Shown here piece by piece: positions 1 to 64,000 of a DNA stretch of 64,000 bases (the stretch's first letter is position 1; every line of letters starts with the position of its first letter). Below the pieces are notes generated by a model. The model searched no databases. It saw nothing but the letters and a program-made list of their open reading frames with translations, and was not told the DNA's origin. This DNA comes from Longitalea arenae (GTDB taxonomy: Bacteria; Bacteroidota; Bacteroidia; Chitinophagales; Chitinophagaceae): positions 62,001-126,000 of the forward strand of contig NZ_JAFFJX010000006.1 of NCBI RefSeq assembly GCF_016924755.1. The letters are read 5' to 3'. The translations under genes were made by a program, and so were the position numbers.

Positions 1-134
1 GACAGGTATTTACTGTTAGCGTTACGCAACTGGCGCTGACCGATGAAATAACCCGGATGCATTACCTTGATCTCAAAAACAACAACGCTTTCACCGAACA
101 ATTAATAGTTGAAAAAACAATGGCAGGCCGATAA
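1..134 (+). CDS. C-terminal fragment of an unidentified protein
   Basis: An open frame enters from the left edge and ends at the TAA at 132-134, giving 43 visible residues that finish EKTMAGR. The reading frame is clean, and its stop codon overlaps the ATG of the next gene in a TAATG arrangement, which is typical of translationally coupled genes. That coupling is the main evidence that this is a real gene end. The visible part has no motif I can assign, so the function is unknown; a role shared with the ATP-grasp protein is possible but is inference only. Confidence 0.55.
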   Translation, partial: QVFTVSVTQLALTDEITRMHYLDLKNNNAFTEQLIVEKTMAGR

Positions 135-1198
135 TGAACAGTTTACAACGCATCCTGCACCGACCGTTTTTTATTAAGTTACTGAACTGGGAATACTGGA
201 GTTTTAATAGTGTATATCTGCTGATCTACCCGGTATGGATATTACTGTGCCTCCGTGCCCGGTCCTTCTTTTTCTTTGCCGCTTCCAATCCCTCCATTAA
301 AAATGGCGGCTTTTTATGCGAAAGCAAAAAAGACATTATTGCCATCATTCCACCGCAATACCATCCACCCACCGCTTTCTTTTCCATACCGGCCAATGGC
401 GATATGGTAGTACGCGACCTGAAAAGGGCAGGCCTGCAGTTTCCCCTTATTGGCAAGCCCAATATCGGCGGCCGCGGCCGCGGGGTAAAAGTATTACGTG
501 ATGAAGCCGATGTAAGAAACTATGCGCGTACGGCCTATCTCGACTTTCACATCCAGGAGTTCGTTCCGTGGAAGAATGAAGCCGGCATTTTTTACGTGCG
601 TTATCCCGGTGAAGAAAAAGGCAGGATCACCGGCATTGTAGGTAAACAATTTTTATCGGTGACCGGCGATGGAAAACATACGCTGCTGCAGTTACTGCAA
701 AAAGACAAACGGGCGCTTATGTACCTGCCGAGCCTGCAAAAGATCCACGGTGAACGGATGAACCTGGTATTACCGCCCGGCGAAAAAATGATCGTTTCTC
801 CCTTTGGTAATCATGCCCGGGGTTCTAAATTCCTCGATGAAAGCCACCTGGCCGATGAAGCCCTGACCAATGTCATGGATTCCATTTGTAAGATGATCCC
901 TGAATTTTATTTTGGCCGGCTCGATATCCGCTACGATACCTGGGAAGCCATGAAGCAGGGCAAAAACTTTTCGATCATAGAAGTGAATGGGGCAGGGGCA
1001 GAACCAACCCATATTTATGACCCGGCACACTCCATATTCTTTGCCTGGAAAGAGATCGTACGGCACTGGATCATACTCTACCGCATCAGTCGCATGAACC
1101 ATAAGAAAGGACATCGTTACCTTAGCTGGCGCGAAGGCATCGCTATGTTCCGCGAAGACCGGGAATGGTCGAGGAAACTGGCGGCGATGACGGAGTAA
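134..1198 (+). CDS. ATP-grasp domain protein (carboxylate-amine ligase-like)
   Basis: The 354-residue product looks like an ATP-grasp enzyme, a family that joins a carboxylate to an amine or thiol using ATP. A glycine-rich ATP-binding loop with GKPNIGGRGRG lies near residues 106-116. A metal-binding region with RLDIRYD near 260 and IIEVNGAGAEP near 281-291 follows, including the E-x-N pair expected for Mg binding. A hydrophobic stretch near residues 26-50 could anchor it to the membrane. The start codon overlaps the stop of the upstream partial gene, so the two are probably co-translated. The nearest named relatives would be D-alanine-D-alanine ligase-like or glutamate ligase-like proteins, but the substrate cannot be read from the sequence. 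Confidence 0.75.
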   Translation: MNSLQRILHRPFFIKLLNWEYWSFNSVYLLIYPVWILLCLRARSFFFFAASNPSIKNGGFLCESKKDIIAIIPPQYHPPTAFFSIPANGDMVVRDLKRAGLQFPLIGKPNIGGRGRGVKVLRDEADVRNYARTAYLDFHIQEFVPWKNEAGIFYVRYPGEEKGRITGIVGKQFLSVTGDGKHTLLQLLQKDKRALMYLPSLQKIHGERMNLVLPPGEKMIVSPFGNHARGSKFLDESHLADEALTNVMDSICKMIPEFYFGRLDIRYDTWEAMKQGKNFSIIEVNGAGAEPTHIYDPAHSIFFAWKEIVRHWIILYRISRMNHKKGHRYLSWREGIAMFREDREWSRKLAAMTE

Positions 1199-1202
1199 AC
1201 AA

Positions 1203-1336
1203 ATTAGCTAATCTGCTAATGTGCTAATTTGCTAATGCTTCAAGGCCGTGCGGTCGTAAAAATCGAAGGTCATGGGTACAACAGGATTCAGTCCTGTATT
1301 CATTAGCACATCAGCACATTAGCAAATCAGCACATT
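1203..1336. repeat. Inverted pair of 8-bp tandem arrays (TGCTAATG family)
   Basis: A left array of about four TGCTAATK-type units lies at 1203-1238. A right array of the reverse complement (CATTAGCA, CATCAGCA) lies at 1299-1336. The spacer of about 60 bases ends in CTGTATT (1294-1300), a motif seen at arm edges in other gaps. The two arrays could form a long imperfect hairpin between two co-directional genes. The right arm runs into the start region of the next gene. Confidence 0.85.
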
Positions 1337-1997
1337 GGCTATTACCATTCACAACGTTGGAAATTTGTATATAAGAATCTTTATAACCGGCATGTTCATA
1401 AGTTTCCTGGGTACCCTGCCACTGGGAACGCTGAATATTGCGGCCATGCAGATCTCCGTTAGTGACGGCATTCGTCCGGCCCTCTACTTTTCACTGGGCG
1501 CACTGCTGGTGGAGATCTTCTATGTGCGCATTTCCCTGGTGGCCATGGACTGGGTGACGCAACATAAGAAATTATTCCGCTGGCTCGAATGGGTTACCAT
1601 CCTGATCATAACCGCCCTGGCCATAACGAACTTTATTGCCGCCGCCAGTCCGGAGACGCAAAAGAATGTCATTCTTTCCCATACCATCCCGAAGTTTTAT
1701 TTAGGCCTGGCCATGAGTGCCGTGAACCCGGCCCAGATCCCTTTCTGGTTTGGCTGGAGCACCGCATTATTCACTAAAAAAGTGTTGCAGCCACGCAACG
1801 ATCACTATAACGTTTATATCGCCGGTATTGGCCTGGGCACTTTCCTGGGCAATGCAGTGTTCATTTTTGGCGGACAACTCATCGTTACGCGTTTAAATGC
1901 GAACCAGGGCCTCATCAGCTGGATCATTGGAGGCGTTTTTGCGATCACGGCCATTATCATGGCATGGCGCCTGCTTAGGAAGAAGAACATAGTTTGA
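1335..1997 (+). CDS. LysE-type amino-acid/metabolite exporter
   Basis: The product of up to 220 residues is very hydrophobic, with about six predicted membrane segments. It carries the N-terminal FLGTLPLGTLN segment that replaces the PGP motif of LysE/RhtB exporters in Bacteroidota relatives. LysE-type proteins export amino acids or small metabolites across the inner membrane; the substrate here is unknown. The start is uncertain. The longest frame uses TTG at 1335, which lies in the last bases of a repeat arm. TTG at 1365 and ATG at 1392 are alternatives, and 1365 would leave a typical short N-terminus. The gene ends directly at a second repeat array. Confidence 0.75.
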   Translation: MAITIHNVGNLYIRIFITGMFISFLGTLPLGTLNIAAMQISVSDGIRPALYFSLGALLVEIFYVRISLVAMDWVTQHKKLFRWLEWVTILIITALAITNFIAAASPETQKNVILSHTIPKFYLGLAMSAVNPAQIPFWFGWSTALFTKKVLQPRNDHYNVYIAGIGLGTFLGNAVFIFGGQLIVTRLNANQGLISWIIGGVFAITAIIMAWRLLRKKNIV

Positions 1998-2198
1998 TTT
2001 CGGGATTTCTGGATTTTGGGATTTTGAGATTTCGGGATTTCGAGATTTCGAGATTTCGAGATTTCGGGATTTAGAGATTTAGAGATTTCGGGATTTCGAG
2101 ATTTCGGGATTTCGAGATTTAGAGATTTAGAGATTTTGGGATTATAAGATCTATGGGGTGGTTGATCTGGAGCAAATCTCAAAATCCCGAAATCCCGC
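1996..2198. repeat. 8-bp tandem array (CGAGATTT family) with inverted tail
   Basis: From the stop of the exporter gene to about 2145 the sequence is a near-continuous array of about 18 degenerate 8-mers of the form NGRGATTT. A short reverse-complement block (AAATCTCAAAATCCCG) at 2174-2189 matches units near 2018-2032, so the gap can fold back on itself. A minus-strand open frame across the array encodes only a repetitive SKSLNPEI-type peptide and is not a gene. With the next 140 bases this fills the gap to the lipoprotein gene. Confidence 0.85.
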
Positions 2199-2343
2199 CA
2201 TCAGAAATTCTTTTTTCATTATTACTCAGCACGTTATATAGATGGAACAATTTCCTTTCCCGCCACGTACCAAAAAAAATTATAATTCGTTTTAAACCAG
2301 GCGCCCGGCTGCCAGTCTGAAGCCGGATCATAAATCATACCCC

Positions 2344-3204
2344 ATGCTAAAAAAACAATCCATTTTCCCGGGCATTATGGCCTGTTTCTTCATTTCACTT
2401 TCCTTCACCGCCTGTAAAAAAGATTCAAAACCATCAGCAGATACCGATACCGCCGCAGCACAGGACAATGCTATGGCCGAATCATCTTATACCGATGCCA
2501 CCACTATGGTAGACGCATCTGTAACTTTTGGCGCTAACTTTTCTTTCCGTGTGGCTGCCAATGAACCAACAGCCCGCGTGGAAAGCGTATTTGGGAATTG
2601 TGTAACGGTAACTTTAGATACTGTAAGCAGCAACCGTTCCCTGATCATTAATTTTGGCACCACCAACTGTTTGTGTGCTGATGGCAGAAAACGCAGGGGC
2701 CGCATCCTGGCCAACTGGACCGGTAAATACCGCGATGCAGGCACCGTAGTGAACATTACATACGATAATTACTTTGTGAACGATAACCAGATCAAAGGCA
2801 CCCACAAGACCACCAACCTGGGTTTGAACAATGCGGGCAACCTCGTATATAAGATCGAGGTGAACGGCGTTATCATAAAAGCAGATAATGGGGGGGAAAT
2901 TACCTGGGTATCTACCCGTCAACGCGAATGGGTGGCCGGCGCCGGCACGCCGCTGAATATCCTCGATGATACTTACTCAATCACCGGGTCGGCCAATGGC
3001 ACCGTTGCCTCCGGTCATGCTTATACTATCAATATCACCCAGGCCCTGGTTCGTAAAATGACCTGTAACTGGTTTGAAAGTGGCAAAATTGAATTAACAC
3101 CGGCAGGTTTGGCCACACGTACCCTGGATTACGGTAATTCCGGATGCGATGCCAACGCTACTTTCTCAATAGGCGGAGTAACGTTTAATATTGTGCTACC
3201 TTAA
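2344..3204 (+). CDS. Secreted lipoprotein of unknown function
   Basis: The 286-residue product begins with a signal peptide ending in the lipobox FTAC, with the lipidated cysteine at residue 24. A charged KKDSKPS segment and a low-complexity Ala/Asp/Thr stretch follow. The rest is rich in beta-type sequence, with several cysteines (NCVTV, NCLCAD, MTCNW, SGCD) that could form disulfides outside the cytoplasm. The pattern is common for Bacteroidota surface or periplasmic lipoproteins. No catalytic motif is visible, and the flanking genes are in their own units, so no role is proposed. Confidence 0.75.
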   Translation: MLKKQSIFPGIMACFFISLSFTACKKDSKPSADTDTAAAQDNAMAESSYTDATTMVDASVTFGANFSFRVAANEPTARVESVFGNCVTVTLDTVSSNRSLIINFGTTNCLCADGRKRRGRILANWTGKYRDAGTVVNITYDNYFVNDNQIKGTHKTTNLGLNNAGNLVYKIEVNGVIIKADNGGEITWVSTRQREWVAGAGTPLNILDDTYSITGSANGTVASGHAYTINITQALVRKMTCNWFESGKIELTPAGLATRTLDYGNSGCDANATFSIGGVTFNIVLP

Positions 3205-3372
3205 TAATGTGATAATGTGATAATTGGATAATGTGATAATTGAAAACAAATACGCAATTAGCTAATGTGTAATCTGATAATGAAAACAAATACAAACTGT
3301 GCTAATTAGCTATTAAAAAAATTCAGATCAGCCTGTGGCTGTTCATTATCAAATTATCGAATTATCACATTA
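3205..3372. repeat. Inverted 8-bp arrays (GATAATGT family) between convergent genes
   Basis: Directly after the lipoprotein stop there is an array of GATAATGT/GATAATTG units, then degenerate GCTAAT-type units. The right arm (ATTATCAAATTATCGAATT, then ATCACATTA) at about 3348-3372 is the reverse complement of the left arm. The arm ends at the stop of the convergent Fe-S gene, so a hairpin here could serve as the 3' end of both transcripts. Confidence 0.8.
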
Positions 3373-4684
3373 ATTCACTTACCCATTTATCCCTGTCATC
3401 GGGACTGAACTTCCAGGGGGCGAAATTATTTTCTACATTACTGAACATCGCGTTCCATTCCTGGGGGGCATTGCTTTCTTCCATGATCAGCGAACGGCGC
3501 AGTTCGAGGATGATCTCCAGCGGACTAATACTCACCGGGCATTCCTGTACACAACCATTACAGGTGGTGCAGGCGCGTAATTCTTCCACCGAAATATAAT
3601 CGTGCAGCAGGGTTTTACCATCGTCTTTAAACTCGCCGTTCTGATCGATGTTCTTACCCATGTCTTCGATGCGGTCGCGGGTAGCCATCATGATCCTGCG
3701 CGGTGAAAGTTTCTTTCCGGTTATGGTAGCCGGACAAGCAGCACTGCAGCGGCCACATTCCGTACAGGCATAGGCATCGAGCAAATTCCGCCAGCTAAGG
3801 TCAGTTGCTTCCTTGGCGCCAAATTTATCGGGCGGCGTGGCATTGGCCGGCGCCAGCTCAGGCTGCATGGCATACAGCACTTCGTTCTGAATGGCAGGCA
3901 TATTGTTCATTTTGCCCATGGGCTTCAGGCGCGAATAATAAGCGTTGGGAAAAGCCAGTATTATATGCAGGTGTTTGGAGTAGGGGAGATAGTTCAAAAA
4001 AGCAAAAATGCCCAGGATATGCAGCCACCAGCAAGTTCTTTCAACAGCCACAAGGGCGTTATCGCTTAGTCCATTCAGTAAGGGATGCAACAAAGCCGAA
4101 AAAGCAAAATTACCGGTGGGATGCTCGGCATAATGTCCGTACCCGCGCTCCTGCAACAGGGTATCAGCCGCATTCATGGTGAGGAAAAGCGTCATCAGCA
4201 CGATCTCGGTAATGAGAATATAATTGGCGTCGCTGCGCGGCCATCCATTCAGGTCGGGATGCACCAGGCGTTTTACTTTTACGACATTTCTTCTCAGCAG
4301 AAAAATAACACAGCCCAGCAAAACGGTAATGGCCAGAAACTCGAAGGCATTGATCAGGAACGTATAAAAGCCGCCGCCGAACTGTGAAAAAATACGATGG
4401 GTGCCCAGGATGCCATCGATGATGATCTCCAGCACTTCAATATTGATAATGATGAAGCCCGCATAAATGAAAAAATGCAAGACAGCCACCAGCGGATTGC
4501 GGAACATCTTTTTTTGTCCGAACGCAAGCAGCAATACATTCTTCCACCGTTCACCGGGCCGGTCTGAATAATCTGCGTCTTTTCCTAACAGGATATTACG
4601 GCGGATCGTCATGATCTTTTTTGTAAAGAACCAGATGGCTGCCGCCGAAATAATGATAAACAGGATCTGCGGTATATATGACAT
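3365..4684 (-). CDS. Membrane-bound (4Fe-4S) ferredoxin-type protein, HdrE/GlpC-like
   Basis: The 439-residue product has an N-terminal membrane part with about five helices, resembling the cytochrome b-type subunit of nitrate or heterodisulfide reductases. A cytoplasmic domain follows with two 4Fe-4S motifs, CTECGRCSAACP near residue 306 and CTTCNGCVQECP near 373. Proteins of this build pass electrons between the quinone pool and a soluble partner. In many Bacteroidota the next gene encodes a cysteine-rich CCG-domain subunit, but here the downstream neighbour is an unrelated convergent lipoprotein. The electron donor and acceptor are therefore unknown. Confidence 0.8.
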   Translation of the reverse strand: MSYIPQILFIIISAAAIWFFTKKIMTIRRNILLGKDADYSDRPGERWKNVLLLAFGQKKMFRNPLVAVLHFFIYAGFIIINIEVLEIIIDGILGTHRIFSQFGGGFYTFLINAFEFLAITVLLGCVIFLLRRNVVKVKRLVHPDLNGWPRSDANYILITEIVLMTLFLTMNAADTLLQERGYGHYAEHPTGNFAFSALLHPLLNGLSDNALVAVERTCWWLHILGIFAFLNYLPYSKHLHIILAFPNAYYSRLKPMGKMNNMPAIQNEVLYAMQPELAPANATPPDKFGAKEATDLSWRNLLDAYACTECGRCSAACPATITGKKLSPRRIMMATRDRIEDMGKNIDQNGEFKDDGKTLLHDYISVEELRACTTCNGCVQECPVSISPLEIILELRRSLIMEESNAPQEWNAMFSNVENNFAPWKFSPDDRDKWVSELM

Positions 4685-4698
4685 ACCACTAAGATAAA

Positions 4699-4796
4699 AC
4701 TAATTGGCTAATTTGCTAATTAGCTGATTTGCTGATTTGCTGATGTGCTAATGGAAGCAATTTGCTGATTAGCTGATTAGCTAATGTGCTAATCAA
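4699..4796. repeat. 8-bp tandem array (TGCTAATG family)
   Basis: About eleven units of the form TGCTAATK or TGCTGATK lie between two minus-strand genes. No clear inverted partner was seen here; the array is followed instead by a 7-bp array of another family. Confidence 0.8.
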
Positions 4797-4821
4797 ACGC
4801 AAAAAACGAAAGGCAATCCAT

Positions 4822-4890
4822 GCTGGGTAACCGGCAACCGGCAACTGGTACCCGGTAACCGGCAACCGGTAACTGGTACCCGGCAACCGC
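4822..4890. repeat. 7-bp tandem array (GGTAACC family)
   Basis: About ten degenerate 7-mers of the form GGYAMCY reach to within four bases of the stop codon of the bestrophin-like gene. The unit contains GGTACC and GGTAACC, which are self-complementary, so the array can fold on itself. Confidence 0.8.
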
Positions 4891-4893
4891 GTC

Positions 4894-5898
4894 TTACATC
4901 TGAATATAGTGATCGGGAACGCGGGCCGGGGGTATTTTTTCGAGGCCAAGCATTTCCTTCAGGTCTATTTCTATGGTGCGGCTGATGGTACTGATGGGCA
5001 CATCGTTGGCCGCGCCTTCAAAGGGGTTTTCAGTACTCTCGCCGATATCCTCCAGGGTCAGGAAGATCCAGCTGACGATAATGCTGAAAGGAATGTTCAA
5101 CCAGATAAAATTCGGGCCCAGCTTAGAGAACTCGTTGAGCATCCCCAGCGGGATCAATACGGTCAGAATGCTAAAAAAGAAACGGCTGAGGGTGGAATAC
5201 TGGCGCGGATAGGGAAAGTTCTTGATGCGCTCACTGCCGCCCTGGTGATCGTAAAAGTCCTTGAGCTGTTGTTGCAGTTCGAGGTATTTCAATTCGGTGA
5301 TCCGGCCCTGTTCATGCAGTTGGCGAAGATCGGCCGATTGCAGGGTGAGGATATGCGTGGCAATATTCTTCCTGTTTTTTACCGATTGCCATTCTTCTTC
5401 GGTCAAAAACTCTTTAATATCTTCTGCCAGGGTCGACTTCCATTCGGGCACTGAATAAAATTTTGCATACTCGATGTATTGCGGACAAATCCGCGCATTT
5501 TCCCATTGTCTTTTTTCCCTGAGCTGATGACGCAAAGCGGTGATCCAGGCCAAATGGCGGAACAGGATCCGCTGGTGGATCTCTTTCAGCAGACCTTCCT
5601 GCGGATGACGGATAAAATCCAGGGTCATAATTCCAAACGTACGGCTTGAGTTTACGATCCGGCCCCAGATCTGGCGGGCTTCCCAGGAACGGCCATAGGT
5701 GGCATTATTGCGAAAACCTGCGATCAGCGCCGATGCCGTACCTATCAATAAGATCGGCGGCCAGGGAATGAGGATCCATTTTGTACCGGTGATCGCAAAT
5801 ACCACCGTAGGTACAACGGCCAGTATGATCAATACATAAATTTTCCGGCGGGTCCAGTATATAAATTCCTGAAGGGTGTAATTTCTCCCAGAGTGCAT
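4894..5898 (-). CDS. Bestrophin-like anion channel protein
   Basis: The 334-residue product, counted from the ATG at 5896-5898, matches the bacterial bestrophin-like family, which forms pentameric anion channels in the inner membrane. Features seen are the N-terminal TLQEFIYWTRRKIYVLIIL segment, the WPPILLIGTASALIAGFRNN membrane segment followed by ARQIWGRIVNSSR, and a C-terminal TENPFEGAANDVPI motif with the acidic and proline residues typical of the family. The frame is open for 21 further codons upstream, but the downstream ATG fits the family N-terminus. The gene is divergent from the phosphoribosyltransferase gene with a gap of about 120 bases that must hold both promoters. Confidence 0.85.
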   Translation of the reverse strand: MHSGRNYTLQEFIYWTRRKIYVLIILAVVPTVVFAITGTKWILIPWPPILLIGTASALIAGFRNNATYGRSWEARQIWGRIVNSSRTFGIMTLDFIRHPQEGLLKEIHQRILFRHLAWITALRHQLREKRQWENARICPQYIEYAKFYSVPEWKSTLAEDIKEFLTEEEWQSVKNRKNIATHILTLQSADLRQLHEQGRITELKYLELQQQLKDFYDHQGGSERIKNFPYPRQYSTLSRFFFSILTVLIPLGMLNEFSKLGPNFIWLNIPFSIIVSWIFLTLEDIGESTENPFEGAANDVPISTISRTIEIDLKEMLGLEKIPPARVPDHYIQM

Positions 5899-5972
5899 AA
5901 TCAGCAGTTTGGTGGTTTTAAAATAAATGCATGGTAAGCAGATCTCGATCGCACCCGACAAATTTGCACTAA

Positions 5973-6007
5973 AAATTGATCAGGGAGAAAATTTTCATTT
6001 AGATTTG
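5973..6007 (+). promoter_or_regulatory. Candidate Bacteroidota promoter for the phosphoribosyltransferase gene
   Basis: TTTG at 5973-5976 and TAGATTTG at 6000-6007 match the -33 and TAnnTTTG -7 elements, with a spacer of 23 bases that is at the long end. The location supports a gene start at 6020 rather than the longer upstream frame. Confidence 0.5.
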
Positions 6008-6019
6008 ACGCAAAAATTC

Positions 6020-6517
6020 ATGGCGCGTAATTATATACTCGACAAGGAAGCAGTAGCCCGGAAATTACAACGGATAGCCTATGAGATCGTAGAAAATAAC
6101 CTGGAGGAACAGCAGATCATTCTTGCCGGCATCCGGGACAATGGAAGCGCCATCGCCCGTACTATTGAAAAACTGTTACGATCGATCAATAGTAATATCG
6201 CCATTTGGAATATCGATATTTCCCTCGACAAAAAATCGCCGCACGATATCAGGCTGAGCGGTGAAACCGATTTTACCGATAAAGTGATCATCGTAATTGA
6301 CGATGTCGCCAACAGCGGCAGAACCATGCTGTATGCCATAAAACCATTTTTGGCCTACCTGCCTAAAAAGATCCAGACACTGGCGCTGGTAGAACGCACG
6401 CATAAAGCCTATCCTGTAAAAACAGATTACGTTGGATTATCGGTAGCAACCACTTTGCAGGAGCATATTTTCGTTGAAGTGGAGGGCGATGTAATTACCG
6501 GGGCTTACCTGGAGTAG
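6020..6517 (+). CDS. PyrR-like phosphoribosyltransferase
   Basis: The 165-residue protein has the type I phosphoribosyltransferase fold signature, with the PRPP-binding loop VIIVIDDVANSGRT at residues 89-102 and the DYVGLSVATT strand near the C-terminus that resembles PyrR. Such enzymes transfer phosphoribose to a base, and PyrR also controls pyrimidine genes, but no pyrimidine genes lie here. The frame extends upstream to 5927. I prefer the ATG at 6020 because a promoter candidate lies directly before it and the MARNYILDKEAVARKL start fits the family. The base specificity is not readable. Confidence 0.8.
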   Translation: MARNYILDKEAVARKLQRIAYEIVENNLEEQQIILAGIRDNGSAIARTIEKLLRSINSNIAIWNIDISLDKKSPHDIRLSGETDFTDKVIIVIDDVANSGRTMLYAIKPFLAYLPKKIQTLALVERTHKAYPVKTDYVGLSVATTLQEHIFVEVEGDVITGAYLE

Positions 6518-6573
6518 TTCACAGTTCATAGTTCTAAGTTCTAACTTTTAGGTTCACAGTTCTAAGTTCGCTG
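6516..6573. repeat. 7-bp tandem array (AGTTCTA family)
   Basis: About eight degenerate AGTTCTA/AGTTCAC units begin at the stop of the phosphoribosyltransferase gene. No strong inverted partner was found in the rest of the gap, apart from a weak match near 6713-6735. Confidence 0.6.
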
Positions 6574-6747
6574 TTTAAAGGCCAGCGGTTTCATGGCCTT
6601 AATACCCTGACGGAATGCTCATTCGCCGGGATATCCATCCTGAATTTCTATAATACTTTGGAAGGCACGGTTTATGCATTTAACGAACCGTCAGATCATA
6701 AAATTCTATAACTTCAAACCTTCAACACTAACATCAAATTGAGCACT

Positions 6748-8481
6748 ATGGATGATGCAATTAAGCAGCGCGTACAAGTTTGGAAAGACGGAAATTACGA
6801 TGATGCCGCCAAACAGGAAATTGCCAGGCTTGAACGGGAAAATCCCAACGAGCTGGCCGATGCTTTTTACCGGAACCTGGAATTCGGTACAGGTGGCTTA
6901 CGCGGAATTATGGGCATAGGCACCAACCGCATCAATAAATATACGGTGGGAATGGCCACCCAGGGCTTTGCCAACTACCTGTTACAAACCTACCCGGGAG
7001 GTGTTGTTCGCATTGCCATTGCGCACGATAGCCGCAACAACAGCCGCCAGTTTGCAGAGATTACTGCGAACGTGATGGCAGCCAACGGCATTAAGGTTTT
7101 CCTGTTTGAAGCATTGCGTCCCACCCCTGAATTAAGCTATGCCATCCGGCATCTGGGCTGCCAGGGCGGCGTGGTTTGTACCGCTTCGCATAATCCGAAA
7201 GAATATAACGGTTATAAAGCATACTGGAACGATGGCGGGCAGTTAGTGCCGCCACACGACAAAAACGTTATCAAGGAAGTTGAAAAGATCGGTTCGGTTG
7301 ATGAAGTGAAATGGAGTGGGGGCGAAGCCAATATTACCATTGTTGGGAAAGAACTGGATAATGCCTATATCGGGATGGTGAAAAGCCTGAGCGTGTATCC
7401 GGAAGTGATCACCCGCCAGCGCGACCTGAAGATCGTTTATACGCCCATACATGGTACCGGTATAATGCTGGTGCCTGAAGTATTGCAACGTTTTGGTTTT
7501 GCCAATGTGCATATTGTAGAAGAACAGGCCAAACCCGATGGTAATTTCCCTACGGTGATCTATCCCAACCCAGAAGAAAGCGAAGCCATGAGCATTGGTT
7601 TGAAAAAAGCCAAAGAGCTGGATGCCGATATTTTACTGGGAACCGATCCCGATGCGGACCGCGTTGGTATTGCCATTAAAGACAAACAGGGTAACTGGGT
7701 GCTGATGAATGGCAACCAGACCGCCGTACTGGCTTTCAACTATATCATCGAGGCCCGGAAAGCGAAAGGAATTGCCCAGAAAAATGATTTTGTGTGCAAG
7801 ACCATTGTTACAACGGATATGATCGACCGCATTGCCGCTGATAACAATGTAAAATGTTACAATGTGCTCACCGGCTTCAAATGGATCGCCGAGTTGATCA
7901 AGGAAAAAGAAGCCAGCGAAAATTATATAGTGGGTGGGGAGGAAAGTTATGGCTTAATGATCGGCAGCCAGCTGCGCGACAAAGATGCAGTGTCTGCGGT
8001 AGCCTTGCTTTGCGAAATGGCTGCTTACGAAAAAGACAAGGGCAGAACCCTGTATGAAAAACTGATCGACCTTTATGTTCAATACGGCTATTATAAAGAG
8101 CATTTGATCTCCATCACGAAGAAAGGCATGAACGGACAAAAAGAGATTGCCGACATGATGGATGGTTATCGCAATAATCCGCCGATGACCATCAACGGTT
8201 CACCGGTGGTGCAATTGCTCGATTATGAGCTGCGCAAGGGGAAGAACCTGCAGACCGGCGAGGAATGGGATCTCACCCTGCCCGTTTCCAATGTACTGCA
8301 ATTCATTCTGGCCGATGGCGGCAAGATCTCAGCCCGCCCGAGTGGTACCGAGCCCAAGATCAAATTCTATTTCAGTGTGAATACCACCATAAAAAGCGCT
8401 GCTGATTTCGAGTCTATCCAGGTGCACGGCGAGCTCGATAAGCGCATACAGGGAATAATCGCTGATATGGGGTTGAAGTAA
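6748..8481 (+). CDS. Phosphoglucomutase/phosphomannomutase family phospho-sugar mutase
   Basis: The 577-residue protein has all four signatures of the alpha-D-phosphohexomutase superfamily: the phosphoserine loop TASHNP near residue 144, the metal-binding DPDADR near 300, the sugar-binding GGEESYG near 394 and the phosphate-binding RPSGTEP near 530. It interconverts hexose 1- and 6-phosphates in the cytoplasm, feeding glycogen, nucleotide-sugar and glycan synthesis. The N-terminal EFGTGGLRG motif marks the long PgmB-like group. The ATG at 6748 is chosen; TTG at 6739 would add three residues. A bidirectional terminator follows. Confidence 0.9.
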   Translation: MDDAIKQRVQVWKDGNYDDAAKQEIARLERENPNELADAFYRNLEFGTGGLRGIMGIGTNRINKYTVGMATQGFANYLLQTYPGGVVRIAIAHDSRNNSRQFAEITANVMAANGIKVFLFEALRPTPELSYAIRHLGCQGGVVCTASHNPKEYNGYKAYWNDGGQLVPPHDKNVIKEVEKIGSVDEVKWSGGEANITIVGKELDNAYIGMVKSLSVYPEVITRQRDLKIVYTPIHGTGIMLVPEVLQRFGFANVHIVEEQAKPDGNFPTVIYPNPEESEAMSIGLKKAKELDADILLGTDPDADRVGIAIKDKQGNWVLMNGNQTAVLAFNYIIEARKAKGIAQKNDFVCKTIVTTDMIDRIAADNNVKCYNVLTGFKWIAELIKEKEASENYIVGGEESYGLMIGSQLRDKDAVSAVALLCEMAAYEKDKGRTLYEKLIDLYVQYGYYKEHLISITKKGMNGQKEIADMMDGYRNNPPMTINGSPVVQLLDYELRKGKNLQTGEEWDLTLPVSNVLQFILADGGKISARPSGTEPKIKFYFSVNTTIKSAADFESIQVHGELDKRIQGIIADMGLK

Positions 8482-8537
8482 GGCATAAATAAAGGTATAG
8501 AGGCATAAAGGAATAGAGGCAGTCTGAAATACAAAAT

Positions 8538-8586
8538 AAAAAAAGGAACAAAGCAGATTCAATATCGACTTTGTTCCTTTTTCTTT
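8538..8586. terminator. Bidirectional intrinsic terminator
   Basis: The stem AAAAAGGAACAAAG pairs with CTTTGTTCCTTTTT across a loop of about 15 bases. A-rich and T-rich flanks sit on both sides, so it can stop transcripts from the mutase gene and the convergent OmpH gene. Confidence 0.85.
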
Positions 8587-8645
8587 ATATAAGATCCTTG
8601 TCTTTGATTTCAATCCTCAGGCTCAGGACTTCAGGCCTCCTTCTT

Positions 8646-9191
8646 CTACTTCTTCGCCCCGGCGTCTTTAGCGGGTGGCGTAATACCCAGTTTCTTGTAA
8701 ACAAGCGGTAAAATATCATCGGCGGCAGGAAAAGAGATCAATTGTTCTTTGGGCAGAATATAAGCATACCCGTTCTCTTTGGCTACAGCCTGTGAAGTGG
8801 TGACGGCTTTCTCCTGGATAGGGGCCAGCAGTTCCTGCTCGTGCTGATTCATCATCTGTTGGGCTTCCTGGTTAACGAAATTGGTCCACTTAATATATAA
8901 CTCGTTTAACTCTTTCTTCTTTACTTCTTTCATGGCAGGGGTCCATTTTGCAGAATCAGCTGCGTAGCTTTTTTGCTTATCCATAAACGCCTGTTGGTAA
9001 TCATTACCCTGTTGAACCAGCGCTTTCTGGTAATCCTGCATATCTGTCTGGGCCTTTTTGTATTCTGGCATGGCGCTGACCAGTTCCTGCAGGCTGATAT
9101 AACCTATCTTATGTTGTGCATTTCCCTGGAATGCATTGGCCAGCAGGCCAATAGTAAAAATTAACACAATCGCTACAAATTGCCTTTTCAT
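8646..9191 (-). CDS. OmpH/Skp family periplasmic chaperone
   Basis: The 181-residue product has a signal peptide ending near residue 26 (GNAQ). The KIGYISLQELVSAMPEYKKA start follows, typical of OmpH/Skp proteins, then a long helical region rich in Gln, Lys and Glu that would form the coiled-coil tentacles. Skp-type chaperones bind unfolded outer-membrane proteins in the periplasm. The C-terminal strand region GYAYILPKEQLISF is also in family order. The gene stands alone, away from bamA. A TATTTTTG -7 candidate lies upstream on the minus strand at 9218-9225. Confidence 0.85.
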   Translation of the reverse strand: MKRQFVAIVLIFTIGLLANAFQGNAQHKIGYISLQELVSAMPEYKKAQTDMQDYQKALVQQGNDYQQAFMDKQKSYAADSAKWTPAMKEVKKKELNELYIKWTNFVNQEAQQMMNQHEQELLAPIQEKAVTTSQAVAKENGYAYILPKEQLISFPAADDILPLVYKKLGITPPAKDAGAKK

Positions 9192-9217
9192 ATACGTGGG
9201 TTTAAGTTATAGAGCCG

Positions 9218-9225
9218 CAAAAATA
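9218..9225 (-). promoter_or_regulatory. Candidate -7 box for the OmpH gene
   Basis: On the minus strand TATTTTTG matches TAnnTTTG, with TTTC instead of TTTG nineteen bases upstream. It is about 30 bases before the OmpH start. Confidence 0.4.
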
Positions 9226-9273
9226 GGCGAATCGCTGCTTTCCGGAAAAAAACAGGCTGATTTAATTATTGCG

Positions 9274-10467
9274 TTATGACAATACTTTTTCGCTGATCTT
9301 ACCCGTTTGTTTATTCTTCAGGATCACTTTTTTAGCGCCGTAATGGGTCACTTCTTCCTTTACCAGGTAATGATCGGCATCGTACTCGGTAAGGTGGCTG
9401 TCTTTGGTAACGCCGGTTCTGCCCCGCCAGATCTCGAGCTGTACAGGTTCCCACTGTTTGCTTTTGGCCGAGCGGTAGGCGGCATCGAGGATACAGTTCA
9501 CCACATAGCCGTCATAAAAAGTCTCTTTTGGGTCCCGGCCGCCTTCCAGGGCATTGAACATATCCATGAACATATGGTTATAACCCAGTTCATTCAATTC
9601 ATCGCCTACCGGAAATAACCAACCGGTATTGCTTTCGGCTTTTTCGGCCACATAATCGGCGCCCTTTCCAGTAGTGAACATATCGAAGCCGGTGCGCAGG
9701 AAGCTGTTGATCCAGATGGTGCCCTCAGAGCCCATCACTTCATCGCGCAGGTCGAGCCCGCCACGGAAGGTCCAGCTTACTTCAAACTGACCAATGGCGC
9801 CGTTCTCGTATTTTACCAGTCCGATCGCATGATCTTCCGCATCGATGGGTTTTACCTGGGTATCGGCCCAGCACATCACTTCTACCGGTTTAATGTCTTT
9901 ACCAATATAGCTGCGGGTGATCTCCACGCAATGGCAACCGAGGTCAAGAATGCAACCACCGCCGGCCTGTTCCATATCCCAAAACCAGTCGCTGTGCGGA
10001 CCAGGATGGGTTTCTCTTGATTTGGCCCATAAGATCCGGCCCAGCGCCCCGTTTTTCACACTCTCCATGGCCTTGATGAACTTGGGCGTATATACGAGGT
10101 CTTCGAGGTATCCGTTGAAAATACCGGCCTGTTCAACGGCCTGCAGCATACGTTTGGCTTCTTCACCATTGCGGCCCAGGGGTTTGGTGGTCATTACTGC
10201 CTTGCGGTGTTTGCAGCAAAGTAGTACAGCCGCTTCGTGCAGGTTATTCGGCAGGGAAATACAAACGATATCAACATCAGGATGCGCTATGGCTTCCTCC
10301 ATATCGGTCGTATAATGCGCTACGTTGTAATCTTCGGCAAATTTCCTGGCGCTTTCAGTGCGGCGGGAATAGATACTTACGATCTTGTCGCGGCTTCTGT
10401 ATCCCTGCAGGGAGTCGGCATAAAAGCGGCCAATGAAGCCTGAACCTAGCATTGCAATCCTAGCCAT
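9274..10467 (-). CDS. Gfo/Idh/MocA family oxidoreductase
   Basis: The 397-residue product starts with a Rossmann NAD(P)-binding loop, MLGSGFIGRFYADSL. It has the TTKPLGRNGEEAKRM segment near residue 93, where the lysine of the [EK]KP motif is expected, and a C-terminal alpha/beta domain with GGGCILDLGCHCVEITRSYIG that carries the usual catalytic His region. Family members oxidise, reduce or isomerise sugars and cyclitols. It lies downstream of, and on the same strand as, an MFS permease but is separated by over 400 bases of repeats, so a joint sugar or nucleoside role is inference. The exact substrate is unknown. Confidence 0.85.
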   Translation of the reverse strand: MARIAMLGSGFIGRFYADSLQGYRSRDKIVSIYSRRTESARKFAEDYNVAHYTTDMEEAIAHPDVDIVCISLPNNLHEAAVLLCCKHRKAVMTTKPLGRNGEEAKRMLQAVEQAGIFNGYLEDLVYTPKFIKAMESVKNGALGRILWAKSRETHPGPHSDWFWDMEQAGGGCILDLGCHCVEITRSYIGKDIKPVEVMCWADTQVKPIDAEDHAIGLVKYENGAIGQFEVSWTFRGGLDLRDEVMGSEGTIWINSFLRTGFDMFTTGKGADYVAEKAESNTGWLFPVGDELNELGYNHMFMDMFNALEGGRDPKETFYDGYVVNCILDAAYRSAKSKQWEPVQLEIWRGRTGVTKDSHLTEYDADHYLVKEEVTHYGAKKVILKNKQTGKISEKVLS

Positions 10468-10790
10468 ATGTGTTGGTTTGTTGTTTGTTGTTTGTGGTTT
10501 GTTGTTTTCTTCTGTTCGGCATTAAAAGCAATTCAGAAACCAGTTTATTGTTTATTGTTTTTGGTTTATCGTTGTCTTCTGTTCGGCCTCAAAAGCAATT
10601 TCAACTTTACGAAAACCGGTTTGTGGTTTGTGGTCTGTGGTTTGTGGTTGTCTTCTGTTCGGCCTCAAAAGCAATTTCGAATTTCCGCCACCTAAAACCA
10701 GTTTATTGTTTATTGTTTTTGGTTTATCGTTGTCTTCTGTTCGGCCTCAAAAGCAATTTCGAATTTCCGTTCAGCGAAAACCAGTTATAT
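10468..10790. repeat. Composite direct repeat, four copies, with 7-bp GGTTTGT/GTTTATT tracts
   Basis: Four copies of a module are seen. Each has a G/T-rich tract of 7-mers (GGTTTGT or GTTTATT) followed by a conserved segment GTCTTCTGTTCGGCCTCAAA and its continuation. The conserved segments begin near 10508, 10574, 10649 and 10731. A block of about 60 bases is essentially identical between about 10541-10602 and 10698-10759. Forward open frames through here (LLFIVFGLSLSS repeats) are by-products of the repeat. Confidence 0.85.
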
Positions 10791-10825
10791 TGTTATGGTT
10801 TATGTTCCAGGGTGCAAGGTTTGCC

Positions 10826-10893
10826 TGTAACTTGTAACCTGTAACCTGTAACCTGTAACCTGTAACCTATAACTTGTAACCTGTAACCTGTAA
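10826..10893. repeat. 7-bp tandem array (CCTGTAA family)
   Basis: About nine nearly perfect CCTGTAA units run up to the stop codon of the MFS permease gene on the minus strand. The same unit appears, with an inverted partner, near 35103-35200 and 55985-56095. Confidence 0.9.
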
Positions 10894-10895
10894 CG

Positions 10896-12128
10896 TTATT
10901 TGCCGATCTGCGTCTTCCTTTCTTTAAATGTAACTATAAAGAACAGCAATACCGCCGCGGCGAAAACACAGGGCAGCCACCAGAAGTTTTGCCATTGCTG
11001 CAAACCAAGGGCTTTGGATGTGCCCAGAAAGCTATTGAAAACGATACCTGCTATTTGAGCGCCTACCAGCATCCCTACACCGTAGGTTACAAATACAATA
11101 AGCCCCTGCGCCTGTGCCCTGATGAGCGCATTCGCTTTTTTGTCAACGTAGATCTGTCCGGTCACAAAGAAGAAATCATAACAGATCCCATGCAGGGCGA
11201 TACCGGTCAGGATCATCCAGCTTACCTGGTCGGGAGCGCCCAATGCAAACAAGGCATAACGCAGCACCCAGGCCAACATCCCGGCGGCCAGCATCCATTT
11301 AACCCCCAGGCGCACGAAAAAGAAAGGCATCAGGAGCATGAACAGCGTTTCAGAGACCTGTCCAACCGTTTGCGTTGCCGCAATATTTTTGAACTGAACC
11401 CCTTCGAGGAACAATTGGGTGAAGTTATAGTAAGCCGCCAGCGGAATACAGATCAGGAAGGAACTGATCAGGAAAATAAAGAAGGAGGGACTGGCCAGCT
11501 GCTTAAATGCATCCACACCGATAATGCTGCTGGCCGACACTTTCCGGCCCGCGGCAGGCGGTGGGGTATTGGGTAAAAAGAAACTGAAGATGCCCAGCAA
11601 AAGACTTGCCGTTGCGGTCATATACAAAGGCATGGCGGTTTGCTCAGGCTTTATATTTCCGGCAACGAAATTGCCCAGCACAAAACTGATGATCAAACCG
11701 GCTACGATCCAGCCAACCGTACCAAACACGCGGATCAAGGGAAATTCTTTCTCCTGGTCGCTCATTTTATGAAAGCAGATCGTATTGGCCAAACTCATGG
11801 TTGGCATGTAACATAGATTATAGGCCAGCAATAACAAAATGAATAAAACCGGACTACCGGTTGCCGAAGGCGTAAGGAACATGAACACTGCTCCTAAGAT
11901 ATGCAGGGTGCCTAACACTTTTTGGGTGGCAAAAAAACGATCGGCGATCAATCCTACGAAGAAGGGGGCAACAATAGCAGCAATGGGATTTACCGTATAT
12001 GGCCAGTGGGTCAAATTAGCCATATCATGATTACTCATATAAACACCAATGGTCGTATACCAGGAGCCCCAGATAAAGAATTCCAGGAACATCATTACAG
12101 AAAGTTGAGCGCGCAGTGCAGCTTTCAT
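10896..12128 (-). CDS. MFS transporter, nucleoside:H+ symporter (NupG/XapB) type
   Basis: The 410-residue protein has about twelve membrane segments and the LSVMMFLEFFIWGSWYTTIG N-terminus typical of the nucleoside-permease family within the major facilitator superfamily. LIRVFGTVGWIVAGL in the middle and the charged loop LIADRFFATQKVLG after the second helix also fit. It would import nucleosides or related sugars with protons. It is divergent from the MarR-hut unit, and the 219-base gap holds a perfect palindrome near the regulator start, so shared control is possible but not shown. Confidence 0.85.
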   Translation of the reverse strand: MKAALRAQLSVMMFLEFFIWGSWYTTIGVYMSNHDMANLTHWPYTVNPIAAIVAPFFVGLIADRFFATQKVLGTLHILGAVFMFLTPSATGSPVLFILLLLAYNLCYMPTMSLANTICFHKMSDQEKEFPLIRVFGTVGWIVAGLIISFVLGNFVAGNIKPEQTAMPLYMTATASLLLGIFSFFLPNTPPPAAGRKVSASSIIGVDAFKQLASPSFFIFLISSFLICIPLAAYYNFTQLFLEGVQFKNIAATQTVGQVSETLFMLLMPFFFVRLGVKWMLAAGMLAWVLRYALFALGAPDQVSWMILTGIALHGICYDFFFVTGQIYVDKKANALIRAQAQGLIVFVTYGVGMLVGAQIAGIVFNSFLGTSKALGLQQWQNFWWLPCVFAAAVLLFFIVTFKERKTQIGK

Positions 12129-12298
12129 ATTTGCAGGTTATATTTTTTTCAGGAATCGCTTGGATTTCGGTTTAAAGATATTGTTTCTGATCTTTTCAAA
12201 CACATTTAAGATTGATAAATACCAGTAAACTGATGAAGCTCGAAAATTACAACAAAAATGTATTAGCAGGCTCTGGTTCAACAGCGGTTGATTTATAT

Positions 12299-12328
12299 TT
12301 TGATTTATGAACAGTATTTGTACATTTG
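12299..12328 (+). promoter_or_regulatory. Promoter of the marR-hutH unit
   Basis: TTTG at 12299-12302 and TACATTTG at 12321-12328 with an 18-base spacer match the Bacteroidota -33/-7 consensus. The regulator ATG at 12348 follows 19 bases later. Confidence 0.7.
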
Positions 12329-12344
12329 TATAAGTACTTATACA
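12327..12344. promoter_or_regulatory. Perfect 18-bp palindrome, likely MarR operator
   Basis: TGTATAAGTACTTATACA is a perfect inverted repeat. It starts inside the -7 box and covers the expected transcription start, four bases before the regulator ATG. MarR dimers commonly bind such 16-20 bp palindromes and repress their own promoter, so autoregulation is the natural reading. The operator role is inferred. Confidence 0.65.
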
Positions 12345-12347
12345 TTT

Positions 12348-12836
12348 ATGAGTTTTTACCAGTCATTGGGATTTTTGGTATTTGGCAGCAGGTTGCGCCG
12401 GTTAAGCGAAGCCTTTCTGGCCGATGTGAACAAGATCTATGCATCGCATGAGCTGTCGTTCGATGCCGCATGGTTTCCGGTCTTTTATATTTTATCGCGG
12501 CAGGAAACGGTCTCCATCAGGGATATCTCAGATGAACTGGGCATTTCGCATTCGGCCGTAAGCCAGCTTGTAAGCAGCCTGCAACAGAAAGGGCTCATCA
12601 AAACCACTACTGCAGACGATGATGCCCGTAAAAAAGTAGTGGCCTTTACCAGCAAAGGCAAAAAACTGCAACAACAGGTGCAGCCGGTATGGGATGCGCT
12701 GCAGCAGGCTATGGAAGCGCTGGTGCAGGAAGGCAGGCACAGCAAGACCATCTTATCGGCCATTGGAGAAATTGAACAGGGCCTGCAAAACGAATCAGTC
12801 TTTAACCGGGTGCAAAACATTTTGCATCATCAATGA
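12348..12836 (+). CDS. MarR family transcriptional regulator
   Basis: The 162-residue protein has the MarR winged-helix layout. A helix-turn-helix with VSIRDISDELGISHSAVSQLVSSL is at about residues 54-77, followed by the wing with TTADDDARKKVVAFTSKGK. The ATG at 12348 is chosen over the upstream frame start because the promoter and palindrome lie just before it. Its TGA overlaps the hutH ATG (ATGA), implying translational coupling and a role in histidine use. HutC repressors of other phyla are GntR-type, so a MarR in this place is notable. The effector is unknown; urocanate is a reasonable guess. Confidence 0.85.
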   Translation: MSFYQSLGFLVFGSRLRRLSEAFLADVNKIYASHELSFDAAWFPVFYILSRQETVSIRDISDELGISHSAVSQLVSSLQQKGLIKTTTADDDARKKVVAFTSKGKKLQQQVQPVWDALQQAMEALVQEGRHSKTILSAIGEIEQGLQNESVFNRVQNILHHQ

Positions 12837-14404
12837 ATTGTATGCAACAGGAGTTTAATTATGGTACCGACCAGTTAACGATTGGCAAGGCGCTGGCCAT
12901 TGCAGCCGGCTCCCTGAAAGGCGTATTGAATACCGCCACTATAAAAAAGATCCGGAAAAGCCAGCAGGATGTACAGGACATTGTAAACAACAATAAAACG
13001 GTTTACGGCGTCAATACCGGTTTTGGTGTGCTGGCCAATACACCGGTATCGGAAGAAGATACCCGCATTTTACAACATAAGATCTTACAGAGCCATAGCG
13101 TAGGCGTTGGGGAGCCCATTAAAACGGAAATTGCCAGGCTCATGCTCATTACCAAAGTGCATGCACTGGCGCAGGGATATTCAGGCGCTCAGCTCTTGAC
13201 CCTGCAACGGATTATATGGCATATTGAACAGGACGTTATTCCGGTAGTACCCGAAAAGGGCAGTGTAGGCGCCTCGGGTGATCTGGCGCCTTTGGCGCAT
13301 TTGTTCCTGCCCCTGATAGGACTTGGCGAGGTATTTTACCAGGGCAAGCGGCACCGCTCGCTGGATATATTACAGCAATTCGGGCTGGCCCCTATACAAC
13401 TGGGCCCCAAGGAAGGCCTGGCGCTTATAAACGGCACGCAATTCATTCTGTCATTTGCGGTAAAGGCCGTACAGCGTTTGCATTATTGTTTGGAAGCAGC
13501 AGATATCATTGGGGCCATGAGCCTGGAAGCCCTTACCGGCACCAAGGCGCCTTTTGACGAACGCCTGCACCGCCTGCGGCCATTTGCCGGCAATGAACTG
13601 GTTGCCCAGCGCCTGCGATTGTTATTACACCAAAGCGATATCATGCAAAGCCATGTTGATTGCGGCCGGGTGCAGGACCCTTACAGTTTGCGCTGCATGC
13701 CCCAGGTACATGGCGCCAGCCGCAATGCCTGGTTACATTTGAAACAACTCACCGAAATTGAATTGAACTCGGTAACCGATAATCCGATCATCTTAAGCGC
13801 CGATGATACCATCAGCGGTGGCAATTTTCACGGACAACCATTGGCGTTGCCGCTCGATTATGCCTGTATAGCAGCGGCCGAGGCGGGGAATATCTCAGAC
13901 CGCCGCTGTTACCTGTTACTGGAAGGAAAATGGGGATTACCCATGTTGCTGATGAGAAATGTAGGTTTGAACAGTGGCTTTATGATACCGCAATACACCA
14001 CAGCCGCCCTGGTAACAGAAAATAAGACCCTGTGTTTTCCGGCCAGTGCCGACAGCATTCCTACCTCATTGGGACAGGAAGATCATGTGAGCATGGGCAG
14101 CATCAGTGGCCGCAAACTGAACCAGGTGCTCGACAACCTGGAATATATCTTGGCGATCGAACTGTTAAGCGCATGCCAGGCCATTGAGTTCAGGCGGCCC
14201 CTGAAAAGCAGTGAGATCCTGGAATCGGCACATGACTATGTGCGTCAGTTTGTAAGTTTTGCAGAAGAGGACAGAATTTTTGCTGAAGATATTGACAAGA
14301 TAAAACGGCTCATCAGCGATTTTTCGTTTGTGGAACATTGTAATGAACTGGCGAAATTGAAGAAGATCAATTTAAATGAAGGCTTTGAGGCGTTTGGGCT
14401 ATGA
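12833..14404 (+). CDS. hutH: Histidine ammonia-lyase
   Basis: The 523-residue enzyme removes ammonia from histidine to give urocanate, the first step of histidine degradation. It contains [14 protein letters not shown], where Ala147-Ser148-Gly149 would cyclise to the MIO electrophile, and the YGVNTGFG active-site loop near residue 58. Length and motif order match HutH and not the longer eukaryotic PAL. The start overlaps the marR stop. A short gap leads into hutU, so marR, hutH and hutU probably form one operon. HutH and tyrosine ammonia-lyase are close relatives; the hut context supports histidine as substrate. Confidence 0.93.
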
Positions 14405-14453
14405 TAGAAAAGAAAGTGGTAAATTTAAAAAAGCGATTCAAATCTTATCACCG

Positions 14454-16124
14454 ATGGTTATAACATACGACGCAACCAAATACAAAACACCTACCGGTTC
14501 GCAATTGACCTGTAAAGGCTGGATCCAGGAAGCGGCATTACGCATGCTGTTAAATAACCTCGCCCCTGCAGTGGCAGAAAGGCCTGATGAACTGATCGTA
14601 TATGGCGGGCGGGGAAAAGCAGCACGCAATTTTGAAGCGCTGGATATGATCATTCAATCATTAAAAGACCTGAATGATGATGAAACCCTGTTGATCCAGA
14701 GTGGTAAACCAGTAGGTATTTTGCCCACGCATCGCAATGCACCGCGGGTATTGATCTCGAACTCGCAACTCGTTCCCAACTGGGCCAACTGGCAGCATTT
14801 TGATGAACTGGAAAAAAAAGGCCTGATGATGTACGGCCAAATGACCGCCGGGTCATGGATCTACATCGGCAGCCAGGGCATTGTACAGGGCACGTATGAA
14901 ACCTATGCGGCAGCAGCCAATAAACATTTTAACGGCACCCTGAAAGGCAGATTGAATGTAACAGCCGGTTTGGGCGGAATGGGAGGCGCACAACCCTTGG
15001 CCATAACCATGAACGAAGGCGTAGCGCTTATCGCGGAAGTGGAAGAATGGCGGATTGACAAACGGATTGAAACAAAATACCTCGATGTAAAAATTACTGG
15101 TATCGATGCGGCTATTGACCGGGCGCTGGAAGCAAAACAAAAAGGAGAAACACTTTCAATAGGTGTGTTATGTAATGCAGTACATCTCTTAGAACGCCTC
15201 GTGGAAAGAAATATTGTTCCGGATACACTTACAGATCAAACCTCTGCGCATGATCCGCTGATCGGGTACTGGCCGCATGAAATCTCCTATGAACAGGCGA
15301 AGATCCTACGAACGCAAAACCCCGATCAATATATTAGTTATGCGTACAACTCCATGTACCGTCACGTGCAGCTGATGCTCGAATTACAGGAAAAAGGCGC
15401 CGTCACTTTCGATTATGGCAATAATATTCGGGCCCGGGCCAGGGAAAAAGGATTGGCAAACGCATTCGACTTCCCGGGCTTTGTTCCGGCTTATATACGT
15501 CCCCTGTTCTGCGAAGGCAAAGGCCCTTTCCGCTGGGCGGCATTAAGCGGCGATCCGAACGATATAGCCATAACAGATGAAGTTATTGGTAAGATGTTCC
15601 CCGAAAACCGATCATTGCACCGCTGGCTGAAACTGGCCAAAGAAAAAATTGCATTCCAGGGATTGCCCGCGCGCATCTGCTGGCTGGGGCAGGGCGAAAG
15701 AGAAAAAGCCGGCCTTGCCTTTAATGAGCTCGTAAAAACAGGAAAGGTGAAGGCGCCCATTGTCATTGGCCGTGACCATCTGGATACCGGTTCTGTAGCA
15801 TCACCCAACCGCGAAACGGAAGCTATGCCCGATGGCAGTGATGCAGTAGCAGACTGGCCGATCCTGAATGCATTGGTGAATACGGCAGGAGGCGCCAGCT
15901 GGGTAAGTTTACATCATGGCGGTGGTGTGGGCATGGGCTATAGTATTCATGCAGGTATGGTGATCGTTGCTGACGGAACAGATGACGCAGCTTTACGTTT
16001 GGGACGTGTTTTGCGCAACGATCCGGGTATGGGTGTTATACGACATGCAGACGCGGGATACGACCTTGCAAAAGAAACTTCCATAAAATTTGGTCTCGAT
16101 TTAAAAAAACGGTTTCACAGATAA
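14454..16124 (+). CDS. hutU: Urocanate hydratase
   Basis: The product of 556 residues from the ATG at 14454 converts urocanate to imidazolone propionate with NAD+ as electrophile. Family landmarks are [19 protein letters not shown] at the N-terminus, the [14 protein letters not shown] glycine-rich NAD-binding region, [13 protein letters not shown], and the C-terminal [19 protein letters not shown] loop. The frame is open upstream to 14376, which would overlap hutH by 29 bases; the 14454 start gives the usual family length. It follows hutH by 49 bases in the same operon. No terminator is obvious directly after it. Confidence 0.93.
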
Positions 16125-16257
16125 AATAATTTTTCTATTTTGTTGCGGATACCACCGACCCAACCGGAAAAAATGGTATTTATACGATGACAAAATATCT
16201 CAGTGATCTGTACGTTGTAGCAGGTATGAGATAAACTTTGTATGAAAAATCCGAATT

Positions 16258-16836
16258 ATGAAAACAACCATTTCCTTGCTCCTTTTTGCCCTAGTAGCCA
16301 GCACAGCGTTTTCCCAGGCCAAAGTAGGCCTGAAGATCATTCAGAATGGAGCTGCCGTAACCCCAGTTAACGGAGAATATGAATTAAAGAAAGCCCCCTT
16401 TGCCGTTGAATTCACTTTTGATGTTAATGCCTACGATGGCCTGTTCGTAAATGCCGATTTTACCGACGCAGTTTACAAAACAGCCGACAAAGCCTCTTTA
16501 CCCGACCTGCAAGACATTCCCTACAAAGTTGTAAAGGAAGAAAACTTCAACACCAACAAACAAATTGCTGTTGCGGCTGACAACTGGTCATTCTGGTATT
16601 ACAATAAAGCTACCAACGAATACCGGTTCGACAGAGATATCAAAACGGTAGATGCCAATACGGTAACAGCTACCAGAACCATTGAACAGGTTTATTTTCC
16701 TGTGAAAGAAAAAACATTGAAAATTGCTGAGCTCACCGAACCCCTGTATTTATTTTTCCTGGTTACCAACCCTTATAACCAACGCGGCGTGGTTAGAGAG
16801 TTATACCGTCAGAAAATGAAACTGAATTTCAAATAA
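16258..16836 (+). CDS. Secreted protein of unknown function
   Basis: The 192-residue product starts with a clear signal peptide (MKTTISLLLFALVASTAFSQ) and then has mainly polar, beta-type sequence with no cysteine and no motif I recognise. It would be exported to the periplasm or beyond. It lies between hutU and the trehalose gene, with 133 bases upstream and a terminator downstream, so it may be the last gene of the hutHU transcript or a unit of its own. A link to histidine use is not supported beyond position. Confidence 0.7.
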   Translation: MKTTISLLLFALVASTAFSQAKVGLKIIQNGAAVTPVNGEYELKKAPFAVEFTFDVNAYDGLFVNADFTDAVYKTADKASLPDLQDIPYKVVKEENFNTNKQIAVAADNWSFWYYNKATNEYRFDRDIKTVDANTVTATRTIEQVYFPVKEKTLKIAELTEPLYLFFLVTNPYNQRGVVRELYRQKMKLNFK

Positions 16837-17167
16837 GGCAAAGGAACATACAACATTAAAGGGAGATAGAGCGTCGCTCTTTATCTCCTTTTCTTTTTTC
16901 AATATGCCATGCTGAGATCAGGTGCCCGAAGTACAAAGCAGGAAATACGAAATACACGCGCTTCCCGGGTCTTAGTTCCAACTTCACAGTCTTCCCTCTT
17001 AAGAGCAACATTAAAAGCACATTACAATCTCTTAAAATCAATCGGTTCGCTCAACTTTTCTCCCTCATTGGCATTATAATTTCTTTAATAATCCACCAAC
17101 GGAACCGGGCCTGAAAGTTTAAAAACTGGCAAGCCCTGTTATTATTCATTGGTTTACTGTTTATTCT
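16837..17167. other. Gap with terminator, otherwise no feature seen
   Basis: After the terminator at 16857-16900 the gap to the trehalose gene shows no repeat array, no RNA gene and no convincing promoter. A minus-strand frame of 61 codons here has no start context or family features and is not called. Confidence 0.5.
16857..16900 (+). terminator. Intrinsic terminator after the secreted protein gene
   Basis: AAAGGGAGATAGAGC pairs with GCTCTTTATCTCCTTTT around a three-base loop, with one small bulge, followed by a T-rich tail. Confidence 0.75.
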
Positions 17168-19399
17168 ATGGGACGATTGATTATTATATCTAACAGGCTA
17201 CCTTTTTCTATTGACCATGAAGGAGATCAGCTTTCGCTTCGGCAAAGCTCCGGGGGACTTGTTTCGGCTATTAAAAGTTATATTGAAAGCGAAAGTTCTA
17301 AAAACCGTGCGTTTACGGATAAGTTGTGGGTAGGTGTGGCAGATTTTCCCCAAAATGAATGGAGCGTGGTCTCCGAACAGTTAACAAGTGTTGACTTTCA
17401 GATCAATCCTTTATTCTTAAATAAAATACTTTACAAGGACTATTATAACGGTTTTTCCAATTCTGTATTATGGCCCTTGTTCCATTATTTTCCCAGCCTG
17501 GTCGACTACCAGGCACACTACTACGATGCGTATGTAAAAGTGAACCGGGCATTTGCTGATAAATTAATTCCGCTCATCCAGCCCGACGATACCATATGGA
17601 TCCACGATTATCAGCTGATGCTGTTGCCGGAAATGATCCGCGCGGAAAAACCGGAGGCTACCATCGGCTTCTTCCTGCATATCCCGTTCCCGTCGTATGA
17701 ACTGTTCAGGACCTTACCGGCTGAGTGGAAAACAGGTTTACTACGGGGTATACTGGGCAGTGACCTGGTAGGCTTTCACACCCACGATTATGCGCAGCAC
17801 TTCTTACAGTCGGTAAAAATGATCCTGGGTGTTGACAGTTATTTTCACACCATCCAGTACCAGGACCGCATGATCAAAGCGGATCTGTTTCCCATCAGTA
17901 TCGACTACAAAAAATTCAATAAAGCCTGCGATGATCCGGAGACCAAACAATATTACAATGAGATCAAAAACAACTTTGAAGGCAAGAAGATCATTTTCTC
18001 TGTAGACAGGCTCGATTACACCAAGGGCTTAATGGACCGCCTCAGTGCTTTTGATTATTTCCTGGATCAGTATCCTGACTGGCGGGAAAAAGTAGTATTT
18101 ATCCTGAATATCGTGCCATCCCGTGACGACATTCAGGCCTATACGGAGCGGAAGCAACAAATAGAACAAAAGATCGGAACCATCAATGGTAAAGTATCTA
18201 CCATCACCTGGCAGCCGATCATTTACAGATATACGCATTTACCATTCAATGAGCTGGCGGCCCTGTACAAAGCGGCCGATGTAGCATTGATAACGCCGTT
18301 GCGCGATGGCATGAACCTGGTGGCCAAAGAATATGTGGCCAGCTGTTCGGCGCGTAAAGGTGTTTTGATCCTGAGTGAACTGGCCGGCGCCGCCAATGAA
18401 CTGAATGAAGCATTACTGGTAAATCCTACCGACGTTATTGAAGTATCGAATGCGATCAACCGGGCATTGACCATGCCTGTAGATGAACAACAGCAACGGA
18501 TGATCCTGATGCAACAACGCTTGTCGGATTATGATGTGATCAAATGGGTAAGTGATTTCCTCGATCAGTTGTCGAATGTTAAACAGGAACAGCAAAAGCA
18601 ACAGGTAAAACATCTCGACGACCGCACCAGTTCGCAGATCCATTTGCATTACCAGATCGCTAAAACCCGTTGCCTCTTACTTGACTATGATGGCACCCTG
18701 GTGCCTTATGCCAAGCAGCCTAAAGACGCCAGGCCTAATGAGGACCTGCGCACTTTACTGACCGATCTGTCTAACGATCCCAGGAACCTGGTAGTGATCA
18801 TCAGCGGGCGGGAAGCTGAAACGCTGGAGAACTGGCTGGGTGATCTTCCGTTAATGCTGGTAGCGGAACATGGCGCCAGCTTTAAACCGAAAGGCGAGCA
18901 GTGGCAGCAGACCGTTTCAATCCCTGATCAGTGGAAGAACGAGATCAGGCCCATTATGCAATTATTCGTAACGCATTGCGTGGGTTCATTTATAGAAGAA
19001 AAAACAAATACACTGGCCTGGCATTACCGCAATACGCACCCCGACCTGGGCTTTACCCGGTCGAGGGAACTGATCAATAACCTTACACAGTTGTTGCAGA
19101 ACACGATGCTGCAGGTAGTGGATGGCAACAAAGTAGTGGAAGTGCGCATGTCGGGTTTTGATAAAGGCATCATGGCCCTGAAGATCGTGAATGACCTGCA
19201 ACCCGATTTTGTATTATGTATGGGTGATGATACCACTGATGAGGATATGTTCAAAGCGCTGGGAGAACGTGCATACAGCATTAAGGTAAGCAATGGCCCC
19301 ACGGCCGCCCAGTACACGGTCTTCTCGCAACAAAAAGTATTGCAATTACTGAAAAGACTCATGTTACCGATCGTGAACAAACAATACGCAGGAACATAA
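17168..19399 (+). CDS. Bifunctional trehalose-6-phosphate synthase/phosphatase (OtsA-OtsB fusion)
   Basis: The 743-residue protein joins two enzymes that make trehalose from UDP-glucose and glucose 6-phosphate. Residues 1 to about 470 are the GT20 synthase, with ISNRLPFS at the start, HDYQLMLLPE, FFLHIPFPS, SVDRLDYTKGL and PLRDGMNLVAKEY. Residues from about 495 are a HAD-type phosphatase, with LLLDYDGTLVPY near 500, VVIISGRE, and MGDDTTDEDMF near the end. Both active sites look intact. Fusions of this type are common in Bacteroidota. A strong terminator follows. The gene splits the histidine-degradation genes without an obvious metabolic link; trehalose acts in osmotic and desiccation stress. 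Confidence 0.92.
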   Translation: MGRLIIISNRLPFSIDHEGDQLSLRQSSGGLVSAIKSYIESESSKNRAFTDKLWVGVADFPQNEWSVVSEQLTSVDFQINPLFLNKILYKDYYNGFSNSVLWPLFHYFPSLVDYQAHYYDAYVKVNRAFADKLIPLIQPDDTIWIHDYQLMLLPEMIRAEKPEATIGFFLHIPFPSYELFRTLPAEWKTGLLRGILGSDLVGFHTHDYAQHFLQSVKMILGVDSYFHTIQYQDRMIKADLFPISIDYKKFNKACDDPETKQYYNEIKNNFEGKKIIFSVDRLDYTKGLMDRLSAFDYFLDQYPDWREKVVFILNIVPSRDDIQAYTERKQQIEQKIGTINGKVSTITWQPIIYRYTHLPFNELAALYKAADVALITPLRDGMNLVAKEYVASCSARKGVLILSELAGAANELNEALLVNPTDVIEVSNAINRALTMPVDEQQQRMILMQQRLSDYDVIKWVSDFLDQLSNVKQEQQKQQVKHLDDRTSSQIHLHYQIAKTRCLLLDYDGTLVPYAKQPKDARPNEDLRTLLTDLSNDPRNLVVIISGREAETLENWLGDLPLMLVAEHGASFKPKGEQWQQTVSIPDQWKNEIRPIMQLFVTHCVGSFIEEKTNTLAWHYRNTHPDLGFTRSRELINNLTQLLQNTMLQVVDGNKVVEVRMSGFDKGIMALKIVNDLQPDFVLCMGDDTTDEDMFKALGERAYSIKVSNGPTAAQYTVFSQQKVLQLLKRLMLPIVNKQYAGT

Positions 19400-19423
19400 A
19401 ATAATTACTGAATTTCCGACGGG

Positions 19424-19474
19424 AAAGTCCGGAAGATGTACACCAGCGGTGCACTTTCTTCCGGACTTTTATTT
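19424..19474 (+). terminator. Intrinsic terminator after the trehalose gene
   Basis: AAAGTCCGGAAGA pairs perfectly with TCTTCCGGACTTT over a loop of about 20 bases, followed by TTATTTA. The adjacent hutI gene therefore needs its own promoter. Confidence 0.85.
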
Positions 19475-19518
19475 ATGTTCATCATCTGCGGCTTTTCAAA
19501 TTACACTATCTTCACCCT

Positions 19519-20775
19519 ATGGCGGCCACACTAATTACCAATATCAAACAACTCGTTAATGTGCGGGAAGAATGGCCAGTGCTGCGGGGAAAAGAGTTGG
19601 CAGAACTCCCATGTATAAGCAACGCATATTTACTTATTGAAGACGATACCATCGCTGCCTATGGCAAGATGGAGGAACTGTCTTCCGCCACGCGGTTGAT
19701 GCCCGCTGAGGTCATTGACGCAAGCGGCAGACTGCTATTGCCGGCCTGGTGCGACAGTCATACACACCTGGTATTTGCCGCCAGCCGGGAAAATGAATTC
19801 ATTGATAAATTAAAAGGGCTCAGCTATGCTGAAATAGCCGCCAGGGGCGGGGGCATCCTGCATTCGGCCCGTAAGCTGAATGAAGCATCGGAGGATGAAC
19901 TGTTCAACCTGGCGTGGAAACGGTTGGAAGAACTGGCTCGACTGGGTACCGGTGCTATTGAAATTAAAAGCGGCTATGGATTAACTGTATCCGGCGAATT
20001 GAAAATGCTGCGGGTCATTAAAAAATTGAAGCAACGTTCGAAACTTACCATTAAAGCCACCTTCCTGGGCGCACATACTTATCCGCTCGAATATAAAAAC
20101 GATCACCAGGCCTATATCGATCAGATCATCGGGGAGATGTTGCCGGTAATTGCGCAGGAAGCGCTGGCCGATTATATTGATGTTTTCTGCGAAACAGGGT
20201 TCTTTTCGCCGGAAGAAACAGCCACGATCTGCAAAGCAGGTAAACAGTATGGATTAAAACCAAAGATCCATGCCAACCAGCTCAATTTGTCGGGTGGGGT
20301 GCAAACCGGTGTCGCATTAGGCGCTATCAGCGTCGATCACCTCGAGACCATGGATGAGCATGCGATCCGGTCTCTGGCCGGTTCGCAAACTATAGGAACG
20401 CTATTACCTACCGCCGCTTTCTTTTTAAGAATGCCCTTTCAACCGGCGCGCGCATTAATAGATGCAGGCTGCGCCATTGCACTGGCCTCAGACTTCAACC
20501 CCGGCTCTTCGCCCAGTGGGAATATGAACCTGGTGGTAAATATCAGCTGCATTCAAATGAAAATGTTGCCTGAAGAAGCGATCAACGCGGCTACGCTCAA
20601 CGGCGCCTGGGCCATGGAATGTGCCGGCACCCTGGGCAGCATTTCCATTGGCAAAAAAGCCAACCTCATTCTTACCAAACCGGTACCGTCGCTGGCCTAT
20701 ATACCTTATTCATTTGGGTCGAACCTGATAGACATGGTTTTTATCGGCGGAGAGCGGACAGGCAGTAACCATTGA
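19519..20775 (+). CDS. hutI: Imidazolonepropionase
   Basis: The 418-residue amidohydrolase opens the imidazolone ring to give N-formimidoyl-glutamate, the third step of histidine degradation. Metal and substrate motifs of the family are visible: DSHTHLVFAASRENEF near residue 78, GTGAIEIKSGYGL near 146, FLGAHTYP, KIHANQLNLSGG near 252, SVDHLE, and ASDFNPGSSPSGNMN near 322. It is separated from hutHU by the secreted protein and the trehalose gene, each followed by a terminator, so it is transcribed separately. Its downstream neighbour is the Gcr-type membrane protein gene, 57 bases on. Confidence 0.92.
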   Translation: MAATLITNIKQLVNVREEWPVLRGKELAELPCISNAYLLIEDDTIAAYGKMEELSSATRLMPAEVIDASGRLLLPAWCDSHTHLVFAASRENEFIDKLKGLSYAEIAARGGGILHSARKLNEASEDELFNLAWKRLEELARLGTGAIEIKSGYGLTVSGELKMLRVIKKLKQRSKLTIKATFLGAHTYPLEYKNDHQAYIDQIIGEMLPVIAQEALADYIDVFCETGFFSPEETATICKAGKQYGLKPKIHANQLNLSGGVQTGVALGAISVDHLETMDEHAIRSLAGSQTIGTLLPTAAFFLRMPFQPARALIDAGCAIALASDFNPGSSPSGNMNLVVNISCIQMKMLPEEAINAATLNGAWAMECAGTLGSISIGKKANLILTKPVPSLAYIPYSFGSNLIDMVFIGGERTGSNH

Positions 20776-20831
20776 CCATAGACCCGCCCGAACGGCGTTC
20801 AGCCGGGCGGGCATTCACCATTGACGATTAA
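20773..20831. repeat. GC-rich hairpin between hutI and the Gcr-type gene
   Basis: CCCGCCCG at 20783-20790 pairs with CGGGCGGG at 20804-20811 over a 13-base loop. It is flanked by two ACCATTGAC-like 7-mers on each side. There is no T-tract, so it may be a processing or attenuation element rather than a terminator. Confidence 0.6.
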
Positions 20832-20832
20832 G

Positions 20833-22863
20833 ATGATTAGGAAAAAGAAAAAAGTTAACCTGGTAAAAGAATTCCTTGAAAAGGGACGCGCTGTTTCCAT
20901 CAAGGACCGGGAAGAGGCATTGAACTACCTGGTGGCTTTCGTAGCAATGATCCGTCCGCGTTTATCGGAATTTGAAAGCGCCAATAAAAAGTTTGCAGAG
21001 ACCCTGCAGTACTTACACCAGCATGACAGCGTTGTGAACAACCTGCGGGTAGCTATTATGGCGCAGCTGATCAACAGCAACCTGGTGCCTTTGCTTACGG
21101 AAAGCGGCATTACCGTTTCACGGGGCGCGGGCCGCGAATTATATGCCCGCTTAAAACATAAACTTTTACCCCCGGCGCAGGACCCGAACGATTTTCTGTA
21201 CCTGCTGAACCGCATCTTTTTCAGGCATAATGATTATGAATGGGTAGAAAAGATCGGGCAGGAAAAATGGATCCATCTGTTCGAACTGATAGGCCTGCAT
21301 TTTTCGGAAAATAACCCGGTCATTATAAAACAGGTGATCGTATCATTACAGATCCTCAGCGCAAGGGTGGCCCAGCTGGGCTGGGAAAATGAGATCACCC
21401 GTAACACGCCCGCACATTGGCAGCCGCCGAACAATCCCTTTGCCATACAACAATACCTGGTGTACCAGATCAAAGAGCAGGTAGTGCGGTTTAACCAGGG
21501 CCAGGAAACCGTGCAGTCGCTGGCCAAAGCATTAAACGCGGTATTGACGGAATGTTTTACGCTGGTACAGCATATCCGCAACGAAACCGCCGAAAAAGGC
21601 ACCAGCCTGTCACAGACCTTTATCCTGTACCAGATCGAACAGAAGCTGAACCGGATGGTTCTGTTGCTCGACATCGCCGATGCCGATGAAAAGCTCAACC
21701 TGGCCCGTTTTGCCAACCTGTTCATGACCGTCGTTCGCAATGAGAACCGGAAGAACAGTATCAGGGAATTCTTATCACAAACTACCAATTACCTGGCTTA
21801 CCAGATCGCAGAACATAAGGGAAAAAAAGGAAGCAAATACATTACCTCTTCACCATTGGAATATTTTCAAATGATCGGCAGCGCGATGTGGGGTGGATTG
21901 ATCATTTGCTTTGTAGCCATCTTTAAGAATCTGTTGGGCCTGCTGCAGATGGCGCCTTTCTGGCATGGCTTTGTATACAGCATCAATTACAGCCTGGGTT
22001 TTGTGGCCATAGAGGAAACAAAGTCGACGCTGGCCACCAAACAACCGGCCTTTACTGCCAGCGCTGTAGCCAGTTCGTTAGATGCCCGTAAATCAGACGA
22101 TCGTCCTAATTTATACAACCTGGCAGTAACGGTATCGAAAGTAAGCCGCAGTCAGATCGCCTCCTTTATCGGGAACCTGATCGTGGTGTTCCCGGTCACC
22201 TACCTGCTGGTGTGGTTATACGATTGGGCAACCGGCCATCCCCTGGTGCAGGGTGAAAAAGCAGTTCATTTATTGCAGGACCAGCATCCCTGGCAAAGCC
22301 TTTCTTTATTATATGCCTGCAATACCGGTTTCTTTCTTTTTTTAAGCGGCATCATTGCCGGTTATGTGCAAAACAAGATCAATTACGGGCGTATAGATAA
22401 ACGGCTTACCGAACATCCGGTATTGCGATTATCGCTCCCGGCCAACCGGCTGCAAAAAATAGCTACCTACCTCAATGAACATGGAGGCAGCCTGGCGGGC
22501 AATATCGCTTTGGGATTTTTCCTGGGTATGGCCGGCATTGTGGGTAAGATCTTTGGAATCCCCTTTGATATCAGGCATATTACCATTTCAGCGGCCAACA
22601 CCTCCATAGGCGCATACGGAGTAGGGTGGGAGCATATTAATTACCGGTACCTGGCGAATGTAGTGGCCGGTGTATTGGGTATCGGCTTTCTGAACTTCCT
22701 GGTGAGCTTTTCCCTGGCTTTTTTTGTAGCGGTGCGTTCAAGAGGTATCCGCCTGAAGGATTACCCGGGTTTTTTAAAGATACTCTGGAAATATTTCCGC
22801 AGCCATCCGCTTGATTTCATCAGGCCCCGGAAGCGGCGATCAGAAAAAGAAACAACTATTTAA
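20833..22863 (+). CDS. Gcr-type 'site-specific recombinase' family membrane protein
   Basis: The 676-residue protein matches what I recall of the SpecificRecomb/Gcr family, first named from a gonococcal gene. Its N-terminal 330 residues are helical and charged. The rest has about six membrane segments, including MIGSAMWGGLIICFVAIFKN, IASFIGNLIVVFPVTYLLVW and GNIALGFFLGMAGIVGKIFG. The protein carries no tyrosine- or serine-recombinase catalytic pattern, so the family name is probably wrong and a membrane function is more likely. The ATG at 20833 is preferred over TTG at 20821. Its place between hutI and the formimidoylglutamase gene, with a short gap from hutI, raises the idea of a transport or membrane role in histidine use, but this is inference. 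Confidence 0.7.
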   Translation: MIRKKKKVNLVKEFLEKGRAVSIKDREEALNYLVAFVAMIRPRLSEFESANKKFAETLQYLHQHDSVVNNLRVAIMAQLINSNLVPLLTESGITVSRGAGRELYARLKHKLLPPAQDPNDFLYLLNRIFFRHNDYEWVEKIGQEKWIHLFELIGLHFSENNPVIIKQVIVSLQILSARVAQLGWENEITRNTPAHWQPPNNPFAIQQYLVYQIKEQVVRFNQGQETVQSLAKALNAVLTECFTLVQHIRNETAEKGTSLSQTFILYQIEQKLNRMVLLLDIADADEKLNLARFANLFMTVVRNENRKNSIREFLSQTTNYLAYQIAEHKGKKGSKYITSSPLEYFQMIGSAMWGGLIICFVAIFKNLLGLLQMAPFWHGFVYSINYSLGFVAIEETKSTLATKQPAFTASAVASSLDARKSDDRPNLYNLAVTVSKVSRSQIASFIGNLIVVFPVTYLLVWLYDWATGHPLVQGEKAVHLLQDQHPWQSLSLLYACNTGFFLFLSGIIAGYVQNKINYGRIDKRLTEHPVLRLSLPANRLQKIATYLNEHGGSLAGNIALGFFLGMAGIVGKIFGIPFDIRHITISAANTSIGAYGVGWEHINYRYLANVVAGVLGIGFLNFLVSFSLAFFVAVRSRGIRLKDYPGFLKILWKYFRSHPLDFIRPRKRRSEKETTI

Positions 22864-22894
22864 GGTGTGGCACCGTTTGACATTGTGCCACACC
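22864..22894. other. Perfect 10-bp hairpin after the Gcr-type gene
   Basis: GGTGTGGCAC and GTGCCACACC form a perfect stem with an 11-base loop directly after the stop codon. There is no T-tract, so it could be an mRNA end stabiliser or a Rho-assisted end. Confidence 0.55.
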
Positions 22895-22936
22895 TGGCCG
22901 TATAATCATTCATCAACGATCAATTAAATCAGCTGT

Positions 22937-23995
22937 ATGAAACATTTCAAATTCTACCATAAGCACGATGTACTGAACCTTACCAGGATCCGCCGCTTCG
23001 AGACCAAGCTGGGTGAAAGTGTACACATCCTGCCCGATAAAAACGCCTGGGAAACTGCCCTGCAGCAGTCACCTGCCAGGTATGTAGTATTTGGAATACC
23101 GGAAGATATTGGCATAAGGGCCAATCATGGCACCGGGGGCGCCGATTCGGCCTGGTCGTCGTTTTTGTCGGCTTTTTTAAACCTGCAAAGCAATGACTTT
23201 TTAAATGGAGAAGAGCTCATCGTGCTGGGGCATTTCAATTTTAGCGATGCCAGTGAACTCATAGAACAGAATGCTTACGGCTATGAAGAGAAGATCGATG
23301 CTTACCGCCACGCCGTTATGACCATCGATGAAGAGGTAGAAGAGCTCACCAAGATCATAACCTCATACAACAAAATACCCATTGCGATCGGGGGTGGACA
23401 TAACAACGCTTATCCCCTGATCAAAGGCGCTGCCAAAGGGTTGCATAAAGCCGGCATTTTACCGCTTGCCCAGATCAATTGCATCAATCTCGACGCACAT
23501 GCCGATTTTCGCCCATCGGAGGGAAGGCATAGTGGCAATGGTTTCCGGTATGCTGAAGAAGACGGCTATTTACAGAAATACTGTGTGGTGGGACTGCATG
23601 AGAACTACCTGCCGCAAAATGTATGGCTCGATATTGTGAATAATCCCTTCCTTGATTTCATTACCTACGAAGACATCTTCATCCTGGAAAAAAGGAATTT
23701 CATTCAGGCCATTGCTCATGCCACCAGTTTTACCGAAGAGAATTATACCGGTATCGAGCTGGACCTCGATTGTATTGAAAACACTTTATCCAGCGCCATG
23801 ACCCCTTCGGGTATTTCGCCCTTACATGCCCGGCAATATATGGTGCTTACGGCGCGGGAAAGCCAGGTTGCCTATTTACACATTTGTGAAGGCGCCACCC
23901 GCTTAAGCGATGGCCGTACGAATGAGACCACCGGCAAACTTATCAGTTACCTGGTAAGCGATTTCGTTAAAGCGCATGAAGATACGGGTGAATAA
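22937..23995 (+). CDS. hutG: Formimidoylglutamase (arginase family)
   Basis: The 352-residue protein belongs to the ureohydrolase family, shown by its Mn-binding motifs GGGHNN near residue 153, NLDAHADFRP near 185 and ELDLDCIEN near 275. Together with hutH, hutU and hutI nearby, the best reading is the enzyme that splits N-formimidoyl-glutamate into glutamate and formamide, completing the pathway. Arginase and agmatinase share these motifs, so the assignment rests on context. It follows the Gcr-type gene by 73 bases and ends before an inverted repeat. Confidence 0.85.
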   Translation: MKHFKFYHKHDVLNLTRIRRFETKLGESVHILPDKNAWETALQQSPARYVVFGIPEDIGIRANHGTGGADSAWSSFLSAFLNLQSNDFLNGEELIVLGHFNFSDASELIEQNAYGYEEKIDAYRHAVMTIDEEVEELTKIITSYNKIPIAIGGGHNNAYPLIKGAAKGLHKAGILPLAQINCINLDAHADFRPSEGRHSGNGFRYAEEDGYLQKYCVVGLHENYLPQNVWLDIVNNPFLDFITYEDIFILEKRNFIQAIAHATSFTEENYTGIELDLDCIENTLSSAMTPSGISPLHARQYMVLTARESQVAYLHICEGATRLSDGRTNETTGKLISYLVSDFVKAHEDTGE

Positions 23996-24009
23996 AACCA
24001 AACGCCCTA

Positions 24010-24092
24010 CAGTGATTCAGTTATTCATACTCCCGACTGTATTTAACTTAATAACCTATGAACTGAATAATTCAGGAACTGAATAACTGGTT
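24010..24092. repeat. Inverted repeat element between convergent genes
   Basis: GATTCAGTTATTCATA on the left is matched by TATGAACTGAATAATTCAG and a second GAACTGAATAACTGG copy on the right. The spacer contains CTGTATT at 24037-24043, the motif also found beside the arms at 1294 and 36262. It occupies the whole gap between the hutG and patatin genes. Confidence 0.7.
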
Positions 24093-24094
24093 TT

Positions 24095-26344
24095 CTAAAA
24101 CGGGATCCCTAAATTGATATACCATTGCAGTTTCCTGGTTTGATCGCTGTACATCGTGCTGATCTCAAGCGGCCCCAGGGCAAAGTTATACGAGTAGGTG
24201 AGTGAGTAACCCGAGAGTAGGTCGGGGTTCTGGAAGAATTCGCTGCGGCTGATAAAATTGGTGAACAGGACATTGGCCTTGCCGGTGACATAGTTATTGT
24301 TGAAGAGTTGCACCCGCAGTCCGCCCTGTAACATAGCCACAGAAGGAGTATATAAAGTGCCTTCGTGCAAACCGGCAAAGGTGATCTGGTTACGGAATAC
24401 CTTCGTCAATCCCCCAATGGCAAATTCATTCAATACATTCCGCGTATAGTTGAAGTTGATGCCACCCTGTCCGTTCAGCAACAAAGTCGTGCGGCCGCCC
24501 AACGGAATATAACTTTCCACATCGAGGGTTGTACGCAAATAGGGATAAGCACTGATCTGGATGGAATCAGGGTCTTCCAGGGGCACGCCGTTCGACAAAA
24601 AGTTCAGATTGGGATGTTGTTCAAAGACCCGTCCGGCCTCCGCATATAGTTTTACGCCCCGGCGCGCATAGATGCTGCGGTCAAGCGAATTATGTGAAAC
24701 ATAGCCGTACAGGGTATTATAGTTGTTGGTTCCTTTCAACTCAAGCCCCTTGGCGATCTTGGGTGAGTAATGCACCCATTCGAACCGGTGACCAGCGCCC
24801 AGGGAAAAATTACGGGTAGGGGAGAACTGAAAACGTTCCCCTATTTTGAAAAAGTTCTGCTTGTATAAACCATCCTGCTTGTACTGCTCATAGGTATTCA
24901 CATCGAACCGGTCGAACTGGGTTTCTGCGATCAGGGCGAAGTTCTTTAACCGGCCAAGGTATTGCAGGTGCTCCCCCCTGATGCGAAAGCTTTCTCCGAT
25001 ATTAATGGTAACCAGGCTGCGGGAATTGGTAATGAAAAAATTCCTGGCCGTGATATTGGCAATAATACCCACACCGGTGAAACGATTATAATGTATGCCC
25101 AGTTTGGCAAATGTGAGTGGATTCTCCGTTACATCGAAAATGATCTTACAGGTTCCATCGGACTGCGGTTGCAGCGAGTAGATGATGCGGCTGTAATAAC
25201 GGGTGCCATAAGCCTGGCGCACCATGTTCGACAGTTTGTGCGCAGTATATGACCTGTTCAACTGGAGGTCCATGGTGTGTGCAAAGAATTCGCTGGAGGT
25301 TTTTTCCACGCCATGTACTTCAAAAGACGAGATGGTCACCGCCTGCACTTTGGGCAAACGGTTCTTTCTGAATGCAACCGGGCCATAGATCGCATTGAGG
25401 GAATCGGCCAGCCGTTTGAACTTGGGGTACAATTTCCGGCCTTCTTCAATGCCCAGGTTCAGGATATCATTGCCGTCACTGAAGCTGCCCATATTATACT
25501 TTTCCATTTTAAATGGAATATAAATATCGCATTGCGGCACTTCGGTCCTGGCATCTTCTGCCTCGCGGAAAAAAGCGATCTGTAACAGGATCTGCAAGGC
25601 GTTGCGTACTTTTTCGGATGGCAGCAAGCCGCTGGCCACATTACTGCCAATGACAATATTGGCGCCCATTTCCTTTACATCGCGCACCGGGAAATTGCGT
25701 ACGATACCACCATCTACCATTCGTTTGCCATTGTAATCAACCGCTGTAAATACAGAGGGAATGGCCATACTGGAGCGGATGGCCGAAATGATCTCGCCTT
25801 CCTTCATGACAATAGCTTCTCCATTACCTACATCGGTGCCGATGCAACGAAAGGGAATGCTGAAGCGGGAAAAATCTTTTTCCTGGTGCACCGGAAAATA
25901 TAATTCGGAAAATTTAAGCCAGAGTTCCTGTCCCTGCAACAGCCCGCTTGGAAGGCGGAAGCGGTGATTCTGCCAGGGAAGTTCCACTACATATTTTGAG
26001 TATTCGTTCTTTTCTTCCATGAAGATGCTGCGCAGCGAGGACTGGTTGCTCAGCAGCAGGTCCCAATCGATGGACCGGGCAATTTTCTCAATACTATCAG
26101 CGGTGTAACCGATGGCATACAAACTGCCGATGATACTGCCCATACTGGTTCCGGTTATATAATCAACGTTCAGGCCGGCACTATCAATAGCTTTTAAAAT
26201 ACCAATATGCGCCAGTCCTTTGGCACCGCCACCGCTCAGCGTGACCCCTATTTTAGGGCGCTGGGCAGGCACTTGTGCCAAGGCAGATTGAACCAGAAAG
26301 ATCAGCCCAACCAGTAGTGGTTTGTAGCTTTTGAATATAACCAT
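24095..26344 (-). CDS. Patatin-like phospholipase with outer-membrane barrel (PlpD/FplA type)
   Basis: The 749-residue product has a signal peptide ending near residue 24 (SALAQ) and a patatin domain at about 31-330. The domain has the oxyanion loop SGGGAKG at 37-43, the nucleophile in GTSMG (Ser67) and the catalytic DGG (Asp211). A POTRA-like region and a C-terminal 16-strand-type barrel of about 350 residues follow, ending in WYINLGIPF with the terminal aromatic residue of outer-membrane proteins. This is the type Vd autotransporter plan: a lipase is carried on its own barrel. Whether the lipase domain faces out or into the periplasm is unknown. A minus-strand promoter was not clear. Confidence 0.88.
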   Translation of the reverse strand: MVIFKSYKPLLVGLIFLVQSALAQVPAQRPKIGVTLSGGGAKGLAHIGILKAIDSAGLNVDYITGTSMGSIIGSLYAIGYTADSIEKIARSIDWDLLLSNQSSLRSIFMEEKNEYSKYVVELPWQNHRFRLPSGLLQGQELWLKFSELYFPVHQEKDFSRFSIPFRCIGTDVGNGEAIVMKEGEIISAIRSSMAIPSVFTAVDYNGKRMVDGGIVRNFPVRDVKEMGANIVIGSNVASGLLPSEKVRNALQILLQIAFFREAEDARTEVPQCDIYIPFKMEKYNMGSFSDGNDILNLGIEEGRKLYPKFKRLADSLNAIYGPVAFRKNRLPKVQAVTISSFEVHGVEKTSSEFFAHTMDLQLNRSYTAHKLSNMVRQAYGTRYYSRIIYSLQPQSDGTCKIIFDVTENPLTFAKLGIHYNRFTGVGIIANITARNFFITNSRSLVTINIGESFRIRGEHLQYLGRLKNFALIAETQFDRFDVNTYEQYKQDGLYKQNFFKIGERFQFSPTRNFSLGAGHRFEWVHYSPKIAKGLELKGTNNYNTLYGYVSHNSLDRSIYARRGVKLYAEAGRVFEQHPNLNFLSNGVPLEDPDSIQISAYPYLRTTLDVESYIPLGGRTTLLLNGQGGINFNYTRNVLNEFAIGGLTKVFRNQITFAGLHEGTLYTPSVAMLQGGLRVQLFNNNYVTGKANVLFTNFISRSEFFQNPDLLSGYSLTYSYNFALGPLEISTMYSDQTRKLQWYINLGIPF

Positions 26345-26481
26345 CTGTTAGTCCCACGATTATTTTCGGGATGTACGTATTATAAGTCGTTAAAAATGGC
26401 CTGGTCAAAATAGGTGATTGGATTGTGAATACTGATCGTAAAGTCCTAAACAAATCACAAATTGGATCCTCTAGCTGGTGC

Positions 26482-26925
26482 TCAATGTATTTCTAAATGG
26501 CAGTTCATATCCACATCGTCTATGAATGCGCCCATTTTCCGGTAAAAGGCAATGGCCGGTTTATTCCAGTTAGACACCTGCCAGCGTAGTTTTACGCAGT
26601 TCGTTGCTCTCGCATGATCGATTACGGTCTGCAACAGCCTTGTTCCTACTGAATGCCCCCGGGCCGATTCTACCAAATAGAGATCATCGAGATACATCGT
26701 TTTGCCCGTCCAGCAAAAATAAGCGAAGAACCAGGCAGCATAACCAACGATCTTATTATGTTCATCTACAGCAACAAAACACTGGAACAAATTGTTGTCG
26801 GCTTTCATCTGTTCCACGGTATTTGTTACCCTTTCCGGTGTTTTTTGATAAAGCGCGAATTGATGCATCAGGTCGATAATGGCCGGGTAATCAGCCTCTG
26901 TTCCTTTACGGATCGTGATATTCAT
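26482..26925 (-). CDS. GNAT family N-acetyltransferase
   Basis: The 147-residue protein has the GNAT core. ITIRKGTEADYPAIIDLMHQ starts the first strand-helix unit, and the acetyl-CoA pyrophosphate loop motif appears as ESARGHSVGTRLLQT near residue 87. The end of the fold is WNKPAIAFYRKMGAF near 123. It would transfer an acetyl group to an amine; the N-terminal layout resembles diamine/spermidine acetyltransferase-like members, but the substrate is unknown. It lies alone between a gap of about 130 bases and a 9-bp repeat array. Confidence 0.85.
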   Translation of the reverse strand: MNITIRKGTEADYPAIIDLMHQFALYQKTPERVTNTVEQMKADNNLFQCFVAVDEHNKIVGYAAWFFAYFCWTGKTMYLDDLYLVESARGHSVGTRLLQTVIDHARATNCVKLRWQVSNWNKPAIAFYRKMGAFIDDVDMNCHLEIH

Positions 26926-26939
26926 GGGATAGTTTTAAG

Positions 26940-27057
26940 AGTCATATCGGTCAAAGGTGTCAAATGGGACAAAAAGTCGAAACGGATGAACTTATATGAC
27001 CTATATGACTAATTGACTGATGTGACTGATATGACTGAATTGACTGATTTGACTGGT
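26940..27057. repeat. Inverted 9-bp tandem arrays (TGACTGATA family)
   Basis: The right arm at about 26994-27057 has seven units such as TGATGTGAC, TGATATGAC and TGAATTGAC. The left arm at about 26940-26985 has the complementary phase (GTCATATCG, GTCAAAGGT, GTCAAATGG). It fills the gap between the GNAT and ABC-F genes, both on the minus strand. Confidence 0.8.
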
Positions 27058-29112
27058 TTACTGTTTCGCTTCCAGCTCCATTATTTTTTCAAACACTTCT
27101 TCGTACTGCTTGTTCATGCGCTGCAATTCGTCACTCACTTTCTTATAATCAGTTTCTGTTTGCACAAATTTGTTCCTGTCGGCATAGGTGTCCGGCGCTG
27201 TCAACTGTACTTCCAGCTTTGCTTTTTGCTGATTCAGCTGGGCGATCTTTTCTTCCAGTTGTTGAAAGGCCTTCTGCTGTTTCTGCAATTCCTTCTTCAA
27301 TTCTTTATTGATAGGCCCCTGGGGTTTAAGGTCTGCAGGCTGAGGCCTGAGCTCCGGGGCCTGCAATTCGCTCTCCGGTTTCTGGTTCCTGATCTCAGCT
27401 TTCTGACTTCCGCCTTCTTGCTTCTGGTTTCTGTTGTCCGGCTTCTGCGCTCTGGATTCTGACTTCTGACCCCCGGCTTCCAACCGCTGTTTTTGTCTTT
27501 CTTTCCACTCGCCCCATTCTTCGTAACCGCCGGCAAAGGTTTTGATCTTGTGATCGTCGATCTCCCAGATCGTATTGGCCACCTTCGATACAAAATAGCG
27601 GTCGTGGCTAACCAGGATGAGGCTGCCTTCATATTTGCTCAACGCCTCGATCAGGAGTTCTACGGAATGAATATCCAGGTGGTTGGTAGGCTCGTCGAGC
27701 ATCAGGAAATTGGCTTTGCTGATGATGGTCTTGGCCAGGGCCACCCGCGCTTTTTCACCACCGCTTAATACCTTGATCTTTTTATCGATGTCATCGCCCC
27801 CGAATAAGAAACATCCCAGCAGGTTGCGCAGTTCCTGTTCGGTTTTCTGGCTGCCTGCCGCTTTCATTTCCTCGAGCAGGGTATTGTTCACATCCAGCGC
27901 TTCGAGCTGGTGCTGGGCATAAAAGCTTTCTTCGACATTATGTCCCCATTTGCGTTCACCGCTGAACGATTCAGTCCCCGCAATGATGCGCAGGAGGGTG
28001 GATTTACCCTTTCCGTTGGCGCCGATCAACGCGATCTTATCGCCGCGGTTGATCTCTGCATGCGTGTCTTCAACAATGATATTATCACCAAATTTCTTTG
28101 TGATATGTTTCAATTCGCATAAGACTTTACCGGGTACTTTATCTACCTGGAAGTTGATGCGGATGTTGGGTCTTTCAATGGCTACATCTTCGATCCGGTC
28201 AAGCTTTTCGAGTCGTTTCATGGCACTCTGGGCCGCTGCTGCTTTCGATGCTTTGGCTTTGAACCGTTCAATAAAGCGCTCCTGCTGGCGAATATAGTCC
28301 TGCTGATTTTCGAAGGCCCGTTGCTGCAGTTCTATGCGCTGCACTTTTTCTTCTTCGTAATAGGAATAATTGCCATTATAGATATGCAGTTGCCGCTGGT
28401 ATAATTCTACGATCTTCGTCACCATACGGTCGAGGAAATATTTATCGTGGCTCACGATCACCACAGAGCCCTGGTAATGGATGAGGTATTTCTCCAGCCA
28501 TTCGATAGAGGGCAGGTCAAGGTGGTTGGTAGGCTCGTCGAGCAACAGCAGATCAGGCGCCTGGAGGATCATTTTGGCCAGCAGCACCCGCATGCGCCAG
28601 CCTCCGCTGAATTCGCGGTAAGGACGTTGCAGATCGGCATTCGAAAAACCAAGCCCCTGCAGCACTTCTTCCGTTTTGTGATGGATATTGTACCCACCCA
28701 GGGTTTCCAGTTCATGCAGTTTATCGGAATATTTGTGCAACAGCACTTCCGTTTCGGCCTCAGAGATGCCGCTGGTTGGTGAATTCTCCAGCTGTTTGCC
28801 CAGCTCTTCGATCTCCTTCTCCAGTTGCATCACCCGCTCGAAAGCGCCCAATGCCACCTGTAAAATGGAATCTGAGGTATCAAAACTGAGCAGGTCCTGG
28901 TGCAAATAGCCAATGGTAGTTCCACGGCTTCTTTCCACCGTACCGGCCGAAGCCTGGTATTGACCCACCAAAAGTTTTAAGAGGGTTGATTTTCCGGTTC
29001 CGTTATAGCCAATTAATCCAATGCGTTCATTGGGTTGAATATGCCAGGTTGCATCTTCTACAATTGCCCGGGCTCCAAATTCAAAAGTTACGTTCGTTAA
29101 TCCTGCCAGCAT
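27058..29112 (-). CDS. ABC-F family ATPase (translation factor type)
   Basis: The 684-residue protein has two ABC domains with no membrane part, as in ABC-F proteins that act on the ribosome exit site. The first has Walker A GYNGTGKST near residue 35, signature FSGGWRMRVLLA and Walker B LLLLDEPTNHLD. The second has GANGKGKST, LSGGEKARVALAK and FLMLDEPTNHLD. An arm region rich in Glu, Gln and Arg lies between them, and the C-terminal 80 residues are a coiled coil, as in Uup. Between the second ABC domain and that coil, residues about 545-596, is a linker of about seven QKxExRx-like heptapeptides, coded by a 7-bp periodic DNA array. The function is translation rescue or antibiotic protection; which one is not known. 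Confidence 0.88.
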   Translation of the reverse strand: MLAGLTNVTFEFGARAIVEDATWHIQPNERIGLIGYNGTGKSTLLKLLVGQYQASAGTVERSRGTTIGYLHQDLLSFDTSDSILQVALGAFERVMQLEKEIEELGKQLENSPTSGISEAETEVLLHKYSDKLHELETLGGYNIHHKTEEVLQGLGFSNADLQRPYREFSGGWRMRVLLAKMILQAPDLLLLDEPTNHLDLPSIEWLEKYLIHYQGSVVIVSHDKYFLDRMVTKIVELYQRQLHIYNGNYSYYEEEKVQRIELQQRAFENQQDYIRQQERFIERFKAKASKAAAAQSAMKRLEKLDRIEDVAIERPNIRINFQVDKVPGKVLCELKHITKKFGDNIIVEDTHAEINRGDKIALIGANGKGKSTLLRIIAGTESFSGERKWGHNVEESFYAQHQLEALDVNNTLLEEMKAAGSQKTEQELRNLLGCFLFGGDDIDKKIKVLSGGEKARVALAKTIISKANFLMLDEPTNHLDIHSVELLIEALSKYEGSLILVSHDRYFVSKVANTIWEIDDHKIKTFAGGYEEWGEWKERQKQRLEAGGQKSESRAQKPDNRNQKQEGGSQKAEIRNQKPESELQAPELRPQPADLKPQGPINKELKKELQKQQKAFQQLEEKIAQLNQQKAKLEVQLTAPDTYADRNKFVQTETDYKKVSDELQRMNKQYEEVFEKIMELEAKQ
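27329..27470. repeat. 7-bp tandem array inside the ABC-F gene
   Basis: On the plus strand about twenty consecutive 7-mers of the form CTTCTGR or TTTCTGG stay in register. Because 21 bases are three DNA units and seven codons, the array is translated as a heptapeptide repeat with consensus QKxExRx. The unit and its degeneracy are like those of the gap arrays in this window. Confidence 0.75.
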
Positions 29113-29261
29113 AATAGTATTTACATCAAAATGATCTGCAAAAATATAATAAATCGGGGCGTTTCGAAAGTTATCCGGAAAACTTGACTGCCAGAATTTT
29201 ACAGGGGGTTCATAAATACCAAAACACCTGTATATGAGCCTTTAATGTAAGGTTATTCTTT

Positions 29262-29269
29262 TATCTTTG
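29262..29269 (+). promoter_or_regulatory. Candidate -7 box before the DUF3347 gene
   Basis: TATCTTTG fits TAnnTTTG. The -33 element is weak (TTTA about 17 bases upstream). It lies about 108 bases before the DUF3347-type start in a divergent gap. Confidence 0.45.
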
Positions 29270-29376
29270 GCCGGTAATTACGTCAGTAACCAGCTGCAGC
29301 CGGAAAACCGGCAGGATTATTTCGGTAAAGAGACCCAATACCCCCGATCTGAAACGAATTTTAAAATTATCACAGG

Positions 29377-29982
29377 ATGAAAAAAACGTTAATCGTAGTA
29401 ATTGTGCTTGCCGTTATTATTTTAGTTGCCCGGCCCTTTTTTTGCAACAGTGACAAAAAAGACGATCAGGCAGCAGAAGACGTCAAACAACAGCCCATAT
29501 CGATCTCAGCCAATACCGATGCATTCAATCAATCGTTTACCCAGTTACTTAATGCTTACAATAGTTTAAAAGACGCCCTCGTGGCCAGTGATACCGGAAA
29601 AGCATCCGCTGCAGGGCTGGCATTAAAAGCGGCAGCCGACAGCCTTAAAGTAAACGAAATAAAGGGTGATACTTCAGCTGTAATAAAAGAAACTGCCCAG
29701 GCCTTCAGCGGCACCATCTCCGGTTCGGCACAGGCTTTGGTAGCAGAAAGGGATTTAAAAAACAAGCGTAAGGAATTTGAGATGATAGCCGACGCCATGT
29801 GGAGCCTTACCCGCACCGTGCGGTATACAGGGCAAAAGTTATACTGGCAGTATTGCCCGATGGCTTTTGACAATAAAGGCGCCTACTGGATGAGTTATGA
29901 GCGAGAAATCAAAAACCCTTACTTCGGTAGTGAAATGCTGAACTGCGGCAGTGTGGAAGACTCGCTCGACTATTCGAAGTAA
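29377..29982 (+). CDS. DUF3347-type periplasmic protein (metal-related)
   Basis: The 201-residue product has an N-terminal membrane anchor (TLIVVIVLAVIILVARPFF), a cysteine right after it (FFCNSDKK), and a helical domain. The C-terminal half has YWQYCPMAFDNKGAYWMS and IKNPYFGSEMLNCG, the conserved block of the DUF3347 family as I know it. That block is found in Bacteroidota in or near copper/silver efflux proteins, and its Cys and Met residues are suited to bind soft metals. It sits 43 bases upstream of a TonB-dependent receptor on the same strand, so they may be one unit. The metal role is family knowledge plus inference, not shown here. Confidence 0.7.
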   Translation: MKKTLIVVIVLAVIILVARPFFCNSDKKDDQAAEDVKQQPISISANTDAFNQSFTQLLNAYNSLKDALVASDTGKASAAGLALKAAADSLKVNEIKGDTSAVIKETAQAFSGTISGSAQALVAERDLKNKRKEFEMIADAMWSLTRTVRYTGQKLYWQYCPMAFDNKGAYWMSYEREIKNPYFGSEMLNCGSVEDSLDYSK

Positions 29983-30025
29983 TTACGCTATCTGCCGGAT
30001 GACCGGTTCAAAAAGATAACGGCAA

Positions 30026-32377
30026 ATGACCAAACTGGTTGCGATAGTATTTGGGGTGTTTAGTGTTCTGTGCGCAACCGCGCAGGAGAAATTTACGTTA
30101 AGTGGATTTGTGCGGGATTCCCTGTCGGGCGAAACGCTTATAGGCGCCACGGTGGCGGTGAACGGCCAGGGCAAGGGCATCGTAAGCAACCAGTTCGGCT
30201 TCTATTCCATTACGCTTCCAAGCGGTATTTATTCCGTGATCGTTTCATTCGCCGGTTATGAAGGGCAGCAACTCGTAATTTCGCTCGATCACAATATTCA
30301 ACAGAATTTCTACTTATCTACCAAACCGGTTTTACAGGAAGTAATTGTATCGGCCCGCAAGCGAGATGGGAATGTGACCAATGCCCAAATGGGCAAGATC
30401 GATCTTACCATGAACCAGGTTAAAGCGGTGCCGGTATTACTGGGAGAGACCGACATCCTGAAAACGCTGCAGCTGCTGCCCGGCGTGCGTAATGCCGGGG
30501 AAGGGAATACCGGCTTATATGTGCGGGGTGGTGGTCCCGATCAAAACCTGATATTGCTCGATGACGCCATCGTGTACAATACCGGTCACCTCTTTGGATT
30601 TTTCTCCATTTTCAACTCTGACGCCATCAAGAACATCTCGCTGGTAAAAGGAGGCATGTCGGCACAATACGGCGGCCGCCTGTCTTCGGTGCTGGATGTG
30701 GCGATGAAAGAAGGTAACCTGAACAAATTTGAAGTAGAAGGTGGCATCGGGGCGATCGCTTCGCGGGTATCGGTACAGGGACCTATCAAAAAGAATAAAT
30801 CCTCTTTTATCGTCTCCGGCCGGCGCACCTATGTAGACCTGCTGGTGAAGCCATTTATCTCAGAGAAAAGTGATTTTTACGGATCAGGATATTATTTCTA
30901 CGACTTTAACGCCAAGGTGAACTATATCTTTTCTGAAAAAGACCGCCTCTACCTCAGTGGTTATTTTGGAAGGGATGTATTCACTTACCGCAATGCCCGC
31001 CGGGCCTTCAAGGCAGATATTCCCTGGGGCAATTCCACCGCCACCCTGCGCTGGAACCATGTGTTCAACCGGAAACTTTTCGCCAATACCACGGTGGTGT
31101 ACAATGATTATGCATTCTCATTCGGCGCCACCCAGAATGATTTCAATATCAAATTATCATCCGGCATTCACGACTGGAGCGCCAAAACCGATTTCGATTT
31201 CTATGCTTCGCCCAGTCACAAGCTTCGCTTTGGGGCAGCCTATACCTATCATACATTTACGCCGAATATCCTCAGCGGCAACCAGGGTGATAACCAGTTC
31301 TACCCCGATAATGAGATGAAAAAATATGCCGGGGAAACGGGCATTTATCTGCAGGATGACTGGGAGATCAGCAAAAGGATCAAACTGAATGCGGGGATCC
31401 GTTACAGCCGTTTTGTACAGCTGGGCCCCTACAAGATCTTTTCAAAAACGATCAATGGCGATAAAACAGACAGTATTTCATATGGCAGGAACAAACCGGT
31501 AAAAACCTATGACGGGTTTGAACCGCGCTTAACGGCCCGCTATGCCATCGATGAACAAACGTCTGTAAAAGCGGCCGTCACCAGGAACCTTCAATACATC
31601 CACCTCGTTAGCAATGCAGGTTCAACCCTGCCTACTGACCTTTGGGTTCCCAGCACCTACCGCGTGAAACCGCAGATCAGCTGGCAGTATGCCGCAGGCC
31701 TGTTCAGAAACTTCAACAATAATATGCTTGAAACCTCGCTGGAAGTGTATTACAAGAGAATGGACAACCAGATAGAATACCGCGAAGGATACACGCCATC
31801 GCTGAAAGACCCCGAGGAGGATTTTGTGTTCGGCAAGGGCTGGAGCTACGGTACGGAGCTGTTTATAAATAAAACCCGGGGAAAGCTCACCGGCTGGATC
31901 GGTTATACGCTTTCGTGGACCTGGCGTCAGTTCGATACGCTGAACGATGGTATTAAATATCCTTCCAAATATGACCGGCGGCACGACCTGTCGGTAGTGG
32001 CCACCTACCAGTTGAACAAAAAATGGAAGCTCTCCGGGTTGTTTGTTTATGGAAGCGGGAATGCCGTTTCATTGCCTGAGCGGTTCTATGTGGTTGGCCG
32101 GGTGCTTACCCAGGAATACAGCCAGATCAATCAATACCGGCTGGCGCCTTATCACCGGATGGATCTTTCCGCTACGCTGACACCCCGTTCGAAACCGGGT
32201 CAGAAATGGCAGCAGAGCTGGGTCTTCAGCATTTACAATGTATATAGCCGGTTGAATCCGTATTTCATTTACTTCAGCCAGGATGGTAGTCCATACGACG
32301 GTTCATTGACGATGAATACGCGGCAGGTGTCCCTGTTCCCCATCATACCCTCTGTTACCTGGAACTTCAAGTTTTAA
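30026..32377 (+). CDS. TonB-dependent receptor with carboxypeptidase-regulatory-like domain
   Basis: The 783-residue outer-membrane protein has a signal peptide to about residue 19 and a CarboxypepD-reg-like beta-sandwich at about 20-100 (FTLSGFVRDSLSGETLIGAT). A plug follows at about 110-230, with PVLLGETDILKTLQLLPGV and the GLYVRGGGPDQNLILLDDA motif. The remaining part is a 22-strand-type barrel ending in aromatic strands and terminal Phe. It would take up a siderophore, peptide, glycan or metal complex with TonB energy. The partner upstream is the DUF3347-type protein. No SusD-like lipoprotein follows, so it is not a typical SusCD pair. Confidence 0.88.
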   Translation: MTKLVAIVFGVFSVLCATAQEKFTLSGFVRDSLSGETLIGATVAVNGQGKGIVSNQFGFYSITLPSGIYSVIVSFAGYEGQQLVISLDHNIQQNFYLSTKPVLQEVIVSARKRDGNVTNAQMGKIDLTMNQVKAVPVLLGETDILKTLQLLPGVRNAGEGNTGLYVRGGGPDQNLILLDDAIVYNTGHLFGFFSIFNSDAIKNISLVKGGMSAQYGGRLSSVLDVAMKEGNLNKFEVEGGIGAIASRVSVQGPIKKNKSSFIVSGRRTYVDLLVKPFISEKSDFYGSGYYFYDFNAKVNYIFSEKDRLYLSGYFGRDVFTYRNARRAFKADIPWGNSTATLRWNHVFNRKLFANTTVVYNDYAFSFGATQNDFNIKLSSGIHDWSAKTDFDFYASPSHKLRFGAAYTYHTFTPNILSGNQGDNQFYPDNEMKKYAGETGIYLQDDWEISKRIKLNAGIRYSRFVQLGPYKIFSKTINGDKTDSISYGRNKPVKTYDGFEPRLTARYAIDEQTSVKAAVTRNLQYIHLVSNAGSTLPTDLWVPSTYRVKPQISWQYAAGLFRNFNNNMLETSLEVYYKRMDNQIEYREGYTPSLKDPEEDFVFGKGWSYGTELFINKTRGKLTGWIGYTLSWTWRQFDTLNDGIKYPSKYDRRHDLSVVATYQLNKKWKLSGLFVYGSGNAVSLPERFYVVGRVLTQEYSQINQYRLAPYHRMDLSATLTPRSKPGQKWQQSWVFSIYNVYSRLNPYFIYFSQDGSPYDGSLTMNTRQVSLFPIIPSVTWNFKF

Positions 32378-32407
32378 GTATCTTAGTGTGCTACACTTGC
32401 ATTTGCC

Positions 32408-33337
32408 TTACATTAATGAGGGCCGTTCGGTTATTTCGTGGTATTTGATCACGTCGCTGGCATAATAATGCACCACCATACTTTTACGGGTAAGCGCCGG
32501 GTTACGTATAGGCGCACCGCCATGCACCAGGTTGGCGTGCCAGATCAATACATCGCCTTTTTTTGCGATCAGTTCTTCCCGCTGGAACCGGTGCTTTCCG
32601 ATCAGTTCCTCTACCATGTCTTCGTAGTCGGGATACTCATGTTTTCCGAGTGTCAGGAAGGAACTGCCCGCGTTCCAGTCGTTATTGAGCAGGTATGGCA
32701 GTTTATGGCTGCCCGGATAGTAGAACAGGGGCCCGCTGTCGGGATGAACATCTTCCAGGGCGATCCAGATGGCGGCCAGGTATCCCAGTGGGTAGGTGGT
32801 CATATGCACACTGTCGGAATGCGCACGCTGTCCGCTGCCGCTGATGAAGTTGATGGTTTGAAATGGCACCATTTCCTTATCGAGTAAGAAGTTGAGCAGT
32901 TTGCCGATCAGGGTATCCTGTGTTACTTGTTTGATGAGCGCAGACCTTTTATTCGCAAACATCAGCTTATTGCCCCACTTGAATTGCAGCCTGCCTTTTT
33001 TCAGCAGTTTATCTATTTCGGCATTAATGGCATCGCAGGCGGCTGGTGAAAAATGATTTTCCAAAACCATGTATCCCTTGCTGCTCCATTGCAGGATCTT
33101 TTGTTGAACGGCCGGGGAAAACTGATGAAAGCCTTCTTTGGCCGGGGCCAGGATGGCCGAATCGCCCACATCGAGCCAGGCACGGGATTCCTTATCGGGA
33201 AAATCTTTGCTGGAAACCGAAGCGATCAGGGATTTATGCAGCTTGTATTTCTTATATGCTTTTTTATTATGCAGTAGTTGTTTATAATGAAGGAGGTTAT
33301 ATAACCAGTGTGCGGGTTTAAAATGCTTTAAACTCAT
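32408..33337 (-). CDS. Phytanoyl-CoA dioxygenase (PhyH) family protein
   Basis: The 309-residue protein fits the non-haem Fe(II)/2-oxoglutarate oxygenase family. The HxD metal pair is at His173 and Asp175 (RAHSDSVHM), the distal His at 272 (LVHGGAP) and the 2-oxoglutarate-binding Arg at 284 (LTRKSMVVHY), all in the usual order and spacing. It hydroxylates an organic substrate that cannot be named. It is convergent with the TonB receptor gene, with only 30 bases between the stops, and divergent from the M28 peptidase gene. Confidence 0.85.
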   Translation of the reverse strand: MSLKHFKPAHWLYNLLHYKQLLHNKKAYKKYKLHKSLIASVSSKDFPDKESRAWLDVGDSAILAPAKEGFHQFSPAVQQKILQWSSKGYMVLENHFSPAACDAINAEIDKLLKKGRLQFKWGNKLMFANKRSALIKQVTQDTLIGKLLNFLLDKEMVPFQTINFISGSGQRAHSDSVHMTTYPLGYLAAIWIALEDVHPDSGPLFYYPGSHKLPYLLNNDWNAGSSFLTLGKHEYPDYEDMVEELIGKHRFQREELIAKKGDVLIWHANLVHGGAPIRNPALTRKSMVVHYYASDVIKYHEITERPSLM

Positions 33338-33525
33338 TTATGACAGAATATTAGCGTTATGCCGAATTTGGTCTTAAAGATAGCTATTTATAAACAATGC
33401 GTATTTGATAAACCCTTTCAGGTCAAAGTGATGGAAGCCAATGTCGACTGTACCTGCACGTTCCGTGGACCGACCGGCACGAAAATGGTATTACCAGCCG
33501 TCCGGTCCCTTGAAATTGTTCGACT

Positions 33526-35094
33526 ATGAAAAAACTCGTCCTTGTCTCACTGGCCTGTTTACCATTGCTGAACGTAGCTGCCCAAAACGATGAACCAGAC
33601 CTCGCCATGATCAAAAAGATCAGGCAGGAAGGTTTCAACCACTCCCAGGTAATGGATCTTGCTTTTTTTCTTACGGAAGTAAGCGGACCCCGGCTGAATA
33701 ATTCACCCGGGTTTCGCAGGGCTGCCCATTATACCAGGAACAAACTGAGTGAATGGGGATTAAGTAATGCCCGGCTGGAACCCTGGGGCGAATGGGGCAA
33801 GGGCTGGGAGTTGAAGCGTTGTTATGTGGCCATGTCGGCGCCCTATTATAAACCGCTTATTGCTTTTCCCAAAAGCTGGACGGCTGGCACCAATGGCCTG
33901 CAAACAACGGAGATCGTGTTACTGTCGCTCAGCAATGCCGGGGACCTGGACCTGTATAAAGGGCAGCTGCAGGGCAAGGTGATCCTGCTGCAGCGCCGCG
34001 ACTCACTGGAACCGGCATACGTAGCCGATGCGACCCGCTACAGCGATGAGGAATTGAAAGAACTGGCTAACTGGAAAAGCGAAAAGCAAACCAACACCGG
34101 TTTTTCGGCCAATACACCCGGCAAGGGCTATACGCCTGTAGCCGGCCACCACGGCAAAGCGGAAACCGGCGAACGGGGCGGCTTAAGCTATAAGCAGCTC
34201 AAACAATTTGCGCGGCAGGAAGGGGCATTGGCGATCCTGAGCGCCCATCCCAACGGCAGGGATGGCACCCTCTTTGTGCAGGGCGGGGGCCCCTGGGCAG
34301 CCGGTGCGGCGGAGAACTTTCCTGACCTTACGCTGGCCTATGAAGATTATATGATGTTACAGCGCCTGGCCCTACACCATATTGCAGTTAAGCTGGAAAT
34401 GGACGTGAAAACGCAGTTCCATACCAACGACCTGCAGGGATATAATGTGATCGCAGAGATAAATGGCACCGATCCTGTATTGAAAGAGGAGCTGGTCATG
34501 ATCGGGGCGCATCTCGATTCATGGCATGCATCGGTGGGCGCTACAGATAATGCGGCGGGATGCGCCGTCATGATGGAAGTGATCCGCATTCTTAAAACAT
34601 TGAATGTTCATCCCCGGCGAACCATCCGTTTAGCCTTATGGGGTGGGGAAGAGCAGGGACTGATCGGTTCGAAGAATTATGTCCGCCGGCATTTTACCGA
34701 TACGCTGACGCAACGCTACAATAAGATGGGTGACAGGGTTTCGGTTTATTTCAATCTCGACAACGGCACGGGTAAAATAAGAGGAATATACCTGCAGGAA
34801 AACAAAGCCGCCTTGCCCATTTTCAGCCAATGGCTGGCGCCGTTCAAAGACCTGGGTGCATCCACCATTACCCTGCAAAGAACCGGTGGTACCGATCATT
34901 TATCATTTGATGCTATTGGATTGCCGGGCTTTCAGTTCATCCAGGACGATATTGAATACGTGTCACGAACGCATCACAGCAATATGGATTCGTACGATCA
35001 TTTACAGGCCGCCGATCTGAAGCAGGCGGCGGTCGTGATTGCTTCATTGGTGTACCAGGCGGCACAACGGAATGAGAGGATACCGAGGAAGTAG
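33526..35094 (+). CDS. Secreted M28 family zinc aminopeptidase with inserted PA domain
   Basis: The 522-residue product has a signal peptide to about residue 19 (LNVAAQ), a PA-type insert at about 130-300 and an M28 catalytic core. The expected zinc ligands are present: GAHLDSW near residue 328, TDNAAG near 340, WGGEEQG near 373, NLDNGTG near 410 and RTHHSN near 482. Family members cleave N-terminal residues or carboxypeptidase-type substrates in the periplasm or outside. The region is complete with no sign of frameshift. It is separated from the next convergent gene by an inverted CTGTAAC repeat element. Confidence 0.9.
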   Translation: MKKLVLVSLACLPLLNVAAQNDEPDLAMIKKIRQEGFNHSQVMDLAFFLTEVSGPRLNNSPGFRRAAHYTRNKLSEWGLSNARLEPWGEWGKGWELKRCYVAMSAPYYKPLIAFPKSWTAGTNGLQTTEIVLLSLSNAGDLDLYKGQLQGKVILLQRRDSLEPAYVADATRYSDEELKELANWKSEKQTNTGFSANTPGKGYTPVAGHHGKAETGERGGLSYKQLKQFARQEGALAILSAHPNGRDGTLFVQGGGPWAAGAAENFPDLTLAYEDYMMLQRLALHHIAVKLEMDVKTQFHTNDLQGYNVIAEINGTDPVLKEELVMIGAHLDSWHASVGATDNAAGCAVMMEVIRILKTLNVHPRRTIRLALWGGEEQGLIGSKNYVRRHFTDTLTQRYNKMGDRVSVYFNLDNGTGKIRGIYLQENKAALPIFSQWLAPFKDLGASTITLQRTGGTDHLSFDAIGLPGFQFIQDDIEYVSRTHHSNMDSYDHLQAADLKQAAVVIASLVYQAAQRNERIPRK

Positions 35095-35102
35095 CTCCGG
35101 CC

Positions 35103-35200
35103 GTTACAGGTTTCATGTTTCAGGTTACAGGGATCTTCCGGTCTGTTGGTCGATTTTTTACGAGTACCCATGAAACTTGTAACCTGCAACCTGTAACAGT
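35103..35200. repeat. Inverted 7-bp arrays (CTGTAAC family) between convergent genes
   Basis: The left arm at 35103-35132 (GTTACAGGTTTCATGTTTCA and on) and the right arm at 35169-35200 (TGAAACTTGTAACCTGCAAC and on) are reverse complements over about 30 bases, with a spacer of about 37 bases. The same unit occurs without a partner at 10826-10893. Confidence 0.8.
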
Positions 35201-35239
35201 TCCTTGTAAAGAGCGGTTTTCACATTCACAATGGCCTAC

Positions 35240-36091
35240 TCACTTATTTCCCCGCTCGTACTTAAACTTCACCACCGCACTCTTTTGCTCAGTCGACGAA
35301 AGATGCAATTGATATCGTTTACGGCCGGCAGTAATGACCATAAGCGAGGTATTGGGCGGAATACGGCCAAGGTTCTCGGCATACATCATCAGCTCATAAT
35401 CTGTATTGGGAAAAACATTCACATCGAGCACAAGCGGTTTGCCGGTCAACCGTTTCCTGTATAAGAGCAGGGTGTTGTTGAGGAAAACAGAGACTGTATC
35501 ATCATCGATCTCGGCATTATCGTACAATTCAATTTTTATGAAGGCGGTATCGATGGGGATCGATTGCACCACTTCCTTTTGCCGGTTCTGCAATTTCAGT
35601 TCCTTCTGCATGCGGGCCAGTGTATCGTTCTGATAAACATCTACGGGAAAATTCGATTTGCCCAGGCGCGACAGCGAAATTTTGCCGGGCTGGCAATCAT
35701 GGTTATTGCCCATTTCATGGCCATGCCATTCGCCCTGCAGCGATTCGGCCTGTCCGTTCCTGGATAAAATAAGCTCATAGGTTTTTATACAGGGCACACA
35801 GCTGTCGGGCACATTATATTGAAGCACGGCATTTTCAATGATCACAATACGGTTGGTGAGCGGATTGTATTTACCGGTGAAATTTATCTTGGTATACTTA
35901 TCGTTATCAAAGCTATACACATTGCCCATGAAGGAATTGTTTTGCATATAAATGATATGCAGTTCGGTGGAATAGGTGGGAAAACAGCCACCCGCATTCT
36001 GGGTTCTGATGCCTCCCCATACCCCCGTCAATAATTGCGCATGGGTAAGAACAGACCATCCCAGCAGCAGGGGCAACAGCAAAAAACGCAT
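35240..36091 (-). CDS. Secreted protein, paralogue of the downstream-numbered gene
   Basis: The 283-residue product has a signal peptide ending near residue 18 (THAQ). Its N-terminal half begins LLTGVWGGIRT and contains cysteines. The C-terminal about 95 residues (IELYDNAEIDDDTVSVFLNN to SSTEQKSAVVKFKYERG) match the end of the 36304-37446 product closely. The C-terminal part looks like a beta-sandwich domain with a conserved AENLGRIPPNTSLMV block. I do not recognise the family. It lacks the long Thr/Pro linker of its paralogue. The two genes are on the same strand 212 bases apart, separated by a repeat element. Confidence 0.75.
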   Translation of the reverse strand: MRFLLLPLLLGWSVLTHAQLLTGVWGGIRTQNAGGCFPTYSTELHIIYMQNNSFMGNVYSFDNDKYTKINFTGKYNPLTNRIVIIENAVLQYNVPDSCVPCIKTYELILSRNGQAESLQGEWHGHEMGNNHDCQPGKISLSRLGKSNFPVDVYQNDTLARMQKELKLQNRQKEVVQSIPIDTAFIKIELYDNAEIDDDTVSVFLNNTLLLYRKRLTGKPLVLDVNVFPNTDYELMMYAENLGRIPPNTSLMVITAGRKRYQLHLSSTEQKSAVVKFKYERGNK

Positions 36092-36166
36092 GCTTTTCTT
36101 TTAATGGAAATTACCATGCAATAGGCAAATGATAAGAATAATTTATGTAAGCGGTAGCAAAAACGC

Positions 36167-36307
36167 AATGTGATAATTAGCTAATGTGCTAAGGTGCTAA
36201 TTTGCTAATGTGCTAATTTGCTAATGGCTATATGCGAGCAGTTCCTGATCCCAATGCCTGCCTGTATTTAATCAGCACATCAGCAAATCAGCACATCGGC
36301 AATTCAG
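36167..36307. repeat. Inverted 8-bp arrays (TGCTAATG family)
   Basis: The left arm at 36167-36226 has about seven GCTAATNT units. The right arm at 36270-36307 has reverse-complement units (ATCAGCAC, ATCAGCAA). CTGTATT sits at 36262-36268, directly before the right arm, as it does at 1294-1300. The right arm reaches the stop of the next gene. Confidence 0.85.
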
Positions 36308-37446
36308 GGCTGATACTTGAATACAATTACCGCATTCTTCTGTTCCGTAGAGGTGATGCGCACTTCGTATTGTTGCTTTCCGGCTTTTACCACCATCAGC
36401 GATGTATTGGGTGGAATTTCACCCAGGTTCTCGGCCACCATCACCAGCTCGTGATAGTTTGCATCGTCGTCGAGGTTTACCTTGAGGGTCAATGCTTTTT
36501 CGGTAAGGCGTTTCTTTGATAATACCAGCTTTTTATCAACGTACACAGAGATGGTGTCGTTATCAACCGTACCGTTGTCGTAAATATTCACTTCCACTTC
36601 ATTCGAATTGGTAGTGATGGTCTTAACCAGTTCGTTTTCGCGGCTGGCCAGCACTTTGGGGGTTGGAATATTTGCCAGCGCCGGCACTTTTACATCTGCC
36701 TTTTTCGCCGAATCTACAGGTACGATCTTCACATTGGGCTTTGTTTCAGGCGCCTTGGTCACAGCCTTATTATCCGGTTTTGGGGTGGTCGTTGTCACCG
36801 GTTTTTTAGTAGTGGCCGGTGGCGTGGTTTTCGGGGTAGCCTTAGGCGTCGTTTTAGGCGTTGTTTTCACGATCGCCGTTCTGGAAGTGGTATCCGGTTT
36901 TTTGGGCGTGATCTTCGTTTCTGCCGCTTTCTCCTTTTCTTTCTGGCGTTTTACCAGGAAAGGTTCTTCGTAAAAATCGGAGGTGGTTACCTTGCGCAGA
37001 AAAACAGTACCTCGGCCGCAATTTGTAGAATCCCTTGTATTAAAACTGGTGTAAGTGCCTTCCAGGAATTCTTCATCGCCTTCTTTCGAATATTTCAAAT
37101 TCAGGGTCATTACACAGGCATCGCTGCCGCCGGCCATCCGCACTTCTACGATCTTCAATTCTTCCAGCCGCACCAGCTTGGTGGCGGCATTCACAGCTCC
37201 CTGGCAGGTGGCCTTCCCATAAAATACGGTGGTGAGATACGAATAGGTAACACCTTTAAAATTTTTATCCTTTTGATCTATCTGTACTTCAAATTTATAA
37301 CGCTCATCACCACCCAATAATTCCATCATCCGTCCCTGGGAGCCAACGGGCGTTCTTTTGAAATTTCCCCGCCAGATGCCCGTGAGGTCCTGCGCCTGTA
37401 CGCAAAAGCCCAAACCCAATAGCACAAAAAGTAGAACTGATTTCAT
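36304..37446 (-). CDS. Secreted protein with Thr/Pro/Lys-rich linker, paralogue of 35240-36091
   Basis: The 380-residue product has a signal peptide (to about FCVQAQ, residue 18) and an N-terminal domain beginning DLTGIWRGNFK, about 150 residues with cysteines. A linker of about 85 residues rich in Thr, Pro and Lys (KTTPKTTPKATPKTT) follows, then a C-terminal domain of about 95 residues shared with the neighbour gene. The shared end includes AENLGEIPPNTSLMVVKAG and STEQKNAVIVFKYQ. The build resembles extracellular proteins whose terminal domain binds a partner or the surface. No known family is recognised. The gene is divergent from thrS. Confidence 0.75.
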   Translation of the reverse strand: MKSVLLFVLLGLGFCVQAQDLTGIWRGNFKRTPVGSQGRMMELLGGDERYKFEVQIDQKDKNFKGVTYSYLTTVFYGKATCQGAVNAATKLVRLEELKIVEVRMAGGSDACVMTLNLKYSKEGDEEFLEGTYTSFNTRDSTNCGRGTVFLRKVTTSDFYEEPFLVKRQKEKEKAAETKITPKKPDTTSRTAIVKTTPKTTPKATPKTTPPATTKKPVTTTTPKPDNKAVTKAPETKPNVKIVPVDSAKKADVKVPALANIPTPKVLASRENELVKTITTNSNEVEVNIYDNGTVDNDTISVYVDKKLVLSKKRLTEKALTLKVNLDDDANYHELVMVAENLGEIPPNTSLMVVKAGKQQYEVRITSTEQKNAVIVFKYQP

Positions 37447-37574
37447 CTGTAATTGCTGATTTTTCCTGGTTTTATCACTTTTTGCAGTCGTTTTCTGTTA
37501 CATCACCCGGCAAATTACTTAATAATTAGTTTCTTACGACACATATCGTAAATGGTGGTCTGCAAATTGTTCGT

Positions 37575-37582
37575 TAAATTTG
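37575..37582 (+). promoter_or_regulatory. Candidate -7 box before thrS
   Basis: TAAATTTG matches TAnnTTTG in the divergent gap, about 110 bases before thrS. The -33 element is not convincing. Confidence 0.35.
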
Positions 37583-37692
37583 CCGTTCTTCCGGAATATG
37601 CTATAGGGCTGCCACACTTACTTAATGCATCGTTAACAAACGGATGGCACAGCTTTTAAGCATAACCGGTCACCAAAAAAGGTAGTGACAAA

Positions 37693-39639
37693 ATGATTAA
37701 AATTACTTTCCCGGATGGAAATGTACGGGAGTACAATGAAGGAACCACTGGTTTGGAAATAGCGAAGTCAATCAGCGAAGGATTGGCCAGAAAAGTATTG
37801 GCCGCAAAAGTAAATGGCGAAGTATGGGACGCCACGCGCCCCATTTACACCGATGCTACCCTCAATTTGTTAACGTGGGACGATAAGGAAGGAAAATTGA
37901 CCTTCTGGCATTCTTCTGCTCACCTCATGGCCGAAGCGGTAGAAAGCCTGTTCCCCGGTGTAAAATTCTGGGTAGGTCCGGCCCTGGAAAGCCAGGCCGG
38001 CTTTTACTATGATATGGATCTGGGCGACCGCAAGCTGACGGAAGAAGATCTGGGCAAGCTGGAAAAGAAGATGAATGAACTGGCCAAACAGAACAACAGC
38101 TATGTTCGTAAAGAAATGCCCAAGGCCGAGGCTGTTAAATATTTCACTGAAAAAGGCGACGAATATAAACTCGATCTGCTGGGCAACCTGGCAGATGGCG
38201 AGATCACTTTTTATACCCAGGGCAATTTTACCGATCTCTGCCGTGGACCGCATATTCCGTCAACAGCACCCATCAAAGCCATCAAACTTACCAATATTGC
38301 CGGTGCTTACTGGAAGAACGATTCCAATAACAGGCAGCTTACCCGCGTATACGGCGTAACCTTTCCCTCCCAGAAAGAACTGGATGAATACCTGCAATTG
38401 CTGGAAGAAGCAAAGAAACGCGACCATCGCAAGCTGGGTAAGGAACTGGGTATTTTTACCATGGACGATGATGTTGGTCCCGGCCTGCCTTTATGGATGC
38501 CGAACGGGACCATCATTATTGAAGAGCTGGAAAAACTGGCCAAGGAAACCGAGCAGGCAGCAGGTTATAAAAGGGTAGTAACACCGCATATTGCGAAAGA
38601 AAGCATGTACCTCACCAGCGGTCACCTGCCGTATTACCAGGACAGTATGTATCCGCCGATGGAACTGGAAGGGCAGAAGTACTACCTGAAGGCGATGAAC
38701 TGTCCGCACCACCACAAAATATTCGGGGCAGAACCCAGGAGTTACCGAGACCTGCCCCTGCGGCTGGCAGAGTATGGTACCTGTTACCGTTACGAGCAGA
38801 GTGGGGAGTTGTTCGGACTTATGCGTGTACGTTGTTTACATATGAACGATGCGCATATCTATTGCACCCGGGAGCAGTTTGCCAACGAGTTCAGGGCGGT
38901 GAACGAAATGTACCTGAAGTATTTTAAGATCTTCGGTATCGACAAATATGTGATGCGGCTCTCATTGCATGAGCCGTCGAAACTGGGCCAGAAATATATT
39001 AATGAACCGGAATTGTGGAAGGAAACCGAGGAAATGGTTCGCCAGGTATTGATAGAATCGAATATCCCTTATGTAGAGATCCCCGATGAGGGTGCTTTCT
39101 ATGGTCCGAAGATCGATGTGCAGATCTGGAGTGTGATCGGCCGCGAGTTCACGCTGGCGACCAACCAGGTTGATTTTGCGCAGGGCCGCCGCTTTAAACT
39201 GGAATTCACCAACAAAGAGAATGCAGCAGAAACCCCCTTGATCATTCACCGGGCACCGCTGGGTACCCATGAGCGGTTCATTGGCTTTTTGCTGGAACAT
39301 TATGCAGGCAAGTTCCCCTTGTGGCTGGCACCGGTTCAGGTAAAGATCCTGCCTATCAGTGACAAGTTCCTGCCATATGCAAATAGTGTTTTGGAATCGC
39401 TGAAAAATGCAGATATTCGTGGAGAAGTGGACGACCGGAATGAAAAAATAGGCAAAAAGATCCGCGATACCGAATTGATGAAAGTGCCTTACATGCTGAT
39501 CGTTGGTGAAAAAGAAATGAATGAGGGCAAGGTGGCCGTACGCCGGCAGGGTAAGGGTGATGCAGGCAATATAACCAAAGGCCTGGATGAGTTCATCAAT
39601 GAAGCCAGGGCAGAGATCAGGGAACGGCGAGGCGAATAA
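37693..39639 (+). CDS. thrS: Threonine-tRNA ligase
   Basis: The 648-residue enzyme charges tRNA-Thr. The N-terminal TGS domain (residues 1-62) is followed by the editing domain with HSSAHLMAEA near 73 and the zinc/editing motif CRGPHIPST near 183. The catalytic core has MNCPHHHKIF (zinc Cys), the class II motif 2 region YRYEQSGELFGLMRVR, NDAHIYC, and HRAPLGTHERF. The C-terminal anticodon-binding domain runs from about residue 545. Length and order match ThrS. It leads the thrS-infC-rpmI-rplT group, a conserved bacterial order. Confidence 0.95.
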   Translation: MIKITFPDGNVREYNEGTTGLEIAKSISEGLARKVLAAKVNGEVWDATRPIYTDATLNLLTWDDKEGKLTFWHSSAHLMAEAVESLFPGVKFWVGPALESQAGFYYDMDLGDRKLTEEDLGKLEKKMNELAKQNNSYVRKEMPKAEAVKYFTEKGDEYKLDLLGNLADGEITFYTQGNFTDLCRGPHIPSTAPIKAIKLTNIAGAYWKNDSNNRQLTRVYGVTFPSQKELDEYLQLLEEAKKRDHRKLGKELGIFTMDDDVGPGLPLWMPNGTIIIEELEKLAKETEQAAGYKRVVTPHIAKESMYLTSGHLPYYQDSMYPPMELEGQKYYLKAMNCPHHHKIFGAEPRSYRDLPLRLAEYGTCYRYEQSGELFGLMRVRCLHMNDAHIYCTREQFANEFRAVNEMYLKYFKIFGIDKYVMRLSLHEPSKLGQKYINEPELWKETEEMVRQVLIESNIPYVEIPDEGAFYGPKIDVQIWSVIGREFTLATNQVDFAQGRRFKLEFTNKENAAETPLIIHRAPLGTHERFIGFLLEHYAGKFPLWLAPVQVKILPISDKFLPYANSVLESLKNADIRGEVDDRNEKIGKKIRDTELMKVPYMLIVGEKEMNEGKVAVRRQGKGDAGNITKGLDEFINEARAEIRERRGE

Positions 39640-39804
39640 GTTTGTAGTTGTGAGTTCATTTAGTTTTCATAACTTAGAATGAAGAACTTTGTTATCATCA
39701 GTCATCCGTAACATAATTCGAAAACAAAATCAACATTCAAAACCGGTAATTCAGTAGTAGCCTGGTTACCAACACAAAAAAAATTGTTTAATTAAAAGAT
39801 TTAA

Positions 39805-40392
39805 ATGGCATTTCCACCGCGACAACCGAGAGGTAATTTCAATCCCCGATTCAGAAAAGAACAACAACAGGAACATCGCACCAATAATATGATACGCGTG
39901 CCGCAGGTACGCCTGGTGGGCGATAATGTAGAAGTAGGAGTATATTCTATCCAGGAAGCGCTGAAAATGGCGCAGGAGCAACAACTCGACCTGGTTGAAA
40001 TTTCACCGCAGGCTGACCCGCCCGTTTGTAAGATCATCGATTATAATAAATTCCTGTACGAGAAGAAGAAGAAGGAAAAGGAGATGAAGGCTAAAAGTAA
40101 AACGGCCGAAGTAAAAGAGATCCGTTTTACACCTGGTACAGACGATCATGATTTTGATTTTAAAGCCCGTCATGCCGAAAGCTTTTTGAAGGAAGGCAAT
40201 AAAGTAAAGGCATACGTGCAGTTTAAAGGCCGCGCCATCATGTTTAAAGAACGTGGTGAGCTGGTATTATTGAAATTTGCAGAGCGCCTGGCCGAAGTAG
40301 GGCAGCCGGAAGGCTTACCGAAACTGGAAGGCAAACGCATGTTGATGATCATTTCGCCCAAAAGCCAGAAAAAGAAGAAAGAAGGGGCCTAG
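39805..40392 (+). CDS. infC: Translation initiation factor IF-3
   Basis: The 195-residue protein keeps start-site selection and subunit splitting at translation initiation. The N-terminal domain has [20 protein letters not shown], and the C-terminal domain has [20 protein letters not shown] and [12 protein letters not shown] short basic N-terminal extension ([20 protein letters not shown]) and a KKKKEGA tail flank the core. It starts at ATG rather than the rare codon used for autocontrol in enterobacteria. thrS is 165 bases upstream. The downstream link to rpmI is broken by a terminator and about 400 bases of repeats. Confidence 0.95.
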
Positions 40393-40413
40393 GGAAGATA
40401 TAGATTGAGCTTT

Positions 40414-40447
40414 AAAGCATTCTTCTGAAAAGAGGGGTGCTTTTTTT
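40414..40447 (+). terminator. Intrinsic terminator after infC
   Basis: AAAGCA pairs with TGCTTT, and TTCTT with AAGAG, around a small loop with a three-G bulge, followed by seven T residues. It separates infC transcription from rpmI. Confidence 0.6.
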
Positions 40448-40449
40448 GT

Positions 40450-40616
40450 TGGTTGCTGGGTACACGTTGCAAGTTCCAAGTTACAGGTTGCAGGGTATAG
40501 GTTTCAGGTTACAGGTTTCAGGTTGCAGGTTGCGAGGTGCATGTTGCAGGGGAATACAGTTGCTGGGTCCACACGTTGCAGGTTTCAAGTTGCATGTTGC
40601 AGGTTTGTAGGTCGCA
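40450..40616. repeat. 7-bp tandem array (GGTTGCA family)
   Basis: Degenerate GGTTGCA/GGTTTCA/GGTTACA units run through the gap. GGGAATACAG at 40550-40559 carries the reverse complement of the CTGTATT motif. The units appear again in opposite orientation after rplT. Confidence 0.75.
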
Positions 40617-40638
40617 GTAACCGGAACTCATAACCGTC

Positions 40639-40797
40639 GACCGGCGACCGGTAACCGGTAACCGGTAACCGGTAACTGGTACCCGGTAACTGGTACCTGG
40701 TAACTGGTACCCGGTAACTGGTACCCGGTAACCGGCAACTGGTACCCGGTAACCGGCAACCGGTAACTGGTACCCGGCAACTGGTACCCGGCAACTC
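40639..40797. repeat. 7-bp tandem array (GGTAACC family)
   Basis: More than twenty units of the form GGYAMCY (GGTAACC, GGTACCC, GGCAACT) run without break. The unit family is the same as at 4822-4890. The array ends about 50 bases before the rpmI promoter. Confidence 0.85.
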
Positions 40798-40850
40798 TTA
40801 ACACCCTCTAAACAAGCACCTTATAGGAAAACCAAATTCTACGAAAGTCT

Positions 40851-40882
40851 TTTGACTTATTGTCACAATTTCCCTACCTTTG
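40851..40882 (+). promoter_or_regulatory. Promoter of the rpmI-rplT unit
   Basis: TTTG at 40851-40854 and TACCTTTG at 40875-40882 are separated by 20 bases, a close match to the Bacteroidota consensus. It implies a leader of about 110 bases before rpmI. Confidence 0.8.
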
Positions 40883-41000
40883 CGCTCCATTTTACGTTTT
40901 ATGGTCATAAGCCTTAAAACAACCATTGCCCACATGGCCCAAAAAGTTTCCCGTCAGTTCGGGAGCGCCAGCAGGGTATCACAGCAAAAGGTATTTAACT

Positions 41001-41198
41001 ATGCCAAAGGTTAAAACGAACTCCAGTGCCAAAAAAAGATTTAAAGTAACCGGCACGGGCAAGATCACACACCAAAAGTCCTTCAAACGTCACATTCTTA
41101 CTAAAAAGTCTAATCGCCGCAAACGGAACCTCAACAAAGACGGTGTTGTACACAAGTCGAACGTTGACTTTGTAAAGCGATTGCTGAGATTGAAGTAA
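41001..41198 (+). CDS. rpmI: Ribosomal protein L35
   Basis: The 65-residue basic protein of the large ribosomal subunit starts [20 protein letters not shown] and ends FVKRLLRLK, the full length of L35. An in-frame upstream start at 40926 would add 25 residues foreign to the family, so the ATG at 41001 is used. rplT follows after 58 bases. It has its own promoter at 40851-40882. Confidence 0.95.
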
Positions 41199-41256
41199 AC
41201 TTTTCTAACCAATTTTAAAACTTATTCCCTTTTCGAGGGATTCAAATTAATAAGAT

Positions 41257-41601
41257 ATGCCACGTTCAGTAAACGCCGTAGCATCCCGGGCACGCCGCAA
41301 GAGGATCCTGAAAGCTGCCAAAGGCTATTATGGCAAACGTAAAAATGTATATACCGTTGCGAAGAACGTAATGGAAAAAGGTCTGCAATACAAATATGTA
41401 GGCCGCAAACTGAAGAAGAGAGAATACCGTGCGCTGTGGATTGCGCGTATCAACGCAGCAGTACGTGCTGAAGGTTTAACTTACTCTGAGTTCATCCATA
41501 AACTGAATCTGAAAGGTATTGGTCTGGATCGTAAGATCCTGGCTGACCTGGCCATGAATGAGCCTGAGACTTTCAAACAACTGATCGCTTCTGTAAAGTA
41601 A
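41257..41601 (+). CDS. rplT: Ribosomal protein L20
   Basis: The 114-residue protein [20 protein letters not shown] matches L20, needed for early assembly of the large subunit by binding 23S rRNA. The whole length is present to LIASVK. In other bacteria L20 represses its own operon through a leader structure; whether the leader here does this cannot be judged by eye. A terminator lies about 25 bases after the stop. Confidence 0.95.
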
Positions 41602-41625
41602 TCTGGCAGAGCAAAGAATATATCG

Positions 41626-41664
41626 AAACCGGGTGTTCATCAGAACATCCGGTTTTCTTTTTTC
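41626..41664 (+). terminator. Intrinsic terminator after rplT
   Basis: AAACCGGGTGTTC pairs with GAACATCCGGTTTT over a four-base loop, followed by a T-rich tail. Confidence 0.85.
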
Positions 41665-41696
41665 GCAACATTCGCTTAAAGTCAGGCTGCCTCCAC

Positions 41697-41875
41697 AGTT
41701 GCACCCTGTAATCTAAAACTTGTCAACTGAAACCTGCAACATGCAGCTTGCATTTCCCGGCGACTGGTAACCGGCAACTGGCAACTGATTACGATATCCA
41801 GAGAACGCTCAACTTACCAGCCCGTACCCTGAAACCAGTAACCTGAAACTTTTGTAACCAATGCCCGGTACCTGC
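41697..41875. repeat. Mixed 7-bp arrays (CTGCAAC and GGCAACT families)
   Basis: Degenerate CCTGTAA/ACCTGCAAC units are followed by CGACTGGTAACCGGCAAC-type units, then more CCTGAAAC units. The CTGCAAC units are inverted relative to the GGTTGCA array before rpmI, so the two blocks face each other across rpmI-rplT. Confidence 0.65.
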
Positions 41876-41905
41876 CAACTATTTTGATCCAGGCATGTTT
41901 TTTTA

Positions 41906-41935
41906 TTTGAAGAATTGTTCAAACTATTACTTTTG
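41906..41935 (+). promoter_or_regulatory. Promoter of the arginine decarboxylase gene
   Basis: TTTG at 41906-41909 and TACTTTTG at 41928-41935 with an 18-base spacer match the consensus. It leaves a U-rich leader of about 70 bases. Confidence 0.75.
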
Positions 41936-42012
41936 CAGTAATTTTTTTTTCAGTTTGGGTAATTTTTTTTTGACCATTAAAATTCACGACCATCAGCAAC
42001 CTGAACCAGTAC

Positions 42013-43407
42013 ATGAACAACTCGTACACCGACCTGGTGAACCAAACCTTTAACTTTCCCCAGGAAGGGTTCGATGTAAAAGACAGTTACCTGCATTTTA
42101 ACGGGCTGGATCTGAAAGCGCTTATTGCCAAGTATGGCACTCCCATGAAACTTACCTACCTGCCGAAGATCGGGATGCAGATCAAAAAAGCCAAGAAGAT
42201 GTTCGCCAATGCCATTAAAAAGCACCGGTATGAAGGCGAGTATAACTATTGCTACTGCACCAAGAGCTCTCACTTTTCGTTTGTTGTGGAAGAGGCATTG
42301 AAACATGATATTCACCTGGAAACATCCTATGCCTACGATATCGAGATCATTAAAAAGTTATATCAGCGAAAAAAGATCAACAAGGAGACCTTCATTATTT
42401 GCAACGGGTACAAGCAAAAGACCTATACCAGCCGTATTGCCAATTTGCTGAATACCGGTTTCAAAAACGTGGTACCCATCCTGGACAACAGGGAAGAATT
42501 ACAACATTATAAAAAATCAGTAAAAGTACCCTTCAAACTCGGCATCCGGGTAGCAGCGGAAGAAGAACCCACCTTCCCCTTTTATACCTCCCGCCTGGGT
42601 TTCAGGGCCAGGGATGTACTGGAGTTCTATGTAGATAAGATCGAAGGGAATGAAGACCGCTTCCAGTTGAAGATGCTCCACATCTTCCTGAATAAAGGTA
42701 TTAAAGACGATATTTATTACTGGAGTGAGCTGAACAAGGTGATCAACCTGTACTGCCAGTTGAAGAAGATCTGCCCCGAACTGGATTCAATCAATATCGG
42801 CGGCGGCTTTCCCATCAAACACTCACTGGGCTTCGAATACGACTACCAGTTCATGATCAATGAAATTGTAGGCAATATCAAGAAAGCCTGCAAAAAGAAT
42901 AATGTGCCCATGCCCCATATTTTCACCGAATTCGGCAGTTATACCGTAGGGGAGAGCATGGCGCATATCTACAGCGTGATCGGCCAAAAAGTACAGAATG
43001 ACCGGGAGATCTGGTACATGATCGATTCTTCCTTCATTACCACTTTACCCGATACCTGGGGCATTGGTGAAAAATTCCTGATGCTGCCGGTGAATAAGTG
43101 GGACCAGGAATACCAGCGTGTAGTGCTGGGCGGCATAACCTGCGACAGTCACGACTATTACGACTCTGAAGAACATATCAATGAAGTGTTCCTCCCCAAG
43201 ATCAATAATGGCGAACCCCTGTATGTAGGCTTTTTCCATACAGGCGCCTACCAGGACCAGATCAGCGGCTACGGCGGCATTAAACACTGCCTGATACCGT
43301 CACCCAAACACGTGATCGTAGGGCACGATAAAAATGGTAAACTGGTAGACTGGGTGTATGCCAAGGAGCAGACCGCCCAAAGCATGTTGAAGATATTAGG
43401 ATATTAG
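42013..43407 (+). CDS. speA: Arginine decarboxylase (fold-type III PLP enzyme)
   Basis: The 464-residue protein has the alanine-racemase-like fold of group IV decarboxylases. The PLP lysine is expected in YCYCTKSSHF near residue 80, and the partner cysteine is in ITCDSHDYYDS near 377. The glycine-rich phosphate loop is INIGGGFP near 260. It would make agmatine from arginine as the first step of polyamine synthesis. The length is shorter than E. coli SpeA but normal for the Bacteroidota type. Lysine/ornithine or diaminopimelate decarboxylases are related, and substrate choice is family knowledge rather than read from sequence. Confidence 0.8.
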   Translation: MNNSYTDLVNQTFNFPQEGFDVKDSYLHFNGLDLKALIAKYGTPMKLTYLPKIGMQIKKAKKMFANAIKKHRYEGEYNYCYCTKSSHFSFVVEEALKHDIHLETSYAYDIEIIKKLYQRKKINKETFIICNGYKQKTYTSRIANLLNTGFKNVVPILDNREELQHYKKSVKVPFKLGIRVAAEEEPTFPFYTSRLGFRARDVLEFYVDKIEGNEDRFQLKMLHIFLNKGIKDDIYYWSELNKVINLYCQLKKICPELDSINIGGGFPIKHSLGFEYDYQFMINEIVGNIKKACKKNNVPMPHIFTEFGSYTVGESMAHIYSVIGQKVQNDREIWYMIDSSFITTLPDTWGIGEKFLMLPVNKWDQEYQRVVLGGITCDSHDYYDSEEHINEVFLPKINNGEPLYVGFFHTGAYQDQISGYGGIKHCLIPSPKHVIVGHDKNGKLVDWVYAKEQTAQSMLKILGY

Positions 43408-43435
43408 ATTAGCGATCTATCTGACAATTTACCAC

Positions 43436-43894
43436 ATGAAACGATTTGCGATCTTTTTAACCGTAGTTTTAGCCATAACCTGTTCTGTACAGGGGCAAAC
43501 AACCGAAGATTCGGTGAAAGCCACCATCAACCGGATGTTCGAAGGCATGAAAAACGCCGATACCAACCTTTTGAAATCGGCCTTTACAGATGATCCCATA
43601 TTGCAAACCATTGCTACCAACAAAAAGAAGCAGGTTCACATCAAAAGCGACAAGTATAAGGACTTCGTAAAATTTATCGGTCAGCAGAAAGTAGGGGAGG
43701 CCGATGAGCGGATAGAATTCGAGACCATTCGCATTGACGGTCCGCTCGCCATGGCCTGGACGCCCTATCAGTTCTACTACAAAGGCAAATTCAGGCATTG
43801 CGGCGTCAATTCTTTTCAACTGGTTCGCCTTGAAGACGGCTGGAAGATCCAGTACCTGATAGATACCAGGCGGAAAGATTGCAGCAATAATTAG
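43436..43894 (+). CDS. Secreted NTF2-like (lumazine-binding-like) protein
   Basis: The 152-residue product has a signal peptide to about residue 21 (CSVQGQ) and then an NTF2/SnoaL-type cone fold: DSVKATINRMFEGMKNADTN as the first helix and late strands ending GWKIQYLIDTRR. Proteins of this kind in Bacteroidota usually bind small ligands in the periplasm, and no catalytic residue is evident. It follows the decarboxylase gene by 28 bases on the same strand, so it may be cotranscribed. A strong terminator lies downstream. Confidence 0.75.
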   Translation: MKRFAIFLTVVLAITCSVQGQTTEDSVKATINRMFEGMKNADTNLLKSAFTDDPILQTIATNKKKQVHIKSDKYKDFVKFIGQQKVGEADERIEFETIRIDGPLAMAWTPYQFYYKGKFRHCGVNSFQLVRLEDGWKIQYLIDTRRKDCSNN

Positions 43895-44086
43895 CTGATT
43901 TGCTGATCCCGCAGAGCGGGACAAGTTGTGCTAATGAGCTATGAGCTAATGAAAAAAACCCGCGCTATTGAACCATTTAAAACAAAGGTTGAACAGCGCG
44001 GGTTTTTTATTTACAGTGAGAACGCCCGGGAAGTATCAGCAAATCAGCACATCAGCAAATCAGCACATCAGCAAATCAGCTCATCA
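43890..44086. repeat. Inverted 8-bp arrays (TGCTAATG family) enclosing a terminator
   Basis: The left arm at 43890-43950 has TTAGCTGATTTGCTGAT, a 26-bp GC-hairpin insert at 43905-43930, then CTAATGAGCT units. The right arm at 44033-44086 has seven ATCAGCAA/ATCAGCAC units of the opposite strand. The terminator at 43953-44008 is inside the loop. Confidence 0.85.
43953..44008. terminator. Strong bidirectional intrinsic terminator
   Basis: AAAAAACCCGCGCT pairs with AGCGCGGGTTTTTT, with a small mismatch and further pairs GAACC/GGTT inside. A- and T-tracts lie on both sides. It separates the NTF2-like gene from the convergent secreted protein gene. Confidence 0.9.
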
Positions 44087-45394
44087 TCTCTTCGTGCGAT
44101 ATTTCTTGTTCACTTTGGGACTATTAAAATACTGGTTCAGTTCCTTTTCACTCATATTGCTGGTGATCTCGATGGGAATATCAACCAGCTGCACCTGGAT
44201 CTGCTTTAATTCTTCTTTCAGTTTGCCGGTTTTCCGGGCAATATCCGGATCGCGCTCACCCACCAGGGCATTGTCGCTGATCATATATTCCAACCGTTTA
44301 ATAGCGGTGCGGATCCCGGAGGCCTGGTTCTGCTCCGTTACTTTTTGCGGGGAAATGGCTTCTTTAACAGGCACCAGCGAAACGCCCACACTCGGCATTA
44401 CCTTACCTACTTTTTGCGAACTTTCGCTCGTTGACGAAGACATAATGCTTCCGGTCAATGCAGTGGCAGAACCGGTGATATCAAAAGTGGTGCGGGTCGA
44501 CTTGGTTCTTTTCACCCCCTTATCCAACTGCAGGAAGGTATATTTCAACCGCAGAATATAACCGTTGATGACGTTTACGGTGAGTTTATAGTCCTCGAGC
44601 GTTAAAGGATAGTTCAGGGCATCCTTTACTACAATTCTAACCTGCGCAGTGTCGCGAACCATAAACCGGTTGGCGCCTACAAAACTTACCACCACGGTCC
44701 TTTCCTTACCGGGGTCAGCCTCTTTCACAAAATCGAATCCCGGCGACCAGATAAAATCATCATCGCATTTTTTTACCAGGGTAGCGCCTTTCAGCGGCAT
44801 ATTGGCAAAATAAGTGATGGTCTCGATGGGAAAACTACCGTTCTCGCATTGCACCTTAAAGGCTACGGTATCGCCTTCATCCACGGTAAGGGTTCCGCCA
44901 ACGGTTGGTTTAACCCGGGATTGAATAATATCAGTGTTATAAAAGGTGATATAAAAAGAGGTATCCACATGGTCGCTGGGCGTTTCCAGGTTCTGTACGC
45001 CCACGCTTACCCGGTATTGATAATCGTACTTGAGCTTGCCCGACAGGAAATAGGATTTTTCCGCTTTGAAGGTCAGTAAGCCATTGTCTTTATTAATGCG
45101 CAGGCCAATGGGCGGGTTGCGCAGGAACCAGTAATACCTGGATTGATCCTTGTTGATCTCCAGTTTGTAGGCCAGGGAAGAATCCACATGCAGGGTAAAA
45201 TAAGGATTGAGATTCTTGATGCGCAGGGCAACCTCCGCCGAGTCAACAATGAAAGGCAAAGTGTCGATATGTTTGCGACCGTGAAATGCACTATCTACCG
45301 GCTGCCGATCCTGAGCAATAGACCATACGCCTGATAGCATACAAAGTACGATCAATCCCAACGTCTTTCGGATACAGAAGGTAAGTTCTCTCAT
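44084..45394 (-). CDS. Large secreted protein of unknown function with cadherin/Ig-like region
   Basis: The 436-residue product has a signal peptide ending near residue 28 (VWSIAQ). Two beta-rich modules follow: NPPIGLRINKDNGLLTFKAEK with GKLKYDYQYRVSVGVQN resembles a cadherin-type or putative-Ig repeat, and TVGGTLTVDEGDTVAFKVQCENG resembles another sandwich domain. After about residue 280 come low-complexity Ser/Thr and charged helical segments to the basic tail KVNKKYRTKR. I do not recognise a named family; a structural surface or periplasmic role is likely. It lies in a convergent pair with the NTF2-like gene. Confidence 0.7.
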   Translation of the reverse strand: MRELTFCIRKTLGLIVLCMLSGVWSIAQDRQPVDSAFHGRKHIDTLPFIVDSAEVALRIKNLNPYFTLHVDSSLAYKLEINKDQSRYYWFLRNPPIGLRINKDNGLLTFKAEKSYFLSGKLKYDYQYRVSVGVQNLETPSDHVDTSFYITFYNTDIIQSRVKPTVGGTLTVDEGDTVAFKVQCENGSFPIETITYFANMPLKGATLVKKCDDDFIWSPGFDFVKEADPGKERTVVVSFVGANRFMVRDTAQVRIVVKDALNYPLTLEDYKLTVNVINGYILRLKYTFLQLDKGVKRTKSTRTTFDITGSATALTGSIMSSSTSESSQKVGKVMPSVGVSLVPVKEAISPQKVTEQNQASGIRTAIKRLEYMISDNALVGERDPDIARKTGKLKEELKQIQVQLVDIPIEITSNMSEKELNQYFNSPKVNKKYRTKR

Positions 45395-45417
45395 GGGGGC
45401 CGAAGTTAGGACAAAAC

Positions 45418-45450
45418 ATTAAAAAAAACCATCCGCCGAACGGCGGATGG
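45418..45450 (-). terminator. Intrinsic terminator of the Hsp20 gene
   Basis: CCATCCGCCG and CGGCGGATGG form a ten-base perfect stem with a two-base loop. On the minus strand the stem is followed by a run of T residues, so it ends the Hsp20 transcript. Confidence 0.85.
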
Positions 45451-45509
45451 TCATCTAAACCAAAACCAACTGCTTATGAAACTAAAAATTTAATATTTCT
45501 TTTGCTATA

Positions 45510-45941
45510 TTACTGTACAACAACCTGTTTGGGTGTGTCTTTAACCACTTCTTTCTTAGGCAGGAACAGTTTCAAAATACCGTTCTCGTATTTCGCCTGG
45601 ATAGCATCAGCATCGATCTGGTCAGCTACTGTAAAGCTGCGCTTGAAGCTGCGCTGGCTGAATTCGCGGCGAACGGTTTTAATGTCTTCCGATCTGCCCT
45701 CTTCTTTCTTCTCGTAGCTGATGGTGAGCAACCCTTTGTCAACATTCACTTTGATGTCTTCTTTATTGATACCGGGTACGCTTACTTCGAGGTGAAAGCC
45801 ACCGGCTGCTTCATAAATGTTTACCGGTGCCAGGTTAATGCCGCTGTAACCGTCATTCCATAAACCAGGAATAGAATTGAAGAAATCATCAACTACAGAA
45901 TCGAATGATTTACGGGCGGGATGGTGCAGTCTGACTGTCAT
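45510..45941 (-). CDS. Small heat-shock protein, Hsp20/alpha-crystallin family
   Basis: The 143-residue ATP-independent holding chaperone has the alpha-crystallin sandwich at about residues 40-130. NIYEAAGGFHLEVSVPGINK and VDKGLLTISYEKKEEGRSE are visible, and the conserved A-x-x-x-x-G-x-L turn appears as AKYENGILKLFLPKK. A C-terminal extension (DTPKQVVVQ) completes it. It is a single unit with its own terminator and is divergent from the bacilliredoxin gene; sigma-32-type control was not recognisable. Confidence 0.9.
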   Translation of the reverse strand: MTVRLHHPARKSFDSVVDDFFNSIPGLWNDGYSGINLAPVNIYEAAGGFHLEVSVPGINKEDIKVNVDKGLLTISYEKKEEGRSEDIKTVRREFSQRSFKRSFTVADQIDADAIQAKYENGILKLFLPKKEVVKDTPKQVVVQ

Positions 45942-46106
45942 AACTTATTATTTTTATTGTTTTTTAAATGTTGAGTACGCTTACATTTTTTCAAACAGTG
46001 TACCATTGCCAAAAAGCAGGGATTACAGGGATGAATTGACAGAAAACCAGGAAAACAAACGGACATTAAGACAGATCAATGTTATTAATGCTGACATAAA
46101 TACCGA

Positions 46107-46140
46107 TTTCGGGTAGAAATAAACTTTTTACGTAGTTTTG
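46107..46140 (+). promoter_or_regulatory. Candidate promoter of the bacilliredoxin gene
   Basis: TAGTTTTG at 46133-46140 matches TAnnTTTG, with TTTC at 46107-46110 as a weak -33 element. The start codon follows 23 bases later. Confidence 0.5.
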
Positions 46141-46163
46141 CGTTTCAATTAAAAAATAGTAGA

Positions 46164-46577
46164 ATGTATCCAACAGAAATAGTACTACCAATGAAAGAGG
46201 AGTTGACAGACAATGGCTTCCAGGAGCTGTTAACCCCTGAAGATGTTGATAATCAACTAAAAGCAAAAGGAACAACACTGGTGATGATCAATTCGGTTTG
46301 TGGATGCTCTGCAGGTTCTGCCCGTCCCGGCGTATTAATGGCTGTAACCAATGCAGCAAAAAAGCCAGATCATTTGACTACCAGTTTTGCAGGATATGAT
46401 ATTGATGCTGTTAAGAAATTACGTGAGCATTTATTGCCTTATCCGCCATCTTCCCCGGCGATTGCCCTGTTCAAAGATGGCCAGCTGGTACACTTCATCG
46501 AAAGACATATGATTGAAGGGCGTCCGGCGCAACTGATCGCTCATAACCTGATGGCAGCATTTGAAGAATATTGCTAA
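46164..46577 (+). CDS. Bacilliredoxin (BrxA/BrxB, YphP/YqiW family)
   Basis: The 137-residue thioredoxin-fold protein carries the family motif MINSVCGCSAGSARPG with the redox pair Cys46-Gly-Cys48, and the length is standard. Bacilliredoxins remove bacillithiol from oxidised proteins in the cytoplasm, so this suggests a bacillithiol-using organism, which is known in Bacteroidota. The second conserved block YPPSSPAIALFKDGQLVHFI is also present. It has a promoter upstream and a terminator after it, so it is its own unit. Confidence 0.88.
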   Translation: MYPTEIVLPMKEELTDNGFQELLTPEDVDNQLKAKGTTLVMINSVCGCSAGSARPGVLMAVTNAAKKPDHLTTSFAGYDIDAVKKLREHLLPYPPSSPAIALFKDGQLVHFIERHMIEGRPAQLIAHNLMAAFEEYC

Positions 46578-46617
46578 AATTTCTTAGCTGATTAATTCAG
46601 CTTTGTTCATAGTGATG

Positions 46618-46646
46618 AACCCTCTCATTCCTGGGAGGGTTTTTTA
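46618..46646 (+). terminator. Intrinsic terminator after the bacilliredoxin gene
   Basis: AACCCTC pairs with GAGGGTT across a ten-base loop and is followed by a T tract. Confidence 0.75.
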
Positions 46647-46654
46647 ATTCATTA

Positions 46655-46742
46655 AGCAATTGACAATAAGCAATAGGCAATATATGCCGATTGTCGGGCG
46701 TTACGCATATTTTTGGCAATTGCCAATTGCAAATTGCCAATT
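46655..46742. repeat. Inverted 7-bp arrays (GCAATTG family)
   Basis: The left arm at 46655-46682 has AGCAATTGACAATAAGCAAT-like units. The right arm at 46712-46742 has TTGGCAATTGCCAATTGCAA and more units. The units are partly self-complementary, so several foldings are possible. It lies between the bacilliredoxin terminator and lgt. Confidence 0.75.
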
Positions 46743-46804
46743 GGTTTGCTTATCATTGCAACTTTATTAAATCATTGGTAGTTACAAAAATCTATTCCTG
46801 ATAC

Positions 46805-48115
46805 ATGTATCCAAACCTATATTACGCTTTTAAGGATCTTTTTGGTGTTAACTGGAACGGACTTCGTTTTATTAATTCCTTCGGTTTTTTTGTAGCCCTG
46901 TCTTTTTTAGCAGCCGCTTATATTTTGACCCTGGAATTGAAGCGCAAAGAGAGAGCTGGTTTGTTAACTGGTCAGGATGTTAAAATGATCGTGGGTAAAC
47001 AGGCCAGTGCCGGGGAATTGTTATTGAATTTCTTCCTGGGTTTTTTATTAGGCTATAAGATCATCGGTTTATTTATGTCTGGCAGTGAAACAACCGCCGA
47101 TCCGCAACAATATATCTTTTCATCAGAAGGGAACTTACCCATTGGTTTGGCACTCGGTGTTCTGTTTGCCGGATTGAAATGGTGGGAAAAGCATAAGCAA
47201 AAACTCGATAAACCAGAGGAGCGTACCATTCGTATCTGGCCGCACGACAGGGTAGGCGACCTGGTGATCTATGCCGCCTTGTTTGGTTTCCTGGGCGCAA
47301 AGATCTTTCACAACCTTGAGAACTGGCAGGACTTTAAGACAAATCCCATCGAGGCCTTATTGTCGTTCAGCGGATTGACCTTCTATGGCGGTTTGATCTG
47401 TGCAGCCGTAGCCATTTACTTTTACACCCGCAAACATAAAATTGATTTCCGCCATTTGTGCGATGCCATTGCTCCGGCCCTTATTCTGGCTTATTCCATC
47501 GGCCGCATTGGCTGTCAGGTGGCCGGTGATGGGGACTGGGGTATTTTGAACAGCGCCTATGTGACCGAGCCTGGTCCCGATTCCAAAGTACAGTTGGCCG
47601 ATACCGCCCGTTTTCAAAGCACGCTGCAGGCACACAGCAGTTTTTATGTTCGCACTTTTCAGGTCAACAATGTTGCAGAGATACCGCATGCCAGCGTAAA
47701 AGCACCGGGCTGGCTGCCCGACTGGTTGTTCGCTTACAGCTATCCGCACAATGTAGTGAACGAAGGGGTACGTATTCCCGGCTGTGAAGAAGAGCAATTC
47801 TGTAACCATCTGCCCATTCCGGTGTTCCCAACGCCTTTTTATGAAACCGTGATCAGCTTTTTCCTCTTCCTGTTCTTATGGTCTTTGCGCAAAAAAATGA
47901 AAGTACCCGGAACCCTCTTCGGGATATATCTTATAGTAAACGGTATTGAACGCTTTTTTGTAGAGCAGATCCGGGTGAATACCAAGTATTCCATTTTTGG
48001 TTTTCATCCTACACAGGCCGAGATCATTGCAGTGGCCCTGGTGCTCGCGGGCGCCGCTTTATATTTGTATATGAAAAGAAAGTATGCTGCTAAGATCGAT
48101 CCGCTTAAAGCGTAA
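46805..48115 (+). CDS. lgt: Prolipoprotein diacylglyceryl transferase
   Basis: The 436-residue inner-membrane enzyme moves a diacylglyceryl group from phosphatidylglycerol onto the lipobox cysteine of prolipoproteins. The Lgt signature YSIGRIGCQVAGDGDWG is near residue 236, and the end motif NGIERFFVEQIRVN is near 379. It has about seven membrane segments and is about 140 residues longer than the E. coli enzyme. The extra length is mainly an N-terminal/second-helix region and a loop with cysteines (CEEEQFCNHLP) before the last part. The window's lipoprotein genes would need it. A repeat and a bidirectional terminator follow. Confidence 0.92.
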   Translation: MYPNLYYAFKDLFGVNWNGLRFINSFGFFVALSFLAAAYILTLELKRKERAGLLTGQDVKMIVGKQASAGELLLNFFLGFLLGYKIIGLFMSGSETTADPQQYIFSSEGNLPIGLALGVLFAGLKWWEKHKQKLDKPEERTIRIWPHDRVGDLVIYAALFGFLGAKIFHNLENWQDFKTNPIEALLSFSGLTFYGGLICAAVAIYFYTRKHKIDFRHLCDAIAPALILAYSIGRIGCQVAGDGDWGILNSAYVTEPGPDSKVQLADTARFQSTLQAHSSFYVRTFQVNNVAEIPHASVKAPGWLPDWLFAYSYPHNVVNEGVRIPGCEEEQFCNHLPIPVFPTPFYETVISFFLFLFLWSLRKKMKVPGTLFGIYLIVNGIERFFVEQIRVNTKYSIFGFHPTQAEIIAVALVLAGAALYLYMKRKYAAKIDPLKA

Positions 48116-48123
48116 CGGCCAAA

Positions 48124-48200
48124 TGAAATGTGATAATTTGATAAGTGATAATTTGATAATGTGATGATCCCGCAGAGCGGGACAAGTTGTGATAATGAAA
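48124..48200. repeat. 8-bp tandem array (GATAATGT family) with 26-bp insert
   Basis: About six GATAATTT/GATAAGT-like units are followed by an insert at 48166-48191 identical to the one at 43905-43930, then by GATAATGAAA. No clear inverted partner was seen in the rest of the gap. Confidence 0.8.
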
Positions 48201-48224
48201 TAAAAGTCTAGGACAGTATAAAGA

Positions 48225-48274
48225 AGAGAGCCTCTGCCCCCGACAGCGTTCGGGATAGCGGAGGCTCTCTTTTA
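48225..48274. terminator. Bidirectional intrinsic terminator
   Basis: AAGAGAGCCTCTGC pairs with GCGGAGGCTCTCTTTT around a loop that itself contains a small CCCGA...TCGGG hairpin. It lies between lgt and a convergent gene. Confidence 0.85.
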
Positions 48275-48323
48275 ATTACGTCTTACGGTTTGGGTGTAGT
48301 AAGGTCCTGGTTATACTTCCCAC

Positions 48324-48815
48324 TTACTTGCTGAAAGCATAGGATTCGCCTTTAGTATTTCTGCATGGTAAAAAGATCTCCTGGGGCATACCCTTGTCGA
48401 ATGGGATCCTGGTCTCCAGTTCGGGATCACAATCAACCCGTTCTTTATTATCAAAAACCAGCGCATTGTTCTCTATTCTGCCAGGCAAACAATCGATGCC
48501 GCCCACAAAGTACTTACCTACGTACTGATTTTTCGTATTGTACAAAAGCACCCGGCCTGTAGCTCCCGGCGACCGTCCCCAGAACATTATGGAGGTCATG
48601 ACCTTGAAAGTGCGGCCATCATCTGTTTTTACCTTTCCGAGATACTTAAGCTCGTTCCGGTTATAATGCCCTTTTTTCGAACGGTCAAAAATATAGGTCT
48701 TACCGATCTTGTTGCGTTCCAATACAAGCTGCTTTTCCTTGTCATAATTGATGTTTTGCCCGAACGCAGTGGTGACGAGCACACCGAGGCAAATAGTTAA
48801 GATTCGATGTTTCAT
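48324..48815 (-). CDS. Secreted protein of unknown function
   Basis: The 163-residue product has a signal peptide ending near residue 19 (TTAFGQ). The mature part is basic and beta-rich, with two cysteines late in the chain (GGIDCLPG, DCDPELE) and a third near the end (LPCRNTKG). I do not recognise a family. The only context is convergence with lgt and a long divergent gap to the first barrel gene. Confidence 0.7.
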   Translation of the reverse strand: MKHRILTICLGVLVTTAFGQNINYDKEKQLVLERNKIGKTYIFDRSKKGHYNRNELKYLGKVKTDDGRTFKVMTSIMFWGRSPGATGRVLLYNTKNQYVGKYFVGGIDCLPGRIENNALVFDNKERVDCDPELETRIPFDKGMPQEIFLPCRNTKGESYAFSK

Positions 48816-49188
48816 AAGATTCTGAATTCTGGGCCAAAATTACAGGTCATACTTATTTACAACGAAGAGTATCAGCTAATTGGCGCCATACGATCGACCA
48901 TTGGCCGGGATTCTCCGGTGATTGGGTACCCGGGTATTGCCCTGGCACCCGGCCTAACTGCCACCGGCAGGGCAGGGGTATCCGCTCAAACCGCTTCCAT
49001 GCCACTTATCCCAAACCACCAGCTGCCTGTAACATGCCCGCAGCCTGTACGTCCTATCTGCGACCGCATTTTTCCGGATATCCCGTTAAACCACAGTTGA
49101 ACACAAAACAATGTACTTTGCATTACACAGTACCTAATTTTGAACTGTAATCGATTAAGCAAAGTATTCAACAACCAATAAAAGAAAC
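48816..49188. other. Divergent gap of 373 bases before the first barrel gene
   Basis: No array of 7-9 bp units is seen here, in contrast to most other gaps. A 97-codon plus-strand frame at 48807-49100 has no family features. The only candidate signal is TTTG at 49117-49120 with TAATTTTG at 49135-49142, but the spacer of 14 bases is short. Confidence 0.5.
49117..49142 (+). promoter_or_regulatory. Candidate promoter before the first barrel gene
   Basis: TAATTTTG at 49135-49142 is a good -7 box, 47 bases before the ATG. The TTTG at 49117-49120 gives a spacer of only 14 bases, so the pairing is uncertain. Confidence 0.4.
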
Positions 49189-51648
49189 ATGAGAACGCTT
49201 CCCAACCTGTTTATGATCATGCTGTTAACAGTATCAGTTGTAAGCAGGGCGCAAAACAAAACGAGTGTAAAGCTTACCGGCAAAGTAGGCGCCACCAACC
49301 AGACAGCTGTATCAGCCGCCACCATAACGCTTTTAAAAGCCAAAGACTCGAGTGCAGTAAAGACATCGGTATCAGACCAGGAGGGCAGGTATTCGTTCGC
49401 TAAGCCGCCCCAGGGCCGGTATCTTATAGTCGTTTCTGCCGTTGGTTACGATAAACAGTATTCTGCTCCATTCAACATATCTGCCGATAGCGCTGAGGTA
49501 ACATTTCCACCGGTAATGCTTGCGCAACGCACGAAAGACCTGAAAGCCGTAACGGTAAGCGCCCGGAAACCACTGGTTGAACAAAAGATCGACCGTACCG
49601 TCGTAAATGTGGACGCGTTCATCAGTAATACCGGCGCCAATGCGCTGGAAGCCCTGGAAAAATCGCCCGGCATCCAGGTGGATAAGGACGGGAATATCAG
49701 TCTGAAAGGAAAACAGAACGTGGTGGTGCTTATCGATGGCCGCCCGGCCTATCTCAGCGGCGCCGATCTGGCCAATATGTTAAAAGGCATGCAGGCTTCT
49801 CAGCTGGAACAAATTGAGATCATGACCAATCCACCGGCCAGGTTCGATGCAGCGGGTAATGCCGGTGTCATTAATATCAAAACAAAAAAGAATAAAGTAA
49901 AAGGGTTTAACGGAAATGTAAGCGCCGGTGTAAGCCAGGGCGTATATTTCAAAACCAATGAAAGTCTGAGCCTGAACTACCGCAACGGCAAGCTGAACCT
50001 TTTCAGTAATTACAGCTTTAACCTTAATAACAATTTCCAGCAATTGGAGATCTTCCGCCGGTATAAGAACGACGATGGATCTACCAACGCTATTTTTGAA
50101 CAGGTGGCTTACATGAAACGGCGGAACATGAACAATAACCTGAAAATGGGTATGGATTATTCCATCACCGAAAAAACAACCCTGGGCGTGGTAGTAAGCG
50201 GCTTTTACAATCCTGAAAGCAGCAACAACAATAACACCAGCTACCTGCAGGATCCCAACAATGTACTTGATTCGATTGCTACCGCCGGCTCTCATATTAA
50301 AGGCACCTGGAAAAATGCCAGCGTAAACCTGAACCTGCGTCACCAGTTCGATTCAACCGGTCGCGAATTGACGGCGGACCTCGATTATATCGTCTATGAC
50401 AACGAGAACAACCAGCAGTTTTTAAACACCACGTACGAACCCAACTGGATAAAACGCTATGAAGAACAATTACAGGGTGTGTTGCCGGTGACCGTCAATA
50501 TCTATTCTGCAAAAATGGATTATACCCACCCCTTGAAAAAGAACGGCAAAATTGAAGCAGGCTGGAAAAGCAGCTACGTGCAAACGGAGAACAAGGCCAA
50601 TTACTACCTGTACGATGGCAGCGAATGGATGACGGACCTTGAGAAAACAAACTACTTCGATTATACCGAAAATATCAATGCCGCCTATATAAGCCTTAAC
50701 AAACAGCTCACGAAAAAATGGGGCCTGCAGAGCGGACTGCGTTTTGAGAATACGAACTACAAAGGGCATCAGTTCGGGAACCCGGCCAAAGGCGATTCCT
50801 CATTCAAACGCACGTATAACAGCTGGTTCCCGACTGTGTATATCAGTTATGCCGCCAATGAACATAACCAGTTCGGCATAAACTACGGCCGCCGGATCGA
50901 CCGTCCGGGATATCAAAACCTGAACCCGTTCATGTTCTTCATTGACAAATACACCTATGTAGCCGGAAATCCCTATTTAAGACCCCAGTATTCTAACAAT
51001 TTTGAGCTAACCCATATCTATAAGGGTAAATTGACAACAACCCTTAATTACAGTGTAACTGAGAATCTGTTCAATGAAACATTCGATCAATTGGGTTATG
51101 CCACCGTGGTAAGGCAGGGCAATATCGGCCGCCGTAAAAATGCCGGCATCTCAGTGAACGCGAACGTACCGCTGACCAGGTGGCTTACCAGCATTTTATA
51201 CACCAATTATAACTATACCCGTTACTCAGGGCAGTTATATGGCGAGGAATTGAAAGTGGAAGCCGGTAACCTGCTCATTAGCCTGAACAACCAGTTCACC
51301 TTCAAAAAAGGCTGGGGCGCCGAACTGAGTGGCTGGTACAGAAGCAAAGGCGTGGAAGGACAGATCCTGCTCATGCCCATGGGACAACTGGCTGCCGGCA
51401 TCTCAAAACAGGTGTTAAAAGGCCAGGGGTCGGTGAAGGTGAACGTGCGTGACATCTTATATACCCAGAAACCGAATGGCGATATCAACTTCAAGAATAC
51501 CGAGGCCTGGTTCCGGAATACCCGTGACACCCGGGTAGTTAATCTTACATTTTCTTACCGCTTTGGAAAACCCGTTAAGAGCACCAACGGCCAGCGTAAA
51601 AAAGGCGGCGCCAACGACGAACAAAACCGCGTTAATATAGGAAATTAA
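49189..51648 (+). CDS. Outer-membrane beta-barrel protein with carboxypeptidase-regulatory-like and plug-like domains
   Basis: The 819-residue product has a signal peptide to about residue 22 (VVSRAQ) and a carboxypeptidase-regulatory-like sandwich at about 30-115. A plug-like segment with ALEALEKSPGIQVDKDGNIS and LEQIEIMTNPPARFDAAGNA follows, then a barrel with the family motif YGRRIDRPGYQNLNPF near residue 564. This matches the OMP_b-brl family related to TonB-dependent receptors, but I saw no clear TonB box. Cargo is unknown. A paralogue lies 800 bases downstream. Both end in charged, polar tails with EQNR. Confidence 0.85.
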   Translation: MRTLPNLFMIMLLTVSVVSRAQNKTSVKLTGKVGATNQTAVSAATITLLKAKDSSAVKTSVSDQEGRYSFAKPPQGRYLIVVSAVGYDKQYSAPFNISADSAEVTFPPVMLAQRTKDLKAVTVSARKPLVEQKIDRTVVNVDAFISNTGANALEALEKSPGIQVDKDGNISLKGKQNVVVLIDGRPAYLSGADLANMLKGMQASQLEQIEIMTNPPARFDAAGNAGVINIKTKKNKVKGFNGNVSAGVSQGVYFKTNESLSLNYRNGKLNLFSNYSFNLNNNFQQLEIFRRYKNDDGSTNAIFEQVAYMKRRNMNNNLKMGMDYSITEKTTLGVVVSGFYNPESSNNNNTSYLQDPNNVLDSIATAGSHIKGTWKNASVNLNLRHQFDSTGRELTADLDYIVYDNENNQQFLNTTYEPNWIKRYEEQLQGVLPVTVNIYSAKMDYTHPLKKNGKIEAGWKSSYVQTENKANYYLYDGSEWMTDLEKTNYFDYTENINAAYISLNKQLTKKWGLQSGLRFENTNYKGHQFGNPAKGDSSFKRTYNSWFPTVYISYAANEHNQFGINYGRRIDRPGYQNLNPFMFFIDKYTYVAGNPYLRPQYSNNFELTHIYKGKLTTTLNYSVTENLFNETFDQLGYATVVRQGNIGRRKNAGISVNANVPLTRWLTSILYTNYNYTRYSGQLYGEELKVEAGNLLISLNNQFTFKKGWGAELSGWYRSKGVEGQILLMPMGQLAAGISKQVLKGQGSVKVNVRDILYTQKPNGDINFKNTEAWFRNTRDTRVVNLTFSYRFGKPVKSTNGQRKKGGANDEQNRVNIGN

Positions 51649-52020
51649 CGAGGTGGCCGGGTGAAAGGTCTCACTCGTATATGATAACAGGCAGTTAACA
51701 AATTCCAGCAGTAAATTCGTTAAACCATCAGCGCCGGCAGCGGTCAGAATAAATGCAGGGCAACAGATTGGGAAAAGAAATGAGGAAGATGGAATTTTAA
51801 GAAAATGAAATTGGTACTGGCACAATTTCTGAATAGGTAATGATAGCTGTTTGAAAAGAATGTGGGATGCGCTACGAGTGAACAGGGTGGGCGAAACGTG
51901 CGTGAAGGGTAAGCGTTGAACATTTCGGAGTATTTAGATTTTTTTAACAGTGGACGATGAAACCAATTTACCATTTAAACGTCTTATATATACAAAGGCA
52001 ATAACAAAACAGCATGGACA
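51649..52020. other. Gap after the first barrel gene, no array
   Basis: No tandem array, terminator or RNA gene stands out. Minus-strand frames here (for example 51744-51974) show no family features. Confidence 0.4.
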
Positions 52021-52089
52021 ATGAGAAAGATCATACTTATAGCAATAGCACTTGTTTACCTGGTAGGATGTGGAATTTCTTATATGTAA
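52021..52089 (+). CDS. Possible 22-residue mini-lipoprotein
   Basis: A short frame starting at the ATG at 52021 encodes a basic start (MRK), a hydrophobic run, a lipobox-like LVGC with the cysteine at residue 17, and only five more residues (GISYM). This is the layout of a very small lipoprotein, similar in plan to entericidin-type peptides. A terminator lies about 85 bases downstream. An overlapping frame from 52014 (28 residues, no signal) is an alternative. It may also be chance within a short RNA gene. No homologue can be named. Confidence 0.4.
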   Translation: MRKIILIAIALVYLVGCGISYM

Positions 52090-52172
52090 AATGCGAATAA
52101 TTAAGACAATAAACTTTCTTCATAAATAGCAGTCATACAGTTTTTCTCATAAGCAGTTAGTTTTGGTTAACG

Positions 52173-52204
52173 AGGCCCCATTTCTATGGGGCCTTTATTT
52201 TTTA
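52173..52204 (+). terminator. Intrinsic terminator after the mini-lipoprotein frame
   Basis: AGGCCCCAT pairs with ATGGGGCCT over a four-base loop, followed by a T-rich tail. Since no long gene precedes it within 500 bases, it supports a short transcript here. Confidence 0.85.
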
Positions 52205-52448
52205 CAGCAGATCCTCTCTGGCAAACTGCGGCCGCAATTGTAGATCATCCACCACAAATTTTATAACGGTTCACAGGGATTTCCCTTCGGCACCTTTCTT
52301 CCTTATTTTTTTCCGCTGGTGTATTGATACCGAATATGGCCCCCTTGTAGGCGATTAATACTGATTATCATTAATCGTTTTTTAATACCGTGAATACATC
52401 GCAACTTAGCTAAGAGATTCCACCGTTAGAACCCTTCAATAATAGCAC
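52205..52448. other. Upstream region of the second barrel gene
   Basis: It contains the inverted repeat at 52352-52377 with the Fur-box-like core, but no clear TAnnTTTG promoter and no tandem array. Confidence 0.4.
52352..52377. promoter_or_regulatory. Inverted repeat with Fur-box-like core upstream of the second barrel gene
   Basis: CGATTAAT and ATTAATCG flank a ten-base centre. The 19 bases at 52357-52375 match the classic Fur box in about 15 positions, including TGATTATCATTA. It is about 70 bases before the ATG at 52449. Iron control is a hypothesis. The repeat is also followed by six T residues, so a terminator role is possible. Confidence 0.4.
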
Positions 52449-54941
52449 ATGAAAAATACGTCTACCTGGTTAACGGGCATATTATGTTTTCTTTCCATTG
52501 TTGTTACTGCACAAAATAGGTCGGGTAAAGTAAGTGGCGTTATCACCGATGCAGATGCTCAACCAGTAGAATCGGCCAGCGCTTCCTTGCAAAGGGCAAA
52601 AGATTCATCGCTGGTTAAGGTAGCGGTTACCGACAAATACGGACTTTTTGAGTTTGATAACATTTTACAGGGAGATTATTTTGTCACCGTTACAGCTGTT
52701 GGTTACAAAAAGATCAGCAGCAAACGTTTTACAGTTCCGGTTGCATCGACGTATAAAATACCATCCTTTCAATTACAAAAAGCCGACGCAAAGACCCTGG
52801 GTGAAGTTACCGTCTCTGCTAAAAGACCCCTGATCGAGAACAAGATCGATCGAATGGTAGTGAATGTAGAGGCCGCACCAACCAATGCCGGCGCATCGGC
52901 CCTGGAAGTGCTGGAAAAATCGCCCGGCGTTACGGTAAGCAATGAAGGAGAGATCAGCCTGAAAGGCAAACAGGGGGTGCGGGTGATGCTGGATGGTAAA
53001 CCAACCTATTTGTCGCCGGCCGATCTGGCCAATCTGTTAAAGAACCTGCCGGCATCAGCCCTGGATCAGATCGAGATCATGACCAACCCACCGGCCCGCT
53101 ATGACGCCAGCGGCAATTCAGGCATTATCAATATCAAAACCAAAAAGAGCCTTACGGAAGGATTGAATGGTAGTATCTCAATCGGTGGCACCGTGAGCAA
53201 TTGGAAATACCGTAGTAATTCCTGGGAGTATCCGGTACGCGGTACCAGCAGCATCAACCTCAATTACCGGAAAGGCAAATGGAACCTCTTTGCAAATTAC
53301 AATTACAATTACCGTGAGGGCCGGGGTTCGCTGGAACTGGACCGCCGCTTTTTCGAAAAGGACGGTTCGTTGAATTCCACCTCGTTTACCAATACCCAAT
53401 TCATCGGCCGCAACAACAATCAAACGATAAAGGCAGGCTTCGATTATTACGCCAATAAAAAGAACGTTATCGGCGTAGCGCTTACCGGGTTCGGATTTTT
53501 TGGGCGCCCTTATCCAACCAGTTCCCAGACGATATTCAGGCCCGATGGAAGCATTGAATCGGTACTGGAATCCAGGATCGCCAACAGGAATAACTTCTTT
53601 AATTATTCTGCGAATATAAATTACAAGCATACATTCGATTCAACCGGGCATGAGCTCACTGCCGATATTGATTATATCGGTTACCTGAACAGTGCCAGGA
53701 ACACCTTGTACACTTCCATTTACGACAATAACGGCGGAGCCCTGGGCGGCCTTACCCTGTCAGGAGATATTCCCGGGTTGATCAATATCTATTCGGCCAA
53801 AGCCGACTATGTACGCCCGCTTAAAAATAATTTGCGCTTCGATGCCGGCTTTAAGGTAAGCTACGTAAAGAATGACAACGAAGTAAAATACGAACGCAAC
53901 GACAACGGCACCTGGAAACCAGACAACCGCTCGAACCACTTTATTTATAGAGAAAACATAAATGCAGGTTATATAAGCTTTAATAAGAAGTGGAAGAAAT
54001 GGAGCGGACAGGCAGGCCTGCGTATTGAAAATACCATTGCCAAGGGAAAACAGGTCACCAATGATTCCAGCTTTACCCGCAATTATACCAGCCTGTTCCC
54101 TACGGCATATATCAATTACGAAGCCAGTAAAAATCATGCTTTCACGTTAACCTATGGCCGCCGTATAGAAAGGCCTAATTACCAGGACCTGAACCCTTTC
54201 ATCTGGTTCTTGGATTCCTTACAATACCGCCAGGGCAATCCATACCTGCTGCCTCAATATGCCAACAATATTGAGTTCCGGCATACCTGGAAAGGGCGAT
54301 TCACCACGACGATCAATTATACGCTTACCGACGATGTGATATCGCAGCTCCTGAAACAAAACACCGAAAAAAGGATCACCTTTCTCACAACCGATAATGT
54401 AGCGAAGTTCAAGAATATCGGTCTGGCCATCAACGCTCCTTTTTCACCGGTAAAGAACTGGAATGTGAACCTTTTTGTAAACGTATTCAATAACCGGTAT
54501 GAAGGCATATACTTCAATTCATTCACCGGCAATAACGATCCTATTGACATAAGTTATACCTCGGCGCTGGTAAACGTTAGTAACACATTTACCTTCAAAA
54601 AAGGATGGAGTGGGGAAGTGAGTGGTTGGTACCGGGGCAAGGCCATTGAGCAGTTAACGATCGCCGACCCGATGTTCTTCCTGAACCTGGGAGTGCAAAA
54701 AATGGTGATCAGGGGGAAAGGCACCCTGCGGCTGAATGTGCGCGACCCGTTCCACTGGCAGCAATTCAGGGGGCGTACGCTGTACAGCGATATAGATGTG
54801 AAGATCTTTAACCGCTGGGATAATCGAAATATTACGGCAACCTTCAGTTACCGCTTCGGTAAAAGCTCCGTGGCCCAGGCCCGTCGCAGGAATACCGGCG
54901 CCGCCGAAGAACAGAACAGGGCAGGAGGAAGTCAGAATTAG
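52449..54941 (+). CDS. Outer-membrane beta-barrel protein, paralogue of the 49189 gene
   Basis: The 830-residue product has the same plan: signal peptide to about residue 21 (VVTAQ), regulatory-like sandwich (GVITDADAQPVESASASLQR), plug-like segment (EVLEKSPGVTVSNEGEIS, LDQIEIMTNPPARYDASGNS) and barrel with YGRRIERPNYQDLNPFIWF. It shares motif order and several identical blocks with the gene at 49189, so a duplication is likely. The 3' end reads SQN-stop as AGTCAGAATTAG, and this stretch is copied in the repeat array that follows. A Fur-box-like site is upstream. Confidence 0.85.
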   Translation: MKNTSTWLTGILCFLSIVVTAQNRSGKVSGVITDADAQPVESASASLQRAKDSSLVKVAVTDKYGLFEFDNILQGDYFVTVTAVGYKKISSKRFTVPVASTYKIPSFQLQKADAKTLGEVTVSAKRPLIENKIDRMVVNVEAAPTNAGASALEVLEKSPGVTVSNEGEISLKGKQGVRVMLDGKPTYLSPADLANLLKNLPASALDQIEIMTNPPARYDASGNSGIINIKTKKSLTEGLNGSISIGGTVSNWKYRSNSWEYPVRGTSSINLNYRKGKWNLFANYNYNYREGRGSLELDRRFFEKDGSLNSTSFTNTQFIGRNNNQTIKAGFDYYANKKNVIGVALTGFGFFGRPYPTSSQTIFRPDGSIESVLESRIANRNNFFNYSANINYKHTFDSTGHELTADIDYIGYLNSARNTLYTSIYDNNGGALGGLTLSGDIPGLINIYSAKADYVRPLKNNLRFDAGFKVSYVKNDNEVKYERNDNGTWKPDNRSNHFIYRENINAGYISFNKKWKKWSGQAGLRIENTIAKGKQVTNDSSFTRNYTSLFPTAYINYEASKNHAFTLTYGRRIERPNYQDLNPFIWFLDSLQYRQGNPYLLPQYANNIEFRHTWKGRFTTTINYTLTDDVISQLLKQNTEKRITFLTTDNVAKFKNIGLAINAPFSPVKNWNVNLFVNVFNNRYEGIYFNSFTGNNDPIDISYTSALVNVSNTFTFKKGWSGEVSGWYRGKAIEQLTIADPMFFLNLGVQKMVIRGKGTLRLNVRDPFHWQQFRGRTLYSDIDVKIFNRWDNRNITATFSYRFGKSSVAQARRRNTGAAEEQNRAGGSQN

Positions 54942-55213
54942 CTAATGTGCTAATTTGCTGATGTGCTAATGGAATACAGTCAGAATTAGCTAATGTGCTA
55001 ATATGCTGATGTGCTAATGGAATACAGTTAGAATTTGCTGATGTGCTGATGTGCTGATGTGCTAATGGAATACAGTCAGAATTAGCTAATGTGCTAATGT
55101 GCTGATGTGCTAATGGAATACAGTCAGAATTTGCTGATGTGCTAATGTGCTGATGTATTAATGGAATACAGTCAGAATTTGCTGATGTGCTAATGTGCTA
55201 GTGGAATACAGGA
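54930..55213. repeat. 48-bp tandem array (six 8-mers per unit) starting in the barrel gene's 3' end
   Basis: About six copies of a 48-bp unit are seen, each made of GCTAATGT-type 8-mers plus GGAATACAGTCAGAATTA. The segment AGTCAGAATTA occurs at 54930 and again at 54978, exactly 48 bases on. The first copy overlaps the last codons and stop of the barrel gene. Units differ by single-base changes. Confidence 0.9.
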
Positions 55214-55289
55214 TCCAAGATATAATGATTGTTGTTGGTGGAATACGCAAACGTCCAGGTAACACGAGCTCCCAATAAGTTGGGTACCG

Positions 55290-55337
55290 TCTAATTTCAT
55301 AATTAGCACATCAGCAAATTATCACATTATCACATTA
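55290..55337. repeat. Inverted arm matching the 48-bp array
   Basis: AATTAGCACATCAGCAAATT and the ATCACATTATCACATTA that follows are the reverse complement of TGCTAAT and GATAATGT units. It follows the array after about 75 bases without repeats. Confidence 0.7.
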
Positions 55338-55476
55338 ACCTTTGTTCTCTCCGTTTCATGTGCAACACTAAGCCCTGACGATCGCGTCGGGGCATTTTTA
55401 TGACGGCATTTTCACTTATACTATCTAATTAAGTACATTCGTGCCCTGATACTATTCAGTACTTTAAATTAACGCT

Positions 55477-55968
55477 ATGCCTTCGTTTGACATTGTTAGT
55501 AAAGTGGACGGACAGGCACTGGACAATGCAGTGAATGTAACCACTAAGGAAATCACCAACCGCTTCGATTTTAAAGGGTCGCATGTGGTGATCAATCTCG
55601 ACAAAAAAGAATTCAAGATCAACATTGAGGCCGAGGATGACATGAAAATGCGTCAACTGATAGACGTATTGATCAACCGGGCGCACAAACAGAACATTTC
55701 ACCGGAAGCCTTTGACCTCTCGAAAGAGTCGTATCAAAGCGGCAAACTGGTAAAGCAGGAGGTTCTTGTAAGAAACGGCCTGAAACAGGAAGATGCCAAA
55801 AAGATCGTGAAACTCATTAAAGATTCCGGCCTGAAAGTACAGGCTCAGATCAACGACGATATCGTTCGCGTTACCGGTAAAAAGATCGATGACCTGCAGG
55901 AAGTGATCCAGCTCTGCCGCAATGCCTCCCTGGGCATTCCCCTGCAATTTGAGAATATGAGAAGTTAA
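55477..55968 (+). CDS. YajQ family nucleotide-binding protein
   Basis: The 163-residue protein matches YajQ, which in other bacteria binds cyclic di-GMP or tRNA and acts in stress or as a phage-protein partner. It starts MPSFDIVSKVDGQALDNAVN and has NRFDFKGSHVVINLDKK near residue 27, both typical, as is the end RNASLGIPLQFENMR. The length is standard. Function in this organism is unknown. It follows the large repeat region and precedes a long gap. Confidence 0.88.
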   Translation: MPSFDIVSKVDGQALDNAVNVTTKEITNRFDFKGSHVVINLDKKEFKINIEAEDDMKMRQLIDVLINRAHKQNISPEAFDLSKESYQSGKLVKQEVLVRNGLKQEDAKKIVKLIKDSGLKVQAQINDDIVRVTGKKIDDLQEVIQLCRNASLGIPLQFENMRS

Positions 55969-55984
55969 AGCACCGTTGTATATA

Positions 55985-56095
55985 GCCAAGAGTTACAAGT
56001 TCCAGGTTTCAGGGCGCCCTCCAGTTGTGAATGCTTCCCGGTTTAGCATCCTGCACCGATAGCCATGTAACTTGTAACCTGTAACAGCTCTTGGC
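55985..56095. repeat. Inverted 7-bp arrays (CTGTAAC family)
   Basis: GCCAAGAGTTACAAGTTCCA at the left is mirrored by TGTAACTTGTAACCTGTAAC and AGCTCTTGGC at the right, so GCCAAGAG and CTCTTGGC close the element. The units are the same as at 10826 and 35103. Confidence 0.8.
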
Positions 56096-56410
56096 ACAGG
56101 AAAGCCGGGAACCGGCCCCTGTGGATAATTAAGTGCAGAACAGGTGTAAAAGATAACCGGCTGAAATTTGGGAAAGAAGTAATATAATAAGTAACTTAGG
56201 TATAGAAAATCGCAGTAGACTGGTAAAATGGTTCAATGCGATTAGCGGAAAGCATTGGGTATACAGGTTATACGTGCTCGTAGCAGGTATAAAATGGATC
56301 CGGTGCTTTCTTTTTTATTTCTTGCCTTAAAAAATTACTTTTACCTACCAGTTTATTAATTTTCCATTTATCTTTATTAAATATTTAAAGAAGTCAGGAA
56401 TAAAATTTAA
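56096..56410. other. Gap before the L31 promoter
   Basis: No gene, array or terminator was recognised. Confidence 0.4.
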
Positions 56411-56442
56411 TTTGGCGGAGTTATACGGGAGAGCTAATTTTG
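56411..56442 (+). promoter_or_regulatory. Promoter of the L31 gene
   Basis: TTTG at 56411-56414 and TAATTTTG at 56435-56442 have a 20-base spacer, a close match to the consensus. A leader of about 75 bases follows. Confidence 0.8.
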
Positions 56443-56525
56443 CGGCTTTGCTGATAAAACCAGCATAACAAATCATTAAACAGCTAGTACCGCAAAATCG
56501 GTGCACAATTTAAAATCAAAGAGTT

Positions 56526-56777
56526 ATGAAAAAGGGACTTCATCCCGAAAATTATCGGTTCGTAGTTTTTAAAGATATGAGTAACGGGTACAGTTTCCTC
56601 AGCCGTTCTACTTCACCTTCAAAAGAAACTATCAAATGGGAAGATGGTAATGAATACCCTCTCATCAAATTAGAAATTTCTAATACATCTCACCCCTTCT
56701 TCACCGGTCAAAACGTACTGGTTGATACAGCGGGTAGGATTGATAAATTCAAGAAACGTTACGAAAAGAAAAAATAA
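56526..56777 (+). CDS. rpmE2: Ribosomal protein L31 type B
   Basis: The 83-residue protein [20 protein letters not shown] is an L31 of the type B (zinc-free) form, with no CxxC motifs. In other bacteria such forms replace the zinc form under zinc limitation, but in Bacteroidota this is often the only L31. It ends KKRYEKKK. Its promoter is strong, and a terminator follows about 50 bases after the stop. Confidence 0.93.
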
Positions 56778-56825
56778 AAAGCGTAATTTCAATACAAACA
56801 TTTTTGTTTTTCATGGCTATACTTT

Positions 56826-56862
56826 CCCTTTCCTGTTCTCAGGAAGGGGATTTTTCTTTTTA
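56826..56862 (+). terminator. Intrinsic terminator after the L31 gene
   Basis: CCCTTTCCTG pairs with CAGGAAGGGG over a four-base loop, followed by ATTTTTCTTTT. Confidence 0.75.
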
Positions 56863-57278
56863 TACGGATCTATTCAATACAGATCAAATGATCCCTGTCT
56901 TCAACTTACACACTGTTTTAAAGAACATTTTACTTCCGTTCGTTAGTTTATACCAATTGTTCAGGTAACAACAATGTTAAGGTGTCATTTATACATTAAT
57001 GGCGCTGGTTTTGATTCCTGTCCTTACACTTCATGAAATAATACACCTGCAGAAGGTGTAACGTTGCATGCTTTCCAGGAAGTATCCCTGCTTTGTTAAT
57101 ACTTTGCTGTAGTTTTTATACCCATGCTGGCATCGTTGTATAACGATACACCCCCAGCAAGCGATCTCGATGTTCCGGATAGCTTCCTGATCCTTTTGAA
57201 TTTCTGGCGGTTACTTATATAAATGCAGGAATTTGCAGGCAAGCAAACCAGGATTCACAGGAACTTAAAACCCTGAAC
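56863..57278. other. Gap before the GlmU-like gene promoter
   Basis: No array, gene or RNA was recognised; this is one of the few long co-directional gaps without a repeat element. Confidence 0.4.
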
Positions 57279-57311
57279 TTTGACCGGTATATAAAAAATG
57301 AATTAAGTTTG
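57279..57311 (+). promoter_or_regulatory. Promoter of the GlmU-like gene and tpiA
   Basis: TTTG at 57279-57282 and TAAGTTTG at 57304-57311 with a 21-base spacer fit the consensus. The start codon follows about 50 bases later. Confidence 0.75.
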
Positions 57312-57362
57312 ACTGCCCAGCACTATCATTAGCACCGAATCAAGAAATAAGCACTAAGTATT

Positions 57363-58424
57363 ATGAACAAAAGGGTATTTCTTTCCGATAAAGAAGTGGC
57401 TGATCATTTATTTCCCTTTACGCAAACCCGCTCTGTGGCCGATATCCGCATCGGCATTCTCACCATCCGCCAAAAATGGGAACGGCTCCTGGGTGAACCG
57501 GTGACCGTACTGAGAAAAGACGAAGAAGCAGCTGCAGATGCTATTGTTTTTGCCGCTAACATTATACCTACTGCCCAATTCATCCATTCTATGCTCGATG
57601 CCGGGGGAGCGCCTGCCCTGCAGCCCGATTACAGTTCGGTAAAGGTGTTGCAATATCCCTGGCATATATTTCTGTGGAATGACTGGGCTTTGCGCGAAGA
57701 TTATCAACTGCTTACGCAACACCGGGTTTCAGCGCCCATCCCGGAGAGCGTGCAGGTGGTAAATGCCGGTAACCTGTTTATTGAGCCGGGCGCCGTTTTA
57801 AACCATTGCCTGCTGAATGCCTCAACCGGCCCCATTTATATCGGCCCTAATGCCGAGGTCATGGAAGGATCGCTGATCAGAGGCCCTTTTGCCCTGGGCG
57901 AAGGTTCGGTAGTAAAAATGGGAACGAAAATATATGGAGCGACCACCATCGGTCCGCACTGCGTCGTTGGGGGCGAGATCAAAAATTCCATCCTCTTTGG
58001 GTATTCCAACAAAGCCCACGACGGCTACCTGGGCGACTCGGTAATAGGCGAGTGGTGCAACCTGGGCGCCGGCACCTCCAATTCCAACATTAAAAATACG
58101 GCCAGCGAAGTGAATGTCTGGCATCACCCTACCCGCGAATACCTTCGTGCAGGCCTGAAATGCGGGTTGCTGATGGGCGATTATTCCCGTGCGGCCATCA
58201 ATACTTCTTTCAATACCGGAACGGTGGTAGGCATTTGCGCCAATATCTTTGGCGAAGGCATGCCACCCAAGTTCGTACCCAGTTTTACCTGGGGCAACAA
58301 GGGGCTAAGCCTGTATGAATTTGAGAAAGCGCTCACAGATATAGGCAATTGGAAAAAATTAAAAAATCAGCTACTTACAGAAGCCGAAATAACTCAATTG
58401 AAACATATTTTTGGGCAATCATAA
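57363..58424 (+). CDS. GlmU-like putative sugar nucleotidyltransferase
   Basis: The 353-residue protein has an N-terminal region typical of the Bacteroidota GlmU-like group. Its C-terminal left-handed beta-helix of hexapeptide repeats is at about residues 130-290 (NLFIEPGAVLNHCLL, IYIGPNAEVMEGSLIRGPF, VVGGEIKNSILFGYSNKAH). The GAGTSNSNIKN motif near residue 238 is seen in acyltransferase parts of this family. I saw no clear GlmU pyrophosphorylase signature, so activity as nucleotidyltransferase or acetyltransferase is unproven. It leads a unit with tpiA, 32 bases downstream. Confidence 0.75.
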   Translation: MNKRVFLSDKEVADHLFPFTQTRSVADIRIGILTIRQKWERLLGEPVTVLRKDEEAAADAIVFAANIIPTAQFIHSMLDAGGAPALQPDYSSVKVLQYPWHIFLWNDWALREDYQLLTQHRVSAPIPESVQVVNAGNLFIEPGAVLNHCLLNASTGPIYIGPNAEVMEGSLIRGPFALGEGSVVKMGTKIYGATTIGPHCVVGGEIKNSILFGYSNKAHDGYLGDSVIGEWCNLGAGTSNSNIKNTASEVNVWHHPTREYLRAGLKCGLLMGDYSRAAINTSFNTGTVVGICANIFGEGMPPKFVPSFTWGNKGLSLYEFEKALTDIGNWKKLKNQLLTEAEITQLKHIFGQS

Positions 58425-58456
58425 AAAGCCTTCATTACTAAAAAAGACGACTACTT

Positions 58457-59218
58457 ATGCGCAAACAAATTGCTGCGGCTAACTGGAAGATGAATTGTAC
58501 CTACCAACAAGGCGAACAGTTACTCAATGAGATCCTTTCAGCCAAAATTGCATTAAAAGAACATCAGCAAACCATTTTTGCCGTTCCTTTCCCCTACCTG
58601 ATCATGGCAAAAAGTGAGACCGAGGAAGAGAACAATTATTTTGTTGCTGCTCAGAACTGTTATAACAAAAAATCAGGTGCTTACACCGGTGAGGTATCAG
58701 CCGAAATGTTGCAGTCGATCGGTATCCAATTCTGTGTGCTGGGTCACAGTGAGCGCCGTGAATATTTTCAGGAGTCGAACAAGATGCTGGCCGAAAAACT
58801 GGATCTCTGCCTGCAGCACAATATCACCCCCATATTTTGCTGCGGTGAGCCGCTGAACATTCGCGAAGCCAACACACAAAACAGCTTTGTAGAAACGCAG
58901 TTAAAGGAATCTCTTTTCCATTTATCAGATACAGATATCAAACGCATCGTGATCGCTTATGAACCCATTTGGGCCATTGGAACAGGAAAAACAGCCAGTT
59001 CTGAACAGGCCCAGGAAATGCATGCCTACCTGCGCAGTGTACTGGCCAAACAATATGGCGCTGCTACGGCCGATGCCATTTCTATCCTCTATGGCGGCAG
59101 TGTAAAAGCCAATAATGCGAAAGAATTGTTCAGCTGCCCGGACGTTGATGGCGGACTGGTAGGCGGCGCTTCACTGAATGCGTCAGAATTCATAACTATA
59201 ATCAAGAGTTTAAAATAG
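58457..59218 (+). CDS. tpiA: Triose-phosphate isomerase
   Basis: The 253-residue glycolytic enzyme interconverts dihydroxyacetone phosphate and glyceraldehyde 3-phosphate. Motifs are AANWKMN at the start (Lys12-type), GHSERREYF (catalytic His) near residue 95, YEPIWAIGTGK (catalytic Glu) near 170, and YGGSVKANN near 212. All expected residues are present. It follows the GlmU-like gene by 32 bases, so cotranscription is likely. A repeat element of GAAGTAT units lies downstream. Confidence 0.95.
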   Translation: MRKQIAAANWKMNCTYQQGEQLLNEILSAKIALKEHQQTIFAVPFPYLIMAKSETEEENNYFVAAQNCYNKKSGAYTGEVSAEMLQSIGIQFCVLGHSERREYFQESNKMLAEKLDLCLQHNITPIFCCGEPLNIREANTQNSFVETQLKESLFHLSDTDIKRIVIAYEPIWAIGTGKTASSEQAQEMHAYLRSVLAKQYGAATADAISILYGGSVKANNAKELFSCPDVDGGLVGGASLNASEFITIIKSLK

Positions 59219-59234
59219 CGCCTTCCGGCAGGAT

Positions 59235-59320
59235 GCGAAGAAGTATGAAGTATGAGGTAACCTTCTTAACTTTTACCCCAGACTTCGTACTTCTTACTTT
59301 CAATTTCTTACTTCTTCCCC
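59235..59320. repeat. Inverted arrays (GAAGTAT family)
   Basis: GAAGAAGTATGAAGTATGAG on the left is mirrored by TTCGTACTTCTTACTTTC and more on the right. The units are about 7 bp and degenerate. It lies between tpiA and the hemerythrin-like gene. Confidence 0.7.
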
Positions 59321-59411
59321 TTTGCCAATTGATTGTTAAAAGCCTTAACAATTTTTCCCCAGAAACCGCTTATGGATTGATTATTGTTTTCCTTTCCCGG
59401 GAGGAATTGTT

Positions 59412-59843
59412 ATGGAACATTCAAAGGCATTACAGGTGCTATCCTGGCAACACAAGGAAGACAGGTTAAAGTGCCGTGAGTTTTTAAAAGATATCCAGCA
59501 GCAGCGCGATAAGACCAGTATCCGGCAACGGATCCTTCAATTCTGGAAGAACGAGCTGCAGAAGCATGTGGAGGCTGAAGAAGCGATATTATTCCCTTTT
59601 TTGCAGAAACATCATTTCCCTTTCAACTTCGTGAATATTCTCAAGCGGGAGCACGATACCATTCGCCTGCTGGCCGAACGCCTTAACCGGCACGACGAGG
59701 ATTATTATCTGTATAAAGCCTTTATCAAACTGGTTGACCAGCATAGCCGCTTTGAAGATGAGATCATCTTCAGAAAAATGGAAGAATTGATTCCCCAACA
59801 GGAACTAAGTCAGCTAAATACGTCAATGGCTGCAGCACGCTGA
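59412..59843 (+). CDS. Hemerythrin-type HHE domain protein
   Basis: The 143-residue helical protein has a hemerythrin-like pattern of iron ligands: LSWQHKEDR, HVEAEEAILFPFL, LKREHDTI, and VDQHSRFEDEIIF. These are His and Glu residues in the four-helix bundle that could bind a di-iron centre for O2 or NO sensing, or for iron-sulfur repair. It stands alone. The stop lies within the left arm of a repeat element. Confidence 0.75.
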   Translation: MEHSKALQVLSWQHKEDRLKCREFLKDIQQQRDKTSIRQRILQFWKNELQKHVEAEEAILFPFLQKHHFPFNFVNILKREHDTIRLLAERLNRHDEDYYLYKAFIKLVDQHSRFEDEIIFRKMEELIPQQELSQLNTSMAAAR

Positions 59844-59953
59844 ACGCCCAACGCAGAACGCCAAACGCTTAGCCGCATTGAAACGTTTTTAGTTTTTAGG
59901 GAATTACCCATTAAAAAGAATTGCGTTCAGTGTTCAGCCTCAAGCGTTTTGCG
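59842..59953. repeat. Inverted 7-bp arrays (AACGCCC family)
   Basis: The left arm at 59842-59870 has AACGCCC, AACGCAG, AACGCCA and AACGCTT. The right arm at 59921-59953 has the complement (TTGCGTTCAGTGTTCAG and AAGCGTTTTGCG). It lies between the hemerythrin-like gene and the GT9 gene. Confidence 0.8.
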
Positions 59954-60002
59954 TAAAATTATGTAGTTTAGCTCCCGCTAGTGCCGGAGAAAAAATTACA
60001 TA

Positions 60003-60911
60003 ATGACAAAGATTCTGCTAATTAAAACAGGAGCAGCCGGTGATGTTGTTCGTACTACCGTATTGTTGAATGCGCTGCAAGGGTCCGTTACCTGGGTTAT
60101 CGACAGCAGGTATGAACCTATTTTACCAATAAGGCATCCCCATTTACACCGCGTAGTAACCCTCGACAATGCGTTCGAAACCTTACAGCACGAGATCTTT
60201 GATCATACGATTTCCCTTGAAGAAGATCATACCTGCGCCCTGCTCGCCTGCAGGGTACCTACCAAAAAACTAACCGGCATTTATCTCGAGAACAAACGGC
60301 TTACCTATACGCCTGATTCAGCCGGCTGGTACGACCTGAGCCTGCTATCAACGCTGGGCCATGCAGCCGCCAACGAGGCCAAAAAGCAAAATAAAGCCAG
60401 CTTTCAGCAATTGTTGCTGAATATGTTCGCACTACCCTTCAACGGCGAAGCCTATAGCATTTACCGCAATCATCAGATCAGGCCCGATCAGCGGGTGGTT
60501 GGTATTGAAACCAGGGTGGGGGCCCGCTGGCCCAATAAAGGCTGGAGCGGTTATCCGGCACTGATGAACAAACTCGAGCAACTGGGCTATGAATGCCGGC
60601 TGCTGCAGGAACGCAAGACCATTACAGAATACCTCGATGATATTGCCGCTTGTGGTTGTATCATTTCAGGCGATACCCTGGCAATGCATGTAGCCATGGC
60701 CTATCATATTCCTTCCATTGCTGTCTTTAATTGTACCAGTGCCGCCGAGATCTACGATTATGGCACGCTTAAAAAGATCGTAAGTCCCATGCTGATGCAA
60801 GCTTTTTACAAGACCAGCTTTTCACAGGCTGTTATCGATTCTATATCGCCGGAAGAAGTATATGCAGCATTTCTGCAACTTAAAGGGGTTAACCCATTGC
60901 AAAAAGTGTAG
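60003..60911 (+). CDS. Glycosyltransferase family 9 (heptosyltransferase-like)
   Basis: The 302-residue protein fits GT9: ILLIKTGAAGDVVRTTVLLN at the start, then the GIETRVGARWPNKGW block, and the nucleotide-sugar-binding SGDTLAMHVAMAYHIPSIAVF near residue 220. GT9 enzymes add a heptose or similar sugar to cell-surface glycans such as LPS core. Its last 23 bases overlap the convergent glycosyltransferase gene. The presence of flippase and other transferase genes beside it points to a surface-glycan locus. Confidence 0.85.
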   Translation: MTKILLIKTGAAGDVVRTTVLLNALQGSVTWVIDSRYEPILPIRHPHLHRVVTLDNAFETLQHEIFDHTISLEEDHTCALLACRVPTKKLTGIYLENKRLTYTPDSAGWYDLSLLSTLGHAAANEAKKQNKASFQQLLLNMFALPFNGEAYSIYRNHQIRPDQRVVGIETRVGARWPNKGWSGYPALMNKLEQLGYECRLLQERKTITEYLDDIAACGCIISGDTLAMHVAMAYHIPSIAVFNCTSAAEIYDYGTLKKIVSPMLMQAFYKTSFSQAVIDSISPEEVYAAFLQLKGVNPLQKV

Positions 60912-62019
60912 GGTTCCGTTCGCGCACTTTTGCAATCGTATATTCCCCTGAATTCAGCAGCGCCTGTTCTTCCCAGGCCTTGTACGCCGTTTTATTCTGC
61001 ATGATTCCCGCCAGAAAATTCACCAGGTGTTCAATAGAAGTGTACCTGAAACAACTGCTTTCGAGGTTGGCCGAAATACGTAAAGCCTGTGGCGCAATGA
61101 AGGGGCGGGCATGTTTTATTACATCGAACATATTGCCCGATGATTTGGTGAGGCCATAGGTTTCAGGGATAGCGTAACATATTGCCGTATTGATGACGGA
61201 GGGTATATAAATAAAATGAGCGCTGTTCAGCTGCCTGTCAAACTCATCCTGGTGCACGATGCGGGTATCATAAACCGTTATTGTAGCATACTCCGTTTTC
61301 AGGGCGGCTGCCCGCTGAATAATGGCTTTGCCATAGGCATCGGTATGTCCGCCCAGAAGGGTAATATGCAACCGCAGTTTCCGGGCTTCCGCCATCTTCA
61401 GCAATTCAAAGGCCTCACGGTAATCGCGCCGTTTTTTGTCGAGCGACCCCGGCACCACGAGGTGCAGGTATTCATGAATGGTGAGCCTATGTTGTTCGCT
61501 TTCAAAAACAGCCCCCGGCACATTGTGGATCTGCATTTGTCCGCCCGTAGTTTCACGCAGGTAACCGATCATGGTATCAGAAACCACATTGTATTCAGTT
61601 ACACGTTTAATGAGGGCCTTTTTGCCGATATGATGCATCAATTGCCGGAATTGATACGACCAGCGCGACCTAAACAGGCAATTAATGTCGTGCACAGTGA
61701 TCACCACCCGCGCGATCCGCAGGGCGCCAATGACCCAGGCGTAGAACAGATGGTTATTGCTGATGGTATTGAGGTAAAAGATATCGAGTTTATGTTTTTT
61801 GGCCGCTTTGTACAATTGGCGGAAAAAGCGCCATTTACCGCCGGCAGGATCCAGTATTTCCCATTGAAAGCGGTGCACCCCTTCCTTAAACAGGTCGGCG
61901 AACCGGCCATATGTATCGGCATCGGTAAAGATCACAAGCTGATTGGCAGGCATATCAAACAATTGAATGACGGGGTAAGCGCCCTCAAAATGCTCCATTT
62001 CAAAAATGCCTGTTTTCAT
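60889..62019 (-). CDS. Glycosyltransferase-like protein (GT4 type)
   Basis: The 376-residue product, from the ATG at 62017-62019, has a GT-B-like N-terminal half (AYPVIQLFDMPANQLVIFTD, YLNTISNNHLFYAW, VVITVHDINCLF). The second half has VVPGSLDKKRRDYREAFELL and a late SSGNMFDVIKHARPFI block resembling the donor-binding site of GT4 enzymes. It probably builds a surface polysaccharide; donor and acceptor are unknown. The frame extends 19 codons further upstream. The start is only 15 bases from the divergent flippase ATG if the flippase starts at 62035. Confidence 0.65.
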   Translation of the reverse strand: MKTGIFEMEHFEGAYPVIQLFDMPANQLVIFTDADTYGRFADLFKEGVHRFQWEILDPAGGKWRFFRQLYKAAKKHKLDIFYLNTISNNHLFYAWVIGALRIARVVITVHDINCLFRSRWSYQFRQLMHHIGKKALIKRVTEYNVVSDTMIGYLRETTGGQMQIHNVPGAVFESEQHRLTIHEYLHLVVPGSLDKKRRDYREAFELLKMAEARKLRLHITLLGGHTDAYGKAIIQRAAALKTEYATITVYDTRIVHQDEFDRQLNSAHFIYIPSVINTAICYAIPETYGLTKSSGNMFDVIKHARPFIAPQALRISANLESSCFRYTSIEHLVNFLAGIMQNKTAYKAWEEQALLNSGEYTIAKVRERNPTLFAMG

Positions 62020-62034
62020 AATGATGAATATATT

Positions 62035-63543
62035 ATGTTTGCAACGTACATAAAGGGCGCACCCATTACCCGTCAAAACTTGGCAAACTTAAAAAAAAAT
62101 TTACTCTATAATTTTTTACTCTCCTGCAGCCAGGTGTTGCTGCCGCTTGTTTCGATCCCCTATATTTCGAGGGTACTGGACCCGGAAGGGATTGGGAAAA
62201 TAAGTTTCATCGATTCATTAAGCTACTGCTTTGTTGCCATTGCCGAATTTGGTATTGTAGTATATGGTATCCGGGAGATCACCCGCGTAAAACACGATAA
62301 AGAGAAATTAGAAAAGACGGTATCGGAGCTGCTGGCCCTGCATTGCATCACCTCGGGCATTACCCTTGTTTTGTATAGCATTACAGTTTTTATACTTTGG
62401 CAGAAGATAGAGGATATCCGGCTGGTCTTTTTTTCGGTGGCCTTTTTACTCACCAATAGTTTTGCCTGCGAATGGTATTTCTGGGGACTGGAGAAATTCC
62501 GCTATATCACCATCCGCTCTTTTCTCAGCCGCTTACTGGGGCTTATTGCCATGTTTGTGCTGGTAAAAGCGCCAGCGGATTATTATATTTATTATGGTAT
62601 TATTACAACAGTGGCCATTGCAAACCTGCTTACCAACCTGTTGAATGTATTCAGGGAAATACCTTTGCGTTTTCAGGCCCTGCAATGGAAACGCCATGTA
62701 AAACATGCTTTAACCACCTATTTTATCAGTCTGCTGTACAGTGTTATGGTTTGGCTCGATAATGTACTGTTGGGGATCATGACCACAGCGGCAGTGGTAG
62801 GCATTTATTCAATGTCGATAAAAATGATACGGGTAAGCGTTAGCCTTTTTACCGATATGTTCCTGGTATTATATCCCCGCACCTCCACTTTATTACACGA
62901 GGAAAAGGACAAAGAACTGGAGCAGACCATCCTACGATCGGTACAACTGGTGTTTATCATTACCATTCCCGCATCGGCAGGTTTATTCCTGCTGGCTGAA
63001 CCATTGGTAAACGCTATACTGGCCGGGCGTTTTATACGTGCATCGGTCAATGTTCAGCTACTGGCATTACTGCCCTTAATAAAGACCTACGGCTTTTTCC
63101 TCAATAAACAGATATTGGTGGCCCACGGTAAAGAAAAACTTCAATTGTACGGCCTGGTCATTGGCAGTATGGTATATCTGTTATTAATGGTTGGACTGTC
63201 GTATTACCTGCAGGACCGGGGCGCCTGTTTAGCGATGATCCTAGGCGAATCGATTGTACTCGCCATGGGTTACCGGTATGTAAAAAAATACTTTCCGGGT
63301 ATGCAGATATTCGATAAAGTTACTTTCTTACAATCTGTGCTGGCCTCCCTTTTATTTATCCCGGTAATATGGCTTTTGAAAATGTTCCTTCTATCACCTG
63401 TTTTGATCATTCTGTCGGCCCTGGCCACCTGTATACCGGTTTATTTTGTTACACAACTATGGCTGATGAAAAATAAACTGGTGCGCCATTTATATACAAG
63501 CGCCATCAGCGCACTGAAAAAAGCCACCGCAAATACCCAATAA
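62035..63543 (+). CDS. Polysaccharide flippase (Wzx-type, MOP superfamily)
   Basis: The 502-residue membrane protein has about twelve to fourteen segments and the start typical of Wzx/RfbX-type exporters: NLLYNFLLSCSQVLLPLVSI and YISRVLDPEGIGKISFIDSL. The middle segments with YFISLLYSVMVWLDNVLLGI also fit. Such proteins flip lipid-linked oligosaccharide repeats across the inner membrane. The frame is open far upstream through the antisense glycosyltransferase gene, which is not coding on this strand. ATG 62035 is the best start; TTG near 62081 gives a shorter N-terminus closer to the family. Neighbouring transferase genes agree. Confidence 0.85.
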   Translation: MFATYIKGAPITRQNLANLKKNLLYNFLLSCSQVLLPLVSIPYISRVLDPEGIGKISFIDSLSYCFVAIAEFGIVVYGIREITRVKHDKEKLEKTVSELLALHCITSGITLVLYSITVFILWQKIEDIRLVFFSVAFLLTNSFACEWYFWGLEKFRYITIRSFLSRLLGLIAMFVLVKAPADYYIYYGIITTVAIANLLTNLLNVFREIPLRFQALQWKRHVKHALTTYFISLLYSVMVWLDNVLLGIMTTAAVVGIYSMSIKMIRVSVSLFTDMFLVLYPRTSTLLHEEKDKELEQTILRSVQLVFIITIPASAGLFLLAEPLVNAILAGRFIRASVNVQLLALLPLIKTYGFFLNKQILVAHGKEKLQLYGLVIGSMVYLLLMVGLSYYLQDRGACLAMILGESIVLAMGYRYVKKYFPGMQIFDKVTFLQSVLASLLFIPVIWLLKMFLLSPVLIILSALATCIPVYFVTQLWLMKNKLVRHLYTSAISALKKATANTQ

Positions 63544-63556
63544 TCATTATCCGGAA

Positions 63557-64000
63557 ATGCCAGCCGCAAAAAGATATTTTATAAAAGAACATTTACACCG
63601 GGAAGTATTTCACGGCGGCATCGGTAATGTAGATGCAGAAAAAATAATGATAGCGCAGGGCTATGAGGCTATCGAGTTTCCCGGCACCTTTGATTTTTCA
63701 TTAAAGTCAAAATGGAAAAGGCTGCAGCAATTGATCAGGCTTTTTTTCAGCATTGGCGCCGGTGACCTGGTGGTTTTTCAATTTCCCTTATATGCAAAGA
63801 TCCATGAGCTCCTGATACGATTGCTGCGTTTTAAAGGGGTACACATCATTTGTATGATCCTCGATATTGATGGATGGCGTAATGGCAACGAAATGATCCT
63901 TGAAAAAGAGAAGAAAGCATTTCGCCGGTTCAGGTACTTTATTGTACACAATGAACGAATGCAAAAATGGTTACAGGCCATCGTACCAAACGCCACGATT
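63557..64000 (+). CDS. Partial gene, possible glycosyltransferase
   Basis: The frame starts at ATG 63557, 13 bases after the flippase stop, and stays open to the right edge with 148 codons visible. It encodes GAGDLVVFQFPLYAKIHELL and HIICMILDIDGWRNGNEMIL, which resemble the N-terminal half of sugar-transferase-like proteins (GT-B galactofuranosyltransferase type). The short gap suggests an operon with the flippase. The other half is outside the window, so the call is tentative. Confidence 0.55.
   Translation, partial: MPAAKRYFIKEHLHREVFHGGIGNVDAEKIMIAQGYEAIEFPGTFDFSLKSKWKRLQQLIRLFFSIGAGDLVVFQFPLYAKIHELLIRLLRFKGVHIICMILDIDGWRNGNEMILEKEKKAFRRFRYFIVHNERMQKWLQAIVPNATI

Follow-up and report, generated by a model that had tools for sequence, protein, structure and literature searches.

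Degenerate 7-9 bp tandem arrays at ORF edges in Longitalea arenae and its relatives, with the G-richer strand leading outward

The gaps between genes of the soil bacterium Longitalea arenae contain degenerate tandem arrays of 7, 8 or 9 bp units, and the G-richer strand of these arrays leads away from the nearest ORF. The best explanation, to which we give an even chance, is that the arrays are satellite-like DNA spreading in tolerant gaps through a polarised DNA-level process. A few unit families per genome would grow at ORF edges, often beginning in the stop codon, by slippage or by repeated use of a template. The arrays would be inherited in place while their units shift by one or two letters, expand and contract, and at times one family would yield to another. 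The process would act on DNA and have a built-in polarity, the G-richer strand running 5' to 3' away from the ORF. Selection would mainly set tolerance, admitting arrays almost never to coding DNA and seldom beside start codons, and most sites would be neutral. Any influence on mRNA stability or 3' ends would be secondary and confined to particular sites.

Arrays of the window and their extent

The window is a stretch of 64,000 nucleotides (contig NZ_JAFFJX010000006.1, positions 62,001 to 126,000). The work was sequence analysis only, and genes were taken from our own gene caller. The L. arenae genome was sampled at C22, C11 and C36, 400 kb each, i.e. 1.2 of 7.28 Mb. A four-genome pool added to this 1.2 Mb sequence from L. 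luteola (400 kb), N. populi (140 kb) and Niastella sp. OAS944 (260 kb). The coverage, edge, wobble, terminator, polarity and GGG counts given below come from this pool, whose genomes share ancestry. Loci L126-L143 were picked because they contained GCTAAT arrays.

A 7-9 bp array was detected in 18 of the 41 window gaps (gaps of at least 40 bp, score at least 9), where Markov shuffles expect 0.45. The initial annotation, which had listed about nineteen array gaps and about thirteen inverted partners, was thus close. The best inverted repeat (score at least 11) sat on an array in 12 of the 18 gaps, and a thirteenth case, 43895-44083, has short arms on either side of a terminator. The unit length of 7, 8 or 9 bp claimed there also held: at score 12, 133 of 135 gap arrays in 864 kb had one of these periods, and a single shuffled run on the same gaps gave one array, of period 5. 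The called coding sequence (721 kb) contained 12 arrays. Period 7 accounted for 58 gap arrays vs 4 coding ones, and period 8 was equally common (69 gap arrays). Inverted pairs were present in 73 of 134 array gaps. In the pool, 140 of the 282 array-bearing gaps had inverted repeats of score at least 14, compared with 68 of the 891 gaps lacking arrays and none of 282 shuffled gaps. A CRISPR needs unique spacers of regular size, along with cas genes; judged from the repeat layout, the head-to-tail 7-9 bp units are, as first annotated, not CRISPR.

In tandem gaps, the inverted 8-mer pair at 1202..1336 consists of a GCTAATNT arm (1207-1236) and an ATYAGCNN arm (1301-1335), and at 1996..2210 a GATTTYGR array (1996-2143) lies over the stop codon, with an inverted AAATCCCG arm at 2174-2210. 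The segment 4700..4889 contains GCTRATNT arrays (4700-4753, 4760-4793) and a 7-mer GGTAACC/GGCAACC array (4826-4889); 10476..10894 has 7-mer GTTTGTT/GTTTATT arrays within an 82-bp repeat plus a TGTAACC array (10826-10894). At 26940..27059 a 9-mer TTGACTGAT array (27014-27059) has its inverted partner at 26940-26963. The 7-mer GGTTNCA arrays at 40463-40533 and 40572-40605 are joined by an inverted GGTAACC/GGTACCC array at 40633-40796 (whole element 40452..40796), and a 7-mer GGCAACT array of score 10 occupies 41757..41787. At 54930..55337 a 48-bp higher-order repeat that begins at the stop codon contains GCTRATNT arrays, with an inverted ATTAGC arm at 55302-55337. The inverted pair at 55992..56085 includes a weak 7-mer TGTAACC array (56066-56085), and 59238..59316 is an inverted 7-mer pair GAAGTAT / ACTTCTT.

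In convergent gaps, the inverted pair GATAATNT (3204-3240) / ATTATCNN (3345-3370) reaches both stop codons (3204..3370). A weak 8-mer array (score 10) at 8489..8519 is distinct from the inverted repeat 8540-8582. The 7-mers GTTTCAG (35103-35131) and CTGTAAC (35171-35197) form another inverted pair, and a GATAATNT array at 48127..48190 has a mini-hairpin embedded at 48169-48190. At 43893..44089 a GCTRAT arm stands at the left stop codon and a ATCAGCAN arm (44035-44089) extends up to the right one; the element encloses an embedded mini-hairpin (43908-43929) and a bidirectional terminator (43953-44008).

The inverted 7-mer pair CAATAGG / ATTGCCA at 46654..46746 has a conserved terminator on one side and the following promoter region on the other. 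Three of the four pairs first given as examples (1203-1336, 35103-35200 and 36167-36307) were recovered. For the fourth, 59842-59953, the inverted copy is weak: the 7-mer AACGCCA array at 59837..59953 (TRF 59837-59868) is under the detector score, and its best inverted repeat scores 10.7.

Position and strand polarity

In 2.0 Mb of the four related genomes, arrays were present in 42 of 241 divergent, 71 of 180 convergent and 169 of 763 tandem gaps. Divergent gaps were poorer (odds ratio 0.62, p 0.009, an optimistic value since the four genomes share ancestry), not empty as the window had led the initial annotation to state. When 800 kb of the same genome was added to the window, 11 of 97 divergent gaps had arrays (p 0.17 for depletion). 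Either rate would often yield the 0 of 7 found in the window; an eighth putative divergent gap, 62020-62034, lies inside the called gene 61216-63543 (+).

Array edges in the pool peaked at -2/-1 of stop codons, and this peak inside the stop codon is a new observation. Stop codons were crossed by 80 arrays and start codons by 6; arrays covered 9.3% of the first 20 bp past stops vs 1.7% before starts. The thin coverage beside starts suffices to make divergent gaps poorer. The suggested association with 3' ends therefore stands as an effect of position; as a role for mRNA it is weak (see below).

Within 40 bp of the nearest ORF, the G-richer strand led outward in 171 pool arrays and inward in 38. 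The split was 66:10 at convergent stops, 59:20 at tandem stops, 36:5 at tandem starts and 10:3 at divergent starts. The corresponding ratios in array-free controls were 461:284 for starts and 285:249 for stops. Single arrays were also polarised (52:19 within 40 bp), as were arrays in six other genera (21:3). Polarity was constant within a family: the GCTAAT/GATAAT 5' type came first in 41 of 42 gaps containing both types, and of 73 inverted pairs 65 had the G-richer arm first. With arrays at both edges of a gap, the outward rule would produce an inverted pair. That the polarity is alike at stops and starts is new relative to the initial annotation. Since the rule also holds at start codons, an origin tied to the direction of transcription, as initially proposed, is unsupported. 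Nor did tandem gaps show the C-rich sense bias of rho sites in the single arrays closest to a stop: 27 were G-outward and 25 C-outward at all distances, and 19:12 within 40 bp.

Outward polarity independent of gene direction would also follow if an enzyme with a short template (for instance a reverse transcriptase paired with an ncRNA, like DRT10) extended DNA 3' ends; joining of both extended ends would give outward G strands and inverted pairs, like fused telomeres. The narrow period range and the small vocabularies differing between species fit such templated addition, and DRT10 is an example of a bacterial enzyme writing short tandem repeats (PMC12632851). DRT10 cDNA shares with the arrays the nature of short bacterial tandem-repeat DNA with a set unit length, but is the product of a defence system, whereas the arrays are chromosomal. 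Against this explanation, conserved terminators lie between arms and the arrays are degenerate. Moreover, none of the five RVT_1 genes above cut-off in the genome is linked to arrays; two of them were scanned against PADLOC, one being Drt8-like and the other a general RT. We hold templated addition to be very unlikely, and grant just as slim a chance to a telomere-like process in which an enzyme with a 7-9 nt template starts at ORF edges and writes species-specific words outward, always in the same G-strand polarity. If true, the latter would be shared by Bacteroidota, Xanthomonas and Nostoc and would keep rebuilding intergenic DNA.

The closest known parallel is the heptamer arrays of Xanthomonas and Nostoc (GGGAATC / GGGGA(C/T)T), which have been linked to G-quadruplexes, form 70 inverted pairs in one Xanthomonas genome and 75 in another, and are scarce between divergent ORFs; related species share most sites, with varying length (PMC4692102). 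Like them, our arrays are degenerate, intergenic tandem repeats including 7-mers, with the G-rich strand outward and with inverted pairs, and they follow the same strand rule (the G-rich strand is coding after stops and non-coding before starts). Xanthomonas and Nostoc have one G-quadruplex-capable unit type per genome; in contrast, the arrays described here have many unit types, mostly without GGG runs, and families switch between sister species. The arrays thus look like a many-worded version of the Xanthomonas/Nostoc heptamer repeat. A G-quadruplex function, as considered for those heptamers, might be proposed from the common placement and strand rule and from the GGG runs present in (GATTTCGG)n arrays and in part of the ATTGCCC arrays. 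But 345 of 438 arrays are free of GGG/CCC runs, only 10 have four or more, and the run-free arrays are still outward (139:32). As a general cause G-quadruplexes are unlikely, and we would assign such a function hardly any probability. The G-outward rule holds for many 7, 8 and 9 bp units, mostly without G runs, so that the issue is less one of G-quadruplexes than of a general DNA process by which such arrays are made and oriented.

Unit families, inheritance and spread

The unit sequence is not free to differ from gap to gap, as had been thought, but is drawn from a small vocabulary. In the 1.2 Mb of L. arenae, 103 7-mer arrays formed 14 clusters and the 108 8-mer arrays another 11, to which the 9-mers are added. 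Vocabularies are species-specific, with few families per genome. A single GCTRATNT pattern had 48 matches across the genome, some of them overlapping. GCTRATNT arms have in common an inner cap, G(A)AAWACA, found on 21 of 63 5'-type arms in four genomes (90 of 63,023 background windows), on none of 82 arms from four other families, and rarely in other genera (1 of 15 arms). Its rarity in other genera speaks against the satellite-like reading.

Comparison of 161 slots between L. arenae and L. luteola showed an array in both species in 37, in one in 36 and in none in 88. The unit family was the same in 29 of the 37 shared slots (random mean 10.2) and had switched in the other 8. Such inherited slots with family switching between sister species are a new observation. 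The inverted pair GCTAATNT (36174-36225) / ATCAGCNN (36271-36301) is one example: in this slot L. luteola has the GATAAT type and N. vici a 7-mer AAGTAGG type. Near-empty sites were also seen between relatives, as at 6516..6550, where the 7-mer AGTTCTA array of L. arenae starts within the stop codon and L. luteola has only about 9 bp.

In the preferred, satellite-like reading families would spread from locus to locus by copying, of which GCTRATNT with its cap would be the clearest case. Copying between the arms of one gap, beyond family sharing, is not supported: with family held constant, same-gap arms matched no better than different-gap arms (p 0.10, 0.13 and 0.45 for GCTAAT; 0.95 and 0.97 for GATTT). 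The C/A choice covaried between arms (r 0.58, permutation p 0.004) and the A/G position did not (p 0.14). The lack of matching arms, and the fact that no copying enzyme was found, also count against the satellite-like reading.

Alternatively, the arrays could be mobile palindromic elements, MITE- or REP-like, with tandem-repeat arms, moved beside ORFs by a transposase. The recurrence of GCTRATNT with its inner cap (the family is present in 18 of 101 genera of the taxonomic family), the near-empty sites and a REP-like mini-hairpin, CAACTTGTCCCG, embedded in some arrays favour this alternative. However, two near-empty sites read by eye had no clear target duplication, arm length is variable, and four other families have no cap. 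Of 20 12-mers outside arrays found in at least 7 gaps, all but CAACTTGTCCCG were array words, spacers being otherwise unshared. A search limited to Y1_Tnp gave just two matches in the genome, both at loci with ordinary arrays, which argues against a RAYT as driver. Classical REP elements would be palindromes of 20-40 bp bearing a GTAG/CGTC tag, accompanied by a tyrosine transposase (RAYT). REP elements (PMC3733652) are similarly intergenic, palindromic and present in many copies, but the arrays differ from them in their arms of 7-9 bp tandem units, variable spacer and polarity outward from ORFs. We consider mobile elements an improbable source of the arrays.

A phylum draw of 395 genomes yielded three tandem GATTTYGR units in two of them, L. 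arenae and G543; L. arenae was the only representative of its genus in the draw, and GATTT arrays do exist in L. luteola. The reversed control of this survey matched 14 times in one genome (G308), unlike that of the clean GCTRATNT survey. In 20 stretches totalling 326,627 bases, four of them shorter than 2.5 kb, from other families of the phylum, period 7 occurred five times, 8 once, 9 four times, 11 once and 12 twice. No description of such arrays in Longitalea or Niastella was found in the open-licence PMC literature. The tandem heptanucleotides of heterocystous cyanobacteria are known as STRR sequences. They resemble the arrays, by description, in being degenerate and located in gaps. Calothrix has been named in connection with tandem heptanucleotides (PMC4692102). 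TAACTGA direct repeats occur in Beggiatoaceae, some Cyanobacteria and five Bacteroidetes (PMC4679880); they too are intergenic heptamers with further heptamers alongside and a patchy distribution, but have another unit and, in their main genome, are mostly found immediately ahead of start codons and include only one indirect repeat.

RNA-level effects and the atpD-atpC slot

The inverted pairs could act as RNA hairpins, at the 3' ends of mRNAs or in between cistrons, that halt RNA polymerase, stop 3' exonucleases or modulate translation downstream; selection would then preserve the structure and not the sequence. The frequency of inverted pairs and the array maximum in convergent gaps agree with such RNA elements. 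Terminator-like sites were present in 18 of 71 convergent gaps with arrays vs 53 of 109 without (p 0.002). This shortage of canonical sites speaks for a role at mRNA 3' ends and against the satellite-like reading. The corresponding figures were 25 of 169 vs 109 of 594 in tandem gaps (p 0.30) and 7 of 42 vs 28 of 199 in divergent gaps. Arrays are not intrinsic terminators by rule, as sites with a GC-rich stem and a T run were no commoner beside them.

Tandem-gap arm mismatches in the pool, read in the mRNA sense, were G.U in 99 and A.C in 113 cases. This lack of wobble bias, itself a new observation, does not back selection on RNA pairing. Another new observation is that inverted pairs lie within ATP-synthase (atpD-atpC) and ribosomal-protein gene runs. 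Because of these pairs and the missing G.U excess, the case for the arrays acting at the 3' ends of mRNA is weak. The many single arrays, the location inside operons and the unmatched arms of single gaps also tell against RNA elements, which we consider rather unlikely as the general explanation.

The atpD-atpC element is identical in L. arenae and L. luteola save for a 22-bp indel, and the adjacent CDS tail is 93.7% identical. In other genera the slot has hairpins of different sequence (survey of the best 30 of 280 genomes with an AtpD match, plus L142). Together these two findings suggest a function of the element at this slot and count in favour of RNA elements. The conservation speaks against satellite-like DNA here; the element may have been co-opted. 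Family switching at inherited slots and the varied atp-slot hairpins make these places where the process might be watched by strain sequencing. The atpD-atpC gap is 137 bp long in L154 and 115 bp in L155. RNA folding of atp gaps, covering the 15 of 30 loci with a strict junction pattern, beat shuffles only moderately, which tells against RNA elements; z was -1.5 for L. luteola and -2.1 for N. populi, reaching -3.5 in G038.

Occurrence and placement of the arrays

The genome of Longitalea arenae comprises 7.28 Mb in 40 contigs, and the window corresponds to C36:62001-126000. The closest named relative among the loci found was L. luteola (97% identity for one window protein), followed by Niastella species. 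Genes were predicted with our own hexamer model and arrays, i.e. degenerate tandem rows of 7-9 bp units, were detected with our own self-match detector. At score 9 an array was found in 18 of the 41 window gaps of at least 40 bp, where 0.45 was expected. In an 864-kb set (window plus 400 kb each of contigs C22 and C11 of the same genome) the score-12 gap arrays had periods of 7 (58 arrays), 8 (69), 9 (6) or 11 (2), and none had a period of 5, 6, 10 or 12. Shuffling these gaps once yielded just one array, with a period of 5; the coding sequence (721 kb) contained 12. Thus, the arrays reported in the initial annotation exist and are far above chance. Higher-order tandem repeats of 82 bp (10537-10801) and 48 bp (54930-55199) include arrays, and at C36:397396-397710 an entire hairpin element of the GATTT family is repeated in tandem in approximately four copies.

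It had been proposed that the arrays are excluded from gaps between divergent genes. None of the 7 divergent window gaps held an array at score 9. In the larger samples the proposed exclusion proved wrong: arrays were present in 11 of 97 divergent gaps of at least 60 bp in the 864-kb set (tandem 54/356, convergent 21/78; divergent versus rest, p 0.17), and in 42 of 241 divergent gaps in 2.0 Mb from four genomes, those of L. arenae, L. luteola, N. populi and Niastella sp. OAS944 (tandem 169/763, convergent 71/180). Arrays are scarcer in divergent gaps, yet present there. In the 864-kb set convergent gaps ranked highest in all three length bins between 120 and 500 bp, and divergent gaps fell below tandem gaps in each, by a slim margin in the 300-500 bp bin (4/25 versus 10/52). 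Array-containing divergent gaps, some of them long, include C36:262433-262845 and C22:322509-323360, the latter with several 7-mer arrays.

The positional reading was partly borne out: arrays covered 9.3% of the first 20 bp past stops versus 1.7% ahead of starts. In the four genomes array edges peaked at -2 (n=20) and -1 (n=15) from the end of the stop codon, with 0-5 at each position from +10 to +30, and a stop was crossed by 80 arrays, a start by 6. The stop codon was frequently part of the unit (TAG followed by TTCAAAG, TGA by TTTCGGG, TAA by TGTGATAA, TAG by CTAATGTG).

Inverted pairs, strand polarity and known relatives

In 1.2 Mb of the L. arenae genome 114 of 219 arrays had an inverted partner (score at least 10) in their own gap, the expectation from other array gaps being 37. 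Inverted pairs were present in 73 of 134 array gaps, and in 65 of these 73 the first arm was the G-richer one. The 5' type preceded the 3' type in 41 of the 42 gaps carrying both types of the GCTAAT/GATAAT (GCTRATNT) family. Measured from the closest ORF edge no more than 40 bp away, the G-richer strand pointed outward (5' to 3' away from the ORF) in 171 cases and inward in 38; 18 were neutral. The rule was valid at stops, at starts and for single arrays (52:19), and was weaker at tandem stops (59:20), where the ratio for single arrays (19:12) was not significant. It also applied to arrays without a GGG or CCC run (139:32) and to other genera (21:3), in which families besides GCTAAT were outward in 7/7 cases. 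There is a mild background bias at starts, because array-free gaps already gave an outward:inward ratio of 461:284 there (285:249 at stops). This polarity is the most interesting feature of the arrays.

In PMC4692102, GGGAATC arrays are described from Xanthomonas and GGGGA(C/T)T arrays from Nostoc, their function being left open by the authors. The present arrays resemble these heptamers in placement, strand rule, stop-codon overlap and the deficit between divergent ORFs, and share inverted pairs with those of Xanthomonas, but differ in comprising many families, mostly without G runs. They are a many-family relative of the Xanthomonas and Nostoc arrays. TAACTGA repeats also occur in five Bacteroidetes (PMC4679880). 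DRT10 demonstrates that short tandem repeats can be written by bacterial enzymes (PMC12632851); no link to the present arrays is drawn here. A Drt8-like reverse transcriptase gene is located in the L. arenae genome (L150:1210-2805).

Tests of an RNA or 3'-end role

Arm mismatches read in the mRNA sense were G.U versus A.C in 99 versus 113 cases in tandem, 35 versus 51 in convergent and 26 versus 28 in divergent gaps. With the family held constant, arms from the same gap matched no better than arms from different gaps; in GCTAAT/GATAAT arrays, however, the arms covaried in whether they carried C or A. Terminator-like sites were found in 25/169 tandem gaps with arrays versus 109/594 without (Fisher p 0.30), and in 18/71 versus 53/109 convergent gaps (Fisher p 0.002). 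The smaller number of such sites in convergent array gaps is the strongest argument for a 3'-end role.

An inverted GCTAAT pair separates the ATP-synthase genes atpD and atpC in L. arenae and in genome G233 (L142). Among 30 AtpD loci read, this gap carried a score-10 array in 9, was array-free and 14-26 bp long in 8, and was of another form in 13, some with visible hairpins. Between L. arenae and L. luteola the element (C22:233056-233192, in locus L012, and L155) was identical save for a 22-bp indel and was better conserved than the neighbouring CDS tail (93.7% identical). In genome G165 (L138) arrays separate genes within one same-strand run of ribosomal-protein genes (L22, L16, L14, L6 and L18, assigned by Pfam). 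Since arrays sit inside atp and ribosomal-protein gene runs, they need not stop transcription. A 121-aa ORF lies between atpD and atpC at L178:3034-3399 and also in L183; it is presumably similar to 23S rRNA intervening-sequence proteins.

Unit families and their history

Each genome had few unit clusters, and the vocabulary varied by species. When 161 orthologous gaps of L. arenae and L. luteola were compared for 7-9 bp arrays, 37 had arrays in both species, 15 in L. arenae only, 21 in L. luteola only and 88 in neither. A common family (at most 2 mismatches) was found in 29 of the 37 shared array gaps, versus a mean of 10.2 and a maximum of 19 in 300 random pairings; in 8 the family differed. 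Near-empty sites were found after window position 6517 and at C36:172621; at the latter, the L. luteola protein also has a changed end.

At 46578-46804 the arms lie between a conserved terminator and a downstream region that is likewise conserved. They were of the ATTGCCA type in the window, L. luteola, N. populi, OAS944 and genome G002, and of the GTTTGTG type in N. caeni; visual inspection showed no arrays in N. vici or N. soli (the motif search used for this comparison missed 11 further loci). At 43895-44083 a bidirectional terminator lies between the arms, whose unit varies by species.

The GCTAAT-family sequence GCTAATNTGCTAATNTGCTRAT was detected in 30/294 genomes and 18/101 genera of the bacterial family, and the reversed control had 0 matches. 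An inner cap, G(A)AAWACA, was present on 5'-type arms of this unit family (L. arenae 14/43, L. luteola 5/9, N. populi plus OAS944 2/11; background 90/63,023 windows), and its inverse on 3'-type arms (9/37, 2/10 and 7/15, respectively). The cap occurred on 1/15 5'-type arms from five genera outside Longitalea and Niastella, and on 0/82 arms of four other unit families. A REP-like mini-hairpin, CCCGC-AGA-GCGGG-ACAAGTTGT, was found in 12 places in L. arenae and L. luteola, among them 43908-43929 and 48169-48190 of the window; by eye, 9 of the 12 lie within GCTAAT/GATAAT arrays, in one orientation relative to the unit.
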